From the NCBI GenBank assembly GCA_021773115.1, contig JAJFKS010000006.1, positions 439,266 through 503,265 on the forward strand: a stretch of 64,000 nucleotides of DNA, written 5' to 3'. Under the pieces are notes generated by a model. It was not told where the DNA came from and did no database searches. It was given only the letters and a program-made list of their open reading frames with translations. Shown here piece by piece: positions 1-64,000 of the stretch. The translations under genes and the position numbers were made by a program. Positions within the stretch are counted from its first letter, which is position 1. Each line of letters starts with the position of its first letter. The DNA is from Woeseiaceae bacterium. GTDB taxonomy: Bacteria > Pseudomonadota > Gammaproteobacteria > Steroidobacterales > Woeseiaceae.

Positions 1-1219
1 TGCCACCGGGAAACCTGTGAATCGGAAAATCGGCCATTACATCGAAACGCGAAGCGGTGCCTGTGACGGCTTCGGCAATGACCTTGCCCGCGAAAGTCGC
101 AGTGGAAATTCCGTGACCGGAATAGCCCTGGCCGAAAAATACATTTGGCGAGAGTTTTCCGATGTGTGGCATTCGGTTCACGGTTACCGCCAAGGTGCCG
201 CCCCAGGCATAGTCGATCGCAACATCCTTAAGTTGCGGAAACAGCTTCAACATGTAGGGGCGTACAAATCTGGCAATATCGCGTGGAAAACCGGCACGGT
301 AATTCTCACCGCCGCCGAACAGCAATCGATGGTCCTCGGACAAACGGAAATAATCGACAACAAAACGGGTGTCGTGCACGCCGTACCGCCCATCAATCAA
401 TGCCCGGGCCCGCGACTCGCCCAATGACTCGGTTGCAATCATGAAATTGTTAATGGGCATCATCTTGCCCGCCACTCGCGGCTCCAGATCACCGAGGTAG
501 CCATTGCAGGCCAGTACGACGAATGGTGCTTTCACTGAACCCTTGTCCGTTTCGACGATCGCCGGATCTGTGTGTGAGTATTTTATTACGCGAGAGTTTT
601 CATAAATACGAACGCCCTGCTCGAGAGCAGCCCTGGCGAGACCCAGGGTGAAATTCAGCGGGTGTATGCTCAGCGCTTCAGAGTCATACAGGCCCTCGAG
701 AAAGTCATTGGTCGCGACCCGCGCGCGAGTTTCTTCAGCGTTTAGCGCCGCACAAAACGGATAGTCGTAGCGTTCGGCGAGTACATCGGCCAGTTCCCTG
801 GCATGACCGAGGTAGCCTTTTTTGTGAATACCCAGAAGTTGACCACGTTGCAAGTCACAGGGGATATCGTGTTTTTCGACACGCCCTTTAATCTCGGCTT
901 TCGCCTCTTCTGCGAAATCCCACAGTAATCTTGAGCGCTCGAAGCCAAACATTTTTTCGGCGTCTGTCACTTCCATACGCTGGCCGCTGCCAATCAGGCC
1001 GCCGCAACGGCCGGATGCCCCGAAGCCAATCCGCTCCGCTTCGAGCAACACAACATCGAGTCCACGTTCCGCCAGGTTAAGTGCGGCCGAGAGGCCCGTG
1101 AAGCCGCCACCGATAACGCAAACGTCAGCGCTGCGGGCGCCTTCGAGCGGCGCGCATTCGCGTGCGCCGACGGCGGTCGCTGTGTAGTAGCTCTCGGGAT
1201 ACCCCGACATCAAGGTCAT
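1..1219 (-). CDS. PuuB-like FAD-dependent amine oxidoreductase, 3' end cut by window edge
   Basis: About 406 codons are visible and no stop is reached before the left edge. After a short lead, the N-terminus carries a Rossmann FAD motif (VIGGGFTGLSAALNLAERG), then 'GFGASGRCGG', the usual second signature of gamma-glutamylputrescine oxidase (PuuB) relatives. The last visible residues include 'HRFPGG', which lies near the C-terminus in this family, so only a few residues should be missing. Family members oxidise a C-N bond of amines or amino acids with FAD and release H2O2 or reduce a carrier. The ATG at 1219 overlaps the stop of the upstream FAD gene as ATGA, so the two are probably translationally coupled. 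The substrate cannot be read from sequence; glycine or D-amino-acid oxidase-like activity is an alternative. Confidence 0.8.
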   Translation of the reverse strand, partial: MTLMSGYPESYYTATAVGARECAPLEGARSADVCVIGGGFTGLSAALNLAERGLDVVLLEAERIGFGASGRCGGLIGSGQRMEVTDAEKMFGFERSRLLWDFAEEAKAEIKGRVEKHDIPCDLQRGQLLGIHKKGYLGHARELADVLAERYDYPFCAALNAEETRARVATNDFLEGLYDSEALSIHPLNFTLGLARAALEQGVRIYENSRVIKYSHTDPAIVETDKGSVKAPFVVLACNGYLGDLEPRVAGKMMPINNFMIATESLGESRARALIDGRYGVHDTRFVVDYFRLSEDHRLLFGGGENYRAGFPRDIARFVRPYMLKLFPQLKDVAIDYAWGGTLAVTVNRMPHIGKLSPNVFFGQGYSGHGISTATFAGKVIAEAVTGTASRFDVMADFPIHRFPGG

Positions 1220-2571
1220 ATTGAAACCTTCGGCTTGATCGGACTGCCGTCGAAGAAGCGATGCAGGCGAAGCGCGGAAATATCGATACCGGAGTCTTTA
1301 CCGGTCAGCATGCCGGCAGCCGCTTTACCCGCACCGGGCCCCAGGCCAAAGCCGTGACCGCTGAAGCCCATCGCAATATGAAATCCGGGCAAGCTGTCGA
1401 TCGCGTCAATCACCGGAACAATATCGGGCGAAGACTCGATCATGCCTGCCCAGGTTTCGACAATTGGCGTGTTGCTGAGTTGCGGGAAGATCGTATCCAG
1501 GTTTTTGCGTATGCCCTTGAGTGCCCGCGACGACGGCAGTGGGTTCAGCACACGCTTATCTTCAAACGGCGTCGGCGCATCAAGTGCCCATGATTTTGGC
1601 ATTGACCATGCATCCATGAACTCGCGTCCGAACGACAGTTTCACGATCTTATGTTGCTGCATGAGCGCGGGCAGGAACTTGAAAAAGTACTTAAACGAAG
1701 CGGGCGTTACCAAATGCCCCAGTACTGACCCGTGCGCGACCGTGTAGCCGCCGTCCTGGCGACGGCGTATGCCCAGTCGCTCATCAAAAACATTGCCGCT
1801 CAAAACTGCGTCGGCGGGTGCCGTTCTTGCCACCGTGCCAAGCACCTGCAACTGCGGCACGTTGATGCCCAGTGATCGACAGAACAAAGAGGTCCAGGCC
1901 CCGCCAGCGCATAACACCGTCGATGTCTCAATCACGCCATGCTCGGTGACCACAGCCGATACATTGCCCGCGGTGGTTTCCAGACCGCGCACGGCGCAAG
2001 CGGTCAGGATACTGGCGCCACTGCGTTCGGCCGCGCGAGCAATGGCAGGCGCTGCCTTGTGTGGTTCGGCCCGCCCGTCGCTCGGCGTGTACATGGCGCC
2101 CGCCCAATTGATCGCGGATGCCGGGAGCAGTTTCTTCAGCTCCCTGGCATTGATCAGCCGCGTATCAATGGCGTATTCCCGGCCGATATTCACCCAGTCT
2201 TCAAAACCCCGCAGTTGCTGCTCCGAGTTTGCCGTGAACAAGCAGCCGCCTCGAGTAAAGCCCACGTCTTCACCAAGCTCTTTTTCAAGGCTCTCCCAGA
2301 TGCGAAGACTCTCAAGCATCATGGGAATCTCACGTGAATCACGACCCTGCACGCGAACCCAGCCCCAGTTGCGCCCCGACTGCTCACCGGCGATGTGGCC
2401 TTTCTCGCAGAGCACGACGTCGATACCCTGCCTCGCTAGCGTCCACGCCGTCGATACACCGACAATCCCGCCACCAATGATGACCACATCCGCCTTCAGA
2501 GGTATCTGCGCAGGTGCTTCAAACGGCCTGTTCCAGGTCGACGCGACAATTGCGTCCTTGCAAGTTTTCAT
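1216..2571 (-). CDS. DadA-family FAD-dependent oxidoreductase
   Basis: This 451-residue protein belongs to the glycine/D-amino acid oxidase (DAO) superfamily. It has 'DVVIIGGGIVGVSTAWTLAR' around residues 28-47 (dinucleotide motif GGGIVG at 33-38), an 'EQSGRNWGWVR' flavin-contact segment near residue 65, and a C-terminal 'GFSGHGFGLGPGAGK' motif typical of DadA/SoxB-like oxidases. It probably oxidises a secondary or primary amine such as an N-methyl or D-amino acid. It is first of a coupled pair: its TGA overlaps the ATG of the PuuB-like gene. Two distinct FAD amine oxidases in one transcript suggest successive or alternative oxidation steps on an amine substrate. No signal peptide is seen, so it is probably cytoplasmic or membrane-associated. 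The exact reaction is unknown. Confidence 0.85.
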   Translation of the reverse strand: MKTCKDAIVASTWNRPFEAPAQIPLKADVVIIGGGIVGVSTAWTLARQGIDVVLCEKGHIAGEQSGRNWGWVRVQGRDSREIPMMLESLRIWESLEKELGEDVGFTRGGCLFTANSEQQLRGFEDWVNIGREYAIDTRLINARELKKLLPASAINWAGAMYTPSDGRAEPHKAAPAIARAAERSGASILTACAVRGLETTAGNVSAVVTEHGVIETSTVLCAGGAWTSLFCRSLGINVPQLQVLGTVARTAPADAVLSGNVFDERLGIRRRQDGGYTVAHGSVLGHLVTPASFKYFFKFLPALMQQHKIVKLSFGREFMDAWSMPKSWALDAPTPFEDKRVLNPLPSSRALKGIRKNLDTIFPQLSNTPIVETWAGMIESSPDIVPVIDAIDSLPGFHIAMGFSGHGFGLGPGAGKAAAGMLTGKDSGIDISALRLHRFFDGSPIKPKVSI

Positions 2572-2613
2572 TGCTGTTGCCCCACAATTTCGATTGCTAT
2601 ACGGTATCGATCC

Positions 2614-2815
2614 GATGAATCATCCCGTCCCGTCAGTATCCGACATACCACCACTGATCGCGACCTCTGTCGTGCGTGGCGGTCAACAGGGTCAAAGCCA
2701 CGACGGCGTTTGTATTGTCGATCCTGCATCGCATCCAGTGCAACAGATGCTCGATTGGAATACAGCGAATATCGAATCGATTGCTCCGCTTGCAGGGCAT
2801 TTACTGCACGTTTGA
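2614..2815 (+). pseudogene. possible 5' remnant of an uncharacterised beta-propeller-type gene
   Basis: An ATG at 2614 opens 66 codons reading 'IPPLIATSVVRGGQQGQSHDGV', continuing to 'QQMLDWNTANIE' before ending at TGA 2813-2815. From memory, this matches the start of an uncharacterised propeller-like family in which 'TSVVRGSxQGESHGGVY' and 'DWNxxxIDWxGRG' are conserved and several hundred residues follow. Here the homology stops after 'DWNTANIE', and the other two frames do not obviously continue it. No convincing ribosome site precedes it. It lies in the spacer between the divergent DadA-like and DUF3052 genes. A short real peptide cannot be excluded. Confidence 0.35.
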
Positions 2816-2826
2816 ACAAACCGAAC

Positions 2827-2831
2827 AGGAG
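2827..2831 (+). promoter_or_regulatory. Shine-Dalgarno AGGAG deciding the DUF3052 start
   Basis: AGGAG lies six bases before the ATG at 2838. The codon just before that ATG is TTG (2835), which could be mistaken for the start; the spacing favours the ATG. Confidence 0.7.
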
Positions 2832-2837
2832 TAGTTG

Positions 2838-3245
2838 ATGGCTGGATATTCAACGACACCACTGGCGAAAAAGCTCGGCATCAAAGCCGGTACGCGGCTG
2901 CGCGTATCGAACGCACCTGCCAATTATGAGTCTTTGCTGAAACCATTGCCGACGGAGGTGCTGATTTCCAGGCGAATTGCGAGGGAGATTGATATCTGGC
3001 ATTGCTTTACGTCGTCAGCGACCGAGCTCCACAAGCAACTGCCGAAAATGATTCGTGGTATCAAGGTCGATGGTGCGATATGGGTATCATGGCCCAAGAA
3101 GGCGTCTGGCGTGCCTTCGACGGTCACCGAAGACACTATCCGCGAACATGCACTGCCGCTGGGTCTGGTCGATATCAAGGTGTGCGCCGTCGATGACACC
3201 TGGTCCGGACTGAAGCTGGTAATACGTAAGGCCTTACGCAAATGA
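2838..3245 (+). CDS. DUF3052 family protein
   Basis: This 135-residue protein starts 'MAGYSTTPLAKKLGIKAGTRLRV', the typical opening of DUF3052, a small cytoplasmic family of unknown biochemical role. Its central segment 'DGAIWVSWPKKASGV' and the C-terminal 'VDDTWSGLKLVIRK' also fit the family. The ATG at 2838 has a good AGGAG six bases upstream. Its TGA overlaps the ATG of the cupin lipoprotein, so the two are co-translated, but this does not reveal a function. It reads away from the DadA-like gene across a spacer of about 260 bases. Confidence 0.85.
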   Translation: MAGYSTTPLAKKLGIKAGTRLRVSNAPANYESLLKPLPTEVLISRRIAREIDIWHCFTSSATELHKQLPKMIRGIKVDGAIWVSWPKKASGVPSTVTEDTIREHALPLGLVDIKVCAVDDTWSGLKLVIRKALRK

Positions 3246-3616
3246 AAAAGCACAATCTGACAGCTTGTGCACTCCTGTCCGTGATGCTCACCGGCTGCGC
3301 GGCGCCGGTGTTATACCCGGATCCTTTGCAGGCCGGCTGGAACGGCGCAGCGGTTTGCGAGTTATTGCATGAGGACGCGAAGCAGCGTGTGCTGCGCTGC
3401 AGCTTTGCGCCAGGCGTGGGCCACGAGCGACACTTTCACGCGCCGCATTTCGGCTACGCGTTGAGTGGCGGGCGCGTACGCATCACCGACGAGCGCGGCG
3501 TGCGTGAGCTGGACCTCGGTACAAACAGTTCCTTCAGTAGCGATGGCGTTGAATGGCATGAAATACTGAATATTGGTTCGACGCCGCTCATCTACCTCAT
3601 TGTCGAGACCAGGTAG
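3242..3616 (+). CDS. cupin-like lipoprotein
   Basis: The 124-residue product has a short hydrophobic signal ending in the lipobox LTGC (Cys19), so it should be lipidated and membrane-anchored outside the cytoplasm. The mature part holds a small single cupin barrel: 'APGVGHERHFHAPHFGYALSGGRVRITDERG' contains the His cluster of cupin motif 1, and 'SDGVEWHEILNIG' corresponds to motif 2. Metal binding is plausible from these His and Glu residues; no enzymatic role can be assigned. The start overlaps the DUF3052 stop as ATGA. A GNAT gene follows with one base between stop and its proposed GTG. Confidence 0.75.
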   Translation: MKKHNLTACALLSVMLTGCAAPVLYPDPLQAGWNGAAVCELLHEDAKQRVLRCSFAPGVGHERHFHAPHFGYALSGGRVRITDERGVRELDLGTNSSFSSDGVEWHEILNIGSTPLIYLIVETR

Positions 3617-3617
3617 A

Positions 3618-4094
3618 GTGATTGTCCACTACGACAGGCAGGCGCACGCTCAGGCACTTCGCGAACTGGTCATCGAGTTGCAGGACTATGAGCGTGACAT
3701 TGACCCCAGAATGTCGTCCGGTGCAGCGATCGCCGATCAATACATTGCGCAGATGTTGCTGCGTTGCAAGCAGGCGATTGGCCAGGTTCTGATCGCCGAA
3801 GTTGACGGCGAAGTTGCCGGTTTTGTGACCGTCCTGACTCGCGTCAGCAGCGGTGAGCTTGGGGACGGCGATATCGAATACGGACTCATCGCCGACCTGG
3901 TCGTCGCAGCTGAATTTCGTCGCCAGGGTCTCGGGCAGCGCTTACTTCTGGCCGGCGAAGACTTTGCCCGCTCAAAAAATGTCAGGTGGCTGCGCATCGG
4001 CGTACTTGACGGAAATCAGGCGGCCATGGACCTGTATGCCGCGCAGGGTTTTTCGGTATTGTTTTCGGAGTTGGAGAAAGATCTGAAGCAGTAG
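3618..4094 (+). CDS. GNAT family N-acetyltransferase
   Basis: The GTG at 3618 gives 158 residues, near the usual length for a single GNAT domain. An earlier in-frame TTG at 3573 lies inside the cupin gene and would add a non-conserved arginine-rich tail. The acetyl-CoA-binding motif A is clear: 'IADLVVAAEFRRQGLGQRLLLAGEDFA' holds the R/QxxGxG/A loop (RRQGLG). The following 'LRIGVLDGNQAAMDLYAAQGF' is the conserved beta5/alpha4 segment. It should acetylate an amine of a small molecule or protein; the substrate is unknown. It ends the DUF3052-cupin-GNAT operon and faces the convergent FAD monooxygenase 16 bases away. Confidence 0.85.
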   Translation: MIVHYDRQAHAQALRELVIELQDYERDIDPRMSSGAAIADQYIAQMLLRCKQAIGQVLIAEVDGEVAGFVTVLTRVSSGELGDGDIEYGLIADLVVAAEFRRQGLGQRLLLAGEDFARSKNVRWLRIGVLDGNQAAMDLYAAQGFSVLFSELEKDLKQ

Positions 4095-4110
4095 AATGAC
4101 GCGCTGCTGA

Positions 4111-5322
4111 CTACTTCATTAAGCCCTTCGGCGGACTCGCCAGCATGCCGGATATCAGGCCTGCGACAATGCGCCGCGCGATGGGCAGTTTTGCCACCGG
4201 ATCAAAAAACCAGTCGCGAAGGGTCGCCAGGAGGCGGCTGTCCGACTGGTAAAACGGGGTCAGTGCCAGGCTGGACAGTTGGAAAGCCCGGACATGCCAG
4301 CGGCGACTCGCTGCGTAGATTCTTAGAACGGTATTGGTGTCATCTGACTGATCCAGCGCCTTTACCAGTGACCAGGCATCCAGAAGCGCCATGTTCGCGC
4401 CCTGTCCCAGCTGCGGACTGGTTGAATGTGCGGCATCGCCGAGGAACACAAGTTGCCTGCCGTACGGTGTTCGCATTGTACTGTGCCCGTAACGGGCTAG
4501 TGACATGTCGGCGGCGTCGTGAATCTGATCAAGGATTACACCCGTTGCCGGCCAGATGGACAGGACCTCGGATTTCCACGCATCCAGTCCGTCCTTTAGC
4601 CAACGTGCATAGTCACCTGTTTTTATGCTCCAGAAAAACGCCACCTGATCATCCGTGGCTGCCGAGCACCCGCCGATTGGCAGCACGCCGATCATCGAGT
4701 GCGCAGCAACATAGCGTTGCTCGAGCGTGTTCTCATCGAAGTTGGCATCCGGCCAGTTGAACGCGCCCCACAGGGCGCCATATGCCAGTTCACGCGTGCG
4801 CGCAGGCTGCATCGCCCGATGCTTCAGTCTGGTTCCTGCACCGCTGGCATCGACAACAAGCTCGAAGGGTCCGAAAGACTGGCCACGCCGATCAACAATA
4901 GCGATTTCGCGACCGCTTATCACCGCATCGACAACATCAACATTGGTCAGAATTTCAATGTCGAGTGCCTGGGCCCTTGCATGCAACACGTCAAACAACG
5001 CAGCCCGGTGAACGGCGAGGCCATGATAGTCGTCACCAAGAACGCTGTAATCGACATTGAGAACCTGGCGCCCAGACGGCATCGTTACGCCGTGAATCCT
5101 GTCGATACGCTTGCCCAGCGCGTGGATATCATCGTGCAAACCAAGATCGCCTAACACTGCCAGACCGGTCGGTTGCAGGATAATCCCGGAGCCAACCGGG
5201 CGAGGAAATTCAAAGCGCTCGAAAATCCTTACGTCGTAGCCCTGCTCGGTGAGCATGATCGCAGCAGCCAGTCCCGCCGGGCCGCATCCGGTGACTGCGA
5301 TTTTCAAAGCTGTGGATCCCAC
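4111..5322 (-). CDS. FAD-dependent aromatic-type monooxygenase
   Basis: This 403-residue protein is of the group A flavin monooxygenase type (salicylate hydroxylase, UbiH and related). It shows the N-terminal 'GCGPAGLAAAIMLTEQGYDVRIFER' dinucleotide fold with the acidic residue at the end of beta2, then 'GSGIILQPTGLAVLGDLGL', and near residue 285 the second FAD motif 'LVFLGDAAHSTSPQLGQGANMALLDAW'. These enzymes hydroxylate aromatic or related rings with NAD(P)H and O2. The start is taken as GTG 5322; an in-frame TTG at 5307 is possible. The gene is divergent from the HAD phosphatase with 28 bases between them. The substrate is unknown. Confidence 0.85.
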   Translation of the reverse strand: MGSTALKIAVTGCGPAGLAAAIMLTEQGYDVRIFERFEFPRPVGSGIILQPTGLAVLGDLGLHDDIHALGKRIDRIHGVTMPSGRQVLNVDYSVLGDDYHGLAVHRAALFDVLHARAQALDIEILTNVDVVDAVISGREIAIVDRRGQSFGPFELVVDASGAGTRLKHRAMQPARTRELAYGALWGAFNWPDANFDENTLEQRYVAAHSMIGVLPIGGCSAATDDQVAFFWSIKTGDYARWLKDGLDAWKSEVLSIWPATGVILDQIHDAADMSLARYGHSTMRTPYGRQLVFLGDAAHSTSPQLGQGANMALLDAWSLVKALDQSDDTNTVLRIYAASRRWHVRAFQLSSLALTPFYQSDSRLLATLRDWFFDPVAKLPIARRIVAGLISGMLASPPKGLMK

Positions 5323-5350
5323 GTCAAAGCCATGCTGATATGCTACGCGA

Positions 5351-5998
5351 ATGCAAACACACGTCTACTTCGACCTCGACGGAACCTTGACCGATCCGTT
5401 CGAAGGAATCACGAAATGCTTTGTTTACGCCGTTCTGAAACTCGGCTTTCCGCGACCGAGCGACGAGTTTCTGTTGAGCTGCATCGGTCCACCGCTTTAC
5501 GATACGTTTCCGGAGGTCGTCGGCAAAGATCTGACCTTGCAGGCGGTTGATCTGTATCGTGAGCGCTTTAATGATGTTGGCTGGCTCGAAAATATTCCCT
5601 ATGAAGGTATCCATGACACACTCGAGTTACTCGCCGCTCGCGAAGACTGCACGCTGTACGTCGCGACGAGTAAACCGCGAATAGCCGCCAAACGAATCAT
5701 TGAACACTTCGGGATGGCGCAGTATTTTGATCGTGTATACGGATCTGAACTCGACGGCACACGTTGCAACAAGGCCGATCTCCTGAAATACGCTGTCGCA
5801 GAGAATCCCGCGACTCAAAGCCGAATCATGATAGGTGATCGTAAACACGATCTCATCGGTGCCATCGCCAACAACATTCACCCCATTGGTGTTTCCTACG
5901 GCTATGGTTCTATTGAGGAACTGGATACAGCAGGTGCCGTGACAATTGCACACTCGCCTGCAGATATTCCGCCAATCGTGCTCAGCGCATCCGGCTGA
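5351..5998 (+). CDS. HAD-superfamily phosphatase, phosphoglycolate phosphatase-like
   Basis: This 215-residue protein has all HAD motifs. Motif I 'FDLDGTLTDP' gives the nucleophile Asp8 and acid/base Asp10, motif II is 'YVATSKP' with the Ser/Thr, motif III Lys falls near residue 118, and motif IV is 'RIMIGDRKHDLIGA'. The helical cap between motifs I and II ('EGITKCFVYAVLKLGFPRPSDEFL...IGPPL') is typical of the Gph/YjjG/PpaX group. It should hydrolyse a small phosphate ester; phosphoglycolate is the usual guess, but substrate cannot be set from sequence. Its 3' end overlaps the convergent homocysteine methyltransferase by 17 bases. Confidence 0.85.
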   Translation: MQTHVYFDLDGTLTDPFEGITKCFVYAVLKLGFPRPSDEFLLSCIGPPLYDTFPEVVGKDLTLQAVDLYRERFNDVGWLENIPYEGIHDTLELLAAREDCTLYVATSKPRIAAKRIIEHFGMAQYFDRVYGSELDGTRCNKADLLKYAVAENPATQSRIMIGDRKHDLIGAIANNIHPIGVSYGYGSIEELDTAGAVTIAHSPADIPPIVLSASG

Positions 5999-6923
5999 GC
6001 ATCAGCGCCATCGCCGCAATGTGCTGCGGCCCCATCCGACAACAGCCGCCAACCGCTTTCGCACCCGCTGCAATCCACTCCGCTGCCGCTACCGCGCAAT
6101 CGCCCGGCGACACCGTTCCGCTCCAGCTATTGTCACTGACTTGATAGGTTTCACCCGAGTTAGGGTATGCGAGCACCGGTTTTCCTGGCGCGACTTCACG
6201 AACGGCCCGGACTAAAGCCGGAACAAACTGCGGTGGCGTGCAATTTATACCCACGGCTACGACAACCGGATGATTCTCAAAAATAGCCGCTGCGTCTTTC
6301 ATCGGTGTTCCGTCACAAATGTGCTCCGCATCGCGACAGGAAAAACTGACCCAGGCAGGCGTCTCACAGTTGCGCAATAAATCTTCGAGAACCTGCGCTT
6401 CCAGAAAAGAGGGTATTGTTTCCAGCGCAAGAACATCGGCGCCCGCTGCGTCGAACAAGCTCAGGCGCTGCTCGTGGAATGTTCGCAAAACTGTCGAGGT
6501 AGCGGCGTAATCGCCGCGATACTCGGAACCATCGTGCAACATTGCGCCGTAGGGTCCGAGGCTGGCTGCGATCACCGCCCCGGATCCGAGTTCGTCTCGA
6601 GCACGTTTTGCGAGATCGATCGATAAACGCATCAAATCGTCGGCTTGTGGTCCTGACAGACCACATACAGAAAAACCTTCGCGACTCGACTGGTAACTCG
6701 CGCTTTCAAGACATTGTGCGCCAGCCTCTATGAATGCTCGGTGAGCCGCCACAATCGCCTCGGGGTCACGTTGCAACAGCGATGCAGACCAAAGTGGATT
6801 GCCGATATCACAGCCCTGCGCTTCAAGCTGTGTCGCCAGGCCGCCGTCGAGCAAGACCGGGCCCTCGCTTGCCAATAGCCTTGTAAACGCGGTCACTCGT
6901 GCTGTCAAAATATCTTGCAACAT
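5982..6923 (-). CDS. homocysteine S-methyltransferase family protein
   Basis: This 313-residue single-domain protein matches the Pfam S-methyl_trans family (MmuM, BHMT-like). The N-terminal 'LLDGGLATQLEAQGCDIGNPLWS' is the homocysteine-binding start. The zinc ligands are seen as Cys228 ('VGINCTP') and Cys294/Cys295 ('VGGCCRMGP'). The family transfers a methyl group from S-methylmethionine, SAM or betaines to homocysteine to make methionine. Because a predicted quaternary-amine Rieske enzyme and a GcvT-like protein lie in the same window, a betaine-type donor is conceivable, but this gene is not in their operons. It diverges from the amidohydrolase lipoprotein with 43 bases between the starts. 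Confidence 0.88.
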   Translation of the reverse strand: MLQDILTARVTAFTRLLASEGPVLLDGGLATQLEAQGCDIGNPLWSASLLQRDPEAIVAAHRAFIEAGAQCLESASYQSSREGFSVCGLSGPQADDLMRLSIDLAKRARDELGSGAVIAASLGPYGAMLHDGSEYRGDYAATSTVLRTFHEQRLSLFDAAGADVLALETIPSFLEAQVLEDLLRNCETPAWVSFSCRDAEHICDGTPMKDAAAIFENHPVVVAVGINCTPPQFVPALVRAVREVAPGKPVLAYPNSGETYQVSDNSWSGTVSPGDCAVAAAEWIAAGAKAVGGCCRMGPQHIAAMALMLSRMR

Positions 6924-6956
6924 TGCAGCGAGCTTACTACTGTTTGTGCCTCAACT

Positions 6957-6961
6957 AGGAG
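6957..6961 (+). promoter_or_regulatory. Shine-Dalgarno AGGAG fixing the amidohydrolase start
   Basis: AGGAG ends five bases before ATG 6967. An in-frame TTG at 6799 would extend the reading frame 56 codons back through the opposite-strand methyltransferase gene; this site and the lipoprotein signal directly after 6967 rule that out. Confidence 0.75.
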
Positions 6962-6966
6962 CTGCA

Positions 6967-8310
6967 ATGATTCGAACATCAGCTTTTCTTTGCGCATTGA
7001 TTCTTGTCAGCGCCTGCCAGAAAACGGAAGTTGCGGTTAGTGCCGAAAAGATTGACGCCATCGTCCATTGTGGATCCGTGATTGACGGATTGTCCGATAC
7101 GACGCTCGGTGAGACGTACATCGTCATCCGCAAGCAGCGCATCAGCGAAATGCTCACCGGCGACAACCCGGTGATGGCCGACGCTGAGACGATCGACCTC
7201 CGCAGCTACACCTGTCTGCCCGGTCTGATTGACATGCATGTCCATTTCGATGGTCTTCCGGAATATTCAGACGACTACACAATCTTCCTCAGAAAAACGC
7301 CTGACGACTTGCGCCGGCTATCTGAAGAACTTGCGAAGGTCGTGCTCGACTCCGGCTTTACCACGGTGCGACATGTCGGCTCTTACATGGCATGGCTCGA
7401 CAGGGACCTCCGGGATCGCATCAACGCGGGAGACGTCATTGGGCCACGCATCCGGGTAGGCGGACCGTATCTGACGATTCCCCACGGTGGCGGTGATATG
7501 TATATTCCTGGTATCGACGACAGCGAAATTCCAGATTACTACCGCACCGGAGTCGCCCGTGGTGCCGACGAATTCTGCAAGCGCGCGCAGGAAGTTGTCG
7601 ATGGCGGCGCTGACTTCATAAAAATCATCGCGTCCGGCGCAGTTTTCGGTCATGGCAGCGATCCCGGCGCACCTGAAATGACTCGCGAAGAAATCAACGC
7701 CGTTGTCGAAGTCGCCAAAGCAGCAGGCATCAAGGTGACCGCACACGCACACAGCGCGGAATCGATCAAGGACGCGGTATTGGCCGGTGTAAACTCGATC
7801 GAACATGCGTCGCTCGCAGACGATGAGTCGATCGCATTGGCCGCGGAACACGGTGTTGCGTTTACGATGGATGTCTACAACGGCACCTATACCGAAGAAG
7901 TCGGAGTCGCGCATGGTTACGCAGAAGAATTCATGCAGAAAAACACCGATACAACGGAAGCGCAGCGCGTTGCTTTCGAAAAAGCGCTCGCGGCGGGTGT
8001 CACGGTCATGTTCGGCACCGATCTCGGCGTACTTCCGCATGACATGGGTGCGAGACAGTTTGAGGTTATGATCGAACGCGGCATGACGCCGATGCAGGCA
8101 ATCAAATCTGCATCATCGGTTCCTGCCGCTCATATGCAGTTGCAAGCGGATGTCGGTGCGCTTGAGGCCGGTCGCTATGCAGACATCATTGCCGTGCACG
8201 GCAATCCGCTCGAGGATATTTCCTTGCTGCAGCATGTGCAGTTCGTCATGAAAGGCGGCGCCGTCATCAAGATGAACGAGCAAGCCACGGCGGATGCTCA
8301 TACACCGTAA
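6967..8310 (+). CDS. exported amidohydrolase lipoprotein (imidazolonepropionase/prolidase-like)
   Basis: The 447-residue protein begins with a lipoprotein signal ending 'LVSAC' (Cys17). It then has the amidohydrolase metal centre: 'GLIDMHVHFDG' with His91 and His93, 'DFIKIIASGAV' with the conserved Lys, 'VTAHAHS' with further His, and 'MFGTDLGV' with the Asp. It fits the COG1228 imidazolonepropionase-like group, which includes Xaa-Pro or Xaa-Arg dipeptidases, so it probably hydrolyses a peptide-like or cyclic amide bond outside the cytoplasm. AGGAG ends five bases before the ATG. Its last 44 bases overlap the convergent MOSC gene. Two more exported amidohydrolases and a propeller fusion lie at 33-39 kb. 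Confidence 0.85.
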   Translation: MIRTSAFLCALILVSACQKTEVAVSAEKIDAIVHCGSVIDGLSDTTLGETYIVIRKQRISEMLTGDNPVMADAETIDLRSYTCLPGLIDMHVHFDGLPEYSDDYTIFLRKTPDDLRRLSEELAKVVLDSGFTTVRHVGSYMAWLDRDLRDRINAGDVIGPRIRVGGPYLTIPHGGGDMYIPGIDDSEIPDYYRTGVARGADEFCKRAQEVVDGGADFIKIIASGAVFGHGSDPGAPEMTREEINAVVEVAKAAGIKVTAHAHSAESIKDAVLAGVNSIEHASLADDESIALAAEHGVAFTMDVYNGTYTEEVGVAHGYAEEFMQKNTDTTEAQRVAFEKALAAGVTVMFGTDLGVLPHDMGARQFEVMIERGMTPMQAIKSASSVPAAHMQLQADVGALEAGRYADIIAVHGNPLEDISLLQHVQFVMKGGAVIKMNEQATADAHTP

Positions 8311-8848
8311 TCACGACCTCATCGCCAGGCACGATCGTCCCGGGTACCTCAACCACGCCGACAACGCCACGCGTTAGCTTCGCGGCTTTCGGAAAATCGG
8401 TATCGGAAAGCACGACACCGGACCGTGTTTCATACTTGCTCGCCAGCTGCGCACCCTTGTCCCGGCACGGCGGATTGTACTCAGACACCATCAGGACCGC
8501 GCCGGATGGAAACTCGAGGATACTGCCCATCGGCAATCGCGATAGCTCGTCAACCCCCTGCAGGCAGAGATTGGCCCCTACATCGGCTGCAGACAGCGGT
8601 GCAGACAGATCCATTTTCTCGCTGATTTCGGCAAGCTCTTCGACGGACACGGCCGACCATTGTCTTTCATTGCGGCGCAAGCTTCCTTTGGCTTGTTTAT
8701 CGCCGCCAAAGCAGGTCCGCGAAAACGACTGATGCCGGTCGTCGACGACACCATCGAATTCCACGCGAATCGAACTGCGCTCCTCCTTACCATGCTTTTC
8801 GCCAACGCCAACGTAAACAGATTGAACGCTTGCCTTCAGGGTTTTCAT
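8267..8848 (-). CDS. MOSC-domain protein
   Basis: Starting at ATG 8848 it gives 193 residues. The sequence 'GVGEKHGKEERSSIRVEFDGVVDDRHQ' and the later 'ADVGANLCLQGV', 'LPMGSILEFPSGAVLMVSEYNPPCRDKG' and 'RGVVGVVEVPGTIVPGDEV' make up the MOSC fold, including the conserved Cys ('NPPC') used in sulfur or molybdenum-cofactor chemistry. A longer frame to 8947 exists but would run back into the isomerase-like gene and lacks conservation. It is the last gene of the long leftward operon, one base after the isomerase-like gene. Its reaction is unknown; MOSC proteins such as YiiM reduce N-hydroxylated compounds, which would suit an amine pathway, but that is inference. Confidence 0.8.
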   Translation of the reverse strand: MKTLKASVQSVYVGVGEKHGKEERSSIRVEFDGVVDDRHQSFSRTCFGGDKQAKGSLRRNERQWSAVSVEELAEISEKMDLSAPLSAADVGANLCLQGVDELSRLPMGSILEFPSGAVLMVSEYNPPCRDKGAQLASKYETRSGVVLSDTDFPKAAKLTRGVVGVVEVPGTIVPGDEVVITVYEHPPWLARSS

Positions 8849-8849
8849 T

Positions 8850-9695
8850 TCAGTCCTCGCATTCGAGTTCAGACCAGAGCGTACGCACCCAGTCACGAAT
8901 AGCCAGCGACTCCTGCCAGCGGTCTGACAGTTCATTCTGATTTGCATCAGTCATCGCATACGGTGGCGGTCCGAGTTCGCACAGGAATGCCAATGTCGCA
9001 TCGTCATCATTGCGCATTCGCCATTCGTGTATGCCCTCTTTCCACCAGGCTTTGAATATTTCCACCCATTGCTGGTGTTGTGGGAAACCGATCTGAACTT
9101 GTACCTGCTCCCGATTCGCGATGCGACCCTGGAAGCAGTCGGAACGCTTCAGGACAGCGCTGATGTACGCCTGGTCGCGTGCGGATATCGGTGCACGCAT
9201 TTCACGGTCCACGACAAAGTGCGACAGATCCGCGCACAATCGCATTTCAGGAACGAAATCCATTAGCTGCAACGTGAAATACAGGTCGTTCAACAAGCTA
9301 TCGCGATGCGTTTCAAACAACAACGGCATATTCCGGTCGGCTGCTTCGTCAATCCAGCGCCGCACGCCGGCAACTGCGTCTTCGGGCTTGATGGGCATGA
9401 CACCACTGATGACATTGACGACCGAGGAGTCCAGTTCAACTGCAAAGTCGATGATCGGTGCCAGATCGTCCGTGGAATACGGAAACGCATTGACCATGAC
9501 CTTGAGATCGTGCTGAGCGAATAGATGTGCGTATTCGCGACATTGCGGAATCTCTGCCCGCGAAGGATCGATACAGGCACCATCGAAACCGGCCTCAGCG
9601 ATCATTGCAAACGCATCGCTTTTACGTCGCTCCGGCGCATTCGGATTGCGCAGCTCCATGCCCCAAAGTGATTGATAAATCTCAAGTTTCTGCAC
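8850..9695 (-). CDS. xylose-isomerase-like TIM-barrel protein
   Basis: With a GTG start at 9695, preceded by AGAGG, the product has 281 residues and overlaps the acyl-CoA synthetase stop by 14 bases. The protein reads as a sugar phosphate isomerase/epimerase-type barrel (AP_endonuc_2 fold): 'SDAFAMIAEAGFDGACIDPS' (first strand), 'MVNAFPY', 'ADRNMPLLFETHRDSLLND' (metal-ligand Glu/His strand) and 'MRLCADLSHFVVDRE' (Asp/His ligands). Such barrels isomerise or epimerise sugars, but many in catabolic operons act on other polyols or aldols. A substrate cannot be assigned. It lies between the CoA ligase and MOSC genes of the leftward operon. Confidence 0.75.
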   Translation of the reverse strand: MQKLEIYQSLWGMELRNPNAPERRKSDAFAMIAEAGFDGACIDPSRAEIPQCREYAHLFAQHDLKVMVNAFPYSTDDLAPIIDFAVELDSSVVNVISGVMPIKPEDAVAGVRRWIDEAADRNMPLLFETHRDSLLNDLYFTLQLMDFVPEMRLCADLSHFVVDREMRAPISARDQAYISAVLKRSDCFQGRIANREQVQVQIGFPQHQQWVEIFKAWWKEGIHEWRMRNDDDATLAFLCELGPPPYAMTDANQNELSDRWQESLAIRDWVRTLWSELECED

Positions 9696-11790
9696 TGGCC
9701 TCTGTCCTTCGGTCGCGCCCGACAAGCACTGCATCAACGGCCGTCGCCCCGTTAGCACTGACGATTACCGGATTGACATCAAGCTCGGCAATGACGTCGC
9801 GCAGCGCGTCAACCATAATTGAAAACCGTTCGGCGAAATCGCAGAAACGATCAATACTGACAGCAGGTGCACCGCGCAGCCCGTCCAGTAACGGCCGCAA
9901 TTTCAGGCGGTCAATGCAGCGGCGTGCATGCAGCGCGCTGAACGGCGGCAGTGCGAATTGCACGTCGGCGAGTGTCTCCGCAAGTACGCCACCGAAGCCC
10001 ATAATAACGACCGGTCCGAACTGCGGATCGCGCTTGACACCGAGTATCATTTCGACACCGACATCCGCGACCGCTGAAATTAGTACGTCGTCGCCGAGTC
10101 GCTTGCGCATTAGCGAATACATTTGCAACAAAGTTTGTTCGTCGGCGATACCGACAACCACACCGGCCTGATCTGATTTGTGAATCAGCCCGGGTTTCGC
10201 CGTTTTCAATACCAGCGGATAGCCGCAGGCAACGCCAGCCGCGATGACGGATGCGTCGTCATGGGCTTCTACCGGTGATGAGGTCTGCATGCCGAAATCA
10301 GCGAGCAAGTTGAGTGACTCGAACTCACTCAAGGTCGAGCCCCTCCTCAGGCGACCCTGCCAGCGCTTTTCGGCGGCCTTATCCGCGGCCGGTAAATCGA
10401 CCTGTTCGTGCAACAGGAAATCACGATACGCAAACAACGACTGCGCGCCTTTCAGAAACTGACTAATGCCATCAAGGACTGGATAACCCGCGTGAGTGCT
10501 GGTCACGACCGCCTCGTCGTGGCCGGTGCCCTGTCTTGCAGCGACCAGCAGAACCGGCTTCCCGGAGTCGGCGCGCGCCCGTTGCATGTAGGTCAGATAA
10601 CTTGCGTAGATCTTGCCATAGGGTGCGCGGTCATGGATGACAACGCCGAGCGCGGCACCGGCATCCTGCATCATCAGCGTCAGCGCGCGGGTCATCACTT
10701 TCGGGGCCTCCGGCCCACCGCGACTCCAGGCATCCAGTGGGTTGACGGCTGGCAGCTCCGGGTCCAGTAGCTTCCTGAGCTTGGCGACGGTTTCATTGCT
10801 GAGTTGAGTCAGAGGCGCGCCCGTGTCGTGTGCGAGGTCGACCAGTAATTGACGTTCACCGCCGGAATCGTGCAATGACACCAAGCCGCCGGCACCGACA
10901 GGATGCAATTCCGCGAACATGATGAGCATCGTTGCAAGCTCGTCCTGGTCATGGGCGCGCTGTACGCCGTAGCGATCGAACAAGGCTTCGTAAGTCGTAT
11001 CGTCACCGGCCAGCGCGCCGGAATGTGACACGGTGAGGCGTGCGGCCTCGGCAGTTCGACCGACTTTCAGCACAACGACGGGAATACGACGCTGTGCAGC
11101 TTTCTTAAGCGCCGCCTCGAAACCTGCCGGGTTTCGCGCGGTTTCGAGAAACAAACCAATGACTCTTGTTTCGGGCAGGTCGAGGGCGAAGTCCAGGTAC
11201 TCGTCCATCGTCGTACTGAGTTCATTGCCCGCGGATACTGCAAGATTAATTTGCAGGCGCTCTTCGCAATCGATAATGCCGGACATGCCGGATCCCGAAT
11301 GCGTGATTAGCGTGACGTTGCCCGGTGCGGGGTGATCCGCGCTATCGAAGCCACAGGTCCACACGTGGTCCCGGACGTTGTAGTAACCCATACCATTGGC
11401 GCCACAAACAAGCATGCCCGCCCGCCTGATTTTTTCCTGCACACGCTGTTTGAGCGGCGGCTGTGAATCGTCATCGAGTACCAGCGTCGACTGAATAACG
11501 GCAGCGGGGATCCCGGCAGCGATTGCCTCGTCCAGAACGGCTTCAAGTCTTTGATCACTCACTGCAAACACGACCAGCTCGGGCACTTCCGGCAGCGCCG
11601 CCACGGACGCGTGGCAGACCTGGCCTTCGACTGATTCGTAACGCGGATTGACCGGATAGACACGGCCCTTGTAGCCGCCCTTCTGAAGATTTGCCAGTGC
11701 CCAGTAGCCGATTGTGTCCGCGCGTCTGGATGCGCCGACAACAGCGACCGAGGTCGGGCGTAGCAACGGATCAAGCCGGTGTTTTTTCAC
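9682..11790 (-). CDS. ADP-forming acyl-CoA synthetase (acetate-CoA ligase family)
   Basis: The 702-residue protein has the fused alpha-beta layout of ADP-forming acyl-CoA synthetases. A CoA-binding Rossmann domain covers about residues 8-105 ('SVAVVGASRR'). Two succinyl-CoA-ligase-like domains follow (about 155-460) with the phospho-His loop 'VSHSGALAGDD' (His256). A C-terminal ATP-grasp domain runs from about 480 to 690 ('YPLVLKTAKPGLIHKSDQAGVVVGI', 'VIMGFGGVLAETLADVQFALPP'). It should convert a carboxylic acid, ATP and CoA to acyl-CoA, ADP and phosphate, or the reverse. In this operon it could activate the carbon skeleton left after deamination, feeding the acyl-CoA dehydrogenase of the divergent operon. 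It starts 12 bases after the GcvT-like stop. Confidence 0.88.
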   Translation of the reverse strand: MKKHRLDPLLRPTSVAVVGASRRADTIGYWALANLQKGGYKGRVYPVNPRYESVEGQVCHASVAALPEVPELVVFAVSDQRLEAVLDEAIAAGIPAAVIQSTLVLDDDSQPPLKQRVQEKIRRAGMLVCGANGMGYYNVRDHVWTCGFDSADHPAPGNVTLITHSGSGMSGIIDCEERLQINLAVSAGNELSTTMDEYLDFALDLPETRVIGLFLETARNPAGFEAALKKAAQRRIPVVVLKVGRTAEAARLTVSHSGALAGDDTTYEALFDRYGVQRAHDQDELATMLIMFAELHPVGAGGLVSLHDSGGERQLLVDLAHDTGAPLTQLSNETVAKLRKLLDPELPAVNPLDAWSRGGPEAPKVMTRALTLMMQDAGAALGVVIHDRAPYGKIYASYLTYMQRARADSGKPVLLVAARQGTGHDEAVVTSTHAGYPVLDGISQFLKGAQSLFAYRDFLLHEQVDLPAADKAAEKRWQGRLRRGSTLSEFESLNLLADFGMQTSSPVEAHDDASVIAAGVACGYPLVLKTAKPGLIHKSDQAGVVVGIADEQTLLQMYSLMRKRLGDDVLISAVADVGVEMILGVKRDPQFGPVVIMGFGGVLAETLADVQFALPPFSALHARRCIDRLKLRPLLDGLRGAPAVSIDRFCDFAERFSIMVDALRDVIAELDVNPVIVSANGATAVDAVLVGRDRRTEASAET

Positions 11791-11802
11791 ACTGGCCTCC
11801 GG

Positions 11803-13002
11803 CTAGTAGGGTCCTGGCGGCGTCGCGCCGCGGCGTGGCGGGAACCAGAACGGCTTGTCGACAACCCTCGCCTTCGCCATATGCCGGTTCCAGTGCATCT
11901 CACGTTGATAATAGACCTCTACCCAAAGAGTATCACCGGGCTTGCCTCGCGGTGCGCGGACCGTGCCCAGGGCAATGTTTTGTTTGCAGACCGGCGACCA
12001 TGCCGCCGATGTGACAAAACCAATGGCGGCCTTGTTCGACTTCTCCTGTCCGAATATATAGGAACTGTGCGCGACCTTGTTGCCTTCGATATCCAGCTTT
12101 ACCAGTTGCCAGGTTGAGCCATGGCGCTTTTCTTCGGCGAGTGCGCGACGTCCGTTGAAATTGGGTTTCTTGAAATCGACCAGCCATTCCAGCCCGAGCT
12201 CGAGTGGAGAGCGGGACCGACCCGTGCGCACGGTCTCGTCCGCCGGCAGGAATTCCATGTACGCGGCGAGAAATCCCGCTTCGATTCGCGACAATTCCAG
12301 CGCCGTCGTGCCGATGGCGCGAATGCCGTGTAATTTTCCGGCCTCAAATAATGCATCCCAAAGCGCCTCGGCTTTCGCCGGTTCGATCCACAGTTCATAG
12401 CCCAGATCACCGGTGAAGCCAGTGCGTGAAATCATCAGCTCACGGCCCTGGAAGTCGAAATGCTTAAGGCCGAACGGCTTGAGGTCGGCAAGGCCTTCAA
12501 ATCCCATGTTGTTCAAAGTGCTGAACGACGTCGGTCCCTGCACGGCCAGCGCCGCAACGTCGCCTGTCTCGTGTGTGATCGTGACGTCGAATCCGATCGC
12601 CGCCGCCTGCAACCAGGCAAAGTGGCGTTCCTGCGAACACAGGCGATACTCACCTTCGCGGATATGAAAGATGGTGCCATCGTCAATCACCTGGCCCTGA
12701 TCGTCGCACCAGACCGCATAGGCCACACGTCCGGGTTTGATTTTTGCCATGTCGCGCGTAACAAGCCGGTTCAGGTAGTCGAGTGAATCGGGCCCGGTGA
12801 TCCGGTATTTCGTCATCGGCGTCAGATCGAAGACCGCTGTCGCATTGCGAATGGCGAAGTATTCGGTGTCCGAGCAGTACAGGGAATCCGCGCTGGAATA
12901 GCCTTTCCACTGGTGCCATTCGTTAACAAAATCGAGTTTTTCGAGACGTGAATAAAACGGTGTCTTGAGTCGTCCCTGGTGAACGGGGGCCTGATTACTC
13001 AT
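11803..13002 (-). CDS. GcvT-like aminomethyltransferase / folate-dependent demethylase
   Basis: The ATG at 13002 overlaps the upstream flavoprotein stop as ATGA and gives 399 residues; an upstream extension to 13092 is arginine-rich and not conserved. The protein follows the T-protein fold: 'ATAVFDLTPMTKYRITGPDSLDYLNRL' (about 54-80), 'VWCDDQGQVIDDGTIFHI' with the folate-site Asp pair (Asp107/Asp108), 'RTGFTGDLGYELWI', and a C-terminal barrel 'AAIGFVTSAAWSPVCKQNIALG'. Members move a methyl or methylene group from an amine or sulfonium to tetrahydrofolate (GcvT, dimethylglycine and sarcosine oxidase C-domains, DmdA). Its place after two amine-oxidase-like flavoproteins suggests it captures one-carbon units from an N-methylated substrate. 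Which one is unknown. Confidence 0.87.
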   Translation of the reverse strand: MSNQAPVHQGRLKTPFYSRLEKLDFVNEWHQWKGYSSADSLYCSDTEYFAIRNATAVFDLTPMTKYRITGPDSLDYLNRLVTRDMAKIKPGRVAYAVWCDDQGQVIDDGTIFHIREGEYRLCSQERHFAWLQAAAIGFDVTITHETGDVAALAVQGPTSFSTLNNMGFEGLADLKPFGLKHFDFQGRELMISRTGFTGDLGYELWIEPAKAEALWDALFEAGKLHGIRAIGTTALELSRIEAGFLAAYMEFLPADETVRTGRSRSPLELGLEWLVDFKKPNFNGRRALAEEKRHGSTWQLVKLDIEGNKVAHSSYIFGQEKSNKAAIGFVTSAAWSPVCKQNIALGTVRAPRGKPGDTLWVEVYYQREMHWNRHMAKARVVDKPFWFPPRRGATPPGPY

Positions 13003-14549
13003 GCTGCTTTCTCCCGGCTCAGGATGGTTCTCGCGGCATTGCGACCCGCCGCGCCGCTGACACCACCACCTGGGTGGGTTCCTGCGCCACACAAATACAG
13101 TCCTTCCAGCGGCATACTGTACTGCGCGGCACTGCTAACCGGCCGCACGAACATGAACTGGTCGAGCGTCAACTCAGCGTGATGCCAGTGGCCGCCGCTA
13201 ATATGAAACTCTCGCTCGATATCGACGGGCGTCAGTAGCTCACTTGCCGTAACTCGGCCGCCAATGTCCGGCGCATATTCTGCGATGGTTTCGATGACGA
13301 CTTTTTCGAATGCCGCTTTGGCTTCGTCTGTCCAACCACCGTTCAGATCGTAGGGCGCATACTGGACCACAGCAGACATCACATGCTTGCCGGTTGGTGC
13401 CATCGTTTCGTCGCGGCAACTTGGAAAGGTCATTTCGATGACCGGTTTCGGTGAACTCTCACCGTATTTCGCCGGGTTGAAGGCGCGCTCAACATAGTTT
13501 GCACTCGGCGCTATGACGAGCCGCTCAACGAAGTCCTTTTTAGATAAGCCTGCAAAGTTCGGCAGTCCGTCCAGCGCCAGGTGCAGTTTCGCCGCATTGC
13601 CCTTCGCCCGCAGGTGATGGATTCGGCGCGTGAAACCAGTCTCGACATGCTTGACGCCAATCAGGTCCATGATGGTGCGCTTTGGATCGGCGTTGGAAAT
13701 TACCGTGAAGCTGTCGAAGCGATCGCCAAATTCTGTTTCAACACCCGCTACTCGACCGTTCTCCACGATGATGCGCTTGACCGGTATGCCGGTGCGTATC
13801 GTCGCGCCTTCACTGCGAGCAACATGCGCCAGCTCGTTGCTAACGCTTCCCATGCCGCCAGCCGGGATACCGCACTGACCATGATCTCCCGCCTGCCGGT
13901 ACAGGTAAGTCATGATCGTATTCGGCGATCGCGGACCCAGGTGTGTGCCGAGCACCGCATCAAGGCTGATTGCGCCACGCAGCAATGGATGCTCAAAGCG
14001 TTCCGTTAATTCATCATAGATATTCATACCGATGAGTCGCAGGAATTCGCGCATTTCGTCTTTGCCGAGCATGCGCAGGTCGAGGCCAAGCTGTCCGAGC
14101 GTAACCAGGTCCTTGAGGTCCTTGCTACCAAGACGCGGCGGCGGCTTGTTGAAAAATTTTCGCAACAGATCCGAGAATCGGGACATACGTTTGCGAAACT
14201 CCCGATAATGCGCGGCGTCTTCCCTGTTCACGCCCTCTACCTGTTTATTGTCCAGGCGCAGGTGTTTGCCGCCTTCACCCAATGCAATAGTGGTTAACTC
14301 CGAACTGGCCATGCGCGGTGTCAGTTTCAGTTCTTTGCGAACGGCTGGTTGCAACTGGTAGAGCAGGTGGGCACACGCAGAAACCGAGTAGCCGTCGGCA
14401 AACTCGCGGGTAATCGCAGCGCCGCCGACCTGCTCATTGGCCTCGAGAACCAGGACCCGTTTTCCTGCCCTGGCAAGCAAGGCGGAACACACCAGGCCGT
14501 TGTGGCCGGCGCCAACAATAATCGCGTCGTATTGATCAGTCATCGCCAA
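12999..14549 (-). CDS. PYROXD2-like FAD oxidoreductase (COG1233), copy 2
   Basis: This 516-residue protein has 'DAIIVGAGHNGLVCSALLARAG' (FAD motif at 13-19), 'EANEQVGGAAITREFADGYSVSACAHLLYQL', a central 'GQCGIPAGGMGSVSNELAHVARSEGA', and the C-terminal FAD motif 'GLYLCGAGTHPGGGVSGAAGRNAARTIL'. This is the phytoene-desaturase-like COG1233 group, closest in motif style to PYROXD2. It is a diverged paralogue of the gene just upstream and overlaps that gene's stop by 14 bases. No carotenoid genes are nearby, so carotenoid synthesis is unlikely; an amine or enamine oxidation is more plausible here. Copy pairs may form a heterodimer. The reaction is unknown. Confidence 0.85.
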   Translation of the reverse strand: MAMTDQYDAIIVGAGHNGLVCSALLARAGKRVLVLEANEQVGGAAITREFADGYSVSACAHLLYQLQPAVRKELKLTPRMASSELTTIALGEGGKHLRLDNKQVEGVNREDAAHYREFRKRMSRFSDLLRKFFNKPPPRLGSKDLKDLVTLGQLGLDLRMLGKDEMREFLRLIGMNIYDELTERFEHPLLRGAISLDAVLGTHLGPRSPNTIMTYLYRQAGDHGQCGIPAGGMGSVSNELAHVARSEGATIRTGIPVKRIIVENGRVAGVETEFGDRFDSFTVISNADPKRTIMDLIGVKHVETGFTRRIHHLRAKGNAAKLHLALDGLPNFAGLSKKDFVERLVIAPSANYVERAFNPAKYGESSPKPVIEMTFPSCRDETMAPTGKHVMSAVVQYAPYDLNGGWTDEAKAAFEKVVIETIAEYAPDIGGRVTASELLTPVDIEREFHISGGHWHHAELTLDQFMFVRPVSSAAQYSMPLEGLYLCGAGTHPGGGVSGAAGRNAARTILSREKAA

Positions 14550-16152
14550 AATTCTCCGGTACGGTGTTCGGACGCTTCAGATCACTCAAAATTTCACGTG
14601 CAGCGTTGGCGCCGGGCGCCGCCATAACACCACCCCCGGGATGCGTGCTTGACCCACACATGTACAAACCGCCGATGGGACTGCGGTATTGCGCGTAACC
14701 AGGAATCGGCCGGTTAAACAACAATTGGTCCATCGTCAGCTCGCCGTGAAAAATATTGCCTTCTGTAATGCCGATTTCTGCCTCAATATCCTGTGGCGTA
14801 CGAATTTCCGCGTGCAGAATCAGGTCTTTGAAGTCGGGGCTGTAGTTCGCGATCTGGTTGATCACCGTTTGCCCGAAGGCATCCTTCTCGGCAATGGTCC
14901 AGTCACGACCTTCGATTTTGTGCGGGCAGTACTGCACGAAGCAGCTCATGAAGTGTTTGCCCGGTGGCGCCATGGTCGGATCGGTGAGCGTCGGAATCAG
15001 CATGTCGATATAGGGATCTTCCGACCATCGGCCGTCCTTCCAGTCATCGTACGCACGTTCCATGCGTTCCATCGAATCGATGAAATGCATGTCACTATGG
15101 TACAGCGAGCTGCCTTCGGGCAAGGCCGGAAACGTTGGCAGACCGTCGAGTGCGATATTTACTTTTCCAGACGAGCCGCGAATTTTGAAGTTTTCCACAC
15201 GGTGGTGAAACTCAGACGGCAGATCGCCTTTCGCAATGCAGTCCAAAAACGTGCGCTTCACGTCCATCGCCGATACAACAACGTTCGCGTGAATCTCATC
15301 GCCATTGTCAAGTGCTACGCCGACGGCCTTGCCATTTTTCACAATGATCTGATCGACACCGGCTTCGGTACGCAGCTCGCCTCCGGCTGCCTTGAATGCG
15401 CCGGCAATCGCATTGGAAACCGCACCCATGCCGCCGCGCGCGAATCCCCATGAGCCAACATTGCCATCGACCTCACCCATATAATGATGCAGCAGAACGT
15501 AGGCGGTACCCGGTGAGTGAATGCCGAGTGCGGTGCCGATAATTCCGCTGCCGGACATCGCCGCTTTGATCACATCGGTTTCGAAGTATTCGTCGAGGTA
15601 CTCGGCAACACTCATTGTCCAGAATCGGATCGTGTCGTACATACGATCCTCGCCCATTTCCATGAACTTGCCGCCGATGCGCGCGAGCTCGCGCAGGTCT
15701 TTGGGTTTGAATGAGCTTGGGTCCGGCGCCGTACTGAGCAGGAAATCCCGAATAAAACGGCACTGGCGCATCGTGTCGGCAGAGTAGCGCTTGTAGGCGT
15801 CAGCATCGTGTCGCGAGAAGCGTGCCATTTCACGATAGGCAACTTCTTCGTCGTGGTAGGAACCGTAGTAGTCGCCGTTCTCCATGAACTGCACCGATCC
15901 ACCGTAGGGTGTTATTTGCAGCCCATGTCGATGCAATTCCAGTGCGCGATAGATTTCCGGTCGCAACAGGCTGCAGACGTAGGAGCAGTTTGAATACCAC
16001 CAGTCTTTGTAAAGATTGCGACTGACGGCTGCACCACCGATGTAGTCGTTTTTTTCAACGCAGACAACATCAAGTCCTGCCCTGGCAAGAAAAGCTGCAT
16101 TGGTCAGGCCATTGTGTCCGGCCCCGACGACGATTGCATCGTATGTTTTCAT
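14536..16152 (-). CDS. PYROXD2-like FAD oxidoreductase (COG1233), copy 1
   Basis: This 538-residue protein has 'AIVVGAGHNGLTNAAFLARAGLDVVCVEK' (GAGHNGL at 10-16), 'GGAAVSRNLYKDWWYSNCSYVCSLL', 'GSWGFARGGMGAVSNAIAGAFKAAGGELRTEAG', and the terminal 'GLYMCGSSTHPGGGVMAAPGANAAREIL'. Architecture and motif order match the adjacent 516-residue protein, so this is a tandem paralogue pair. Its ATG overlaps the aminotransferase stop by one base (TAATG). Family members use FAD for hydride removal from C-C or C-N bonds; no characterised homologue sets the substrate. The link to a class III aminotransferase and a GcvT-like protein points to amine catabolism. Confidence 0.85.
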   Translation of the reverse strand: MKTYDAIVVGAGHNGLTNAAFLARAGLDVVCVEKNDYIGGAAVSRNLYKDWWYSNCSYVCSLLRPEIYRALELHRHGLQITPYGGSVQFMENGDYYGSYHDEEVAYREMARFSRHDADAYKRYSADTMRQCRFIRDFLLSTAPDPSSFKPKDLRELARIGGKFMEMGEDRMYDTIRFWTMSVAEYLDEYFETDVIKAAMSGSGIIGTALGIHSPGTAYVLLHHYMGEVDGNVGSWGFARGGMGAVSNAIAGAFKAAGGELRTEAGVDQIIVKNGKAVGVALDNGDEIHANVVVSAMDVKRTFLDCIAKGDLPSEFHHRVENFKIRGSSGKVNIALDGLPTFPALPEGSSLYHSDMHFIDSMERMERAYDDWKDGRWSEDPYIDMLIPTLTDPTMAPPGKHFMSCFVQYCPHKIEGRDWTIAEKDAFGQTVINQIANYSPDFKDLILHAEIRTPQDIEAEIGITEGNIFHGELTMDQLLFNRPIPGYAQYRSPIGGLYMCGSSTHPGGGVMAAPGANAAREILSDLKRPNTVPENFGDD

Positions 16153-17501
16153 TATTGTATTGGGCCTCCGGCGGCGACCTTGTCGGGTGCCTGTTGTTCG
16201 AACTTCGACAGAGTAATGTCCACCGCGCGCTCAAATTTGTCCAGCGTTTCATCCAGACATTCCACATTGTGAGACTCACACAGGAACCAGGGCTCACGCG
16301 AATCGGGCTCGACAAGAATACCCTGTTCATGCAACTCAGGCGCCAGCGCATCGTAGAAGTCATAATCGGATTGCATCCATTCACGGTAATCTGAGGGTGC
16401 GCTCTGCGCGAAAAATAATCCCATCAGGGAAGGATGGCCGGTAAAACAGTGTTCAATTCCGCGATCGTCAAGCAGTCGAGTGATACCAGCCTGTAGCTTC
16501 AGGCCGTACGACTCGATATCAGCAAGTGCGGTCGTTTCATCCAGTATCTCGAGTGTCTTGGCCGCCGCAGCAAGCGATACCGAGTGACCTGTAAATGTTC
16601 CACCGTGCACGACGCCTTCGCCAACCTGTCGCATGATGTCTTCACGTCCGGCAACCACCGAAATCGGATAGCCGTTCGCGATGGCTTTCGCAAAAGTGCA
16701 AATATCGGCCGTTATGCCGAACAATTCCTGTACGCCGCCTTTCGCAACGCGGAAACCGGTTTTCACCTCATCAATGATGAGTAGAACGCCATAGCGATCG
16801 CAAAGTTCTCGTGCATCTATTAAATATTGCGGATCCGCCGAAATTGCGCAGCAATTTCCCATGATCGGCTCGATCAAAAATGCACCGATATCGTTTTTGG
16901 GATTTTTGAACAAATCTTCAAGTGCGTTCGCGTCGTTCATTGGTGCCGTGTGGAACATTCGCTTGGTGATTTTCGGCACGCCGTCGCCGTAGGGCAATAC
17001 GTCAGGATCGCCGTCCGCGGGTTCCCAGTCTTCGATCTCTGAATACCACATCACTTCGCTGAAAACGCCGTGGTAGCCACCTTCCATCACAACGTGTGAA
17101 TCCCTGCCGGTGTAGGCACGCGCGATGCGCAGTGCCGCCATAACGGCTTCTGTCCCGGAATTTGAAAAGCGCACGAGTTCGGCCGCCGGCACCATCTTGC
17201 TGATTCGTGATGCAACTTCGTATTCGAGTTCGGTCGACAAGGCGAACACGCCACCGACATTCATGCCATTGCGTGCTGCTTCGTCTACCCGTTCGTCGCC
17301 GTAGCCCAGAATGACCGGGCCATAGGCAAGCCGATAGTCGATGTATTCGTTATCGTCAATATCCCAGACGCGAGCCCCCTTGCCGCGCCTGATGTAAATA
17401 GTCTTGTCGTCACCCCAATAGCGAAAGTTTGATGAGACACCTAAGGGTAATTTCGTATTGGCTTTCTTGAAGTGTGCGTTGGAACGCGACAGCGAGCGCA
17501 T
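16152..17501 (-). CDS. class III aminotransferase (glutamate-1-semialdehyde aminomutase-like)
   Basis: The ATG at 17501 has GGAGG six bases upstream and gives 449 residues; earlier in-frame TTG (17528) and ATG (17513) codons have no comparable site. The sequence follows class III PLP aminotransferases: 'YIDYRLAYGPVILGYGDERV', 'VRFSNSGTEAVMAALRIARAYTGRD' (PLP phosphate site), 'EGGYHGVFSEV', 'LLIIDEVKTGFRVAKGG' (Asp to the pyridine N), 'TFAKAIANGYPISVVAG' (Schiff-base Lys) and 'HGGTFTGHSVSLAAA'. The group includes GSA aminomutases and omega-amine:pyruvate transaminases. As first gene of an amine-catabolism-like operon it more likely deaminates a terminal amine than makes heme precursor. It is transcribed away from the palindrome at 17532-17551. 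Confidence 0.9.
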   Translation of the reverse strand: MRSLSRSNAHFKKANTKLPLGVSSNFRYWGDDKTIYIRRGKGARVWDIDDNEYIDYRLAYGPVILGYGDERVDEAARNGMNVGGVFALSTELEYEVASRISKMVPAAELVRFSNSGTEAVMAALRIARAYTGRDSHVVMEGGYHGVFSEVMWYSEIEDWEPADGDPDVLPYGDGVPKITKRMFHTAPMNDANALEDLFKNPKNDIGAFLIEPIMGNCCAISADPQYLIDARELCDRYGVLLIIDEVKTGFRVAKGGVQELFGITADICTFAKAIANGYPISVVAGREDIMRQVGEGVVHGGTFTGHSVSLAAAAKTLEILDETTALADIESYGLKLQAGITRLLDDRGIEHCFTGHPSLMGLFFAQSAPSDYREWMQSDYDFYDALAPELHEQGILVEPDSREPWFLCESHNVECLDETLDKFERAVDITLSKFEQQAPDKVAAGGPIQ

Positions 17502-17531
17502 GGGGTCCTCCATTGGTTTTTGACCCAAAAA

Positions 17532-17551
17532 ATGAATGAGTATTCATTCAT
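17532..17551. promoter_or_regulatory. 20-bp perfect palindrome, probable operator of the BetI-like repressor
   Basis: ATGAATGA, spacer GTAT, then TCATTCAT: two perfect 8-base arms. It sits in the roughly 70-base spacer between the aminotransferase ATG (17501) and the divergent BetI-like ATG (17571), where a TetR-type repressor that controls both operons would bind. TATTAT at 17551-17556 may be a -10 element for the rightward operon. That this site is bound by the neighbouring regulator is inference from position and symmetry. Confidence 0.7.
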
Positions 17552-17570
17552 ATTATGGCATGATTCGGGG

Positions 17571-18209
17571 ATGGCGACCACAGCAAAAAACAGCAAACGA
17601 ACCGCGACGCGAGCCACGCGACGGCAACAACTCATTGATTCCACAGTGAAATGTATCGCCCGCAAGGGTCTCGGCAGCACCACGACCGGCGACGTCGCCC
17701 GCGAAGCCGGCCTCTCCCAGGGCATCATCAACCTGCATTTCAAGAGCAAGAACAACCTGCTCAATGAAACGCTTCGCTACCTCGCAGACGAATACAAAAC
17801 CCAGTTCACGCTTGCTATAGAGCGGTCCGGGCCGTTGGCTTCCGACAAACTGCGTGCGCTCATGGCACTCGACCTCAGACCGTCGATCTGTGACCGCAAC
17901 AAGATCGCTGTCTGGTTCGCATTCTGGGGCGAGGTAAAGTCACGCCCGAGGTACCGGGAAATTTGCGAGAAATACGATGAATACTATGACGAGGTTACGC
18001 GCAGCCTTTGCGATGAAATTATTGCGGAAGGCGGCTATCCCGGCGTCAGCGGTACCGCGGTCGCAACTGTACTGACATCGTTGACGAACGGCCTGTGGCT
18101 TGCCTGCCTCGTAAACGAGAAGACATTCGACCGTAAACAGGCAATGAACTGCATCGACGAATACTTAAACTGCATTTTTCCAAAACACTTTCCTGTGAGA
18201 ATCCTTTGA
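17571..18209 (+). CDS. BetI-like TetR-family transcriptional regulator
   Basis: The ATG at 17571 gives 212 residues. The N-terminal helix-turn-helix (about 17-62) reads 'TRRQQLIDSTVKCIARKGLGSTTTGDVAREAGLSQGIINLHFKSKNNLL', very close in style to BetI, the choline-responsive TetR repressor. The 'IAVWFAFWGEVKSRPRYREIC' segment of the ligand domain is also a BetI-group hallmark. It should repress both operons from the palindrome at 17532-17551 and release it on binding an amine or quaternary-ammonium ligand. The choline genes betA/betB are absent here, so the inducer is probably another compound. It is the first gene of the rightward operon and overlaps the acyl-CoA dehydrogenase start (TTGA). 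Confidence 0.87.
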   Translation: MATTAKNSKRTATRATRRQQLIDSTVKCIARKGLGSTTTGDVAREAGLSQGIINLHFKSKNNLLNETLRYLADEYKTQFTLAIERSGPLASDKLRALMALDLRPSICDRNKIAVWFAFWGEVKSRPRYREICEKYDEYYDEVTRSLCDEIIAEGGYPGVSGTAVATVLTSLTNGLWLACLVNEKTFDRKQAMNCIDEYLNCIFPKHFPVRIL

Positions 18210-19366
18210 AAATTGAGATTAGTGACGATGCTCGCCACTGGCAGGCTGTCGCCCGAACCTACGCCGATGACTATCTGCAGCCTCATGAAGTCGAGGCCGA
18301 ACTGAATGACGGCGATTTACCCGAGGCCATTACGAAGCGCAACAAACAGCGGGCAATTGAGCTCGGATTCACCGGCATCGACGTTCCGAAATCCCATGGC
18401 GGCAGCGAACTGTCGATGGAATGCCAGGTTGTGATCTGGGAGCAGCTCGGGCGTGTTACCAATGCCCTGTCGTGGTGTTTTTCCGAACCGCAGGAATGGA
18501 TGTTCGACGCTTGTACAGACGATCAAATCAATCGCTACGTTTTGCCGATGATGCGTGGCGAAAAGAAGGACTGCTACGCGATCACCGAAGCGGGGCCCGG
18601 TTCCAACCTTGCGGCGCTTGACGCAAGCGCCGTAAAAGACGGCGACGACTACGTCCTGAATGGCGAAAAATGGTATGTCACGAGCGGCAATCTCGCCGAC
18701 TTCTTCTGGTTTCAGGCACGCATACCGGACGAAGATGAGGACGCCTTGTTTCTCGTCGATCAGGGCACACCGGGAATCAAGATCACGGCAACGCCCAAAT
18801 TTACACATAGCTATGCCGCGCACCACCCGACGTATCTGTTCAGCGATGTTCGCGTCCCGGCAAAGCAGCGTGTCGGTCGCTCCGGCGATGGTATGTCTTA
18901 CACCCACAGCTGGTTTCGACATGAGCGTCTGATGATCGGCGCACGCAGTTGCGGTGCCGCCGCCCGATTAATTGAGGACGCCATGGCTTTTGCCAACGCT
19001 CGCATGATTGACGGCCTGCCGCTGAGTGAGAAGCAGATCATTCAGTTCATGCTGGCCGACAGTGTGACGGAACTGTACGCGACCCAATTGATGACCTATG
19101 AAGCTGCACGCGCCTGCGACCGCGGTGAGGATGTCAAGGCACTGCACAGTCGCTGCTCGATGGTAAAACTGTATGCGTCCGAAATGGCGAATCGCGTTGC
19201 CGACCGTGCGGTACAGATTTTCGGTGGACGCGGTTACATGCGAGAGAATGTTGCTGAACGCTTCTTTCGTGAACTTCGGGTCGATCGCATCTGGGAGGGT
19301 ACAAGTGAGATTCAACGGCTTATAATCGCCAGGTCGCTTTTGAAGCGCGGTCTGGACGGAATGTGA
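18206..19366 (+). CDS. acyl-CoA dehydrogenase
   Basis: This 386-residue protein has the standard three-part acyl-CoA dehydrogenase fold. It shows 'CYAITEAGPGSNLAALDASAV' (FAD/substrate loop), 'GEKWYVTSGNLADFFWFQAR', 'VQIFGGRGYMRENVAERFFRELRVDRIWEGTSEIQRLIIARSLLKRG' with the catalytic Glu at 364. It introduces an alpha-beta double bond in an acyl-CoA and passes electrons to ETF. The start is TTG 18206, overlapping the regulator stop; coupling explains the weak start. In an amine-uptake operon, and with an ADP-forming CoA ligase in the divergent one, the acyl-CoA may be an amino- or betaine-derived chain (compare gamma-butyrobetainyl-CoA dehydrogenase), but this is inference. Confidence 0.9.
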   Translation: MKIEISDDARHWQAVARTYADDYLQPHEVEAELNDGDLPEAITKRNKQRAIELGFTGIDVPKSHGGSELSMECQVVIWEQLGRVTNALSWCFSEPQEWMFDACTDDQINRYVLPMMRGEKKDCYAITEAGPGSNLAALDASAVKDGDDYVLNGEKWYVTSGNLADFFWFQARIPDEDEDALFLVDQGTPGIKITATPKFTHSYAAHHPTYLFSDVRVPAKQRVGRSGDGMSYTHSWFRHERLMIGARSCGAAARLIEDAMAFANARMIDGLPLSEKQIIQFMLADSVTELYATQLMTYEAARACDRGEDVKALHSRCSMVKLYASEMANRVADRAVQIFGGRGYMRENVAERFFRELRVDRIWEGTSEIQRLIIARSLLKRGLDGM

Positions 19367-20478
19367 CTGGGAAGTCTCTGTATCACCTTGGCGTATGTGT
19401 TGCCGCACTACTGCTTGCCTCGTGCAGCCGATCAAGCGAACAACAGGCTAACGACGCCAATATCGTCAACGTGTACAACTGGGCGGACTATATCGCGCCC
19501 GACACCATCCGGAAATTTGAGGCCGAAACCGGCATTAAGGTCAACTACGACCTGTATGACTCCTCCGAAGTTGTCGACGTCAAACTGCTGGCTGGTCGCA
19601 GCGGCTACGACGTCGTCGTTCATAGCAACCAGTTTTCGTCGCGCCTCGCACCGATTGGTATATTCCAGAAGCTCGACATGAGCAAGTTCAAAAATTACGC
19701 CAACCTGGATACAGAGTTGATGCAGCGCGTCGGCGTATACGAGGCTGTCGTCGACTACAGCATTCCGTATCACTGGGGCACGACCGGCTACGCCTGGAAC
19801 GTTGAGATGGTTCGCGAACGGCTGCCGCAGCACACAATGGATAGCGGCGATATCCTGTTCGATCCCGAGGTCGTTTCGAAGCTGGCCGACTGCGGAGTCA
19901 GTCTGCTGGACGGCCCAACGGACCTGTTTCCGATGGTGCTGGCCTACCTGGGGCTCGATCCCACAGCCGCCGATGACGAAAGTCTGGCCGCTGCAGAAGC
20001 GCAGTTGAACAAAGTGCGGCCGTATATTCGCTACTTCAGTAATTCCAAAATGTTGTCGGACCTTCCCAATCGCGAAGTCTGTGTCGCGATGAGCTGGTCC
20101 GGTGACTACGCCACAGCGGCCGCACGCGCCGATGAAGCCGGGCTCGATATTGAACTCCGATATACGGCGCCCAAAGAAGGTTCGGGGCTATGGGTCGACG
20201 GTCTCTATATCCCTGCCGATGCACCGCATACGGACAATGCCTACAGGTTCATCGACTTTTTGCTGCGAGCCGATATCGCTGCCGACATCGCTGACTTCGT
20301 CAACTATGCGAACGCCAATCGCGCCTCTTGGCCGTTGATGAATCCTCTCAATTACAATGACGACGCGATCTTCCCGAGCGAAGAAACATGGCAACGCCTG
20401 TACCCGATCATGTCCGCGGACCCGAAGCAGGAACGCGTCAGGACGCGGGCTTTTGCGCGAGTTAAGAGCGGCCTGTGA
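19363..20478 (+). CDS. PotF-like periplasmic di/polyamine-binding lipoprotein
   Basis: The 371-residue product has a lipobox LLASC (Cys21) and then aligns closely with PotF over its full length: 'VNVYNWADYIAPDTIRKFEAETGIKVNYDLYDSSEV', 'CGVSLLDGPTDLFPMVLAYLG', 'IRYFSNSKMLSDLPNREVCVAMSWSGDYA', 'FVNYANANRASWPLMNP', and the end 'RVRTRAFARVKSGL'. From memory, most putrescine-contacting positions of PotF are kept or conservative (Trp and Tyr of NWxDY, the Ser of VVxxS, Trp/Asp of SWSGD, Asp of WVDG), while PotF Ser38 is Ala and Glu185 is Asp. A diamine or related cation is therefore likely. PotF itself is soluble; the lipobox is a difference. The GTG at 19363 overlaps the dehydrogenase stop. Confidence 0.9.
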   Translation: MTGKSLYHLGVCVAALLLASCSRSSEQQANDANIVNVYNWADYIAPDTIRKFEAETGIKVNYDLYDSSEVVDVKLLAGRSGYDVVVHSNQFSSRLAPIGIFQKLDMSKFKNYANLDTELMQRVGVYEAVVDYSIPYHWGTTGYAWNVEMVRERLPQHTMDSGDILFDPEVVSKLADCGVSLLDGPTDLFPMVLAYLGLDPTAADDESLAAAEAQLNKVRPYIRYFSNSKMLSDLPNREVCVAMSWSGDYATAAARADEAGLDIELRYTAPKEGSGLWVDGLYIPADAPHTDNAYRFIDFLLRADIAADIADFVNYANANRASWPLMNPLNYNDDAIFPSEETWQRLYPIMSADPKQERVRTRAFARVKSGL

Positions 20479-21566
20479 ACGAATTCATTCGCATAAAAGG
20501 CGTTAGCAAATTGTTCGGTGACTTCGTTGCGGTTGACAATGTCAGCCTCGATATCGCGAAGGGCGAACTGTTCTCAATTCTCGGCGGATCCGGTTGTGGC
20601 AAGACGACGCTGCTGCGAATGCTTGCCGGCTTCGAAGTGCCGTCTTCCGGGGCAATTGAGATCGACGGCGTTGACGTCACCCACCAGGCGCCCTACGACC
20701 GACCCGTGAACATGATGTTTCAATCCTACGCATTATTTCCGCATATGAACGTCGCAACAAACATTGGCTACGGTCTGCGCAAGGAAGGTACGGCGAAACC
20801 TGAAATCGCACGACGTGTCGACGAAATGCTGGAACTGGTCCAGCTCAGCGACTTCAAGAACCGCAAACCAGACCAACTGTCCGGCGGGCAACGTCAACGC
20901 GTCGCACTGGCACGCGCACTGATTAAACGACCCAAGGTTTTATTGCTTGACGAACCTCTGGCCGCACTGGACAAGAAACTTCGTGAGCGAACGCAATTTG
21001 AACTGATGAACATTCAGCATGAACTCGGTATCACCTTCGTCGTTGTAACCCACGACCAGGAAGAAGCCATGACACTTTCGAGTCGTATCGTCGTCATGAA
21101 CAAGGGTAAGTTTGAGCAAATCGGAACGCCCAAGGAAATCTACGAGTTTCCAGTTAATCGCTTCGTTGCGGACTTTATCGGCACGATTAACACGTTTGAG
21201 GGCATTGTCACTGTTGTCAACGACGATTCCATTGAGGTTTATAGCGATCAGATTGGGGAGACCTTGTCGGCGCTGGGCCGGCAGCTCGTTGAAGTCGGAC
21301 AACAGGTGCAAATAGCAGTGCGGCCCGAAAAGATTTTCCTTAGCCGGGACAAACCGGACAATGATGAAGATATTTGTATCGAGGGTGTTGTCGATGACCT
21401 CGGCTATCTCGGCAACCGATCGCTTTACCGAGTTCGGGTAAAGTCCGGGAGAATTGTCCAGGTTAGTTCGCAGAACCGGCGCCGCTCTGTGACGCGCTTT
21501 CTTGAATGGGACGATAAGGTCTGGATTTCGTGGCGGCCGCGCAGTGCCGTTGTGTTGCTGGACTGA
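20475..21566 (+). CDS. polyamine-type ABC importer ATPase (PotG/PotA-like)
   Basis: This 363-residue ATPase has Walker A 'GGSGCGKTT' (37-45), Q-loop 'MMFQSYALFPH' (80-90), signature LSGGQ (135-139), Walker B 'VLLLDE' (155-160) and the switch His in 'VVVTHDQEEAM'. The C-terminal part after about residue 240 is the TOBE regulatory domain ('VAVRPEKIF'-like segment, 'VDDLGYLGNRSLYRV'), as in PotG, MalK and other CUT/polyamine importers. It energises the two permeases encoded next. The GTG start at 20475 overlaps the binding-protein stop by four bases, and the whole operon is tightly coupled. Confidence 0.93.
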   Translation: MNEFIRIKGVSKLFGDFVAVDNVSLDIAKGELFSILGGSGCGKTTLLRMLAGFEVPSSGAIEIDGVDVTHQAPYDRPVNMMFQSYALFPHMNVATNIGYGLRKEGTAKPEIARRVDEMLELVQLSDFKNRKPDQLSGGQRQRVALARALIKRPKVLLLDEPLAALDKKLRERTQFELMNIQHELGITFVVVTHDQEEAMTLSSRIVVMNKGKFEQIGTPKEIYEFPVNRFVADFIGTINTFEGIVTVVNDDSIEVYSDQIGETLSALGRQLVEVGQQVQIAVRPEKIFLSRDKPDNDEDICIEGVVDDLGYLGNRSLYRVRVKSGRIVQVSSQNRRRSVTRFLEWDDKVWISWRPRSAVVLLD

Positions 21567-21571
21567 TAGCG

Positions 21572-22468
21572 ATGCGTGTCGCAACGAATATGCGCGACCA
21601 GATGTGGCGACACATTGCGCTCGCAACGCCCTATCTCTGGCTGCTGATTTTCTTTCTCGCGCCGTTTGCGATCGTCCTCAAGATCAGCCTGGCCGATCCC
21701 GTCATCGCCCAACCGCCTTTTACACCAAGCTTTGATGACCAGGGCCGGCTCGCGACCTCCGTCGACAGTTTTCGCTTTCTGCTGACCGACAAGTTGTACG
21801 TGATTACCTACTATCGATCGCTTGTGATGGCGGCGGCGGCGACGGCCTTGTGTCTGGTTCTCGGGTTTCCGATGGCTTACGGCATTGCGCGTTCGCGCCC
21901 GGCAATTCGGAGCCTGTTGCTGTTGTTGATCGTTCTGCCGTTCTGGATTTCGTTTCTGCTGCGCGTATACGCGTGGATGGGCCTGATGAATAACTACGGT
22001 GTCATCAACAATTTCCTGATGTGGCTCGGGGTCATCGACACGCCGATTCAAATTATGTATACGGATTTCGCAGTTTTCGTGGGCCTTGCTTACTCGTATT
22101 TGCCGTTCATGATCCTGCCGCTCTATGCGACGCTGCAACGTATGGATATGAGTCTCGTTGAGGCAGCACAGGATCTCGGTGCGTCGCGTACGCGAGCATT
22201 TTGGGACGTAACCTGGCCATTGGCGAAACCCGGCATCGTTGCCGGCTGCCTGTTGGTCTTCATTCCGGCTATTGGCGAATACGTTATCCCTTACCTGCTG
22301 GGCGGCCCGGAATCACTATTGATTGGCCGCGTGTTATTTGACGAGTTTTTTGTGAACCGCGACTGGCCGCTGGCATCGGCCGTCGCTATCGTGCTGCTGG
22401 TCCTGCTGGTCATCCCGATCGTCTTGTTGCAACGCTACCAGGCGCGTGATCAGGAGAGCACGGCATGA
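21572..22468 (+). CDS. polyamine-type ABC importer permease (PotH/PotB-like)
   Basis: From the ATG at 21572, five bases after the ATPase stop, this gives 298 residues with six predicted membrane helices (first at about residues 17-36). The cytoplasmic EAA coupling loop is clear: 'VEAAQDLGASRTRAFWDVTWPLAKPG'. The segment 'LPFWISFLLRVYAWMGLMNNYGVINNFL' is characteristic of PotB/PotH. An in-frame upstream start inside the ATPase gene is unnecessary. It forms the translocation pore with the next gene product in the inner membrane. Confidence 0.92.
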   Translation: MRVATNMRDQMWRHIALATPYLWLLIFFLAPFAIVLKISLADPVIAQPPFTPSFDDQGRLATSVDSFRFLLTDKLYVITYYRSLVMAAAATALCLVLGFPMAYGIARSRPAIRSLLLLLIVLPFWISFLLRVYAWMGLMNNYGVINNFLMWLGVIDTPIQIMYTDFAVFVGLAYSYLPFMILPLYATLQRMDMSLVEAAQDLGASRTRAFWDVTWPLAKPGIVAGCLLVFIPAIGEYVIPYLLGGPESLLIGRVLFDEFFVNRDWPLASAVAIVLLVLLVIPIVLLQRYQARDQESTA

Positions 22469-23271
22469 ACAGGCAGTCGCGCTTCGTTATTTCTGTCATG
22501 TCCTTTGGCTATGCCTTCCTGTACGTGCCTCTGGTCCTGGTGGTCGTGTATTCGTTTAACGATTCGAGAATCGCAACAGTCTGGGGCGGCTTTTCAACAC
22601 GCTGGTATGGAGAGTTACTGCAGAATGATCAGATCCTTGACGCCGCATTATTGAGCCTGATGATCGCAGTGACCTCGGCCACAGCTGCGACTATTCTCGG
22701 CACAATGGGTGGTCTGGTGCTTGCCCGCTTTGGGCGCTTCAAGGGCCGATCATTGTTTGCGGGAATGATTTCATCACCGATGGTCATGCCGGAGGTCATC
22801 ACAGGCCTGTCACTGCTGCTGTTGTTTGTAAGCTTGCAACAGCTGACCGGTTGGCCCGATCAGCGTGGCTTCTCAACAATTGCCATTGCTCATACGACAT
22901 TTTCAATGGCATACGTCGCTGTCATCGTGCAGTCGCGATTGATTGCGATGGATGAGTCGCTTGAGGAAGCCGCAATGGACCTTGGCGGGCGACCGCTGCG
23001 TGTCGTCTTCGATATCACGCTGCCGCTGATCGCGCCGGCCATGATCGCGGGCTGGCTGCTGTCATTTACACTGTCGCTCGACGACCTGGTCATCGCCAGT
23101 TTCGTCTCCGGCCCAGGCAGCACGACTTTGCCAATGGTCATCTTTTCAAAGGTCAAGCTGGGCGTGTCGCCGGACATAAACGCGCTGGCGACGATCATTA
23201 TCGTGACGGTAAGCATCGGTGTTGCAATTGCGTGGATGGTCGGTCGGCGAGTCGCCAGACCGCTTAACTGA
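22465..23271 (+). CDS. polyamine-type ABC importer permease (PotI/PotC-like)
   Basis: The 268-residue protein has six membrane segments and the EAA loop 'LEEAAMDLGGRPLRVVFDITLPLIAPA'. The N-terminal 'LYVPLVLVVVYSFNDSRIATVWGGFSTRWYGELL' and the 'SLDDLVIASFVSGPGSTTLPMVIFSKVKLGVSPDINALATI' stretch are classic PotC/PotI features. Its ATG overlaps the preceding permease stop (ATGA). It is the last gene of the rightward operon and its stop is one base from the stop of the convergent Rieske gene, so both operons must end in very little space; no separate terminator is seen. Confidence 0.92.
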   Translation: MNRQSRFVISVMSFGYAFLYVPLVLVVVYSFNDSRIATVWGGFSTRWYGELLQNDQILDAALLSLMIAVTSATAATILGTMGGLVLARFGRFKGRSLFAGMISSPMVMPEVITGLSLLLLFVSLQQLTGWPDQRGFSTIAIAHTTFSMAYVAVIVQSRLIAMDESLEEAAMDLGGRPLRVVFDITLPLIAPAMIAGWLLSFTLSLDDLVIASFVSGPGSTTLPMVIFSKVKLGVSPDINALATIIIVTVSIGVAIAWMVGRRVARPLN

Positions 23272-23272
23272 A

Positions 23273-24493
23273 TCAGGGGCGCTGCAACTCCTGCAGTATC
23301 CACTCGGTGTATCGCTGCTCCATCCGCTCCATGCCCGAGAATGGTCCCGGCTCATAGTACTTTGAATGCACGCCACGTGAATTATTGCTGACGATTTCCT
23401 TGTCGGCTTTGGTGGTGACATCCCACAACCAGGTCAGCGCTTCGACATCGTAATCCCTGCCCTCTTCCGCGTCGCCTCGTACCAGCCAGTAAATTTCACA
23501 GCTGGAATTATTCTGGTCAATCGGCGTGAACACGTAGCAAACGACATGATCGTTGTAGGCCAACACGAACGAGAATGGTCCGAATGACAGGTCTGCCTGA
23601 CCACTGTCATAGCCCGTGATGTTTCCGAGCAACGGCGCGACTGGTTCACCACCTTTGCTGCCGGTCTTGTATTTGCTGAACATCGCTGTTCGACCGAAGC
23701 CGAAGCCGATTTCTCCGGGTCGAGCTTCCGTGTCGATATGATCAATGAAAATATCCTTGATGCCGCAAGCTTCCATGCGCTCGTACATATGGCCCGATAC
23801 CCGCTCGCGCTTCTCTCGATCGAGCATCAAGGTATGCATCAGGGCGTATTCGGGATGCGCCGTCGCACAGTGATAACACTCCTGGTAGTTTTCGATGGCT
23901 AACTTCCAGTTAGCGGGAATTGGATAGCTTTTCTGTGCCGCGACTTTCAGGTTAGTGAAATCGTACATGCCCATAGCTTCTTCGAGATCGCGAATTGCCC
24001 CATCAATCGACGGCGGATCATCGCTAAAGCAGACAAACACGAGGCCGTGAATGATGCCGACAGAAACTTTCTTCAGCCCATGACTGGACTTGTCGAAGTC
24101 GTCCGCCATATTGCGCGCGGCAATAAGATTGCCATCGATGTCGTACATCCAGCCATGATAGGGACAGGTAAATTTATCGGCGTGACCCGCAGACTGCAGG
24201 CAAACGAGCGAACCCCGATGACGACACACGTTGGCAAAACCCCGCAGCTCGCCGCCCTCGCTGCGAACCACGATTGCCGATTCCTGGGCGACGTTGAGCA
24301 CCCGGAAGTCGCCCGGCTGTGGCCATTGCGACGTATGTCCGGCAAGAATCCAGTTTCGATTAATGATTTTTTCGACCTCGAGTTTGTAAATCTCGGGGTC
24401 CGTATAAAATGCCTGTTCAAGCGAATAGCCGGGTTTCCGATTCGCGATCAAATCGCCGATCGATCGCCGATCCTGGTTCAGAAATGTACTCAT
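23273..24493 (-). CDS. Rieske non-heme iron oxygenase, quaternary-amine demethylase type
   Basis: From the ATG at 24493 the protein has 406 residues, the right size for an oxygenase alpha subunit; a further 67-residue upstream extension is not conserved. The Rieske cluster ligands are Cys90-x-His92 and Cys110-x2-His113. The mononuclear iron site is 'ENYQECYHCATAHPE' with His208 and His213, and the third ligand is probably Asp363. The bridging residue is Glu205 instead of the Asp of ring-hydroxylating dioxygenases, a trait I recall for CntA, GbcA and related betaine or carnitine oxygenases. It likely demethylates or cleaves a quaternary ammonium compound. No reductase subunit gene is adjacent. 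Confidence 0.87.
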   Translation of the reverse strand: MSTFLNQDRRSIGDLIANRKPGYSLEQAFYTDPEIYKLEVEKIINRNWILAGHTSQWPQPGDFRVLNVAQESAIVVRSEGGELRGFANVCRHRGSLVCLQSAGHADKFTCPYHGWMYDIDGNLIAARNMADDFDKSSHGLKKVSVGIIHGLVFVCFSDDPPSIDGAIRDLEEAMGMYDFTNLKVAAQKSYPIPANWKLAIENYQECYHCATAHPEYALMHTLMLDREKRERVSGHMYERMEACGIKDIFIDHIDTEARPGEIGFGFGRTAMFSKYKTGSKGGEPVAPLLGNITGYDSGQADLSFGPFSFVLAYNDHVVCYVFTPIDQNNSSCEIYWLVRGDAEEGRDYDVEALTWLWDVTTKADKEIVSNNSRGVHSKYYEPGPFSGMERMEQRYTEWILQELQRP

Positions 24494-24577
24494 TGTTATT
24501 CCACAATATGAAACACAAGCGGTGAGAGTTGTTACGATATCACAACGCTTTAATGCGGCAGATAGGTGCTTAACGAA
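24494..24577. promoter_or_regulatory. divergent promoter spacer with inverted repeat
   Basis: This 84-base spacer separates the Rieske and decarboxylase starts. It contains the inverted repeat GTTGT-N9-ACAAC at 24528-24546, which could be an operator shared by both genes. It does not resemble the palindrome at 17532-17551, so a different regulator, if any, would act here. No convincing -35/-10 pair could be fixed by eye. Confidence 0.3.
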
Positions 24578-25738
24578 ATGTCGAGACATTCGCTTCCGAG
24601 CTATGAGAACGTGGTGGAATTGTTGCAAAAAACAAATCCCAGTCGACCTGTCTACTGCATCTACCCCCACATCTATCATCAAACTGCGGAACATTTTTTA
24701 AGCGGTTTTCCCGGGCGGGTCCTGTTTGCCGTTAAAGCGAATAACCATCCCGAAATTCTAAGGCTGCTGTTCGCCGCCGGTGTACGACATTTCGACTGTG
24801 CATCACTGCAGGAAATCAAGCTCGTTCATGCAGTTTGTCCTGGCGCTACTGCTTACTTTATGAACCCGGTTCGCTTTCCGGACGATGCGCGTGTGGCACA
24901 AAATACCTACGGCGTTCGACACTTCCTGATCGACCATCACAGCGGCCTTGCACCGTTGCTGAAAGAAATCGACGTCAAATCGACGGTCATATTTGCTCGC
25001 ATGGCAGTTTCACATGCATCGGCCCAAGCAGACCTGTCCGCAAAATTTGGCGCCAGACCGGACAATATGCCTGCCCTGCTGAATGCAATCGCAGATTCCG
25101 GCGCCGAAGCGGCGCTTGCATTCAATGTCGGATCTGGCGTGGTGGATCCCGAGGCCTATGCCTATGGGATCGGCGTGGCACGCGACGTGCTCGACAAAAT
25201 TGCGTTCCGGATTCGCCTGCTGGATATCGGCGGCGGCTTTCCAAAACCCTACCCTGGCCTCAACGTGCCGCCACTCGAAGATTTCTTTTTAAGAACTCAG
25301 CATGCTGCCAAACAATTGGCACTGGCGGCGAATGGCGAATTGCTGTGCGAACCCGGACGCGCACTGAGCGCGCCCGGGCTGTCCGCTGTTACTACTGTTC
25401 TGCTGCGAAAATCCGACCGCCTGTATCTCAACGATGGCATGTACGGAATTTTCTGGGAGCTGCGCTTTAAGTGGCACTTGCAATTTGCCAGCCGGGTATT
25501 TCGAAACGGCCAGCAGTTGGCGGGCGAAACCAAAGCATTCAGAGTCCTTGGGCCAACCTGCGACTCGACTGACGAGCTTCCGATTCGAATTGAGCTGCCG
25601 GCGGATTGTGATGTTGGCGACCATATCGAATTTGGTTCGATCGGCGCATACAGCCTCAGCGGCCGAACTGACTTCAACGGTTTCTACAGCGATACCGTTG
25701 TCTCCCTGCTTGATCCGAACGCTGCCCCGCCAGCCTGA
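24578..25738 (+). CDS. fold-III PLP-dependent decarboxylase (ornithine/diaminopimelate decarboxylase family)
   Basis: From ATG 24578 (GTG 24566 is an alternative) the product has 386 residues. It follows the alanine-racemase-fold decarboxylases: 'LFAVKANNHPEIL' with the PLP Lys53, 'LLDIGGGFP' (218-220 glycine loop), 'CEPGRAL' (258-261), 'GPTCDSTD' with the second-subunit Cys328/Asp329, and 'GAYSL' with Tyr358. These suit ornithine or lysine decarboxylation to a diamine. An oddity is 'AFNVGSG': the His of the family motif FHVGSG, which stacks on PLP, is Asn183 here. That may mean a changed substrate or reaction. It is divergent from the Rieske gene by 84 bases. Confidence 0.82.
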   Translation: MSRHSLPSYENVVELLQKTNPSRPVYCIYPHIYHQTAEHFLSGFPGRVLFAVKANNHPEILRLLFAAGVRHFDCASLQEIKLVHAVCPGATAYFMNPVRFPDDARVAQNTYGVRHFLIDHHSGLAPLLKEIDVKSTVIFARMAVSHASAQADLSAKFGARPDNMPALLNAIADSGAEAALAFNVGSGVVDPEAYAYGIGVARDVLDKIAFRIRLLDIGGGFPKPYPGLNVPPLEDFFLRTQHAAKQLALAANGELLCEPGRALSAPGLSAVTTVLLRKSDRLYLNDGMYGIFWELRFKWHLQFASRVFRNGQQLAGETKAFRVLGPTCDSTDELPIRIELPADCDVGDHIEFGSIGAYSLSGRTDFNGFYSDTVVSLLDPNAAPPA

Positions 25739-25820
25739 GTCCAAAGCCGGCGCCATGCCCACGACCGGGCATTCGGAGTTTGACTCGCTCATCACAGCCA
25801 TGGCGGGGTTTTCCAGCACC

Positions 25821-27059
25821 TCACGGGAAGTCGTTGTCTGCCATTTCTATGCATGCGCCAGGAAGATTTTTGGCCGCTTCACAGGCTATCGAACTGGCAA
25901 ACGGCGCAGACAGGGTGCCGAGAAAAGCTTCGAGCTGCTGCAGCTGCCGTGATGACAGGCCAAGGGGCTTCGCTTCGTTGTGACCGATCATCGAATCCGC
26001 CGCAATATTGTAGTGCTGCAACACCTCGCTCAATGTCGCGAATTGGCCCTTGTGCATGAATGGCGCAGTGTTCTCGAGATTCCGCAGCGATGGCGTTTTG
26101 AAGGCACCGATCAGCGTCACGCCCGTGCGTGCAAACTCAAGCTCATCACAACGACGATGCGGGTCGTCGCTGAAAGATCCCCGGCAGTTGAACGGGTTGG
26201 CCATTGCCTCTCGTACGCCGACAACACGCCCTTTGTCAGGAGTCTCGCCGGGAAAACTGATGACACCCGTGTTGTGAAATTCATGATTGGTCAGCAACGC
26301 ACCATTGTGACACTGGGTGCAATTCGCCGCGCCAATAAACAGCCGTAAACCGCGGATTTCATCGTCGCTGAATAAGCTGCTCTGCTCACCGACTTCTGGA
26401 CTCAGCACGGTTCGCACATAACGATCGAAGCGGGACTCGGTCGGCAGCAAAGTGCGTTCGAACGCCGCAATGGCTTTCCCCAGGTTGGCGAAAACGGTGT
26501 CGATTTGCGGTCCGTCCAAAATCGAACTATCCGGCATCGGGCCGAATAGCGCCACGTAGGCATCGCGATAATCTGGGTCGCCTGCAATCAGTGCCGCAGC
26601 CTTGCCTCGGCTGAATGCGTGCTCCCGGTCATCTTCCAGGGGCGCGAGCGCCTGCGACCAAAGGCTGTCGCTGCGACCATCCCAGAACTGCCACGGACTA
26701 TAGGCTGCGCCAACAATACTGGGTGTATGACGGTCCGTCGTGCCGATAGCCTGTGCTTTTTGTAAGCCGTCGGTAAAACGCCGGATGGGCTGGTGGCAGG
26801 TTGCACAGGAGATTGTGCCATTGGCGCTAAGACGCCCATCGAAGAACAGCTTGCCGCCGAATATAGCTGCGCGCGGATCATCAGCAACGGCGTTGCTCGG
26901 GGCCGCTGGTAATGCCGGCAATGAATCGAGTGACAGCGAACGTAGAATTTCGAGCTCGGCCTCTGACCATGCGGACACGGGTTTCGGCAAAACGTTGCCG
27001 AGGACTGCGAGGACCACGGCACCTGTCAGCGCAAGCAGGACAATGCGGTTTCTGTTCAT
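25821..27059 (-). CDS. diheme cytochrome c peroxidase family protein
   Basis: The ATG at 27059, overlapping the upstream stop as ATGA, gives 412 residues with an uncleaved or cleavable N-terminal membrane segment (about 5-22). Two c-heme sites are seen: CATCH at 85-89 and CTQCH at 247-251. Further typical pieces are 'DGRLSANGTISCATCHQP', 'SPWQFWDGRSDSLWSQA', and 'KTPSLRNLENTAPFMHKGQF' with a likely axial Met. It belongs to the CcpA/MauG/MbnH superfamily and works in the periplasm. Whether it is a peroxidase or a MauG/MbnH-type post-translational oxidant cannot be told. It is co-transcribed with a YtkA-domain membrane protein. Confidence 0.88.
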   Translation of the reverse strand: MNRNRIVLLALTGAVVLAVLGNVLPKPVSAWSEAELEILRSLSLDSLPALPAAPSNAVADDPRAAIFGGKLFFDGRLSANGTISCATCHQPIRRFTDGLQKAQAIGTTDRHTPSIVGAAYSPWQFWDGRSDSLWSQALAPLEDDREHAFSRGKAAALIAGDPDYRDAYVALFGPMPDSSILDGPQIDTVFANLGKAIAAFERTLLPTESRFDRYVRTVLSPEVGEQSSLFSDDEIRGLRLFIGAANCTQCHNGALLTNHEFHNTGVISFPGETPDKGRVVGVREAMANPFNCRGSFSDDPHRRCDELEFARTGVTLIGAFKTPSLRNLENTAPFMHKGQFATLSEVLQHYNIAADSMIGHNEAKPLGLSSRQLQQLEAFLGTLSAPFASSIACEAAKNLPGACIEMADNDFP

Positions 27060-28024
27060 AGTTGCAGCGGAACAGTGACCGTCGACGTCCCGGACGATGT
27101 CGTCACGCGGATTCTGATTTCCCAATAGCCGCTCATGTGAAAGCGCACGCCGTCCAGCTGGTAGTCACCGCCGCCAAGTTCTTCGGTCACGCGCGGTTTG
27201 GTCGGCAAGCCGTGGTTGTGCTTGGGCATGCCACCGTCGACCTCGACTTTCGCCCCCTCAACCGGAACACCCGATGCGTCCGCGATGTGCAACACCCAGC
27301 TATGTATCTGGTTGATTCGAGGCTGACCCTCGGGCGCGGTAAAAGTGACTCGAAAATCGGCGGCAAGAACATCGGAGCTCATGATGACCAGACCGGCAAT
27401 GAGCAGCGATGTCGTGACCACTTTGCCGCCAAACCACTGCCTTAAGCGACCGCTCATAAACAGGTACTGAATCTGCAATAGCAACAACAAACCAATAATG
27501 AACGGCCAGTAGCCAAAACCTGTAAAGCCTACTTCAAACGGAAATACGGCGGTGTAGAGTTTGCCGCTGTCCAGTTGCCTGGCGGATACAATTCCCACAA
27601 AATCCCCTTCGTCGGCAAACTCGTGACTTACAAGATAAACGTCCGGCTCAATAAGCGGTGACTGGTAAAACACTGTCGCGCCGTCGATATCGGCAATCTT
27701 TTCGACATCCTCGATGCGTGCAAATCGCCCCTTGCCGGTCACATCACGAATAATTCGAAAATCAATCGCCATTTCCGCCAGTGCGTCATGCTGATACTCC
27801 ATCACAAAAATACTTCGTGTGGCGATCGGAAGATCTTCGCAAAACTGCTCCAGGCCAGTCGTTGCCGGTTGATACACCTTGAAGTGTGCTCGGAGAAAAT
27901 TCACTTTGATCACGCACAGATCGTCCTCTTCAACGACACCGCCATGTGCCTGCACTGTCTCCGGAGAAACGAAGCAGCAAAAGCAGAAAAGCAGGAAATA
28001 GCCAACAATTCGGTGCACAATCAT
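27056..28024 (-). CDS. exported two-domain protein with C-terminal YtkA/FixH-like domain
   Basis: This 322-residue protein has a signal peptide with a likely cut after 'TVQA' (residue 26), which would make His27 the first mature residue. Residues 27-168 form an extracytoplasmic domain I do not recognise, two membrane helices lie at about 170-190 and 202-220, and residues 222-322 match a YtkA-like fold ('RINQIHSWVLHIADASGVPVEGAKVEVDGGMPKHNHG', 'VRFHMSGYWEIRIRV'). YtkA/FixH-type domains occur with copper and cytochrome oxidase assembly. The mature N-terminal His and the HNHG motif at 269-272 hint at metal binding. It is translated together with the diheme peroxidase and diverges from a ZIP-like transporter. 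Confidence 0.72.
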   Translation of the reverse strand: MIVHRIVGYFLLFCFCCFVSPETVQAHGGVVEEDDLCVIKVNFLRAHFKVYQPATTGLEQFCEDLPIATRSIFVMEYQHDALAEMAIDFRIIRDVTGKGRFARIEDVEKIADIDGATVFYQSPLIEPDVYLVSHEFADEGDFVGIVSARQLDSGKLYTAVFPFEVGFTGFGYWPFIIGLLLLLQIQYLFMSGRLRQWFGGKVVTTSLLIAGLVIMSSDVLAADFRVTFTAPEGQPRINQIHSWVLHIADASGVPVEGAKVEVDGGMPKHNHGLPTKPRVTEELGGGDYQLDGVRFHMSGYWEIRIRVTTSSGTSTVTVPLQL

Positions 28025-28062
28025 CGGCCTATTCTACCCACTCTCACCAGCGCGTTAACACA

Positions 28063-28662
28063 ATGACGTTCATCCTCAGCACGGCCGCATTGCTACTCGG
28101 CCCGATTATCTACGCGGCTGCCCGAGAGAATACCTTGCTCAGACCAGCGCTCAACGCGCTGATCTTGCTGACGATCGCGTACATTATCGGCGTCCACATT
28201 ATCCCGGAGGCGCTCAGACACGGTGGCTATTTGGCCATACTGGTCATCGTACTCGGTATTGCGTTTCCGATGCTTCTGGAGCGAATGTTTCAAAAAGCGA
28301 CAGACACAGCGCATCTCGTCATCGTCGGTATCGCGGGTTTCGGTCTGCTGGTTCATGCGCTGGTCGACGGCATCGCACTGCTGCCCGAAAGCGGCACGGG
28401 ACTCGCCTATGCGGTCATTTTGCATCGCCTGCCGGTCGGCATGGCGCTTTGGTGGGCAATCAAGCCCAACTTCGGGCGAACCATCACGGGGTTTGTCTTC
28501 GCGCTGGTTATTTTAGCGACAGCCAGTGGCTATTTCGTCGGTGAGTCGATCATTGCCATGACCGACATTCACGCGCTCGCCATGTTGCAGGCATTCGTTT
28601 CAGGGTCGTTGATTCATGTCCTGCTGTTCGGTGTCAGGCACCACGATCATGGCGACACCTGA
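28063..28662 (+). CDS. ZIP-family-like metal transporter
   Basis: From ATG 28063 the protein has 199 residues and about seven hydrophobic segments. Metal-type residues lie inside helices: 'GVHIIPEAL' (His45, Glu49), 'HALVDGIALLPE' (His98, Asp102) and 'VILHRLPVGMALWW' (His121), a pattern like the HxxxE/D motifs of ZIP permeases. The tail ends 'VRHHDHGDT'. It probably moves a divalent metal across the inner membrane, but ZIP membership is by motif only. It is divergent from the YtkA-domain gene with 38 bases between starts, which supports a shared metal theme. Its end overlaps the flavin reductase by 16 bases. Confidence 0.65.
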   Translation: MTFILSTAALLLGPIIYAAARENTLLRPALNALILLTIAYIIGVHIIPEALRHGGYLAILVIVLGIAFPMLLERMFQKATDTAHLVIVGIAGFGLLVHALVDGIALLPESGTGLAYAVILHRLPVGMALWWAIKPNFGRTITGFVFALVILATASGYFVGESIIAMTDIHALAMLQAFVSGSLIHVLLFGVRHHDHGDT

Positions 28663-29150
28663 GGACTTGAAGGTGACTTCAGGAAGTGGCCACGATAGAA
28701 GATGAGTGGATCGGTTTTACGGTCCTCGAAGCTCAGCACGCGGCCGACAATAATCTTATGGTCGCCACCATCGTAACAATGCTCGGTCCGACATTCGAAC
28801 ACGGCCGAGTATTCCGGCAATAGCGGAATGCGTTCAATCCCCTCGTCGCACTCAAGATTCTGAAACTTGTTTTCTCCGCTGCTCGCAAACCGTTCACACA
28901 CTTCACGCTGGTGAGTCGCAAGCACGTTGACTGCAAAATACTGTGCTTCAACGAACGCCGTATAGCTCAGCGACTCTTCCCCAATACTCCACAGTACCAG
29001 TGGCGGGTTCAGCGACACAGAATTGAAACTGTTGACGGTAATTCCGATCTTTTCACCCGCCGAGTCCAGCGCCGTGACAACGGCAACACCCGTTGCGAAG
29101 CAACCCAGTGCGCGCCGGTATTCTGCGGAATCAAACTTATTCAGTAACAA
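28647..29150 (-). CDS. flavin reductase (FMN-binding split-barrel)
   Basis: Starting at TTG 29150, with AAGG upstream and a 14-base overlap of the transporter stop, the protein has 167 residues, the common size for HpaC/ActVB-type flavin reductases. Motifs are 'YRRALGCFATGVAVVTALDSAGEKIGITVNSFNSVSLNPPLVLWSI', 'FAVNVLATHQREVCERFA' and 'CYDGGDHKIIVGRVLSFE' with the conserved GDH. It reduces FMN or FAD with NAD(P)H for a partner monooxygenase. No obvious partner is next to it; the FAD monooxygenase at 4.1-5.3 kb does not need one. Confidence 0.85.
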   Translation of the reverse strand: MLLNKFDSAEYRRALGCFATGVAVVTALDSAGEKIGITVNSFNSVSLNPPLVLWSIGEESLSYTAFVEAQYFAVNVLATHQREVCERFASSGENKFQNLECDEGIERIPLLPEYSAVFECRTEHCYDGGDHKIIVGRVLSFEDRKTDPLIFYRGHFLKSPSSPQVSP

Positions 29151-30066
29151 TAGATATCCTTTTTCTGTCAAAAACAGCGTATGCAGCCGCCAGCACACCA
29201 CCCGCAATCAGGTGCCAGACACCCCAGACCGCCGCAATCGCCGCGGCGCCGCCGACGCCCTTCAGTTGTGCAAGCAGGATGATCAGGGCAAGACCGGAAT
29301 TCTGAATACCAATTTCAAAAGTGAGCGCCCTGCGTACCGGCGTCTGCCGAGTCAGAAACCCGGCCACGACTGCGCCTGTCATGAACGCCGCGGTATTGTG
29401 CATGATCGTCACGCTGCCGAGCAAACCCACGGCCGGCCAGAGCACCGGGAAGAAGTAGATAATGCCGTAGATTATCGTGCAGCCAAGCACTGCTGAGCCC
29501 GCCAGCGTCATTTTGCGTCGAATGCCCTCGGCCAATTGCGGGGCGCGAGCCGCGACCGCCATACCTGCAATCAGCGGTATCGCCAACAGCAAAGTGGTTT
29601 GTCCGACGAACAGCAGTGGATTTACGTCCAGCGACTGCAGCAGGGCTGCGGTCGGTGCGTAGGCGTGTGACCAAAACAAGGTTGATGCCGGCGTCAGCAA
29701 TGCCGCCAGCATGCTCGACGTAGCTGTCAGTGCGACGGACACGGCGACGTCCCCTCGCGACAGGTCAGTCAGCAGGTTCGACATGGCACCGCCGGGACAG
29801 CAGGCGACAACAATCATGCCAAGCGCAACGGACGGCGGCGGTGATATCAGGTGAATCAGCAGGAATGTTACCAGCGGCAACGCAATCACCTGCGCTGCGA
29901 TGCCACCGAAAAAGACCCATGGCATGCTCAGCAGGTTCTTGAAGTCGCGGATCCGCAAGCCAAGTGCGACACCAAACATCACCAGCATCAGCGCAAGAAC
30001 AACCCCAATCTGCCCGACCGGATCAAGAACGATTCTCAGGTTGTCGAGCCGCTCGACATCCGTCAT
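29137..30066 (-). CDS. BASS-family sodium-dependent transporter
   Basis: This 309-residue membrane protein has nine to ten hydrophobic segments. It also has the BASS (bile acid:sodium symporter) core motifs: 'LGMIVVACCPGGAMSNLLTDLSRGDVAVSVALTATSSMLAALLTP' (the crossing-helix region binding Na+) and 'LTFEIGIQNSGLALIILLA' (second repeat, E-x-G-x-Q-N). Family members import bile acids, pantoate, or other organic anions. The substrate is unknown. It overlaps the DUF2339 gene by one base (TGATG) and the flavin reductase start by 14, forming a three-gene operon. Confidence 0.88.
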   Translation of the reverse strand: MTDVERLDNLRIVLDPVGQIGVVLALMLVMFGVALGLRIRDFKNLLSMPWVFFGGIAAQVIALPLVTFLLIHLISPPPSVALGMIVVACCPGGAMSNLLTDLSRGDVAVSVALTATSSMLAALLTPASTLFWSHAYAPTAALLQSLDVNPLLFVGQTTLLLAIPLIAGMAVAARAPQLAEGIRRKMTLAGSAVLGCTIIYGIIYFFPVLWPAVGLLGSVTIMHNTAAFMTGAVVAGFLTRQTPVRRALTFEIGIQNSGLALIILLAQLKGVGGAAAIAAVWGVWHLIAGGVLAAAYAVFDRKRISIVTE

Positions 30067-33000
30067 CAGTCGCTGGCCTGTTCTGCTTTGGGCGGTACGG
30101 GTGAGAAATACCCGACGACCAGCAGCATCACGCCGACGCCGAGGAAGGAAACAATCCGGGCAACGGTGCCGGTGTTACCAAGATCAATGACGAATAATTT
30201 CAATACAACGACAGCCATCAGTGCAGCACCGGGCATCCAAATGCTGCGGCGGCCGCGTCGCGTTCCGAGCACCATGCCGCTCAAACCGAGAATCGCCCAG
30301 TAAATCGACAACGTGCTTTGCACGCCAACCGAATTCATCAGCGCGCTGGATTCCCACGCGACCCCAGTAATGTGGTGCACCAATCGCACAACCGACAACG
30401 TGGACAACAGGAAAGCAACGGACAGGAAAGTCGCCGCCGGCGTACGCGAACCCTCAGGAAGGTTGAGACGTGGCTGTTCGCGCTCCACTTTCATGCCGTA
30501 GAACAGCGCGACCATTACGACGATCGACAAGCCATCGAATGGGTTGAGCAGTGGAATATAAGCGAGCGGCGACGGATCACCCGGGCTGCCCAAACAGTAG
30601 GCAACGACCAACATCGTATAGGTCAGAATCAGCGCCGCGGCCGCGAAGAAATAGGCGTCGAAGTGTCGCTCGAACGGCCAGCGCTTGTTGCTCCGCTCCA
30701 TTAGCAAAACAATTCCAGCCAGCGCCAACACCAGCAAGCCGGCACTTTGCGACCAGGTGTCGTTGCTGCTTATGCGCTTGAGCTGCCAGGCAATCTCATA
30801 GGCAACAATGTAGGTGAAAAATATTGCGCCGAGGCTATGCCAGAGCCGTTCGATGTTGGTCGATACCCGGTCATAACAAAAGAGAACCCAAACGTGCGAT
30901 GCGATCGCAATCAGCCATCCGAGTGAACCGAGGCCAAAGAAGAAATGATCGCGATAGACGAGATATACGAGTGCCGCGGCGGCGAGCGACGGCAGAAGTG
31001 CCAGTGATATTCGTCGATAAGCGATCCAGCCAAAGTGCCAACCCGCAAAAGCGAACCCGGACAGGCTCAGTGATCCGAACAGCAACAACGCGTGCAGCTG
31101 ATTCGCATGCGGTACGCGATCCAGTATTTCCAGCGTACCTGTACCAAACCAGAACAACACGCCCCAAAAGAGCAACATGACCGACACAGGCTGTGGAATT
31201 TCCGATGCCCTTTCATCCGTTGCCAGTTGGCGGGACGCGAATAAGGACGTCCAGGCAATCAGGGCGCCGCCCATAACATGGCCATTCAATACGGGAATTC
31301 CAAGATCATTCGTCCAGCCATAGCCGATCAGCCCGGCACCAGCGGCGAATGGCAGCAATCCGAGCGTCATATTCCAGAGCGCCAGCCATTGCAGACGATT
31401 GGCAGCGTAAAGCATGGCGGCGAAACTGGCGCCGAAGTAAAAAACCGCAATCATCAACTCGCTGCTTTGAGATGCACGATCGGAAATTTCCGAATAGCCA
31501 CCGCCAAACCACCACAGCAATCCCCACGACAGCAGCCCAATCGATGCGACAGCCTGCCAGTCGCGTCCCCGCTCGTCTGTCAGCAGCATTCGCGCTGAAT
31601 ACAGCGACGTCAGCGCAATCAGGACGGTACCCATGAAATTGCCATTGATGACAGGCATACCCAGATCGTGAGACCAGCCATAGGATTGAAACTCCGCACC
31701 GGCCGCGAACGCGAGCGCCGTGCCGGTGATTTTTGCAAGCGTCGTATTCTGCCGTACGCCCACCCAGACCAGCGCAGCACCTTCCAGCGCCCAGGCAATG
31801 GCAGTCCATCGCTCATCAAGCGCCAATGGAATCGCGATCGTCGCGAATGCAACAGCGAGGGCGATGAAAGCCTGCGTCAGCAGCCCGAAGTCCTGGTTTT
31901 TGCGCTGCCGCAACCAAACTGCCATCGCACCGTAAAATGCCGCGACAAGCGCCGCACTGATGGCGAGGCCATACTCCGTGTGACCGACCAGTTCCGACTG
32001 CAATGCGAATGCGATTGTCGGTGTACCAAACAACAGTGTGCCATCAACGTAGCCACGCAATTCCGGTCGCTGCCGAAACGCAAACAGCACCGCAATAATC
32101 GTGTAGAACAAGAAGTACAGAACGAGAAACGGTTCGGTCGATGCGAACAGTTCCGGCAAATAATATTGGTGTCCCCAGATTGTGCCGACGCCAAAGCTGA
32201 AAACGAAGCCGATGATATTGAGTTCGCGCCAGGGCCGGTACCATGCAACGCCGAGCACCGCGCAATTCAACACCAGGTAATAGCTGAACAACGCAACATG
32301 ATTGCCGCTGCCCGTCGAGACCAGCAGCGGCGCGAGGAATCCTCCGCTCGTTCCCAGGATGGCGAACGCTCTGGATTCCTGCTTTATGGCGAGTACGCCA
32401 GCCGCCGCCGTGATCAGGACAAGCAGCACAAACGCGAGCGTCGGCGACAGCAGTCCGTGCAGACGAAATGCAGCGAAAACGGTGAGAAACAAAACACCGA
32501 TGCCGCCGCCCTGAATGCTCAGGGCAAAAACCCGATTTTCCTTGCGTTTTCTCCAACCAAAAGCCAGCAAGCCGGCTGCAAATGCGGCCACCGCCAGGTA
32601 GCGGGCGCTGATCGGAATCGAGAATACCTCGTTTTCGATCGCGTACTTCAACAGAAAGGCGACGCCGAAGAAGGACAACAGCACACCCATTTTGACCGGT
32701 ACGTTGCCCGTCGTTAGCCAGCGCCTGGCAACCTCAATGGCGTGCGCGCCCATGCCGGGTCGCTGCGGCACATCGGCAGTTCGGGCGTGCGCATCGGGCA
32801 CCTGATCATGATCCGGCACTTGCCATTTGCGCGGCGGAACAGACGGTTCCGGCCGTGCTGGAGGTGCTGCCACGGATGAAGCTGCCTGAATTTCCGTCTC
32901 TGATTTCAATATGGGTGCGGGCTCATAAACAGACACTCGTTGCGTTGCACCGAAGGATTTCATCGCTGCTTTTTCAAGCGGTGCCGTCGCCGCGTTGCGC

Positions 33001-33173
33001 TGTTCCAGCAATTCCACGCGATCTTCCAGTTGCCTGATCTTCGACTGCAGAGCCAACATGCGATGCACTAACCAGCCGACGAACATGCCAACGAAAAATC
33101 CGAGAAACGCGCGGCTTCCTGATGCCACCCAGCTGCCGGCAATTGCACCAATCAATGCAAATACGAATCCCAT
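30066..33173 (-). CDS. DUF2339 large polytopic membrane protein
   Basis: This 1035-residue protein begins 'MGFVFALIGAIAGSWVASGSRAFLGFFVGMFVGWLVHRMLALQSKIRQLEDRVELLEQ': a hydrophobic start followed by a coiled coil at about residues 40-60. A Pro/Ala-rich linker runs to about 150, and more than twenty hydrophobic helices extend to the end. This is the layout of DUF2339, a widespread inner-membrane family without known function. Internal similarity is visible between stretches such as 'FQSYGWSHDLGMPVINGNFMGTVLIALTSLYSARMLLTDER' and 'LIGYGWTNDLGIPVLNGHVMGGALIAWTSLFASRQLATDER', so the body holds tandem repeats. It is the first gene of the operon with the BASS transporter. Confidence 0.85.
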   Translation of the reverse strand: MGFVFALIGAIAGSWVASGSRAFLGFFVGMFVGWLVHRMLALQSKIRQLEDRVELLEQRNAATAPLEKAAMKSFGATQRVSVYEPAPILKSETEIQAASSVAAPPARPEPSVPPRKWQVPDHDQVPDAHARTADVPQRPGMGAHAIEVARRWLTTGNVPVKMGVLLSFFGVAFLLKYAIENEVFSIPISARYLAVAAFAAGLLAFGWRKRKENRVFALSIQGGGIGVLFLTVFAAFRLHGLLSPTLAFVLLVLITAAAGVLAIKQESRAFAILGTSGGFLAPLLVSTGSGNHVALFSYYLVLNCAVLGVAWYRPWRELNIIGFVFSFGVGTIWGHQYYLPELFASTEPFLVLYFLFYTIIAVLFAFRQRPELRGYVDGTLLFGTPTIAFALQSELVGHTEYGLAISAALVAAFYGAMAVWLRQRKNQDFGLLTQAFIALAVAFATIAIPLALDERWTAIAWALEGAALVWVGVRQNTTLAKITGTALAFAAGAEFQSYGWSHDLGMPVINGNFMGTVLIALTSLYSARMLLTDERGRDWQAVASIGLLSWGLLWWFGGGYSEISDRASQSSELMIAVFYFGASFAAMLYAANRLQWLALWNMTLGLLPFAAGAGLIGYGWTNDLGIPVLNGHVMGGALIAWTSLFASRQLATDERASEIPQPVSVMLLFWGVLFWFGTGTLEILDRVPHANQLHALLLFGSLSLSGFAFAGWHFGWIAYRRISLALLPSLAAAALVYLVYRDHFFFGLGSLGWLIAIASHVWVLFCYDRVSTNIERLWHSLGAIFFTYIVAYEIAWQLKRISSNDTWSQSAGLLVLALAGIVLLMERSNKRWPFERHFDAYFFAAAALILTYTMLVVAYCLGSPGDPSPLAYIPLLNPFDGLSIVVMVALFYGMKVEREQPRLNLPEGSRTPAATFLSVAFLLSTLSVVRLVHHITGVAWESSALMNSVGVQSTLSIYWAILGLSGMVLGTRRGRRSIWMPGAALMAVVVLKLFVIDLGNTGTVARIVSFLGVGVMLLVVGYFSPVPPKAEQASD

Positions 33174-33254
33174 TTCAGTCCCCTCGATGCTCGCGGTACA
33201 ACTGTAATATAGTGAGCATAAACAAATACCACTGACCGGTTTGGGAGAATTTTC

Positions 33255-34616
33255 GTGTTCAAGATGATTGTTGCGTTTACGGCGCTCTCGATATTGCTGA
33301 TTGGCTGTGACCAGGGTGCTGACGATGGGGCTCCGCCCTACGCCAGTCGTTACACGCCCTTAACGGGCGAAATGACGCTGTTGCGCGGCGCGACTGTCCT
33401 GACCGGCAGCGGCGAACGCCTCGACGACGCTGATGTCCTGTTTGCTGAAGGTAAGATCGTTGCGGTGGGCAGCGCTCTGGACGCGGGTGATGCGAACGTC
33501 GTCGATGCGGGTGGCAAATGGATAACGCCCGGCATCATCGACGTTCATTCGCACCTCGGCGTTTATCCGTCACCCGGCACGGCTTCGCATTCTGATGGCA
33601 ACGAAGCGACCGCTCCCGTGACGGCCCAGGTCTGGGCCGAGCACAGCGTCTGGCCGTATGACCCGGGCTTCGTGACCGCACTTGCTGGCGGTGTCACGTC
33701 GATGCAGATATTGCCCGGTTCTGCGAACCTGATCGGTGGGCGCAGCGTCACCGTAAAAAACGTCCCCGGCCGTAATGTCATGGATATGAAATTTCCGGGC
33801 GCGCCCTACGGCCTCAAGATGGCCTGCGGCGAAAATCCGAAACGCGTCTACGGTGGGCGCGGCCAGCCGCCGAGCACACGCATGGGCAATGTCGCCGGCT
33901 ACCGAAGCGCCTGGATTGAGGCCGCGGACTATCGCGACAAGATGGCAGCCGCGGAAAGTGGCAAAGGCGAAGCACCGATGCGTGACCTGCGTCTCGAGAC
34001 GCTTGCCGGTGTTCTTGATGGCGAGATCCTGGTCCACAACCACTGCTACCGCGGTGACGAGATGTCGGTCATGCTCGAGATCGCCAAAGAATTCGGCTAC
34101 AAGGTCACCGCGTTCCATCATGCCGTTGAGGCGTACAAGATTGCGGACCTGCTTGCCGAAGCAGATACCTGCTCCGCGATGTGGGCCGACTGGTGGGGCT
34201 TCAAGATGGAGGCCTACGATGGCATTCGCGAAAACGCCGCCATTGTCGATCAGGCGGGTGCTTGCGCCATAATTCACTCGGATGACAGTCTTGGTATTCA
34301 ACGCCTGAACCAGGAAACGGCGAAAGTCATGGGTGCCGCCGCCCGCGTCGGCGTCGACGTAGCACCGGAACGCGCCATTCAATGGATAACCAGCAACGCT
34401 GCGAAATCACTTGGCGTCGCTGATGTTACCGGCACACTTCTGGCCGGAAAAATGGCCGATGTCGTGCTGTGGAACGGAAATCCGTTCAGCGTCTACAGCA
34501 AGCCGGAGCGTGTTTACATTGATGGCGCGCTCGTTTACGAACTCGGCAATGACGAACTCAACCCGGTGACTGACTTCACACTGGGCACGGCGGCAAGCGC
34601 AGGAGGTGTGAAATGA
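33255..34616 (+). CDS. exported amidohydrolase lipoprotein
   Basis: The GTG at 33255 with GGGAG 7-8 bases upstream gives 453 residues. A lipoprotein signal ends 'LLIGC' (Cys18). The catalytic domain has 'GIIDVHSHLGVYPSPG' (metal His pair), 'EILVHNHCYRGDEM', 'VTAFHHAVEAYKIADLL', 'CAIIHSDDSLG' and the closing 'LAGKMADVVLWNGNPF' composite-domain strand. It belongs to the COG1228 amidohydrolases and should act outside the cytoplasm on peptide-like or cyclic amide bonds. It is coupled (ATGA) to a second, shorter amidohydrolase, so the pair may form a complex or a degraded/active duo. Confidence 0.87.
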   Translation: MFKMIVAFTALSILLIGCDQGADDGAPPYASRYTPLTGEMTLLRGATVLTGSGERLDDADVLFAEGKIVAVGSALDAGDANVVDAGGKWITPGIIDVHSHLGVYPSPGTASHSDGNEATAPVTAQVWAEHSVWPYDPGFVTALAGGVTSMQILPGSANLIGGRSVTVKNVPGRNVMDMKFPGAPYGLKMACGENPKRVYGGRGQPPSTRMGNVAGYRSAWIEAADYRDKMAAAESGKGEAPMRDLRLETLAGVLDGEILVHNHCYRGDEMSVMLEIAKEFGYKVTAFHHAVEAYKIADLLAEADTCSAMWADWWGFKMEAYDGIRENAAIVDQAGACAIIHSDDSLGIQRLNQETAKVMGAAARVGVDVAPERAIQWITSNAAKSLGVADVTGTLLAGKMADVVLWNGNPFSVYSKPERVYIDGALVYELGNDELNPVTDFTLGTAASAGGVK

Positions 34617-35911
34617 ACCGTCTTATCACGCTGATCGCGACCCTCATCATTGCCGCACCCGCCCTTGCAGAGACAACGGCAATCGTTGGCGGTACGATTC
34701 ATACCGTCGGCCCGCAAGGCACGATTGAGAACGCAACAATTGTGATCGTAGACGGCAAAATTCAGGCTGTCGGCTCCGGTGTTCGTGTACCCGCCGGCGC
34801 AAGCACTGTCGATGCGCGTGGCAAGATCATCACCCCCGGACTGTTCAGTCCGCTCGGACATCTCGGACTGGTTGAAGTCGGCAGTTCGGCCGGACCGGTG
34901 GATTCATCGCAGGCTGGTGAGCAGTTTACCGCCGGCTTTGATGTGGCTGACGCCTACAACCGGCGTTCAGCGCTCATTCCGATTCAACGTATTGAAGGGG
35001 TGACGCGCGCGGCGATTACACCGTCGCCGGGAGCCCCGGATGCGCTGGGCAACATGGGACATGTACTGTCCGGACTCGCTGCGATTGTCAACCTCGGCGA
35101 CAGTAACGTTCTCGACAAGCGCAGCGCAGCGATGATCGTGACGCTGGGTGAAACTGGCAGTCATTTCGCGGCAGGCTCGCGCAGCAATGCCTGGCTGGTG
35201 CTGCGCAATGCGCTTGATGAAGCCATCGACTACCGCGACCACAAAGGCGACTTTGAGCGTGGCATGCGTCGTGACTATCAGCACAGCATCGCCGACCTGG
35301 AAGCACTGCAGGGTGTCGTTGCGGGCGACATTCCGATGCTGGTCGAAGTTGATCGCGCCAGTGATATCGAAGTGCTGATCGCGCTCAGTAATGAGTACCA
35401 ACTGCGCGCGATCATTAGCGGTGGTGCCGAGGCGTGGATGCTCGCCGACGAACTTGCCGCAGCGAAAATACCGGTCATTCTTGCGGTCGTCGAAAATCTT
35501 CCCGGTAATTTCGATCGCATCAATGCCCGTCGCGGCAGTGCGACCATTCTCGCGGCGGCCGGCGTGTCATTTGCCCTCGCCGATAGCAGCAGCCTGAGTC
35601 ACAACGCGCGTAACATCACACAGTCCGCCGGCAATGCGGTCGCCGACGGGCTGGATTGGGATGCAGCGCTGCGAGCAATTACGCTCACACCGGCTGAAAT
35701 CTATGGCGTGGCGGACACTGTCGGCAGTATCGAAACCGGCAAGGCCGCGGACCTCGTCATCTGGCCGGCAGATCCGCTCGAATTGACGAGCTACGCCGAC
35801 CAGGTATTCATCAATGGGGTTGCGATCCCGATGCAAAGTCGCCAGACCCTGTTGCGGGATCGCTACCTGCAAACGGATTCCGGCAAGCCACCGGCCTATC
35901 GTGACCGATAG
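34613..35911 (+). CDS. secreted amidohydrolase-like protein, poor metal site
   Basis: The 432-residue protein has a signal peptide (cleavage after 'APALA', residue 19-20) and the N- and C-terminal composite-domain strands of amidohydrolases ('IVGGTIHTVGPQGTIENATIVIVDGKIQAVG', 'IETGKAADLVIWPADPLEL'). The segment where the metal HxH should stand reads 'GKIITPGLFSPLGHLGLVEVG', so the canonical 'DxHxH' is lost, and the other His positions are also not obvious. It may be a catalytically impaired partner of the preceding lipoprotein, with which it overlaps by four bases. Whether it has activity is unknown. Confidence 0.82.
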   Translation: MNRLITLIATLIIAAPALAETTAIVGGTIHTVGPQGTIENATIVIVDGKIQAVGSGVRVPAGASTVDARGKIITPGLFSPLGHLGLVEVGSSAGPVDSSQAGEQFTAGFDVADAYNRRSALIPIQRIEGVTRAAITPSPGAPDALGNMGHVLSGLAAIVNLGDSNVLDKRSAAMIVTLGETGSHFAAGSRSNAWLVLRNALDEAIDYRDHKGDFERGMRRDYQHSIADLEALQGVVAGDIPMLVEVDRASDIEVLIALSNEYQLRAIISGGAEAWMLADELAAAKIPVILAVVENLPGNFDRINARRGSATILAAAGVSFALADSSSLSHNARNITQSAGNAVADGLDWDAALRAITLTPAEIYGVADTVGSIETGKAADLVIWPADPLELTSYADQVFINGVAIPMQSRQTLLRDRYLQTDSGKPPAYRDR

Positions 35912-35918
35912 GCCGGTG
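35889..35918. terminator. convergent-gene hairpin (13-bp stem, TGAC loop)
   Basis: CACCGGCCTATCG pairs perfectly with CGATAGGCCGGTG around a TGAC loop. The right arm contains the TAG stop of the upstream amidohydrolase, and the hairpin lies 8 bases from the stop of the convergent propeller fusion. The T-run is weak on both strands, so it may act as a bidirectional terminator or as an RNA 3' end stabiliser. Confidence 0.5.
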
Positions 35919-35926
35919 CGTTCGAT

Positions 35927-38900
35927 TTATTGCCAATAGAACGGCTTCGTCATTCGATTCCCGGTGAGCTTTTCATTCAGGGTCGCCGCGTCGTACAGTC
36001 GGCCATTGAGCATCACCATGTTCACTTTGTCTGACTGATAGATGTCCTCGAGCACATTGGCGTCGAGGACAACCAGGTCAGCAAGCTTGCCGACTTCCAG
36101 CGAACCGAGATCGTCGCTGTAGCCCAGCGCAGTCGCGGGCACAATCGTTGCCGCACGCAGGGCTTCGATCGGTGACATGCCGCCCTGCACAAAGCCCCAG
36201 ACTTCCCAGTGACTGGCCAGGCCTTCACGCTGGCCGTGCGCTCCGATGCTGACAAGAACGCCGCGGTCTGCCAGTAGCTTCGCAGTCGCGGCATTGACCG
36301 CATGGTAGTAGTCTTCCTCGGGCGCCAGTACGCGCCGCACCGTTCGTGGCTGCAAGATATGCGGCGGCACGTACTTCGACAAGATCGGATGCTCCCAGAC
36401 GTTGGACTTCTGATACCAGTAATCTTCACCGCGCAATCCACCGTAGGTCACACCGAGGGTCGGTGTGTACGCAACTTTCGTCTGGCTCCAGAACTGCAGC
36501 ACGTCGTCGTACAGCATCGACTGCGGTAAATTGTGTTCAATCGTGCTGTTGCCATCGGCAACCATCGACAGGTCCATGTGGAACTGCGAAGCACCTTCAG
36601 ACACCACCAGCATGCCTTCTTCTCTCGCTGCCGTCGTTACTTGCTGGCGCTGCTCACGCCGCGGCTGATTGTAATTCTTGATACTGCCGGCGCCCTGCGC
36701 CTTCAGCCGTCGCACATGGTTGCGAGCATCATCGAGTGAATTGATATCTGCGAAGTATGTCGAACGAGCGCCATAGACGATATCGCCCGTCGAAAACGTG
36801 CGCGGTGCCAAAATGATGCCGGCGCGCTGCATCTCGGATGCTGCGAAGATTTCGGTCGCATCATTGGACGGATCGTGAATTGTCGTTACGCCGAAGGCCA
36901 ACGTCGCATAGGTCATCCAGTTCTGTTCCGGAATAATACCGACACCGGACGAGCCATGTGCATGGGCATCAACGAAACCAGGTACGATGGTTTTGCCGGA
37001 AACATCAACTTCGATCGCAGCTGCCGGAATCTCGATATCGCCGGCGGCACCGACCGCGCTGATGCGGTTGCCGTCGACAATGATTATGCCGTTCTCAATG
37101 ACACCACCATCTTCGGCGGCCATCGTAATCACTTGTGCGCCGACCAGTGCAACGACCGTCGTCGGCACGTCAGATTTGAGTGTCATGGACAGCGATACAC
37201 CATCGAGTGGTGCTTTGTAGCCGCCCTCGCCCTGGTCATCAGCGTCTGCAAACAGTTCGTCGGTGGACGCGTCGAACAGTGTCGCACCGAGCGACCAGAA
37301 AAGCGTTTGTCCGTCGCCACTCCAGTGCGGGTAGTTACCGCCATCGCCACTGGCGCGCGTCATTGTCACACTGGACACACTGGTCGAAATGGACAAGGGC
37401 TTGCCGCCCGGCGGCAGTGGCAATACATAAATATTGTAATTTTGGCGGAATGCAAAATGACGATCATCGGGCGCGACTTCATATCGCACCAGGTGTTCAC
37501 CCACAGCGTGGGTACGCGCCTTCTCGCCCTGCAGGTCGACACTGACAAGCTGGCGCCCACCTTCCCCGGTGCGAGTAACGTAAAGTCGCTCATTACTCGA
37601 GCCGAAATGTGGGTTCCCCCCATTGTCGGTAATCAGCCGGGCAGCACCACCACTGCTCGGCACCAGGAATACACCGGTTTGCATTGACCAGTCGGACGAG
37701 GTCAGGAAACCGCCGCTGTTGGCGAAATACACAACGGATTTTCCATCCGGCGAAAAGCGCGGCGCGTGATAGTGACCCGGGCTGCGTGTCAGGCGGGCGC
37801 TGCTACCGCCGCTCGCGCGAACGCGATGGACATGCGCGAGTTCTGCATCGTCCCAGGTAATAAACGCAATGTGTTTTCCGTCGCGCGACCAACTGGGATC
37901 GTACTCGAAATGATCGTCGGCATCCCGCGTGAGTCGTTTCGGCGTGCCGTCCGGCAGGACCTTTACATAGAGTCGACCGGCGCTTTCAAAAACCACCTTT
38001 GTGCCATCGGGCGAGACCTCGGCATTACGCACCATCGTCGTATTGAAACTGTCGGGCGCGACAGTCACTTTTGGACGAGGCGGATCGTAGATGGTGCGAG
38101 TGTCGTTGACGTGAAAATCGATGTCGCTGACCTGCTTGCTCGCGATATCGACCCGCTTGATGCCACCACCGGCCCAAAATACGACACTTTTTGAGTCTGG
38201 CATCCAGTCCATAGCGGGATACGCACCGTGCGTGCCCCAGACCTCCTGCAAGTCCTGGTCGAGATGCTCGTAAATCGAAAATTCAGCGCCGCTCGTCAGA
38301 TTTTTCAGGAACAAGGCGCTTTTGCCACGAATCCGGCGCACGAACGCGAGGTGTTTGCCATCCGGTGACGGCGTCGGACGAACAGCGCCACCGGCGGCAC
38401 TAACGAAGTCTTCACTCAGGCCTTTTTCCAGGTCGAAGCGCCTGATCGCCATCACCTGAGCATTGGAATCCTGAGCGTACTGGAACGTGCCACCCGGTGT
38501 TTGGTCGAGTGAATAGTAAATATAGCGACCATCCGGAGAGAACGCGGCTTCACCAAGCGCTTTTTGATGGTCTTCGTCCGGACGTTCAACGACGGGAACA
38601 CCCACACCGCCTTTGCGGTGATAAATCCAGATTTCACCGGTACCCGCCGAACGCGTGGTCGTAAAGTGCTTCTTCGCCGCAATATATTCGCCGTCCGGTG
38701 ACCAGTACGGATTATTGAGCAGTCGAAAATCTTCTTTCGTCAGCTGATGTGCGTCACTGCCGTCGGCGTTCATGATCCAGATGTTGTCGCCACCCCCGGC
38801 ATCACTTGTAAACGCGATTTCGGAGCCATCCGGTGAAAAACGCGGCTGCATGGACCAGGCAAATCCGCTGTTAATTGCCTTCGCTTCGCCACCGCTGACC

Positions 38901-39124
38901 GGAACGACGTAAATGTCGCCCAGCAGGTCAAACGCAATCGATTGACCGTCCGGGCTGACGTCGATACTCATCCAGGTACCGGTGCGGGTATCGATCGCAA
39001 TCTCTCGCGACTCACCCGGAATCGCGCTGACGTCCCATTTTTGGTCGTCGTCGCCGAGTACTGCAAGCGGCAGGATTGCCAGTACGGTTACGAAGATTTT
39101 GTTCGAGTTCATCTTGAGCCTCAT
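35927..39124 (-). CDS. secreted PD40 beta-propeller / amidohydrolase fusion
   Basis: This 1065-residue protein has a signal peptide (about residues 5-24) followed by about 620 residues of TolB-like WD40/PD40 blades, seen as repeated 'FSPDGxxIAF' and 'WSPDGEYIAA' phrases. A complete amidohydrolase domain follows from about residue 660: 'GKTIVPGFVDAHAHGSSG' (HxH), 'MLVVSEGASQFHMDLSMVADGNSTIEH', 'VLVSIGAHGQREGL', 'LGSLEVGKLADLVVLDANV'. Such fusions are usually exported and thought to degrade peptides. The ATG at 39124 overlaps the stop of the C39-peptidase ABC exporter (ATGA); MNSNKIF at 39112 is an alternative start. It is convergent with the two other amidohydrolases. Confidence 0.9.
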   Translation of the reverse strand: MRLKMNSNKIFVTVLAILPLAVLGDDDQKWDVSAIPGESREIAIDTRTGTWMSIDVSPDGQSIAFDLLGDIYVVPVSGGEAKAINSGFAWSMQPRFSPDGSEIAFTSDAGGGDNIWIMNADGSDAHQLTKEDFRLLNNPYWSPDGEYIAAKKHFTTTRSAGTGEIWIYHRKGGVGVPVVERPDEDHQKALGEAAFSPDGRYIYYSLDQTPGGTFQYAQDSNAQVMAIRRFDLEKGLSEDFVSAAGGAVRPTPSPDGKHLAFVRRIRGKSALFLKNLTSGAEFSIYEHLDQDLQEVWGTHGAYPAMDWMPDSKSVVFWAGGGIKRVDIASKQVSDIDFHVNDTRTIYDPPRPKVTVAPDSFNTTMVRNAEVSPDGTKVVFESAGRLYVKVLPDGTPKRLTRDADDHFEYDPSWSRDGKHIAFITWDDAELAHVHRVRASGGSSARLTRSPGHYHAPRFSPDGKSVVYFANSGGFLTSSDWSMQTGVFLVPSSGGAARLITDNGGNPHFGSSNERLYVTRTGEGGRQLVSVDLQGEKARTHAVGEHLVRYEVAPDDRHFAFRQNYNIYVLPLPPGGKPLSISTSVSSVTMTRASGDGGNYPHWSGDGQTLFWSLGATLFDASTDELFADADDQGEGGYKAPLDGVSLSMTLKSDVPTTVVALVGAQVITMAAEDGGVIENGIIIVDGNRISAVGAAGDIEIPAAAIEVDVSGKTIVPGFVDAHAHGSSGVGIIPEQNWMTYATLAFGVTTIHDPSNDATEIFAASEMQRAGIILAPRTFSTGDIVYGARSTYFADINSLDDARNHVRRLKAQGAGSIKNYNQPRREQRQQVTTAAREEGMLVVSEGASQFHMDLSMVADGNSTIEHNLPQSMLYDDVLQFWSQTKVAYTPTLGVTYGGLRGEDYWYQKSNVWEHPILSKYVPPHILQPRTVRRVLAPEEDYYHAVNAATAKLLADRGVLVSIGAHGQREGLASHWEVWGFVQGGMSPIEALRAATIVPATALGYSDDLGSLEVGKLADLVVLDANVLEDIYQSDKVNMVMLNGRLYDAATLNEKLTGNRMTKPFYWQ

Positions 39125-41244
39125 TCGTTCAGGGATGGCGGGGATGATAGCAGCCTTCCTTTGTGCAGCCAGAGCACCTCATCGGCAGCCTGTAGCATCA
39201 AATCACTATGCGACACGACGATTTTGGTTGCGGGCAGCTGCCTTAGTGATGCGATGACTCGACGCTCGAGCGCACAGTCAAGGCCGCTGCTGGCTTCATC
39301 GAGCAGCAATAATGCGGGACGCCGGTAGAAAGCACGTGCCAGCAATATCCTCTGTACCTGGCCACATGACAGCGACGAGCCGAGATCACCGATTCGTGTT
39401 TCGTACGCCATGGGCAGGGCCTCCAATTCGGGTGCGATACAGGCAGCGATCGCCGACGCCCTGACACGCAGCATGTCGATATCGGTGCTGAACAACGCGA
39501 TATTCTCGGCAACAGAGCCTTTAAGCAGTGCATCGTCCTGAAACACTGTCGCCATTTTCGATCTGAGACTTTTAAGACTTAGCTGTGCCGCCGGACGTCC
39601 CGCCAGCAACAATTCGCCTTCTTCAGCCAATACATTGCCCGCGATTACCTGCAGCACAGTGCTCTTGCCGGCACCGGACGGGCCGGCGATCACCGTCAGT
39701 GCCGACTCCGGAAACAACGCACTGCAGTCCTGGAGAATTGGCGCCTCATCTTGCGAATAGGAAAATGACAGCTTCCTCAATTCGATATCGCCGATGCCTG
39801 AGTGCACGTCACGACCCTGGTCTCTCTCCTCCTCGCTGAAGATGACATCGGACAAACGTCTGAGTGGCACCTCAAGCAACTTGTACTCCATGAGGCGATC
39901 GACGATGCCGGAGCAGCGCGTCGTGAACATGCCGAGATAGGCAACGTAGGCGGAGATCGCGCCGATTGTCATCTGTTGTGCCAGGCCATTTCGTGCCAGC
40001 CAGTAAATCGCAACAGTGCGCGCGCCCTGAAACAACAAGCTGCGAACGGCAGCGTCTGCGATCTGCAACTTGCCGAGTCGAATGCGTGTATTGGTCGTAC
40101 TGGCAAATAGATTTTGCCACTCAGCTTGCCGCTGCGGTTCACCGTTGCTGATCTTGATCGATTGCACGGCGCGCAGCGATTCGAGGAGGTGCGTCTGAAC
40201 GGATGATTCCGCTTGCGCGATATCGTTCGACAATCGCAAACTGCGGTGAAATATTGTCACGCGCCATAGACACCAGAGCAGCAGCGCGACAATCATCAGC
40301 AGCGTAAGTCCCGGTTCGTACAGAACCAGCACGCAACTGATCAGTACGACGAACAGCGTGTCGAGGACCAATGCCGGTACACCTTGAACGATAAAGTTCT
40401 GAATGTGCTGTAAAGACTGGATTCGGTGCTGAATATCGCCGAGCTCGCGACTGCGAAAAAAGCGGATCGGCAATCGAAACAGGCGATGCAAAACACGCGA
40501 TGTGATGTCGAATGACGTGACATGACCCAGGAACAGAAAGGTCAGTTGTCGCATCACGTTGGCAAGAAGCTGAAACAAAAGCAGTGCGAAGAACACGATG
40601 GCCACGACATTCAGCAACAACGGATCGCCGCGCGCCAGTACTTCATCGATAACAATCTGCAGATAAAACGGACTGGTGAGCAACAACAATTCGAAGATTA
40701 ATGCGAGCAACAGCCCTGCAAGAAATTTTCGACCGATGTCTGTGTCCTTTGCCAGCAAGCTCGACAACTTGAGTTGCAAGGGCCGTCTGGCGCGACGAAT
40801 TCGAGATTCGGATTTCACTTCGAGGGCGATACCGGTAAACGCGTCGCCTGCTGATGAGTGAGACTCCATGACGATTCCGCGGGAAGGATCGTACAGAGTC
40901 AGGCCGCGCCTGCTCACGGACTTCAGGATCAGAAAGTGATTGAAGCGCCAATGCAGGATACAGGGTGTGCTTAGGTTTCGGAGTTCGTGGTAGTCGCAGC
41001 GGATGGCGCGTGTGGACAGACCGAGATCGCGGCAGCAACTGTCGATACTGCCAAGTGTTGCGCCTTTTAAGGAGACGCTGTATCGGCGCCGCAGCGAGGT
41101 CAGGTCAGCGGCGATTCCAAAATAGTCTGCCAGCATCGCTACACAGGCAAGCCCGCACTCCGTTGCCGTCGATTGGCGCACGATGGAGAGCTTTCGGCTG
41201 TCACCAAAGTGAAGCCACGGAATCGCGGCAGCCCGATTTTTCAT
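39121..41244 (-). CDS. C39-peptidase ABC exporter (PCAT, bacteriocin/RiPP-type)
   Basis: This 707-residue protein has three parts. An N-terminal C39 protease covers about 18-150: Gln24 in 'VRQSTATECG', catalytic Cys30, His103 in 'FNHFLIL' and Asp119 in 'YDPSRG'. A six-helix ABC export domain spans about 165-450. The ATPase has Walker A 'GPSGAGKST', Q-loop 'VFQDDALLKGSVAENI', Walker B 'LLLDEASSGLD' and switch His 'VVSHSD'. The signature reads 'LSCGQ' instead of LSGGQ. PCATs cut double-glycine leaders and export the peptide. It follows the HlyD-type gene directly (TGAATG). No precursor peptide gene is seen nearby. Confidence 0.92.
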   Translation of the reverse strand: MKNRAAAIPWLHFGDSRKLSIVRQSTATECGLACVAMLADYFGIAADLTSLRRRYSVSLKGATLGSIDSCCRDLGLSTRAIRCDYHELRNLSTPCILHWRFNHFLILKSVSRRGLTLYDPSRGIVMESHSSAGDAFTGIALEVKSESRIRRARRPLQLKLSSLLAKDTDIGRKFLAGLLLALIFELLLLTSPFYLQIVIDEVLARGDPLLLNVVAIVFFALLLFQLLANVMRQLTFLFLGHVTSFDITSRVLHRLFRLPIRFFRSRELGDIQHRIQSLQHIQNFIVQGVPALVLDTLFVVLISCVLVLYEPGLTLLMIVALLLWCLWRVTIFHRSLRLSNDIAQAESSVQTHLLESLRAVQSIKISNGEPQRQAEWQNLFASTTNTRIRLGKLQIADAAVRSLLFQGARTVAIYWLARNGLAQQMTIGAISAYVAYLGMFTTRCSGIVDRLMEYKLLEVPLRRLSDVIFSEEERDQGRDVHSGIGDIELRKLSFSYSQDEAPILQDCSALFPESALTVIAGPSGAGKSTVLQVIAGNVLAEEGELLLAGRPAAQLSLKSLRSKMATVFQDDALLKGSVAENIALFSTDIDMLRVRASAIAACIAPELEALPMAYETRIGDLGSSLSCGQVQRILLARAFYRRPALLLLDEASSGLDCALERRVIASLRQLPATKIVVSHSDLMLQAADEVLWLHKGRLLSSPPSLNE

Positions 41245-42507
41245 TCAGGCTCCGGATCCGCGACCCAGACCCATCGGCTCCAGCAACCAGCTCAGTAGCT
41301 TCCTTTTCTCGAGGACGACATCTGCGACCAGCAACATGCCGGGCCTGAGGCTCACCGCGCCCAGGTCCGTCATGATGAGTGTGTCGTGAATCGACACGCT
41401 CAGTTTGTAGCTGGCCTCGGGCATCGGAAACGCTTGCGGCAGATCTGCCGGCAATAATACGAAGTCCGAGATACGGTCGACAGAACCACGAAAGAAGCCA
41501 AACTCCTGTTGCGGAAACGCGTCGTAAAGCAGGCGTACCTCCTGCCCGGGACGAATCAATCCCGCGGCCCGTGAGGGCACGTAAATCTCGGCACCAAGCT
41601 CCACATTGTCGGGCAATATAGTCATTAGCAATGTCTGCGCAGCAACGGTATTGCCCGCATGCACTTCGATCGAGGCCACAGTTCCGCTCACCGGTGAATT
41701 GATGACCGAAAGGCGCCGGGATTCATACTCTGCGATCTGTTGCGTTACTTTCGATCGTCGCAGACGCAACTCGGAGCGCTTGATCCGGGACTGCAACGGA
41801 ACTCCCTCGTCCTGCTTATTGATGGCTTCGCGGCTGCGCTGAAAGCTCGCCATTCTCTGCTGCAACGCACCGAGTTCCTGATGCAAAGCCCCAAGGTCTT
41901 GCTGCTGCTGCAACAGATCCCAGTCGCTGATCGCACCCTGGGCTGCCACTATTTCAAGTCGCTGCAGCTGGTCGTTGCCGGCGGCTATGCGTCGTTGCTG
42001 GTCGACAATTTGCCGGGTAAGCGAAACGATCTCTGCGTCTGCCTGTCGTATTTGCGCTGCCAGGCTGCCGCTGTCGAGCGCTTGATACTGCAGCGAAAGT
42101 TCCAGCTGCGAGTCGAGCTCGACGAGATCGCGCCGTAGTTGCGAAAGCAACTCCTCATGTTTGCTATGGCCACCGGACAACCGCGAATCACTGGACAAGT
42201 AGATCAGCGGCGCACCGGCCTGAACATGCTCGCCCGCTTCGCGAACCACGTCCTGAACCATTGCCGAGCTGCCGTGCACGATACGGTTGACACCGGGCTT
42301 CGACACCAGCCAGCCACGTGCCGATTCCTTGCGCGCGTATTCGACGGTACTGAGGAAAATCGTAGCGGATACGAATAGCAGAACGACCAGTGCGCCTAGC
42401 CAGGCCCATGCCTGTGGCATCAGGCAAATCGGTCGCCCGGGCATTTTTCGGCGTAAAGACTGGATGGCCTGTTGTCGAAACAGGTTTTCGGTCCGGATGT
42501 TGTTCAT
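41245..42507 (-). CDS. HlyD-family periplasmic adaptor for the C39 exporter
   Basis: From ATG 42507 the protein has 420 residues; an ATG at 42537 is possible, and 'LFRQQAIQS' right after MNN fits the family start. It has one membrane helix (about 33-53) and a beta-barrel/lipoyl half 'GWLVSKPGVNRIVHGSSAMVQDVVREAGEHVQAGAPLIYL'. A long coiled coil covers about 115-245 ('LRRDLVELDSQLELSLQ' through 'LHQELGALQQRMASFQRS'), followed by the second lipoyl half 'VINSPVSGTVASIEVHAGNTVAAQTLL'. It bridges the inner-membrane exporter to an outer-membrane channel such as TolC, which is not encoded here. Its stop abuts the exporter ATG. Confidence 0.9.
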   Translation of the reverse strand: MNNIRTENLFRQQAIQSLRRKMPGRPICLMPQAWAWLGALVVLLFVSATIFLSTVEYARKESARGWLVSKPGVNRIVHGSSAMVQDVVREAGEHVQAGAPLIYLSSDSRLSGGHSKHEELLSQLRRDLVELDSQLELSLQYQALDSGSLAAQIRQADAEIVSLTRQIVDQQRRIAAGNDQLQRLEIVAAQGAISDWDLLQQQQDLGALHQELGALQQRMASFQRSREAINKQDEGVPLQSRIKRSELRLRRSKVTQQIAEYESRRLSVINSPVSGTVASIEVHAGNTVAAQTLLMTILPDNVELGAEIYVPSRAAGLIRPGQEVRLLYDAFPQQEFGFFRGSVDRISDFVLLPADLPQAFPMPEASYKLSVSIHDTLIMTDLGAVSLRPGMLLVADVVLEKRKLLSWLLEPMGLGRGSGA

Positions 42508-42597
42508 GTCCCAGTGTGAGTTTTGGTCGCCACACATCGCAAAGACCAAATGCCGGGAATACTTGAAGATACGTGCCGCGTTCGTGGGAAGTTCAGA

Positions 42598-43101
42598 TCA
42601 AGGTGCCAGAGATTTCTTGCGGCGTCGGTCCAGGTAGCGCGGGACCTGCATCGCCGGGATCAGGATGAAATACATGTGTCCTGCGACCTGGACCCAGTCG
42701 TTTGGCAGGGTAAGCGCGAGCAAAATCGACAACGCGCCGAAGCCCGCAGCAATCGCCCACGTGTGCACATGGTTTCTGCTTCTTTGCTGCTCAACCTGAT
42801 TCAATCCCAGCGATTTGCTGTTTTGCATTGCTATACGAAACAGGATGCCGGAGAACAATCCCTCGAATATCATTCTTAGCGGGTAAACATAAACCAGCAT
42901 CACAAAAATCAACGCGAGGCTGTAAAGAATGGTCCTGGAGTTCTCCAGTCCATACCAACGGCTCCATAATCGATGCTGGAGCCAGAACATCATGAGTACC
43001 GCGAAGCTGGCCGCGAACCCTGGTATGCGTTTGACGGCCGCCAGAATTTCGGTGAAGTTCGATGGGATTTCGTCGAAAGAAATGACGAGCAGCGTCAACA
43101 C
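42598..43101 (-). CDS. TMEM175/DUF1211-like membrane protein, apparently N-truncated
   Basis: The 167-residue frame has about four membrane helices and the family-like 'VLTLLVISFDEIPSNFTEILAAVKRIPGFAASFAVLMMFW' and 'LYSLALIFVMLVYVYPLR'. The codons before the only usable start (GTG 43101) read D-F-D-A-A-F-A-F, equivalent to the 'FSDxxFAFxxTLLV' opening of TMEM175-type channels, but an in-frame TAA (43128-43126 region) stands just before them. So the conserved first-helix motif is not translated from this start. It may be a pseudogene, or start within the motif. It sits between the LysR gene and the HlyD gene on the same strand. Confidence 0.6.
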   Translation of the reverse strand: MLTLLVISFDEIPSNFTEILAAVKRIPGFAASFAVLMMFWLQHRLWSRWYGLENSRTILYSLALIFVMLVYVYPLRMIFEGLFSGILFRIAMQNSKSLGLNQVEQQRSRNHVHTWAIAAGFGALSILLALTLPNDWVQVAGHMYFILIPAMQVPRYLDRRRKKSLAP

Positions 43102-43134
43102 AAATGCGAAAGCGGCATCAAAATCTTACGGGCT

Positions 43135-44043
43135 TTAGATGATTTTCCTACCGAATGCCGCTTCGAGGTGCATGCGCAGCGCCGCAGTGCCGGTTTTGCG
43201 TTGCCGTTGACGCGGACTGATGACAATCACGTCTCTGCCCGTCGACTCCATGTCGGGCATCAGGTCGACCAGTCGACCAGAGCGCAGATACGGGTCGCAG
43301 AGGTACTGCGGCAGGCGGCATATCCCCAGGCCAGCCAAAGTCGCTTCGCGCGCCTCAAGCAGGCTCGAAACCACGTACTTCGGCTTAACGGTAATCGTGC
43401 TTACTTTGCCATTTTGTTCGAAGCGCCAGGGATGACGTTCATTGTCGCTGCTCTCACGGATGCAATCGTGGGCTTCCAGGTCGAATGGCGTGTTGATTGG
43501 CCGATGATGGGATACATAGTCAACACTTGCGAAAATTGATTGGCGTACCTGAGCAATGGTGTTGGTCCAGCCACTCGCCACTTTTATAGGGGCCAAAGTG
43601 ATGCCGAGATCGACGGATTCAATTGCCTCTTCGGTCCAGATCGTCACCGGCCGTCGTTCAATCGTCAAGCCACTGTTTTCTGCCTCGAAGACCGCCAGCA
43701 GAGGCTCCAGGTAGCGATCAATGATGTCGGGCGGCGCACCGATCACCAGCGGCGCGGTATTGGCAATTGTCGAGCCAACGACTGCCAGTGACTGCGCATT
43801 GAGAGCCGACTCCAGTAGCTGCTCGCATTGTTCCAGGCAGCGTCGTCCGGCGTCGGTAACCGAAATGTGCTTCGGCGTGCGGTTAAGCAATTTGACGCCG
43901 AGCGTCTTTTCCAGGGCGCCCAGCCGCCGACTGATGGTCGTTCGCTCCATCCCCAGATCTGCGGCACAACGCGATATGCCGCCTGTCTGCACTATTTTCG
44001 CAAATAGTGCCAGGTCGGCCACTTGCCTTAATTCACCCTGCAT
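43135..44043 (-). CDS. LysR-family transcriptional regulator
   Basis: The ATG at 44043 has GGGGGA seven bases upstream and gives 302 residues. The winged helix-turn-helix is 'ALFAKIVQTGGISRCAADLGMERTTISRRLGALEKTLGVKLLNRTPKHISVTDAGR' (about 14-70). The effector-binding half follows, with 'DLGITLAPI', 'HDCIRESSDNERHPWRFEQNGK' and 'LAGLGICRLPQYL'. It resembles the DsdC/AaeR-type LysR group in layout. It should control itself or a neighbouring operon, perhaps the exporter operon downstream or the AsnC gene across the spacer; the target is unknown. Confidence 0.88.
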   Translation of the reverse strand: MQGELRQVADLALFAKIVQTGGISRCAADLGMERTTISRRLGALEKTLGVKLLNRTPKHISVTDAGRRCLEQCEQLLESALNAQSLAVVGSTIANTAPLVIGAPPDIIDRYLEPLLAVFEAENSGLTIERRPVTIWTEEAIESVDLGITLAPIKVASGWTNTIAQVRQSIFASVDYVSHHRPINTPFDLEAHDCIRESSDNERHPWRFEQNGKVSTITVKPKYVVSSLLEAREATLAGLGICRLPQYLCDPYLRSGRLVDLMPDMESTGRDVIVISPRQRQRKTGTAALRMHLEAAFGRKII

Positions 44044-44232
44044 TGCTATTCCCCCGGTCCTATGCGCCAAACGATTGTGCGTGTTTAATTTCCGATCTAA
44101 ACAATAGGACACATGAAAACGGCAAATGATTGTTACTTAACGTGCGTTCGGAAATTCATTCGTGGGCAAAGTGTGCGGTTATTTTGCATCGATCGAAAGT
44201 TTCATCTGTATGTATATAAAGGGTACAAAAAA

Positions 44233-44280
44233 ATGAACCATACGAATCAAGCCATTGTCACATGCTCTACAGGAGCGTGA
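44233..44280 (+). CDS. possible 15-residue leader peptide upstream of AsnC/Lrp gene
   Basis: ATG 44233 with AAAGGG nine bases upstream opens MNHTNQAIVTCSTGA, and its TGA (44278-44280) directly abuts the ATG of the AsnC/Lrp gene. The AGGAG site of the regulator lies inside this mini-frame. This arrangement would couple the regulator's translation to that of the leader. No amino-acid run typical of classic attenuation is seen, so the role is speculative. Confidence 0.35.
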   Translation: MNHTNQAIVTCSTGA

Positions 44281-44802
44281 ATGCGCGGGGGAACTGTGAG
44301 CTCGAACAAGAGAAATAATGGTTTGGACCGATATGACGTGGCAATTCTTTCTGCGCTCGCGTCAAACACAAGACTGACGACCGTTGAGCTGGCCACAAAA
44401 GTTCACCTTTCGCGCACCGCAGTGTCGCGCCGTATTGCGGCGCTGAAAAGAACCCATGTACTAAATACGGATGCCGACGTGCTTAACTATGAGTCGCTCG
44501 GTTTCAGCGTGCGTGCCCTGGTCGAAGTCAACGTGCCCAGCCGTACGGGCGAGGCTCTGCGCAAAGAGCTGCTGGTACAACCGGAAGTTTTGTCGGTTTC
44601 GATTATCGCCGGTGACGGACGGCTGTGTCTTGATGTCATCGCGATCGATACGGATCACCTGCACAGTTTTGTTCGCACGCTGCAAAAAAGTGGCGATACT
44701 TCGACCAAGATCATCTTTGCCGGGGACAAGTCGCAACTCACCCTGATCGAACGAATGCAGCTGCTGAGTGATCAGGCGGGACAGAGTCTCGTAAGAATGT
44801 AG
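44281..44802 (+). CDS. AsnC/Lrp-family transcriptional regulator
   Basis: The ATG at 44281 has AGGAG six bases upstream and yields 173 residues. An N-terminal helix-turn-helix ('LDRYDVAILSALASNTRLTTVELATKVHLSRTAVSRRIAALKRTHVL', about 15-61) is followed by the RAM ligand domain ('ALVEVNVPSRTGEALRKELLVQPEVLSVSIIAGDGRLCLDVIA'). In the DNA-reading helix, 'SRTAVSRRIAALK' fits Lrp-type proteins. It should respond to an amino acid or related ligand. It is divergent from the LysR gene across 237 bases and is followed 22 bases later by an HI0933-like flavoprotein gene. Confidence 0.88.
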   Translation: MRGGTVSSNKRNNGLDRYDVAILSALASNTRLTTVELATKVHLSRTAVSRRIAALKRTHVLNTDADVLNYESLGFSVRALVEVNVPSRTGEALRKELLVQPEVLSVSIIAGDGRLCLDVIAIDTDHLHSFVRTLQKSGDTSTKIIFAGDKSQLTLIERMQLLSDQAGQSLVRM

Positions 44803-44824
44803 CCGACACTGCTATTCTCGGCGC

Positions 44825-46036
44825 ATGAATCATGCCGATGTCCTTGTAATAGGTGGTGGAGCCGCAGGGCTCATGTGTGCGATCGTCGCCGGACAGCGCG
44901 GCCGCCGTGTCGTAGTCCTCGAGGGCTCCAATAAGATCGGCAAAAAAATCCTCATGTCGGGCGGGGGACGTTGTAATTTCACCAACCTTCATACCGACGC
45001 GTCGCATTTCTTAAGCTGCAACCCACATTTTTGCAAATCGGCGCTAAGCTGCTTTACGCAATGGGACTTTATCGCGCTCGTCGAAAAACACGGTATCGCC
45101 TATCACGAAAAAACGCTGGGGCAGCTTTTCTGCGATCACTCGTCCAAAGCGATCCTTGCAATGCTGTTGAAAGAGTGTGAGGACGCGGGCGTTCGCATCC
45201 TGACGCTGAGCGGTGATATCAAAGTCTCGGCGGAGCCGGCCTTTCGCGTCGAGTGCAATCATGGACACTACAGCTGCGAATCACTGGTCGTTGCAAGCGG
45301 CGGCCTCAGCATCCCCAAAATGGGCGCCTCCGATTTCGGCTATCGGCTGGCAAGCCAGTTCGACATCCCGCTGCTCAAAACACGAGCTGGCCTGGTTCCG
45401 TTCACAGTCACTGGAAGAATGCACGACCTCTGTACCCGCCTGTCCGGAGTCAGCTGCAAGGTTACGGTGGCAGTCACCCTAACTGCAAAAGATACGGTGA
45501 CTGCCACCTTATCTTTTGCTGAGGATCTGTTGTTTACGCATCGAGGGCTTAGTGGCCCGGCGATTTTGCAGGCATCGAGCTATTGGTCGCCCGGTGACTC
45601 GATCAGCGTAAACCTGTTGCCGGACGTCGACGCCGCACTTCTGTTGCTCGATGCCAAGTCGAGACGCCCCAAATCCCTGCTTCGTAGCTTGCTTGGCGAT
45701 ATGCTGCCGAAAGCGTTGGTGGCTGAGTTGCAGGCGCTGTTCTGGCCGGACGGTGGGGATACGCCGATCGGCGAAATCAGCAATGAACGATTGCGGCGAA
45801 TTGCCGCCGATCTTAATGCCTGGCAGATCAAACCTGCGGCGACCGAAGGCTACCGAACCGCCGAAGTTACACTCGGCGGCGTCGATACAGACGCCTTATC
45901 GTCAAAAACGATGGAGAGCAAGCAGCACCCCGGCCTGTACTTCGTCGGCGAGGTCGTTGATATGACCGGGCACCTGGGCGGCCATAATTTCCAGTGGGCC
46001 TGGTCCTCCGGTCACGCCGCCGGCCGGGTCGCCTAA
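44825..46036 (+). CDS. HI0933/BaiN-like FAD flavoprotein
   Basis: The 403-residue protein opens 'VLVIGGGAAGLMCAIVAGQRGRRVVVLEGSNKIGKKILMSGGGRCNFTN' (dinucleotide motif at 10-15 plus the family 'GKK-SGGGRCNxTN' signature). It also has 'ASGGLSIPKMGASDFGYRLA', 'FTHRGLSGPAILQASSYW', and ends 'GLYFVGEVVDMTGHLGGHNFQWAWSSGHAAG'. This is the HI0933 group (YhiN, BaiN), conserved in many bacteria; BaiN reduces a bile-acid ring, but most members have no assigned substrate. The ORF is complete and of usual length. It is probably cytoplasmic. Confidence 0.9.
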   Translation: MNHADVLVIGGGAAGLMCAIVAGQRGRRVVVLEGSNKIGKKILMSGGGRCNFTNLHTDASHFLSCNPHFCKSALSCFTQWDFIALVEKHGIAYHEKTLGQLFCDHSSKAILAMLLKECEDAGVRILTLSGDIKVSAEPAFRVECNHGHYSCESLVVASGGLSIPKMGASDFGYRLASQFDIPLLKTRAGLVPFTVTGRMHDLCTRLSGVSCKVTVAVTLTAKDTVTATLSFAEDLLFTHRGLSGPAILQASSYWSPGDSISVNLLPDVDAALLLLDAKSRRPKSLLRSLLGDMLPKALVAELQALFWPDGGDTPIGEISNERLRRIAADLNAWQIKPAATEGYRTAEVTLGGVDTDALSSKTMESKQHPGLYFVGEVVDMTGHLGGHNFQWAWSSGHAAGRVA

Positions 46037-46072
46037 CGTCCTGCTAACCTTTCCGGCCCCTAGTGCATCAAA

Positions 46073-46615
46073 GTGTCAATGGTGGCGGTAATGACTATCG
46101 GCGCTTCGCCGACGCAAACTGACTTTCACGAGGCGATCTCATCGCGCTCGGACCGCTGGTATTCGGCATGTCTGAAAATCACCCGCAATCCGGATATGGC
46201 AGCTGACGCCGTGCAGGATGCTCTGCTCAATGCCTGGAACAAGCGCCATCAGTTTGAGAAAAATGCTCGCCTCGATACCTGGATTCACAGCATTGCGATC
46301 AATGCGGCACTGAACCAGATTCGAAAGAGCAAACCCGGCGTATTTGAGCCACTCGAATCCGACGTTGAGGACTGCATCGAAGAACCGCGACAGATTCTCG
46401 AAGACTACGAGCTGGAAGACAGCCTGGCTGCGGCACTTGCCCGGCTGACGGACGTCGAACGCGTGTGCTTTGTGTTGAAGCACCTCGAACAATGGCGGGT
46501 GAAGGAGATTTGCGAAGAACTTTCGCTGAATGAAGGCCGGGTCAAACAAGCCGTATTTCGCGCTGTGAAGAAGCTGCGCATTAGCATGCAATCCATGCAG
46601 GATGACAAACAATGA
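46073..46615 (+). CDS. ECF-type RNA polymerase sigma factor
   Basis: Up to 180 residues, with start uncertain among GTG 46073, ATG 46079 and ATG 46091. Region 2 is '[63 protein letters not shown]'. Region 4 is '[48 protein letters not shown]'. Both are typical of the sigma-70 ECF group. The gene is first in an operon with a membrane-anchored probable anti-sigma factor, a HEAT-repeat protein and a secreted Cys-rich protein. Its end overlaps the next gene by four bases. The promoters it recognises are not known. Confidence 0.9.
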
Positions 46616-47223
46616 AAGACGATACCAACGATATTGTCGCCAAACATCGTGACAACGTGCACAAGGCGCCGTCGCATCTTGTCCAGCAGTGGCACAGTGC
46701 GATTGATGAGGCCGCGGCGCTGGAACGTGGCCGCAATACCGTCCTTGAACGTGGCTGGCATCCCAGGACACTATTCTGGGGCATGGCGATAACGGCGGCA
46801 CTCGCGCTGGGCGTAGCGATCGGGGTCTTTGTTTCTGACGAGGCGACCGAGATCAACGTGCCAACGATTGCCGGGGATCCGCCGCAATCGAGCGCTGTTC
46901 CAGCCGCCCTCACCCGCGGACTGCAGTATCACCTGCGAGACAGCAGACAGCAGCTGTCAGAACTGAGTGTCGACTCAGACCACGCAATGCTGGTGCTGCA
47001 GCTCATTGAACAAAATCGGCTGTTTGAACACGCCGCCGACAACAACAACGCGCCGAACCTGGCACGTGTGTTGCGCGCCTTTGAACCCATTTTATTGCGC
47101 TTGGCTGCAACGGATATCGCTCCGGAAGATGCCGCCGCGCTTAAAGCACAACTTTCTTTTGAGCTGAATGTGATGCTAACAAAGTTGGCAAATGAATCAT
47201 CAGATGAAGCACATTCAACATGA
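46612..47223 (+). CDS. single-pass membrane protein, probable anti-sigma partner
   Basis: The 203-residue protein has a soluble N-terminus (1-52), one transmembrane helix at about 53-74 ('[22 protein letters not shown]') and a periplasmic part with long helical stretches ('[37 protein letters not shown]'). There is no HxxxCxxC zinc motif, so it is not a classical ZAS anti-sigma; the role is inferred from following the ECF gene with an ATGA overlap and from its topology. It is coupled at its end to the HEAT-repeat gene too. Confidence 0.68.
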
Positions 47224-48137
47224 CACAGGTAATTGAAATGAAAACTCTGGCTAAAATCCTCTTCATCAGTTCAGCGCTAGTCTTCGCGGTGAACAGTGCA
47301 GCACAAGACCGCAGCTCCAGCGATACCGAGGAGCTAAAACTTGCAGCGATCGAAGCGCTGGTTTCGGCACCACCAAATCGTGCTCTGCCACTGGTCAACA
47401 AAGTTTTGGCGGGTAACAACAGTGACGAAATCAAGGAGCGGGCGCTGTTTATCCTGAGTCAGATCGACAGGCCCGAAGCACATGAGACGCTGCTGAAGTT
47501 TGCCCGGGAATCCACTGGCGAACTGCAGGAAGAAGCAATCCGGATGATCGGCATCGGTGGCAATCGGGATGCACTGGCATCTCTTCAGTCCATCTACGAA
47601 TCCGGTAACAGCGATGCCCGCGAAGCCATTCTTGAGGCACTTATGATCGCCGGCGACAAGAAAGCGGTCTTCGACATCGCGCTCACCGCGACGGGAGATG
47701 ACTACGAGAATGCTGTCGATATGCTCGGTGTCATGAACGCGCGAGACGAATTGCGCGAGTTGAGAACGCGTAACGGTGCTTCCGAGGTGCTGATCGACGC
47801 GTACGCAATCTCTGGTGATCTCGACGAGCTTCGGAAAATGGCGTTGGATAACAGTGACCCGGAGATACAGGCGCAAGCCATCGAAGCCATGGGAGTCGTC
47901 GGCGGCAATGAAGTGAAGACAACACTCGTGCAAATTTTCCGCGATGCCAAGTCGGCGGACATTCGAGAGGCAGCACTTGATGGCATGATGATCGCGGACC
48001 ACGACCAGGGCGTACTGGAGTTGTACCGTGAGACAGATGATCCAGCGATCAAGAAGGAATTGCTCGAAATGCTGGTGATCATGGGTAGCGATGAAGTTTG
48101 GAGCATTATCGATTCAGCCCTCGAAGGAAGCCTGTAG
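47220..48137 (+). CDS. exported HEAT-repeat protein
   Basis: 305 residues counted from ATG 47220; the signal peptide begins at MKTLAKILF (ATG 47238), which may be the real start. After the signal ('VFAVNSAAQ'), the protein is built of HEAT/PBS-lyase-like repeats of about 30 residues: '[28 protein letters not shown]', '[27 protein letters not shown]', '[25 protein letters not shown]', and so on to '[27 protein letters not shown]'. These form a superhelical scaffold for protein contacts in the periplasm. It is co-operonic with the sigma/anti-sigma pair, suggesting a sensing or scaffold function in that envelope-stress-like pathway. Confidence 0.82.
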
Positions 48138-48646
48138 TGACGCGCTCAAGACGACTGAGCCTCGCGGTGCTTGTTTACTTTGCGGCGGTCAGTGGCCAGG
48201 CGGTCGCTGACCTGCCGTCACCGTCGCACGACGCATGGCATACCTGGCAAGTCGACGAAGCCAACGCGACGAATGCGATGTGTTGCTTCAATTGGCGAGA
48301 CGGCAAGAGCTCGCGATCGGGCTGTGCCCTCGACGGTCACAACATGAGCTTCACCAACAGCGGTGACTGCGCCGCAGAGCCAGGACACTTGCAAGTCTAT
48401 GCACGCATCAGTGGTGGCAAGCCCGTCGAAATTCGTGTGCTCAGCTCGAACTGCCCGGTCTCGGCCAAGAGTGAAATTGTCGATCTCGAACTGGTGTCGG
48501 CAGACGATAATCTCAACTGGTTCCGAAATATCATCGAAGACAGGCAACTTCAAAAGCAGACCCGTGAAGACGCATTGTTTGCCCTGGTAATGTCTGAATC
48601 GGATGCCGCCTACGCCTACCTCGACCGGCTCCTAAGTCGCCGCTAG
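48137..48646 (+). CDS. secreted Cys-rich protein with HEAT-like tail
   Basis: GTG 48137 shares its first base with the TAG of the HEAT-repeat gene. The product has 169 residues with a signal peptide cut near 'GQAVADLP' (about residue 24). The mature part contains five Cys in 'MCCFNWRDGKSSRSGCALDG', 'NSGDCAA' and 'SSNCPVSAK', probably forming disulfides. Its C-terminal end 'REDALFALVMSESDAAYAYLDRLLSRR' looks like one HEAT-type helix pair, echoing its neighbour. I do not recognise the family. Its place as last gene of the ECF operon suggests an exported partner of the HEAT scaffold. Confidence 0.7.
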   Translation: MTRSRRLSLAVLVYFAAVSGQAVADLPSPSHDAWHTWQVDEANATNAMCCFNWRDGKSSRSGCALDGHNMSFTNSGDCAAEPGHLQVYARISGGKPVEIRVLSSNCPVSAKSEIVDLELVSADDNLNWFRNIIEDRQLQKQTREDALFALVMSESDAAYAYLDRLLSRR

Positions 48647-48675
48647 CGATGAAATCAGTAGTATAGTCAGCATCC

Positions 48676-50346
48676 ATGAAACGGATGCTGACACTGTTTG
48701 TCGCGGCCTGCCTGCTTGGCGGCTGCACACAGCCCGAACCGTTAAAGCTATCCCTCATCGGTACCAATGACGTTCATGGCGCTTTGCTTCAAGGCGACAA
48801 TGGCGGTGGCCTCGCGACCTTGTCCGGTTATGTCAATGCCGTACGCACGGCGCGTGCCAGAGACGGCGGCGCAGTTTTGCTTATTGACGCCGGCGACATG
48901 TGGCAAGGAACCCTGGAGTCCAATATTTCGGAAGGCGCAGCAATGGTTGCGGCATTCAATGCGCTCGACTACAGCGCGGTCGCGATCGGAAATCATGAGT
49001 TTGATTTCGGGCCCGCGGGTCCGGCTCCGATTCCGGAGTCGCCGGACGATGATCCCCGCGGAGCGCTGAAACAACGTGCAACTGAAGCCAGGTTTCCATT
49101 TCTTGCGGCCAACCTGATCGACAACGCGACAAGTCAGCCAGTCGCCTGGGAAAACGTTCGTCCATCGGTCATCATCGACATTGAGAATGTGAAGGTCGGC
49201 ATTATCGGCGTAATGTCACGAAATGCGCTGGCGTCAACCATTGCGTCGAATACGAGCGGACTTGGCGTTGCACCGCTCGCCGCAACTATTGTGCGGGAAG
49301 CCGAAGCGGCCAGGGCGGCGGGTGCAGACATTATTATTGTTACGGCGCACGCCGGTGGCGAATGCACGGAATTTGATGACCCTTACGATCTCTCGTCCTG
49401 CGAAACGCAGCATGAGATATTTGCGGTTGCCGAGGCACTGCCAGCCGGGCTTGTCGATCACATCTTTGCGGGTCACGTGCACAAAGGCCTTGCGCATATC
49501 GTCAACGGCATATCGATCACGTCGAGCTACTCCAGGGCCCGGGCTTTCAGCCGTGTGGATTTTTTGATTGATCGAGAATCCACTGACGTAATCAATCGAC
49601 AGGTGTTTCCGCCAACCCAGTTAGTCGCAAGCCCGAGCTACGAAGGCGTCAAGCTGCATACAAATGCTGAGGTCGTGGCAATTGCCGATCGTGCCGCCGC
49701 ATTTGCGGCCGACCTCAAGAATCAAAAAGTCGGCATTGTGCTGGAGACGCCGTTCGAGCTGACGAGTGACCCTGAGTCGGCATTGGGCAATTTATACACC
49801 GAAACAATGCTCGACGACGTCGACGCTGCTATCTCGATTCACGTGATCAACGGCGGAATCCGCGCCGACCTGCCCGCGGGCGAGCTGACCTTTGGCAGCG
49901 TCTACGAGATGTCACCATTCGATAATCAGTTGATGGTCATCGACCTCAGCGGCGCGGAACTCCGCCAGGTCATCGCCGAACAGGCACACCGGGGTTCGCG
50001 ACGTGTCGGCTTCGCCGGCATGCGCGTCAATGTTGAATGCAGCGATGCGATCATGACAATCGAGATGCGTTACGACGACGGTCGCAACATTTCGGACTCG
50101 GACAACGTTCGTGTCGCGGTCAGCGACTATCTGGCCCTCGGCGGCGATCGCGTCTTGCAATCGGTGATGCCCGAAGCCGGCTTCAATCCTCAGCCAACGG
50201 CGCCAATGGTTCGCGACATTATCCTGCATTCACTGGCGAAACGTGGCGGTTCGATCAGCGCCGCAGAGTTTGATAGCAGCGCCGCACCGCGCTGGCAATT
50301 ACCAAAATCAATGAATCGCGAGTGCCGCCTGCCTGCTGCTCGGTAG
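48676..50346 (+). CDS. 5'-nucleotidase / UDP-sugar hydrolase lipoprotein (UshA-like)
   Basis: The 556-residue protein has a lipobox 'LLGGC' (Cys17). A calcineurin-like metallophosphatase domain follows: 'LIGTNDVHGALLQ' (DxH), 'VLLIDAGDMWQGT' (GDxxQG), 'AVAIGNHEFDFGP' (GNHE), 'ITVTAHAGGE' and 'DHIFAGHVHKG' (GHxH). A C-terminal 5_nucleotid_C domain reads 'DAAISIHVINGGIRADLPAGELTFGSVYEMSPFDNQLMVIDLSGAELRQVI'. It should dephosphorylate extracellular nucleotides outside the cytoplasm. Ahead of a TonB receptor it may supply phosphate or nucleosides, but 193 bases and a hairpin separate them, so they are probably separate transcripts. Confidence 0.92.
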   Translation: MKRMLTLFVAACLLGGCTQPEPLKLSLIGTNDVHGALLQGDNGGGLATLSGYVNAVRTARARDGGAVLLIDAGDMWQGTLESNISEGAAMVAAFNALDYSAVAIGNHEFDFGPAGPAPIPESPDDDPRGALKQRATEARFPFLAANLIDNATSQPVAWENVRPSVIIDIENVKVGIIGVMSRNALASTIASNTSGLGVAPLAATIVREAEAARAAGADIIIVTAHAGGECTEFDDPYDLSSCETQHEIFAVAEALPAGLVDHIFAGHVHKGLAHIVNGISITSSYSRARAFSRVDFLIDRESTDVINRQVFPPTQLVASPSYEGVKLHTNAEVVAIADRAAAFAADLKNQKVGIVLETPFELTSDPESALGNLYTETMLDDVDAAISIHVINGGIRADLPAGELTFGSVYEMSPFDNQLMVIDLSGAELRQVIAEQAHRGSRRVGFAGMRVNVECSDAIMTIEMRYDDGRNISDSDNVRVAVSDYLALGGDRVLQSVMPEAGFNPQPTAPMVRDIILHSLAKRGGSISAAEFDSSAAPRWQLPKSMNRECRLPAAR

Positions 50347-50490
50347 GATTGTTGCCTGTTCGCAACATTGCGATATCGAAATTCTGAGCTAAGCTATTTT
50401 GGTACGCGGTGAAACTAAATCCCAACGGCGTTGTCTTTTGAATTACATTGCTTTATCGATCGATGCTGATCAGATTTTCGATGGGGTTTT

Positions 50491-50510
50491 CTGTTGTTTT
50501 CCCACAACAG
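50491..50510 (+). promoter_or_regulatory. 7-bp inverted repeat in the 5' region of the first TonB receptor
   Basis: CTGTTGT, loop TTTCCC, ACAACAG, ending 29 bases before the receptor ATG. It could be an operator or a small 5' UTR hairpin. The role is not determined from sequence. Confidence 0.3.
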
Positions 50511-50539
50511 AATGATATTTGAAGAAATGGAGAACACTT

Positions 50540-53518
50540 ATGAATAAATTCACAGGCATAGCCGGAGCGTTATCGACCGCGCTGGTTATGAGTCTGGCCA
50601 TCATGCCAGCCGACGTGGCGCTGGCACAGGAAGCTGATGCGCTTGAAGAGGTGATTGTCACCGGGTCGCGCATTCGACGAAATCCTCTCAATGAGGCGGT
50701 TGCGATCATGGATATCGGGGTTGATAGACTTGATCAATCTGGATTCACCAATCTTGGTGACGCGCTGCAAAACCTTCCCATCACAGGCTCGGCACCGAAC
50801 TCTCAGTTCAACGTGCCTGGCAACGCAGGTTTTCCGCAGGACGGCGCGGGCATAGGTGCCGGCGGCGTGGAACTTTCGCTGCGAAATTTGGAAGCTAAAC
50901 GCACATTGGTTCTCGTTGACGGCAAGCGCTGGATTGCAGGTGCGTCAGCATCGGGTGTACCGAGTACCGTCGATCTGAATACCTTGCCGGCGAATATGAT
51001 CAAGCGCATTGAGATATTGCAGGATGGTGCGTCAGCCATCTACGGCTCCGATGCCATTGGTGGTGTCGTCAATGTCATTACCAACTCGGATTTCGATGGA
51101 TTCAAAATCGATGCCCAATACGGTGAGTTTCTGTCCGAAGGTGATGGTGCGTCCTCAGAGGTGAGCCTGTTATGGGGCGGTGGTAACGACCAAACGCATT
51201 TCGTGGTCAGTGCTGCCTACCACAACGAGAGCGACATCGAGACAGCCAATCGGGCCGTCTCGGCATTTCCGAATGCGAACGGCACGAGTTGTGCCGACGG
51301 TGGCTGTTCGTCATTTACGCCGCAGGCTCGAATGATATTCGGCCCCGCATTTGGGCTTTACAGAAATGGTGTACTTGATGCCGGCTGTACAACCGCCGAT
51401 CCGGATTGCTCTACCCTCGATCTAACGCTCAACTCCGGTGTTTTGAATGACGGCATGGGCAACATTCCGGTATTCGATCCAAATGACCCTTTTGGGGGTG
51501 ATTTTCACGCATTTGGCACCGACGACCGATTCAACTTCAATGGCCCCGGAAACAACTTCATCCGAACGCCCAACGAGCGAGTCAACTTCTATGTGTCCGT
51601 CGATCACGAACTGACCGAAACTCTCAAGCTCGTCACGCGCGCCTCATACACCAACCGGACGTCCGCGACCAAGGCCGCACCGGAGCCGCTGTGTTTAGGT
51701 AACGATTGTGGCAACCGCATCAACGACAACTTCTTCATTTCCGCACTCAATCCTTTCAATCCATTCGGCGTTGATCTGTCGGTAGCATTGGGGACACTGG
51801 ATTTCTTTGGTCGCAGGCCACTCGAATCCGGTCAGCGCAAATTTTTCCAGGATGTCAATACCTACATGGTCAGCCTCGGCCTCGAAGGCGAATTTGAGGC
51901 CGGCAACCGAACGATGTACTGGGACCTGACCGGAAGCTATGGCGACAACCGTGGTTTCCAGGAGAAGTACGGCGCGCACAACGCTGCCAAACTGCAGGTT
52001 GCGATGGGTGACCCCGCCGTCTGTGCGGCTACACCCAATTGCGTACCGTTCAACTTCTTCGGCGGTCAGGGACCGAATGGGGAAGGATCGATTACCCAGG
52101 AGATGCTCGACTTCGTCGGCTTTGTACAACGTGATTTTAGTCAGCAAACCCTGCAGGATTTTGCATTCAATATCACGGGCGACATCGCTACGCTTCCAGC
52201 CGGTGAATTGGCATTTGCTGCCGGCGTCGAGTATCGGGAACATTCCGGCTCCTTCCGACCGGACCCAATTGCCGCGCGGGGCGAAACGGCCGGAATCCCG
52301 GCGGGTGCCACTGCGGGTGCTTTTGATGTCACCGAGTTTTATGCGGAGTTGAATATTCCATTGCTTGCGGGTGCTGCGGGCGCGGATTTGCTGGAGGTTA
52401 ATCTGGCAGCGCGGGCCTCGGACTACAGTACGTCCGGCTCCGAATCGACATTCAAAAGCAGCGTTCTTTGGCGGCCGATCGAAAATCTGTCGGCACGCGC
52501 ATCGTTCTCGAGTGGCTTCCGGGCACCCGGTATCGGTGAGTTGTTTGGCGGAGCGGCACGTGAGGATTTCACCTTCCTGGATCCCTGTGCTGACGTGCTC
52601 GGAACAATCCTGGACGCCGACGGTGGACGATCCGATACGACCGGTCCACAGCCGCAAAATATAATCGATAACTGTGCAGCGCTCGGTGTCGGACCTGGGC
52701 TCGCCCAGACCAATCCGCAATTATCGTCCGTCTCCCAAGGTAATGAGGCGCTGATCGCAGAAACGTCGGACAGCTGGACTGCTGGTTTGGTTTGGAGTCC
52801 GGGTTTTGCGGATAACGCGAGCTGGGTCGAAGGCATTACAGCGTCAATCGATTTCTACAATGTCGAAATTGATGATGCGGTTCAGGGCCTCGACGCAGCC
52901 CAGGTGATCATCGCTTGTGTTGACTCGCTTGATCCGTTCTTCTGTGATTCAGTACCACGAAACTCTGCCGGTCGAATCGGACTGGTTGACAATCAGTTGC
53001 AGAACATTGGTGCAATCGAGGCTTCCGGATTTGACGTCATGCTCAACTACGTCGGTCCGGAGTCACGCGCCGGACAATTCGATGTAAACGTCAATGCAAC
53101 TTACCTTGACGAGTACATTGAACGTACGGCGAACCCGGATGGTTCAGTCTCAGAGAAAGATTTCAGCGGTTTGCACACCAATGAGACGTTCGCACGAGCA
53201 TTCCCGGAATGGCGGGCAGTGACGAGTGTGAACTGGTCTCTTAACCGGTGGAGCGCCAACATGGCCTTCCGCTGGACCGATGAAATGACTCTGGACACCG
53301 ACGGTTCCAGGTTGGACTCCTCTGTGTTTACTGATCTGCAGGTTCGTTACAACCCGGCGATTCTGGATGATGCCCTTACGGTCGCGGTCGGATTCAACAA
53401 TCTGTTCGATGAAGATCCACCGGCTTGCAATGATTGCGGCGGACCCGGCATAAGCATCGTCGCACACGACATTCCTGGAACGGTTGGCTATTTGCGCGTG
53501 ACATATCAACCTAACTAG
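50540..53518 (+). CDS. TonB-dependent outer-membrane receptor
   Basis: The ATG at 50540 has GGAG seven bases upstream and gives 992 residues. A signal peptide ends at about residue 29 ('DVALA'), then comes 'ALEEVIVTGSRIRRN' with a TonB-box-like stretch and the plug domain ('GDALQNLPITGSAP', 'LRNLEAKRTLVLVDGKRW', 'IKRIEILQDGASAIYGSDAIGGVVNVIT'). The rest is the beta-barrel, ending 'GTVGYLRVTYQPN' with a terminal aromatic-rich strand. It belongs to the Gly/Pro-rich, Oar/Caulobacter-type receptor group used for peptides, sugars or other large nutrients. Neighbours do not reveal its ligand. A strong terminator follows at 53544. Confidence 0.92.
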   Translation: MNKFTGIAGALSTALVMSLAIMPADVALAQEADALEEVIVTGSRIRRNPLNEAVAIMDIGVDRLDQSGFTNLGDALQNLPITGSAPNSQFNVPGNAGFPQDGAGIGAGGVELSLRNLEAKRTLVLVDGKRWIAGASASGVPSTVDLNTLPANMIKRIEILQDGASAIYGSDAIGGVVNVITNSDFDGFKIDAQYGEFLSEGDGASSEVSLLWGGGNDQTHFVVSAAYHNESDIETANRAVSAFPNANGTSCADGGCSSFTPQARMIFGPAFGLYRNGVLDAGCTTADPDCSTLDLTLNSGVLNDGMGNIPVFDPNDPFGGDFHAFGTDDRFNFNGPGNNFIRTPNERVNFYVSVDHELTETLKLVTRASYTNRTSATKAAPEPLCLGNDCGNRINDNFFISALNPFNPFGVDLSVALGTLDFFGRRPLESGQRKFFQDVNTYMVSLGLEGEFEAGNRTMYWDLTGSYGDNRGFQEKYGAHNAAKLQVAMGDPAVCAATPNCVPFNFFGGQGPNGEGSITQEMLDFVGFVQRDFSQQTLQDFAFNITGDIATLPAGELAFAAGVEYREHSGSFRPDPIAARGETAGIPAGATAGAFDVTEFYAELNIPLLAGAAGADLLEVNLAARASDYSTSGSESTFKSSVLWRPIENLSARASFSSGFRAPGIGELFGGAAREDFTFLDPCADVLGTILDADGGRSDTTGPQPQNIIDNCAALGVGPGLAQTNPQLSSVSQGNEALIAETSDSWTAGLVWSPGFADNASWVEGITASIDFYNVEIDDAVQGLDAAQVIIACVDSLDPFFCDSVPRNSAGRIGLVDNQLQNIGAIEASGFDVMLNYVGPESRAGQFDVNVNATYLDEYIERTANPDGSVSEKDFSGLHTNETFARAFPEWRAVTSVNWSLNRWSANMAFRWTDEMTLDTDGSRLDSSVFTDLQVRYNPAILDDALTVAVGFNNLFDEDPPACNDCGGPGISIVAHDIPGTVGYLRVTYQPN

Positions 53519-53543
53519 TTAGTTGTCTTGATAGCATCAAATG

Positions 53544-53570
53544 AACGGCCTCTTCGGAGGCCGTTTTTTT
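53544..53570 (+). terminator. rho-independent terminator of the first TonB receptor gene
   Basis: AACGGCCTC, TTCG tetraloop, GAGGCCGTT followed by a run of T through 53570. The 9-bp GC-rich stem with a UUCG loop and T7 tail is a textbook intrinsic terminator, 26 bases after the receptor stop. Confidence 0.92.
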
Positions 53571-53599
53571 GGCCGCCGCTCGCCGGCAAATCGGTCCGC

Positions 53600-54781
53600 C
53601 TAGGCGCTGTCGATCGCGGCAATGGCCGTATCTATTTCGGCCTTCGTATTGTAATAGTGTGGTGAAATTCGCAGGGCCGCTGAAACTTTTTTGGTATCGT
53701 AGTCGAGCACTGCGTATTCACGCCCCTGGGCTGACAGGTTAATGCCCCGCTCCCGCAATTCGAGAACGAACTGCTGCGGATCGAGCTTACTGAACTCAAC
53801 CGTCACAATTCCGCACAACTCATCGTCGTTGCCTAGAACTCTTGCTCCTTTGACCGTGCGCAATCCATCGCGCAGATAGGACACCAGCTCACGAACGCGG
53901 CAACGGATTCGATCGACACCAACCTCGCTCGCATATCTCGCAGCCGCACCGGTGCCGAGAAGCTGAGCCCAGGCGAATTCCCAGTTCTCGAAGCGCTTAG
54001 CACTCCTGACTGACTGGTAACGATCAGCTGCGGTCCAACTCGCACCACGCATATCAATAAAAAGCGGCTCATAGGCCTGTTCAAGAATTCGATCGGCAAC
54101 GTACAGAAATCCTGAGCCACGCGGGCCGCGCAGGAATTTGCGTGCAGTCGCGGACAGAAAATCGCATTGAATATCATTCACTGCCAGCGGCAGCTGCCCA
54201 AGCGACTGGCAGGCATCAACGAGAAAGATGGTATCGCGGCTGCGGCAGGCAGCGCCGACCGCGTTCACGTCCTGCAGCAATCCCGAGTTTGTTGGCACAT
54301 GGGTAACGCAGACCAGCTTCGGGCGATGCTCGTCCATCATTTTTTCGAGTGCTGCGACGTCAACCCCGCCTTGCTCCTGATCCGGCACGTGCGCGACTCT
54401 CAAACCGAGTCGGGCCTCCAGCGACAGGAACTGAATCTGGTTCGACGCATAGTCGTTGCGTGTTGTCAGGATAAGGTCGCCGGCACTAAAAGGAATTGCC
54501 GACAACGCCTGCGTAAAGGCGCTAGTCGCATTCTCGGTGAATGCAATATTGTCGACGCCAGCGCCAATGAGTGAAGCGACTGACTGGTAGGCGGATGCGA
54601 CCGATTCGCTAATGGCAGCGTGTGCCTCGTAGCCCCCTATTTCGCTTTCCAGTTTGATGTGATCAATGATTGTGCTGACCACCGCTTTCGGCATCAACGC
54701 AGCACCGGCATTGTTCAGGTGAATGCGGTTCTGACAGCCGGGTGTTTCGGCACGATAGTGTTCGACATCCATGTTGGGCAC
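53600..54781 (-). CDS. class V aminotransferase (cysteine desulfurase-like fold)
   Basis: This 393-residue PLP enzyme reads 'NRIHLNNAGAALMPKAVVS', 'VDNIAFTENATSAFTQALSAI', 'CVTHVPTNSGLLQDVNAVGAAC', 'FLVDACQSLGQLPLAVNDIQCDFLSATARKFLRGPRGSGFLYV' (Asp to the pyridine N and the Schiff-base Lys) and 'GRALDY'-type C-terminal segments. It belongs to the aminotransferase V family (isopenicillin N epimerase, EgtE, SufS relatives). No nearby Cys-loop of a clear desulfurase is visible, so a C-S lyase or epimerase-like reaction is possible. The GTG at 54781 shares a base with the stop of the frameshifted acyltransferase gene; ATG 54772 is an alternative start. Confidence 0.85.
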   Translation of the reverse strand: MPNMDVEHYRAETPGCQNRIHLNNAGAALMPKAVVSTIIDHIKLESEIGGYEAHAAISESVASAYQSVASLIGAGVDNIAFTENATSAFTQALSAIPFSAGDLILTTRNDYASNQIQFLSLEARLGLRVAHVPDQEQGGVDVAALEKMMDEHRPKLVCVTHVPTNSGLLQDVNAVGAACRSRDTIFLVDACQSLGQLPLAVNDIQCDFLSATARKFLRGPRGSGFLYVADRILEQAYEPLFIDMRGASWTAADRYQSVRSAKRFENWEFAWAQLLGTGAAARYASEVGVDRIRCRVRELVSYLRDGLRTVKGARVLGNDDELCGIVTVEFSKLDPQQFVLELRERGINLSAQGREYAVLDYDTKKVSAALRISPHYYNTKAEIDTAIAAIDSA

Positions 54782-56081
54782 TAGCGGAAGCGGGGTAACA
54801 GCCCACTGATACCGGACCCAACGATGACCAGTGCCAACGAGATCAGGTCAAGTCGCTGTACGGGCCCGCCGCCGAATCCGAACATCGCGAGCAGCGCGAT
54901 GCCAAGGCAAATCATCAAGGCACCGGCGATCTGTCTTGCTGCGGCGGGTACTTTCGCGTCCGCGGGCCGACCTCGGCGCTCCAACGGCGACAGCAGCAAC
55001 GCGATGGGCAGCAACAGCACGAACAACACGAGAATCCAGACCGGTCGGGACCACCACCATGCATTTGTCCCGGGTTCAATATCCAGGCCCGGGCTGCCCG
55101 CAAGATGCAGCGCCGATACAAACAGGATCATGACTGTGATGTGCCACAGGTAGACCGTCATGATCATGCTGTTGATCAGAACCGTTGCCGTCCAAAGCCG
55201 CAATCCATCCAGAGCCCGTCGCATCGGCGTTTCCAGCGCGAGCAACAATCCAAACTGAAAAATGCCCAGCGCCAAGAGAGTGACCTTCGGGGGCAAGGTG
55301 TTACTCAGCTCAGGGTCCGGCGATCCAACCATGGCGAGTGGATAAGGCCCGTAATGAATCATCGACCACAAGGCGACGAAGCCCACCGCCGAAAATAGCA
55401 GGCGCTTGGTCACCCGGCCGAGCCGATCATCACGCCAGGCAAAGCCGAGATGATGCACCGCCAGCCAGACCCAGAAGTAATTGCCCCAACCCAGCCAGCG
55501 CACGTCGCTCGCAAAAAAGGCGACATCGGTCAGAATCGCGCCCGCAGCAAAGATCGCGAACGAGGTAAAACCCATGCGTTGCCAGAATTTGTAGGCGGCC
55601 GGTGCGAGTATGACGATCGCGATGTAAATCGCGAGAAACCAGGTGGGAATCAATGCCGCCTGCGACGCGAGCTGAATGACCTCTGGTCCGACGCCCAGCA
55701 AGACCATAACGACAGCGATCGCCGCCCACGCGACGAGTAACACCAGCAATGGCGCAACGAGGCGATTGAGGCGAGCTGAAAGCCAGCCGGCATAGCCAAT
55801 GCCCTTGCGCGCGGCACTCTCCAGCGATACGGCATTCGAATAGCCGCCGACGATAAAAAAATTGGCATCACCTGGAAAATCCAGGTCAGCCACTGAATCT
55901 GCGGCTGCTCCGAGAGCAACTCCCCCGCGTCCATTTGCCCGTCGACCACATAAATGGTCGCGATAAGCCAGTGACCGATAATGACAGCCAGGATAGAGAT
56001 CGAACGTAGAAAATCGACGTAGCGGTTGCGTTCGGCCGGCGTTTTCGCAGCCATCTGGCTTGCCTGGGTCCAGATCTTCAT
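54781..56081 (-). pseudogene. acyltransferase-3 family membrane protein split by a frameshift
   Basis: The N-terminal half runs from ATG 56081 with 'RNRYVDFLRSISILAVIIGHWL', the acyltransferase-3 signature, to 'LTWIFQVMPIF'. The rest ('FFIVGGYSNAVSLESAARKGIGY' and about 350 more residues with ten or so membrane helices, to 54781) is in another frame. Reading both frames together gives the expected 'VMPIFFIVGGYSNA' if one base is added in the A7 tract at 55855-55861 (T7 on the coding strand). So a one-base loss in a homopolymer broke the gene, or it is a sequencing error or phase-variable site. Intact members O-acylate surface sugars or similar groups in the inner membrane. Confidence 0.85.
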
Positions 56082-56168
56082 GGGCGCGCTCCTTGGCAGA
56101 TATAAGGGGTACTGCGTCTCAAAACGTGAAAATTATTGCCCAAACAGGCCAAAATTGCGGTCAATATC

Positions 56169-56218
56169 GCATATTCTGTAACATTGAGGGTGCATATTCG
56201 TGTCTCTGTCATTGAGGG
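56169..56218 (+). repeat. imperfect tandem repeat (GCATATTC ... CATTGAGGG)
   Basis: Two units, 56169-56190 and 56192-56218, share 'GCATATTC' and 'CATTGAGGG' with different inner bases. They lie upstream of the small membrane protein gene; the second unit's AGGG serves as its ribosome site. It may be a small duplication or a regulatory motif. Confidence 0.4.
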
Positions 56219-56226
56219 TTATCACG

Positions 56227-56463
56227 ATGTGGTTACCAACGAAGCTGTACGAAGGTCTGCCACTATGGTGGATTCTGATCGGCTTGGTATTTATGTTAAG
56301 CGCTTTGTACCTGGGTCTCGACTACGGCCCGGCCTATGGCTATCTCGGTTTGGGTGTCGGGTGCAGCATTTTCGGTCTGATGATTAGCATTTGGCGCTCG
56401 CAGCATCGCAACGACAAGTCTGCCGACCAGCAATCGTCGTCGGAGGAGGCGTCTGACAGCTAG
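56227..56463 (+). CDS. small two-helix membrane protein of unknown function
   Basis: ATG 56227, with AGGG eight bases upstream, gives 78 residues: a short amphipathic start ('MWLPTKLYEGLPLWW'), a first hydrophobic helix 'ILIGLVFMLSALYLGL', a second 'AYGYLGLGVGCSIFGLMISIW', then a hydrophilic Ser/Glu-rich tail. This pattern is common among small inner-membrane proteins; I do not recognise a named family. It lies between the frameshifted acyltransferase gene and the YbiT-like gene, reading toward the latter. Confidence that it is a real gene comes from the clean membrane topology and ribosome site. Confidence 0.62.
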   Translation: MWLPTKLYEGLPLWWILIGLVFMLSALYLGLDYGPAYGYLGLGVGCSIFGLMISIWRSQHRNDKSADQQSSSEEASDS

Positions 56464-56580
56464 AGCCGTCCTGCGCTTCTCGGCCTCGTAACACTTAAGC
56501 TTATTTGATATGATCCGCGCGCCCCGGTCGGGGTGCACGCACGTTTTTCCTATTCTTTACTTTCTGCTCGGTGTAAACCA

Positions 56581-58197
56581 TTGATCTCTGCTGCAAATTT
56601 GTCGATCCAGTTCGGCGCTAAACCCCTGTTCGAAAATGTCTCGGTCACCTTCGGCAATGGCAATCGCTATGGCCTGATTGGTGCCAACGGCTGCGGCAAG
56701 TCGACCTTAATGAAAATTCTCGCGGGCGATCTCGAGCCGTCTGTGGGCAACGTGTCGACAGACCCGAATGCGCGCGTGGGCCAGTTGTCGCAGGACCAGT
56801 TCGCCTACGAAAAGTACCGGGTGCTCGACACGGTCATGATGGGCTACGACCGCTTATGGGAAGTGATGCAAGAGCGCAATCGCCTTTACTCGCTACCCGA
56901 GATGAGCGACGAAGAAGGTATGAAGGTCGCAGATCTCGAAGTCGAGTTTGCGGAACTGGATGGCTACTCGGCCGAGTCACGCGCTGGCGAATTGCTCGAG
57001 GGCATTGGCATTCCGGTGGAGCAACATCAAGGCCCGATGAGTGCCGTCGCGCCCGGTTGGAAATTACGGGTATTGCTTGCACAGGCCCTGTTCTCGGACC
57101 CGGACATCCTGTTGCTCGACGAGCCGACCAATAACCTCGATATCAATACCATTCGCTGGCTTGAAGAATATCTCGAAACCAGTAAATCAACGATGGTCAT
57201 CATTTCGCATGATCGCCACTTTCTGAATAGCGTTTGCACGCACATGGCCGACCTCGACTACGGCAAGCTGCATGTCTTCCCCGGCAACTACGATGAATAC
57301 ATGACGGCAGCGACACAGGCGCGCGAACGCATGCACGCCGATAACGCGAAGAAGAAAGTGAAGATGGCTGAACTGCAGGCCTTCGTCAGTCGCTTCTCGG
57401 CCAATGCCTCGAAAGCGAGGCAAGCGACATCGCGGGCACGGCAACTCGAGAAAATTAAACTTGAGGACATCAAACCATCGAGCCGCGTCAGCCCGTTTAT
57501 TCGTTTCGAGCAGGAAAAGCCATTGCGTCGGCTTGCGCTTGAGGCCAGTGATATCAGTAAGCGTTTCGACAAGGCCCCATTGTTCAGGAATCTGGACCTG
57601 GCGATCGAAGCTGGATCGAAGGTAGCCATTCTCGGGCAAAACGGCATCGGCAAGACAACATTACTTCGCAGTTTAGTGCAGCAACTGGATCTGGACAGCG
57701 GTTCCGTAAAGTGGTCGGAAAATGCGAAGGTCGGTTTCTTCGCGCAGGATAACGGACCAGAGTTTGAAACCGACATGAGTCTGTTCGACTGGATCACACA
57801 GTGGCAACCCGAAGGCGCGGACGAGCAATTATTGCGCGGCACGCTCGGGCGCATGTTGTTCTCACGGGATGACAGTGAAAAATCAGTGAAAGTCGTCTCC
57901 GGTGGCGAGCAGCGGCGCCTGATGTTCGGCAAGATTATTCTGCAAAAACCGAACGTGATTATCATGGACGAGCCAACCAATCACCTTGACATGGAATCGA
58001 TTGAGGCGCTGAACCTGGCACTCGAGAACTATCCCGGCACTCTGATTTTCGTCAGTCACGATCGCGATTTCGTATCAACGCTCGCAACGCGCGTTATCGA
58101 GATGACGCCAGACGGTATCGTCGACTTCAGCGGGACATACGATGAATACCTGCGATCACAGGGATTGGCAGAAAGATCGCGCGTTGCTTCGATGTAG
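56581..58197 (+). CDS. ybiT: ABC-F family ATPase, YbiT-like
   Basis: TTG 56581 gives 538 residues, close to E. coli YbiT (about 530). It has two ABC cassettes: first Walker A '[14 protein letters not shown]', with the YbiT-typical '[33 protein letters not shown]' (the first signature is normally degenerate in this subgroup), and second '[14 protein letters not shown]', signature '[14 protein letters not shown]' and '[24 protein letters not shown]'. The linker between them ('[53 protein letters not shown]') is the P-site tRNA-interaction helix pair. ABC-F proteins bind stalled ribosomes. The closest in style is YbiT; I could not check antibiotic-resistance subtypes. Confidence 0.9.
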
Positions 58198-58201
58198 CTC
58201 G

Positions 58202-58215
58202 AAGTTGCGCAACTT
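58202..58215. repeat. 14-bp perfect palindrome after the YbiT-like gene
   Basis: AAGTTGCGCAACTT, directly after the ybiT stop at 58197. It may be a regulator site or part of the 3' structure that precedes the hairpin at 58225. Confidence 0.35.
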
Positions 58216-58224
58216 GTCGTTGCT

Positions 58225-58249
58225 GTGGAACAACATGTTGCACTTTTTT
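58225..58249 (+). terminator. probable terminator of the YbiT-like gene
   Basis: GTGGAACA, loop ACA, TGTTGCAC (one G-G mismatch) followed by six T at 58244-58249. It stands about 28 bases after the stop of the ABC-F gene. Confidence 0.5.
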
Positions 58250-58526
58250 ATCGATACAAAAACGCTATGTTAATTTTCCGACGTTAATTTTTCTCCTCTG
58301 TTACTCCGGAAAAACAAGCCGCAAATAGATCGCGCGGCAGTTTTTCGTCGTAACAAAATTATCGAGGCATAAACGCAACTTACTCTTTATTGCGGCACAT
58401 TCACAACACTTCTCCACAGTGATCTGATCACGGTATGAACAACGTCCATTGGACTTGTTTTCAATAAAGCCGCAAGACAATTGATTCTTCGCGGAACTTT
58501 TGAAGCCAATTTGTGGAGTACACGTG
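58250..58526 (+). promoter_or_regulatory. AT-rich promoter region of the second TonB receptor, with a 13-bp palindrome
   Basis: This is the longest stretch without a gene (about 330 bases from 58198). It is AT-rich and holds GTGATC-T-GATCAC at 58419-58431, a perfect palindrome that looks like a repressor or activator site, and GGAG (58515-58518) eight bases before the receptor ATG. No other gene, tRNA or repeat was seen in it. Confidence 0.4.
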
Positions 58527-61442
58527 ATGATGAGGAAATTATACGAACGCGGAACCGGCGCTTTGCTCGCGGTCAGTGTGTTTTCGTTGCTGGCGGGCTA
58601 CACACCAGCAGCGCTTGCACAAGCGCAAACTGACGGCGCCGAAGCGCTTGAAGAAATTACGGTTACAGGCTCGCGTATTCGACGCGACACATTCAACTAT
58701 TCGACACCAATCACGGTGATCGACAGCGCCGAGATTTCGGCTACCGGAACAACCAACCTGGGTGACCTGCTGCAGACGCTGCCGCAGGCAGTCTCGACGT
58801 TCAACAACGCCAACACGGCGTTCTCGACGACGTTTTCCGGCCTCAACCTGACGGATCTGCGTTTTCTCGGCACGGATCGCACACTGGTGTTGGTCAACGG
58901 CCGCAGAATGGTCTCCGGCACGCCGCCGGGCGGTGGCTACGGCGTGGATTTGAACGCCATTCCAACCGGTACCATTGAGCGTATCGAAGTACTGACCGGT
59001 GGCGCATCGGCTATTTACGGTTCCGACGCTGTTGCCGGCGTAGTCAACGTCATCACGAAGACCGATTTTGAGGGTGTCAACATTGACCTTCAGGTCGGCG
59101 GTGCGACCGAAGGAGACAAGGAGAAGACGGACGTTACGGTAACTGCGGGCGGCGAATTCGGCCAGGGCGGCTTTGCCATGCTGTCCGTCGGTTGGTCCGA
59201 CGATGAGGAACTGCGCTCCAGGGATCGTTCGTTTTCGAACACCGATCTTGACGCAATCGATCGGGACGGCGACGGATTCGGCGAATCGATTGGCTGGCTC
59301 GGCTCAAGTTTTCCGCCTCAGGGTCGAATTAATAATCTGAATGCGGGCGACGGTACCCCGTTTCGCAGCGGCATTGACGACCGGGCAAACTCGGACCGAT
59401 TCAATCGTGCGGATTTCCGTACCATATTCAACCCGGTTCGGCGTCGATTTGCGTCAGCGAACGCGTCCTATCCGCTGACGGACCGGGTTACCGCGTTCAC
59501 CGAGTTGAACTGGGCCTTCGTTCAGAGCGATTCCGAGATCGAACCGTTTGCGCTGAGTATCAACGATGACATTTTTCAGTTCAGCCGTGGCGGTAACCAG
59601 GGTTTTGATGTCGCCAGCAACCTGCTGATGTCCCCGGAGCTGAAAGCTGCCTTGCTGGCGGGTAATTTCACGAACACGAGCCAGGCTGGCACCAACGGCT
59701 GGGTTCGCCGTTTGGTTGAGTTCGGACCTCGCGCCTCTCTGGTTGACCGAACGACTGCCCGTTATGTCGCGGGTATCGACGCAGAGCTGACTGAGAACTG
59801 GGGCCTGAGTGCGTACTACACCTATGGCCGTACCGAGCAGGACCAACAGGAAACCGGGCAGATCAATACGGAACGAGCATTGCTTGCAATGAACGTAGAA
59901 CTCGCACCGGATGGCGTCACGATCCAGTGTGCAGATCCGCTTGCCCGTATCCAGGGTTGTGTGCCGTTCAACGTGTTTGGCGAGAACTCCATCTCGGCAG
60001 CAGCCGTCCGCTATCTGCAGGCGCCCCAGAACCTGAAATCTACGGTTGAGCAGGAAGTCTTCAGCATTAGTGTCACCGGTGATTTGGGTTGGGACCTGCC
60101 AGGCGGTAGTGTCGCGACGGCGTTCGGCTTCGAGCATCGTGAGGAGAGCGGTGCGGAAATCAACGGCGGCTTCGCCCAGACCGGCGTTGGTGGCGGCAAC
60201 GCAACCGCGCCGACCAACGGCAGCTTCAATGTCCAGGAGTTCTTCGCCGAGATCAGTTTGCCTGTGTTGGAACGCCTGACCCTGGATGCGGCCGTTCGCC
60301 AGGGCGACTACTCGACCGTCGGCGCCCAGACAACGTGGAAGGCTGGTTTCGACGCACCCGTCGTTGAGAGCTTCAGGCTCCGCGGTACGATATCGCAGTC
60401 GGTTCGCGCGCCTAACGTCGCCGACTTGTTTGCCGGCGCCGGCGAAACGTTTCGCAGCCTCACCGATCCCTGTGACGGTATAACCAACGCCACAACCGGA
60501 CAGATCGCCGACAACTGCCGGTCGATCGCGGTCATTCAGAATCGGATTGATGCGACGGGCTCGTTTACGCTGACGCAGATTGAGCGCCAGGGCACCGGCG
60601 GGTTCATTGGTGGAAATCCCAGTGTCCTGGAAGAAACTGCGGACTCTTTCACGTTCGGCGCGATTTGGCAGCCGACGTTCGTGAACGGATTGTCTTTGGC
60701 AGTCGACTACTACGACATCGAAATCGACGACGGTATTGCGACAACCTCGCGAAGCACCGTGCTCGAGCGTTGTTATGATGTGCCGACGGCACAGTTCGAT
60801 CCGACCTGCGGCCCCAGCCCCTCGGGTCAAATCGGCGGCGCGGCACGGCGCGATCTCCGTCCGGGAGCCGGTAACCTGAGTGGCGTAGATTCGGGCACCT
60901 CCAACGAGAACCGATTCAATACCGCCGGTATCGACATCGAAGCAAACTACACTATGGATATCGGACCGGGTACGTTCGGCGCCGCCATGATCTGGAATCA
61001 TCTGCTCGAGTGGGAAGAGATCGGAATCGCCAGCGGCGATGTCGATGACGACGCGGGTGAAATCCTGACGCCGGACAACCGGGCGACGTTCCGCTTCAAC
61101 TACGATTGGAACAACTGGCAGGCGTTCTGGCGTGTGCGTATGTGGGGTGAAGCCAAGGACTCGAATACGGCGCTGCTCACCGACGAGAACAGCGATGTGT
61201 TCGGTAACCCCCTGGCCCCGAATCTGAATGAAGTGGATACCTATTACCTACACGACATCTCGCTCGGTTATGGCGACGGGCCGTGGTCGGTGAAGGTAGG
61301 CTTGAACAATGCTTTCGACAAGAAACCGCCATTCTTAGGTCAGAGCTCCCAGTACGGCGTCACCGGCGTGAACACGGCACCTGAGGCCTATGACACGGTC
61401 GGTGCTGCCTGGTATCTGCAATTCAACTGGTCGACTGAGTAA
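58527..61442 (+). CDS. TonB-dependent outer-membrane receptor
   Basis: From ATG 58527 the receptor has 971 residues. A signal peptide ends near residue 31 ('PAALA'), followed by 'ALEEITVTGSRIRRD', plug motifs ('LGDLLQTLPQAVSTF', 'LRFLGTDRTLVLVNGRRMVSG', 'IERIEVLTGGASAIYGSDAVAGVVNVIT') and a long barrel ending 'AAWYLQFNWSTE'. It is of the same Gly-rich TonB receptor class as the one at 50.5-53.5 kb and shares several motifs with it, so the two are paralogues of about equal size. Its ligand is unknown. GGAG precedes the ATG by eight bases and a strong terminator follows at 61507. Confidence 0.92.
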   Translation: MMRKLYERGTGALLAVSVFSLLAGYTPAALAQAQTDGAEALEEITVTGSRIRRDTFNYSTPITVIDSAEISATGTTNLGDLLQTLPQAVSTFNNANTAFSTTFSGLNLTDLRFLGTDRTLVLVNGRRMVSGTPPGGGYGVDLNAIPTGTIERIEVLTGGASAIYGSDAVAGVVNVITKTDFEGVNIDLQVGGATEGDKEKTDVTVTAGGEFGQGGFAMLSVGWSDDEELRSRDRSFSNTDLDAIDRDGDGFGESIGWLGSSFPPQGRINNLNAGDGTPFRSGIDDRANSDRFNRADFRTIFNPVRRRFASANASYPLTDRVTAFTELNWAFVQSDSEIEPFALSINDDIFQFSRGGNQGFDVASNLLMSPELKAALLAGNFTNTSQAGTNGWVRRLVEFGPRASLVDRTTARYVAGIDAELTENWGLSAYYTYGRTEQDQQETGQINTERALLAMNVELAPDGVTIQCADPLARIQGCVPFNVFGENSISAAAVRYLQAPQNLKSTVEQEVFSISVTGDLGWDLPGGSVATAFGFEHREESGAEINGGFAQTGVGGGNATAPTNGSFNVQEFFAEISLPVLERLTLDAAVRQGDYSTVGAQTTWKAGFDAPVVESFRLRGTISQSVRAPNVADLFAGAGETFRSLTDPCDGITNATTGQIADNCRSIAVIQNRIDATGSFTLTQIERQGTGGFIGGNPSVLEETADSFTFGAIWQPTFVNGLSLAVDYYDIEIDDGIATTSRSTVLERCYDVPTAQFDPTCGPSPSGQIGGAARRDLRPGAGNLSGVDSGTSNENRFNTAGIDIEANYTMDIGPGTFGAAMIWNHLLEWEEIGIASGDVDDDAGEILTPDNRATFRFNYDWNNWQAFWRVRMWGEAKDSNTALLTDENSDVFGNPLAPNLNEVDTYYLHDISLGYGDGPWSVKVGLNNAFDKKPPFLGQSSQYGVTGVNTAPEAYDTVGAAWYLQFNWSTE

Positions 61443-61506
61443 AGTGCATTAAGAGTTTAGGATAAAATACCGATCAAGCGGCCTCATCGCGGGCCGTGTA
61501 GAAACC

Positions 61507-61543
61507 AAGAGGCCATCTCATTTGAGGTGGCCTCTTTTTTTTT
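61507..61543 (+). terminator. rho-independent terminator of the second TonB receptor gene
   Basis: AAGAGGCCATCTCA, TT loop, TGAGGTGGCCTCTT with one wobble pair, then nine T. It lies about 65 bases after the receptor stop and 20 bases before the convergent helicase stop; it may serve both if read as a bidirectional structure. Confidence 0.92.
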
Positions 61544-61562
61544 GGCAGGCCTCGAAGATAGG

Positions 61563-62957
61563 CTACTTCTGTACCCGCGCTCTAAACTTCCGGCCCTTGA
61601 TCGGCCGCGTTGTTAGTTGCTTGAGTGCTTTTGCAACCTGTGCGTTTTCGACAGCAACATAGGCGCTGGTATCAAACAGGTCGATCGATCCCACCGACTT
61701 ACCCGGAACGCCGCCGTCCGCTGTCAATGCACCCAGCAAATCACCCGGCCGCAGTTTATTTTTTCGGCCGCCGCCGATTTGCAAGGTTGTCATTTTGGGG
61801 GCCAGTTTATCGTCGCCTCGCTCCGCATCCGGAATGCCGCGCTGCAGAATTACTGCATCCGGCAAGGCTTTTTCTATTTCTGCCAGGCGCCACAACTCAC
61901 GTTCCTCCACCAGGCTCACCGCAACGCCCTGCTGACCCGCTCGAGCGGTACGGCCGATGCGGTGTATGTAAGTATCGGCCTGCGGCGGCAACTCGTAATT
62001 GAATACCGCGTCTATATCTTTGACATCGAGACCACGCGCCGCCACATCCGTCGCGATCAGCACGCTGGCGCTGCGATTTGAGAAGCGCACCAGCACCTGG
62101 TTTCGCTGCACCTGGTCAAGATCACCATGCAGTGCGAGCGCAACAATGCCCTGCGATTTGAGATAGGCAGCAACGTCAGCGCAATCAATCTTCGTGTTGC
62201 AAAAAACAAGATTAAGCTCGCCGCCCCAGGCTCTAAGGACTCGCAATAACTCCGCGTTACGGTTTTCGCGGGTCACCGAACACCAGGTCTGAGCAATCAA
62301 TGCGGGCTGCTCGTCATCGGTTACGTCGATCAGTTTCGGGTTCCGCTGAACTCTCGCACTGATATCCGCGATCGCATCCGGGTAAGTTGCGCTGAACAGC
62401 AGGGTTTGTCGCTCGGGTGGTACGTGTGAGAGGATCGCGTTCAGCTCATCCTCGAAACCCATGTCGAGCATACGATCCGCTTCGTCGAGCACCAGGGTTT
62501 GCAGTCCGTCGAGGTCAATCGTCTGTTTGCCGAGATGTTTCAGAATACGGCCTGGCGTACCAACAATGATGTGCGGGCTGCGTTGCAATGACGCCAGTTG
62601 TGATCGCAGCGGAGAGCCACCGCATATTGTCAACACTTTGATATTGGGAATACCCCGCGCCAGGCGCCGAATTTCTCGGGCAACCTGATCGGCCAGTTCA
62701 CGCGTCGGACAAAGTATCAGTGCCTGCGTATTGAAAGAACTCGCATCCAGCTTGTTTAACAATCCAAGTCCGAACGCAGCCGTTTTTCCGCTGCCGGTTT
62801 TGGCGCGAGCGAGTACGTCCACACCTTCGATCAAGCATGGCAGCGATTCCGCCTGCACCAGCGTCATTTCCAGGTAACCGAGATCCTTAAGGTTGCCGAG
62901 CAGCGCCGGGTTCAGATTTAGCGTGCTGAAGTCTCTGGTGTTAGACACGGCGTCCAT
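61563..62957 (-). CDS. dbpA: ATP-dependent DEAD-box RNA helicase DbpA
   Basis: This 464-residue protein has the full DEAD-box set: 'FSTLNLNPALLGNLKDLGYLEMTLVQAESLPC' (Q motif), 'ARAKTGSGKTAAFGLGLL' (motif I), 'PTRELADQVA' (Ia), 'VGTPGRIL' (Ib), 'VLDEADRMLDMGF' (II), 'LLFSATYP' (III), 'LIATDVAARGLDVKDIDAVFNYELP' (V) and 'YIHRIGRTARAG' (VI). The C-terminal part from about 390 ('MTTLQIGGGRKNKLRPGDLLGALTADGGVPGKSVGSIDLFDTSAYVAVENAQVAKALKQL') is the DbpA RNA-binding domain that recognises 23S rRNA hairpin 92 during ribosome assembly. The GST gene upstream ends three bases before this start, suggesting co-transcription. Confidence 0.95.
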   Translation of the reverse strand: MDAVSNTRDFSTLNLNPALLGNLKDLGYLEMTLVQAESLPCLIEGVDVLARAKTGSGKTAAFGLGLLNKLDASSFNTQALILCPTRELADQVAREIRRLARGIPNIKVLTICGGSPLRSQLASLQRSPHIIVGTPGRILKHLGKQTIDLDGLQTLVLDEADRMLDMGFEDELNAILSHVPPERQTLLFSATYPDAIADISARVQRNPKLIDVTDDEQPALIAQTWCSVTRENRNAELLRVLRAWGGELNLVFCNTKIDCADVAAYLKSQGIVALALHGDLDQVQRNQVLVRFSNRSASVLIATDVAARGLDVKDIDAVFNYELPPQADTYIHRIGRTARAGQQGVAVSLVEERELWRLAEIEKALPDAVILQRGIPDAERGDDKLAPKMTTLQIGGGRKNKLRPGDLLGALTADGGVPGKSVGSIDLFDTSAYVAVENAQVAKALKQLTTRPIKGRKFRARVQK

Positions 62958-62960
62958 CGG

Positions 62961-63710
62961 CTACCGATGTTTGGCGTAAACGTCGCGAACCCATCGAAGC
63001 GACGGTCGCTCAACCCACGTCGCCACGGTTGCAGCGAGTCGTGGCGGGTGCGCGAGGCCAACATAGCTTGGGTGCTGTTCCGGCAACACCAGTGGCGATA
63101 ACAGGCTCGCGACAGAAATATCCGCGCGCGAGAAACGATTACCGACCAGATAGGCGCGACCGTCTGATAGCAAGTCGTCGATCCATGCGAGCTCCGCGTC
63201 GATAATTGCCTGTGACTCCTCGCCCTGCTGTTTGCCAAGATCCATGCGCTTTTTCATAATTGAGCAGATTTTTCCCCAGCCTATAATGACCGGCAGCTTC
63301 GTCAGCAAGGGCAAATTCTTCGTGAAGATCGGCCTTACGGTCGATGGATGTTCGACCAAAGCTTCGGAATAATAAAAACGCCGCAAATGGACGCCGGCGA
63401 TATCATCGATACGTTTTTCAATGGCGACTGCCTTCTCGATATCGGCATCCGGAGTTAGCCGCTTACCGTTGAACGATCGTGTGCTTTCCGCCCAGGTGAT
63501 GATGTCGGCGGACCCCTGAATAACCCGGTTTTCGAGTTCAAGGTACGGCACCGAGGTTCCGGGGCAACCGAGTTGTTTTGCGATTTTCATGTGCTCGCCA
63601 GGCGCCACATAGCGCAGCCTGTAATCGATGCCAAGATAATCCAGTGCCCAGCGCGCCTTTTCGCAATAGTGCGATATCGCAAAGATATAAAGTGTGGGAG
63701 TCGTCATCAT
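62961..63710 (-). CDS. glutathione S-transferase family protein
   Basis: ATG 63710 (or the next ATG at 63707) gives about 249 residues; a 23-codon upstream extension covers the divergent gene and is not conserved. The N-terminal thioredoxin-like half is 'LYIFAISHYCEKARWALDYLGIDYRLRYVAPGEHMK' with 'SHYCEKARW' in place of the usual Ser/Cys active-site segment, then 'LGCPGTSVPYLELENRVIQGSADIITWAE'. The C-terminal all-helical half ends 'VERPSLRWVRDVYAKHR'. It probably uses or binds glutathione; the substrate is not clear. It is upstream of dbpA with a three-base gap and divergent from the broken phospholipase-D-like gene. Confidence 0.85.
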   Translation of the reverse strand: MMTTPTLYIFAISHYCEKARWALDYLGIDYRLRYVAPGEHMKIAKQLGCPGTSVPYLELENRVIQGSADIITWAESTRSFNGKRLTPDADIEKAVAIEKRIDDIAGVHLRRFYYSEALVEHPSTVRPIFTKNLPLLTKLPVIIGWGKICSIMKKRMDLGKQQGEESQAIIDAELAWIDDLLSDGRAYLVGNRFSRADISVASLLSPLVLPEQHPSYVGLAHPPRLAATVATWVERPSLRWVRDVYAKHR

Positions 63711-63770
63711 GGCGGCGAGTATACGCTGATACACTGTCGCTGATGCAGCCGCTGAGAATTCGGTGAAATA

Positions 63771-64000
63771 TTGACTCATTATCGCAAGCTCGGCCTGACC
63801 CTCCTGGCGATCATGCTATCGACCGGCGCACTGGCGCAGCGACAACATCGGTACACTTGCCGCCGAAATGTTGTTGAGTACCGCGGAACGTGGTGTTGCC
63901 GTTCGCGTTCTCGTCGATGATGTCCTCATCGACACCGATGACCGGACGCTGCTGTTACTGTCGGCGCATCCAAGAGTGCAGATCAGAATCTACAATCCGA
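63771..64000 (+). pseudogene. phospholipase D-like gene with deleted N-terminal domain part, cut by window edge
   Basis: A signal-peptide-like frame starts at TTG 63771 ('THYRKLGLTLLAIMLSTGALAQ'). From 63841 a different frame reads 'DNIGTLAAEMLLSTAERGVAVRVLVDD' and 'LSAHPRVQIRIYNP', which from memory is the middle of secreted PLD-family (HKD) proteins. The roughly 50-80 residues that should lie between ('..LDLQYYIW..'-type segment) are absent, and the two parts are joined one base out of frame, with a stop at 63796-63798 in the PLD frame. This looks like an internal deletion. The rest of the gene is beyond the right edge, so an alternative start (ATG 63868) or assembly join cannot be ruled out. 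Confidence 0.6.

Follow-up and report, generated by a model that had tools for sequence, protein, structure and literature searches.

A divergent gene module in the window, the 64,000-nucleotide stretch of Woeseiaceae bacterium DNA analysed here, appears to encode the regulated uptake and catabolism of a diamine or polyamine bearing N-methyl groups, probably on a quaternary nitrogen; we put the probability of this reading at roughly 0.55. Its Rieske oxygenase, its two CrtI-type (PYROXD2-like) flavoproteins (PYR1 and PYR2) and its GcvT-like protein are best read as an oxidative N-demethylation cassette, here coupled to the uptake of an N-methylated diamine.

Organization of the module

Every gene named in the first-pass annotation is present at or near the position given there, as judged from ORFs, Pfam and NCBIfam (Table 1). 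Its two tight, divergent operons around a BetI-like TetR gene are likewise seen: the minus-strand operon runs from the aminotransferase to the MOSC gene, the plus-strand operon comprises the BetI-like gene, the acyl-CoA dehydrogenase and PotF-G-H-I, and adjacent module genes overlap or sit no more than about 12 bases apart. PotI and the Rieske gene (minus strand) are convergent, the Rieske gene and that of the fold-III decarboxylase (plus strand) divergent, which makes the Rieske and decarboxylase genes separate transcription units. Several ORF starts (GcvT-like, BetI-like, Rieske and MOSC genes) are apparently set too far upstream, the true ones probably being 13002, 17571, 24493 and 8848, and the TIM-barrel gene probably also begins further downstream than its ORF. 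The decarboxylase, MOSC and TIM-barrel genes, counted as module parts in the first-pass annotation, are indeed there but peripheral, given how few of the 80 loci described below carry them (1, 10 and 14). For the decarboxylase the flanks of these loci are limited, and it occurs in 4 of 15 longer stretches from genomes of the same genus.

Table 1. Features of the module, with window coordinates, strand and basis of assignment
Feature	Coordinates	Strand	Basis and remarks
MOSC-domain protein	8267..8848	-	Pfam MOSC 44.3 bits (cut-off 22.7); likely start 8848, ORF list gives 8947; 10/80 loci
Xylose-isomerase-like TIM-barrel protein	8850..9758	-	Pfam AP_endonuc_2 30.5 bits, slightly below cut-off 31.1; 14/80 loci
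ADP-forming acyl-CoA synthetase	9682..11790	-	ATP-grasp_5, Succ_CoA_lig and CoA_binding_2 above Pfam cut-offs; 37/80 loci
GcvT-like folate (aminomethyltransferase-type) protein	11803..13002	-	Pfam GCV_T 193.8 bits; likely start 13002
PYR1, CrtI-type (PYROXD2-like) FAD oxidoreductase, probable subunit 1	12999..14549	-	Pfam, NCBIfam, fold, clade 100/100
PYR2, CrtI-type (PYROXD2-like) FAD oxidoreductase, probable subunit 2	14536..16152	-	Pfam, NCBIfam, fold; adjoins PYR1 in 78/80 loci
Class III aminotransferase, GntE/HemL-like	16152..17528	-	Aminotran_3 201.3 bits; 53/80 loci
Palindrome TGAATGAGTATTCATTCA, divergent promoter, probable TetR operator	17533..17550		conserved in 27/27 loci with close BetI homologue
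BetI-like TetR regulator	17571..18209	+	TetR_C_6 and TetR_N above cut-offs; likely start 17571, ORF list gives 17472
Acyl-CoA dehydrogenase	18206..19366	+	Pfam match
PotF-type substrate-binding protein	19363..20478	+	NCBIfam and pocket residues; lipoprotein-like signal (from translation)
PotG/PotA-type ATPase	20475..21566	+	TIGR01187 412.5 bits, above cut-off 355.6
PotH-type permease	21530..22468	+	top NCBIfam model PotH, 379.3, below cut-off 489
PotI-type permease	22465..23271	+	top NCBIfam model PotI, 355.8, below cut-off 476
Rieske oxygenase, nearest Stc2/GbcA group	23273..24493	-	Pfam, NCBIfam, solved structures; likely start 24493
Fold-III PLP decarboxylase, lysine/ornithine decarboxylase-like	24566..25738	+	Pfam and homology; peripheral; 1/80 loci

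Conservation of the core and its probable operator

Gene order was compared across 80 named loci: a search with PYR1 as the query gave 157 confirmed relatives, of which these are the best 80; nearly all are metagenome-assembled and mutually related, many lie on short contigs, and the 31 that span at least 21,400 bases are referred to as having full flanks. The first-pass annotation proposed conserved synteny as a check, and the order is conserved: PYR2 adjoins PYR1 in 78 of the 80 loci and the GcvT-like gene lies beside the flavoproteins in 79, the other two and one being cut by contig ends, while a Rieske homologue occurs in 49 of the 80 and in 29 of the 31 with full flanks. The aminotransferase of the window's type (53/80) and PotF (34/80) are found less often, many contigs being short, and the absence of importer and aminotransferase elsewhere counts against the diamine reading. 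The acyl-CoA synthetase (37/80) and dehydrogenase (33/80) each occur in less than half. Four loci (L067, L068, L126 and L132) carry a contiguous Rieske-PYR2-PYR1-GcvT set, with aminotransferase and linked Pot genes absent from the fetched stretch. This core is also present on five alphaproteobacterial plasmids, in four of which the PotF probe did not match the substrate-binding genes, a further point against the diamine reading, and in all 10 distant genomes examined. In a phylum-wide draw of 398 genomes including the window's own, PYR2 had a match at E <= 1e-130 in 10 of the 397 others; within the genus, 28 of 36 further genomes gave a PYR1 match with 57% identity or more.

The perfect palindrome TGAATGAN4TCATTCA is located in the divergent promoter of all 27 loci that carry a close relative of the BetI-like gene (the BetI identity classes, at least 46% and at most 36%, were chosen post hoc, after the data had been seen) and has a single perfect copy in this genome. 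It is a probable TetR operator, and such a dedicated site beside the regulator gene agrees with the BetI-like control proposed earlier, with the repressor presumably binding there. The presence of TetR_C_6 and TetR_N places the regulator in the BetI-type TetR group, but its scores against two models of BetI, the choline-sensing repressor, are 99.0 and 99.7 bits (cut-offs 201.3 and 118); the earlier label 'BetI-like' is therefore valid as a statement of similarity, not of identity. Judged from the synteny counts and the conserved operator, the grouping of the module exceeds chance.

Rieske oxygenase and GcvT-like protein suggest folate-coupled N-demethylation

The nearest structures to the Rieske oxygenase are 4qup and 3vca, which we take to be Stc2. 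Its CxH and CxxH motifs and the H/H/D positions, presumably the iron site of two His and one Asp, are kept in at least 95% of 48 aligned Rieske rows, as in the Stc2/GbcA group. By sequence the enzyme is thus closest to this N-demethylase group, and its own N-demethylation activity is putative. It scores 313.5 bits against the GbcA model, below the cut-off of 670; GbcA was the best NCBIfam model for all eight Rieske relatives tested, none of which passed the cut-off, and at three soil-type loci the match is confined to the N-terminal half (148-172 bits), which counts against the N-methylated diamine reading. Two GbcA-like Rieske genes were found in the genome, one of them inside the module and the second divergent from a third PYR homologue.

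In the stachydrine pathway a betaine is N-demethylated and a flavoprotein acts next. The module shares with the stachydrine (proline betaine) demethylase Stc2 its oxygenase group, but the PYR1-PYR2-GcvT set takes the place of that flavoprotein and proline enzymes are absent among the scanned module genes. Glycine betaine catabolism, which proceeds through GbcAB, DgcAB, SoxBDAG and PurU, similarly combines a Rieske step with flavin- and folate-dependent N-demethylation; the module differs in its sub-threshold GbcA score, its CrtI-like flavoproteins and its polyamine-type importer.

In its GCV_T domain the GcvT-like protein carries the conserved motifs DD and SRTG..GD.GYE, which we take to have a folate role, and it can be assigned to the GcvT-fold folate enzymes. 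Its scores against glycine-cleavage GcvT models are too low for membership (221.5 against a cut-off of 300, and 169.7 against 235.85), and its best solved relatives are TMAO demethylase 9q59/9q5a (E 1.4e-44) and, almost level with it, aminomethyltransferase 1yx2 (4.2e-44). Dimethylglycine oxidase, heterotetrameric sarcosine oxidase and TMAO demethylase all match it, and all join a GcvT-type folate domain to an N-methyl-oxidising or demethylating partner. In dimethylglycine and sarcosine oxidases, fused domains oxidise the N-methyl group and then pass its carbon to tetrahydrofolate; in the module, by contrast, GcvT is a separate protein whose likely partners are the two CrtI-fold flavoproteins. 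PurU lies near the core in 4 of the 80 loci, which together with the GcvT and Rieske counts supports the earlier idea of a route from N-methylated amines to C1-folate. In this genome no PurU passed the cut-off (best 116.2 against 285.95 bits; control positive in 8 of 14 genomes), a point against the N-methylated diamine reading. PurU, carnitine dehydrogenase and aldehyde dehydrogenase genes beside the core in some relatives point to C1-folate and betaine or polyamine chemistry.

The importer points to a probable diamine-type substrate

Like PotFGHI/SpuDE-type polyamine importers, the module has all four subunit families, and on the pocket positions given in PMC8666671 its PotF homologue keeps W37, D39, W244, D247 and D278, the main diamine-binding residues. 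These features uphold the earlier claim of a polyamine-type importer. The pocket differs at four positions (F276 to W, E185 to D, S87 to Q and S38 to A); E185 and F276 are thus both replaced in the window, the E185 position is S or N in some relatives, which speaks against the N-methylated diamine reading, and the PotF equivalog score is 350.2 bits against a cut-off of 636.

A substrate of the gamma-butyrobetaine/carnitine type, i.e. a betaine acid, or an aldehyde or amine precursor of one with a trimethylammonio group, degraded via acyl-CoA, with the demethylases acting on end products of the glycine betaine/GABA type, is unlikely. Carnitine 3-dehydrogenase lies near the core in five of the 80 loci (L075, L078, L096, L106 and L109); in four of these it is accompanied by genes for an acyl-CoA dehydrogenase and a crotonobetainyl-CoA-hydratase-like protein, in three by the synthetase; in a genome of another class (L153) the dehydrogenase scores 753.6 (cut-off 592) and the hydratase 290.1, and L119 has a lone PYR-GcvT pair inside a similar cluster. 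The window's cluster, however, has neither carnitine dehydrogenase nor hydratase, the acyl-CoA genes of those loci are only 26-36% identical to the window's, and PotF keeps a two-ended cation pocket that would suit a betaine acid poorly. The hydratase model in the carnitine-type loci reached 292.5, below its cut-off of 500.

Still more doubtful is ordinary putrescine/spermidine catabolism, in which the flavoprotein pair would serve as a polyamine oxidase and GcvT would be a passenger. It would account equally well for PotFGHI and the aminotransferase, and some relatives carry NF005447 class III aminotransferases, which we assume resemble the putrescine enzyme SpuC; among relatives there are also a gene of the aminobutyraldehyde-dehydrogenase type and one of glutamine-synthetase fold, the latter with gamma-glutamylputrescine synthetase as its top model (205.9, below the cut-off of 650); putrescine oxidase and MAO are also among the fold matches of the flavoproteins. 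Unmethylated polyamines, however, yield no C1 unit, and yet GcvT, PurU and Rieske genes recur in 79, 4 and 49 of the 80 loci. Guanitoxin-type chemistry was rejected: the aminotransferase scores 456.6 bits against the guanitoxin transaminase GntE (cut-off 525), the only guanitoxin model among the best 25 rows per module protein. Homarine catabolism was considered and set aside: among the open-licence PubMed Central papers listed, none described a matching gene set in its title or opening abstract lines.

The flavoprotein pair

In the tree, PYR1 forms one clade (support 100/100) apart from PYR2, of which 35 of 37 rows form a second (100/100), suggesting that PYR1 and PYR2 are probably distinct subunits. 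The first residue of each window flavoprotein was left out of alignments A1 and A2 and is hence absent from the derived models. Among the best 120 of at least 8000 scored candidates in the PYR2 homologue search, the names of the matches listed are generic, and no characterised close relative of either flavoprotein emerged from the searches made, which weighs against the N-demethylase reading. The best solved structures for both are carotenoid desaturases and their top NCBIfam model is CrtO, but a role as carotenoid desaturases or ketolases with unrelated neighbours is highly improbable and was rejected: the CrtO scores are 250.6 and 272.4 bits against a cut-off of 1000, this 99.56% complete genome has no SQS_PSY (phytoene/squalene synthase) match (control positive in 7 of 14 genomes), and 79 of the 80 loci show the pair linked to GcvT.

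By name and family, the pair is apparently related to human PYROXD2, itself linked to methylated lysine in blood. According to PMC8109053, a PYROXD2 missense variant accounts for ~50% of plasma N6-methyllysine variance. Among the titles and opening abstract lines of the open-licence PubMed Central papers listed, we found no description of the Rieske/PYR/GcvT cassette or of a PYROXD2 reaction. Tentatively, and with odds clearly below even, PYR1-PYR2-GcvT may constitute a new class of folate-coupled oxidative N-demethylase with two CrtI-fold subunits, acting after the Rieske step on N-trimethylated diamines; in that case its human relative PYROXD2 would be an N-methylamine oxidase of the methyllysine type. 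Trimethylputrescine, trimethylcadaverine and methyllysine derivatives are example substrates.

Proposed pathway and implications

For an N-methylated diamine, PotFGHI would take up a molecule whose two ends differ, one being a free primary amine, the other a bulky cationic group. From the quaternary nitrogen the Rieske oxygenase would strip one methyl, releasing formaldehyde; the PYR1-PYR2 pair would next oxidise the leftover N-methyl groups, and the GcvT-like protein may pass the methyl carbon to tetrahydrofolate, by analogy with the fused domains of dimethylglycine and sarcosine oxidases. The aminotransferase would turn the primary amine into an aldehyde, to be oxidised by an enzyme whose gene lies at another locus. 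The acyl-CoA synthetase would then activate the product and the acyl-CoA dehydrogenase would desaturate it; neither enzyme has an NCBIfam model above cut-off. The BetI-like repressor would occupy the single palindrome between the operons. The first-pass annotation's 'complete route' is not borne out, since neither a Rieske reductase nor an aldehyde dehydrogenase was seen in the window's cluster (which also tells against the N-methylated diamine reading), the acyl-CoA genes occur in less than half of the loci, and we infer both the substrate and the step order. Breakdown of diatom long-chain N-methylated polyamines by the module is speculation, and nothing on their degradation was found in open-licence PubMed Central literature.

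If correct, the proposed cassette would represent a second flavoprotein architecture for biological N-demethylation and suggest a route to methylated-diamine use in Woeseiaceae (common in marine sediments) and in some rhizobia and roseobacter relatives. For human PYROXD2, whose associations with methyllysines and with the amines trimethylamine and dimethylamine are very strong yet unexplained, the module would offer a bacterial system in which to test function.

The module and its core in related genomes

Every gene that the first-pass annotation had listed for an amine uptake and catabolism module was found in the window by ORF, Pfam and NCBIfam analysis (table); the assembly holding it has 4.41 Mb in 39 contigs. 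The Rieske gene is convergent with PotI, and the decarboxylase gene is divergent from the Rieske gene.

Coordinates and composition of the features discussed
Feature	Location	Strand	Content
PYR1	12999..14549	-	CrtI-type (PYROXD2-like) FAD oxidoreductase
PYR2	14536..16152	-	CrtI-type (PYROXD2-like) FAD oxidoreductase
Minus-strand run		-	aminotransferase, PYR2, PYR1, GcvT-like, acyl-CoA synthetase, TIM-barrel, MOSC
Plus-strand run		+	BetI-like, acyl-CoA dehydrogenase, PotF, PotG, PotH, PotI
TGAATGAGTATTCATTCA	17533-17550		putative operator, divergent promoter
Module flank	25821-28024		MauG-type di-haem gene, YtkA-like gene
Other module flank	5982-8310		homocysteine S-methyltransferase, Xaa-Pro-dipeptidase-like amidohydrolase
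Second GbcA-like Rieske gene	L167:9207-11923		
Long BetI-like frames	L079:3397-5661		also L082, L087, L090, L091, L094, L095, L097, L098, L099, L103, L106, L107, L109
Single PYR + GcvT run	L119:8026-17164		Shinella sumterensis plasmid

Named genomes were scanned once with PYR1, giving 157 confirmed relatives, and the best 80 of the 157 were taken as named loci (L-numbers mark these and the other loci examined). The nearest are metagenome-assembled Gammaproteobacteria, many of them labelled Woeseiaceae. The conserved synteny that the annotation had proposed looking for is present: PYR2 and PYR1 are same-strand neighbours in 78 of the 80 loci (PYR2-PYR1 in 74, reversed in 4), the other two running out at a contig edge, and GcvT comes next in 79, the remaining one being at a contig edge. 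Among all 80 loci, many on short contigs, we found an aminotransferase of the window's type in 53, Rieske (scored as a tblastn hit with the window's Rieske protein) in 49, BetI-like in 47, PotG in 40, acyl-CoA synthetase in 37, PotF and PotH in 34 each, acyl-CoA dehydrogenase in 33, PotI in 32, TIM in 14, MOSC in 10 and the decarboxylase in 1. With full flanks (at least 21,400 bases; n = 31), Rieske is present in 29, any aminotransferase in 25, at least two Pot genes in 19 and all three in 18; the two without a tblastn match to the window's Rieske protein are L083 and L111.

The association extends to plasmids of Rhizobium, Fuscovulum, Parasedimentitalea, Shinella and Ensifer (the last record unannotated, its genes located by tblastn), where TetR, PYR2-PYR1-GcvT, aminotransferase, at least one Rieske and polyamine-type ABC genes lie together. 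Of the five, only the Fuscovulum plasmid has a substrate-binding gene that the window's PotF probe picks up at E 1e-15; the Rhizobium, Parasedimentitalea and Shinella plasmids carry an annotated but different one, and none was found on the Ensifer plasmid with this probe. Among 397 other genomes drawn from across the phylum, 10 have a PYR2 match at E <= 1e-130, and PYR1 and GcvT lie beside it in 10/10; within these limited 20 kb stretches, an aminotransferase occurs in 8, several Pot genes in 7 and Rieske in 4. The module and its core, Rieske-PYR2-PYR1-GcvT, are real.

In some genomes the core stands alone. In L067, L068, L126 and L132 its four genes are contiguous, and the fetched stretches, of which that of L132 ends about 3 kb upstream, contain no aminotransferase or linked Pot importer. 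The L067 set has the same flanks as the window's whole module, MauG/YtkA at one end and amidohydrolase with homocysteine methyltransferase at the opposite end. The module has therefore apparently been expanded or reduced at a single chromosomal site, with the core constant. MauG-type and YtkA-like genes also adjoin core-only versions in L040, L067 and L126. In the window's other flank, the homocysteine S-methyltransferase scores 347.3 bits (above its cut-off of 215) and the amidohydrolase 421.3 (below 500); their clusters occur in 10/80 and 15/80 loci, respectively.

Two flavoprotein lineages

In a tree of 77 flavoproteins, the 38 PYR1 proteins are set apart with support of 100/100. A second clade, also at 100/100, takes in 35 of the 37 PYR2 rows; the other two, L110 and L111, have long branches and group with the two single-copy proteins. 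PYR2 is the more conserved, at 59-66% identity between the five plasmids and the window vs 38-45% for PYR1. AlphaFold models (mean pLDDT 85.3 for PYR1, 81.4 for PYR2) have a carotene desaturase as their top match, followed by Rab-GDI and by amine oxidases such as nicotine oxidoreductase, putrescine oxidase and MAO. A search of the window's genome for a squalene/phytoene synthase found none. A legend in PMC12028430 groups PYROXD2 with phytoene desaturases. A second triad type lies near a DAO-type oxidase gene in L100, L104, L111, L112, L113, L170 and L171, in some with PYR1-PYR2 order, in some near an AraC-type regulator, and sometimes sharing a contig with another triad.

Predicted chemistry and substrate

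The nearest solved chains to the Rieske protein are 4qup, 3vca and 3n0q, with E values between about 1e-72 and 1e-71; the carnitine monooxygenase structure matches at E 1e-38. The glycine betaine monooxygenase model GbcA is the best NCBIfam model for 8/8 Rieske relatives tested, none passing its cut-off of 670: five match along the entire length, at 264-318 bits, whereas the match of three soil-type proteins, at 148-172 bits, is confined to the N-terminal half. A search of the window's genome turned up two GbcA-like Rieske genes. One belongs to the module and lies some 7 kb away from PYR2; the other is divergent from the third PYR homologue, the matches' ends 27 bases apart. The GcvT-like protein falls under the cut-offs for true GcvT, and its best solved matches are TMAO demethylase and, nearly equal, aminomethyltransferase. 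We consider an N-demethylation cassette the best reading of the core, with a probability of about two in three.

The two flavoproteins were named PYROXD2-like in the first-pass annotation. For human PYROXD2, rs2147896 is reported to explain ~50% of plasma N6-methyllysine variance and 48% of that of N6,N6-dimethyllysine, with links to N-methylpipecolate and trimethyllysine (excerpts of PMC8109053); N-methylpipecolate is likewise linked in PMC5780481. The locus is also the mapped position for trimethylamine in urine and dimethylamine in plasma (PMC3169529; trimethylamine also PMC4564198). Passages of PMC13352909 place part of the effect via HPS1, and the tie of PYROXD2 to missing N2-acetyl-N6,N6-dimethyllysine is gone once adjusted for diabetes. 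These associations are consistent with a family that acts on N-methylamines and are no proof for the bacterial pair.

Aligned with E. coli PotF, the window's PotF keeps W37, D39, W244, D247 and D278 and carries S38->A, F276->W, E185->D and S87->Q; all 26 aligned rows, window included, have equivalents of D39 and D247. Given the pocket roles described in the portion of PMC8666671 consulted, where F276W plus far-end changes shift PotF towards spermidine, we read the homologue as probably retaining the primary-amine site with an altered far end. That the window module's substrate is an N-methylated diamine is held less firmly than the cassette reading of the core; the combined statement, an N-demethylation cassette coupled to N-methylated diamine use, we put slightly above even. 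Trimethylputrescine is no more than a guess, attractive because transamination and oxidation would yield gamma-butyrobetaine, which would be the entry to the carnitine genes of L153 and of the soil-type loci.

A conserved palindrome and the BetI-like regulator

With as many as 2 mismatches allowed, TGAATGAGTATTCATTCA is the sole match in the window (chance expectation 0.22; at least one match in 19/100 shuffles). It is also the sole perfect match genome-wide, with one further site at 1 mismatch and 0 for the reversed-pattern control. With identity classes chosen after the data were seen, it is perfect in 27/27 named loci with a BetI homologue of >=46% identity and in 0/20 at <=36%. A 2-mismatch version lies between aminotransferase and PotH in 8/10 rhizobial-type loci (L114, L117, L118, L149, L150, L151, L152, L154), and none was found there in L147 or L148. 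This supports a local repressor with putative binding to the palindrome and a putative ligand.

In L079 and 13 further loci the BetI-like regulator lies within one open frame of 466-840 codons. The L079 frame, the sole one so checked, has TetR_C_6 followed by Rieske and Ring_hydroxyl_A (Pfam). The CxH histidine looks replaced in 13/14 frames, the motif not being found in L107; a loose iron-site pattern occurs in 0/14, and all 15 separate Rieske genes beside them have CRHRG and an iron-site motif, as scored with a different pattern. These frames may perhaps represent a dead oxygenase turned sensor.

Neighbouring genes in relatives

PurU occurs in 4/80 loci (L101, L105, L108, L110), the L108 protein being above the PurU cut-off; the window's genome has no match above it. 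An aldehyde dehydrogenase is present in 13/80, six of them >=76% identical to the L099 protein and the others 29-39%; the L099 protein is above the aminobutyraldehyde dehydrogenase subfamily cut-off, and the window's genome has aldehyde dehydrogenases elsewhere (best 37% identity to the L099 protein). Also near the core are a glutamine-synthetase-fold gene (10/80), a DAO-type oxidase (8/80; best model L-pipecolate oxidase, with a score of 201 against a cut-off of 600) and carnitine 3-dehydrogenase (5/80). In L119, a single PYR and GcvT lie in a run with enoyl-CoA hydratase, acetate-CoA-ligase-type synthetase, carnitine-dehydrogenase-like and 3-keto-5-aminohexanoate-cleavage-type genes.
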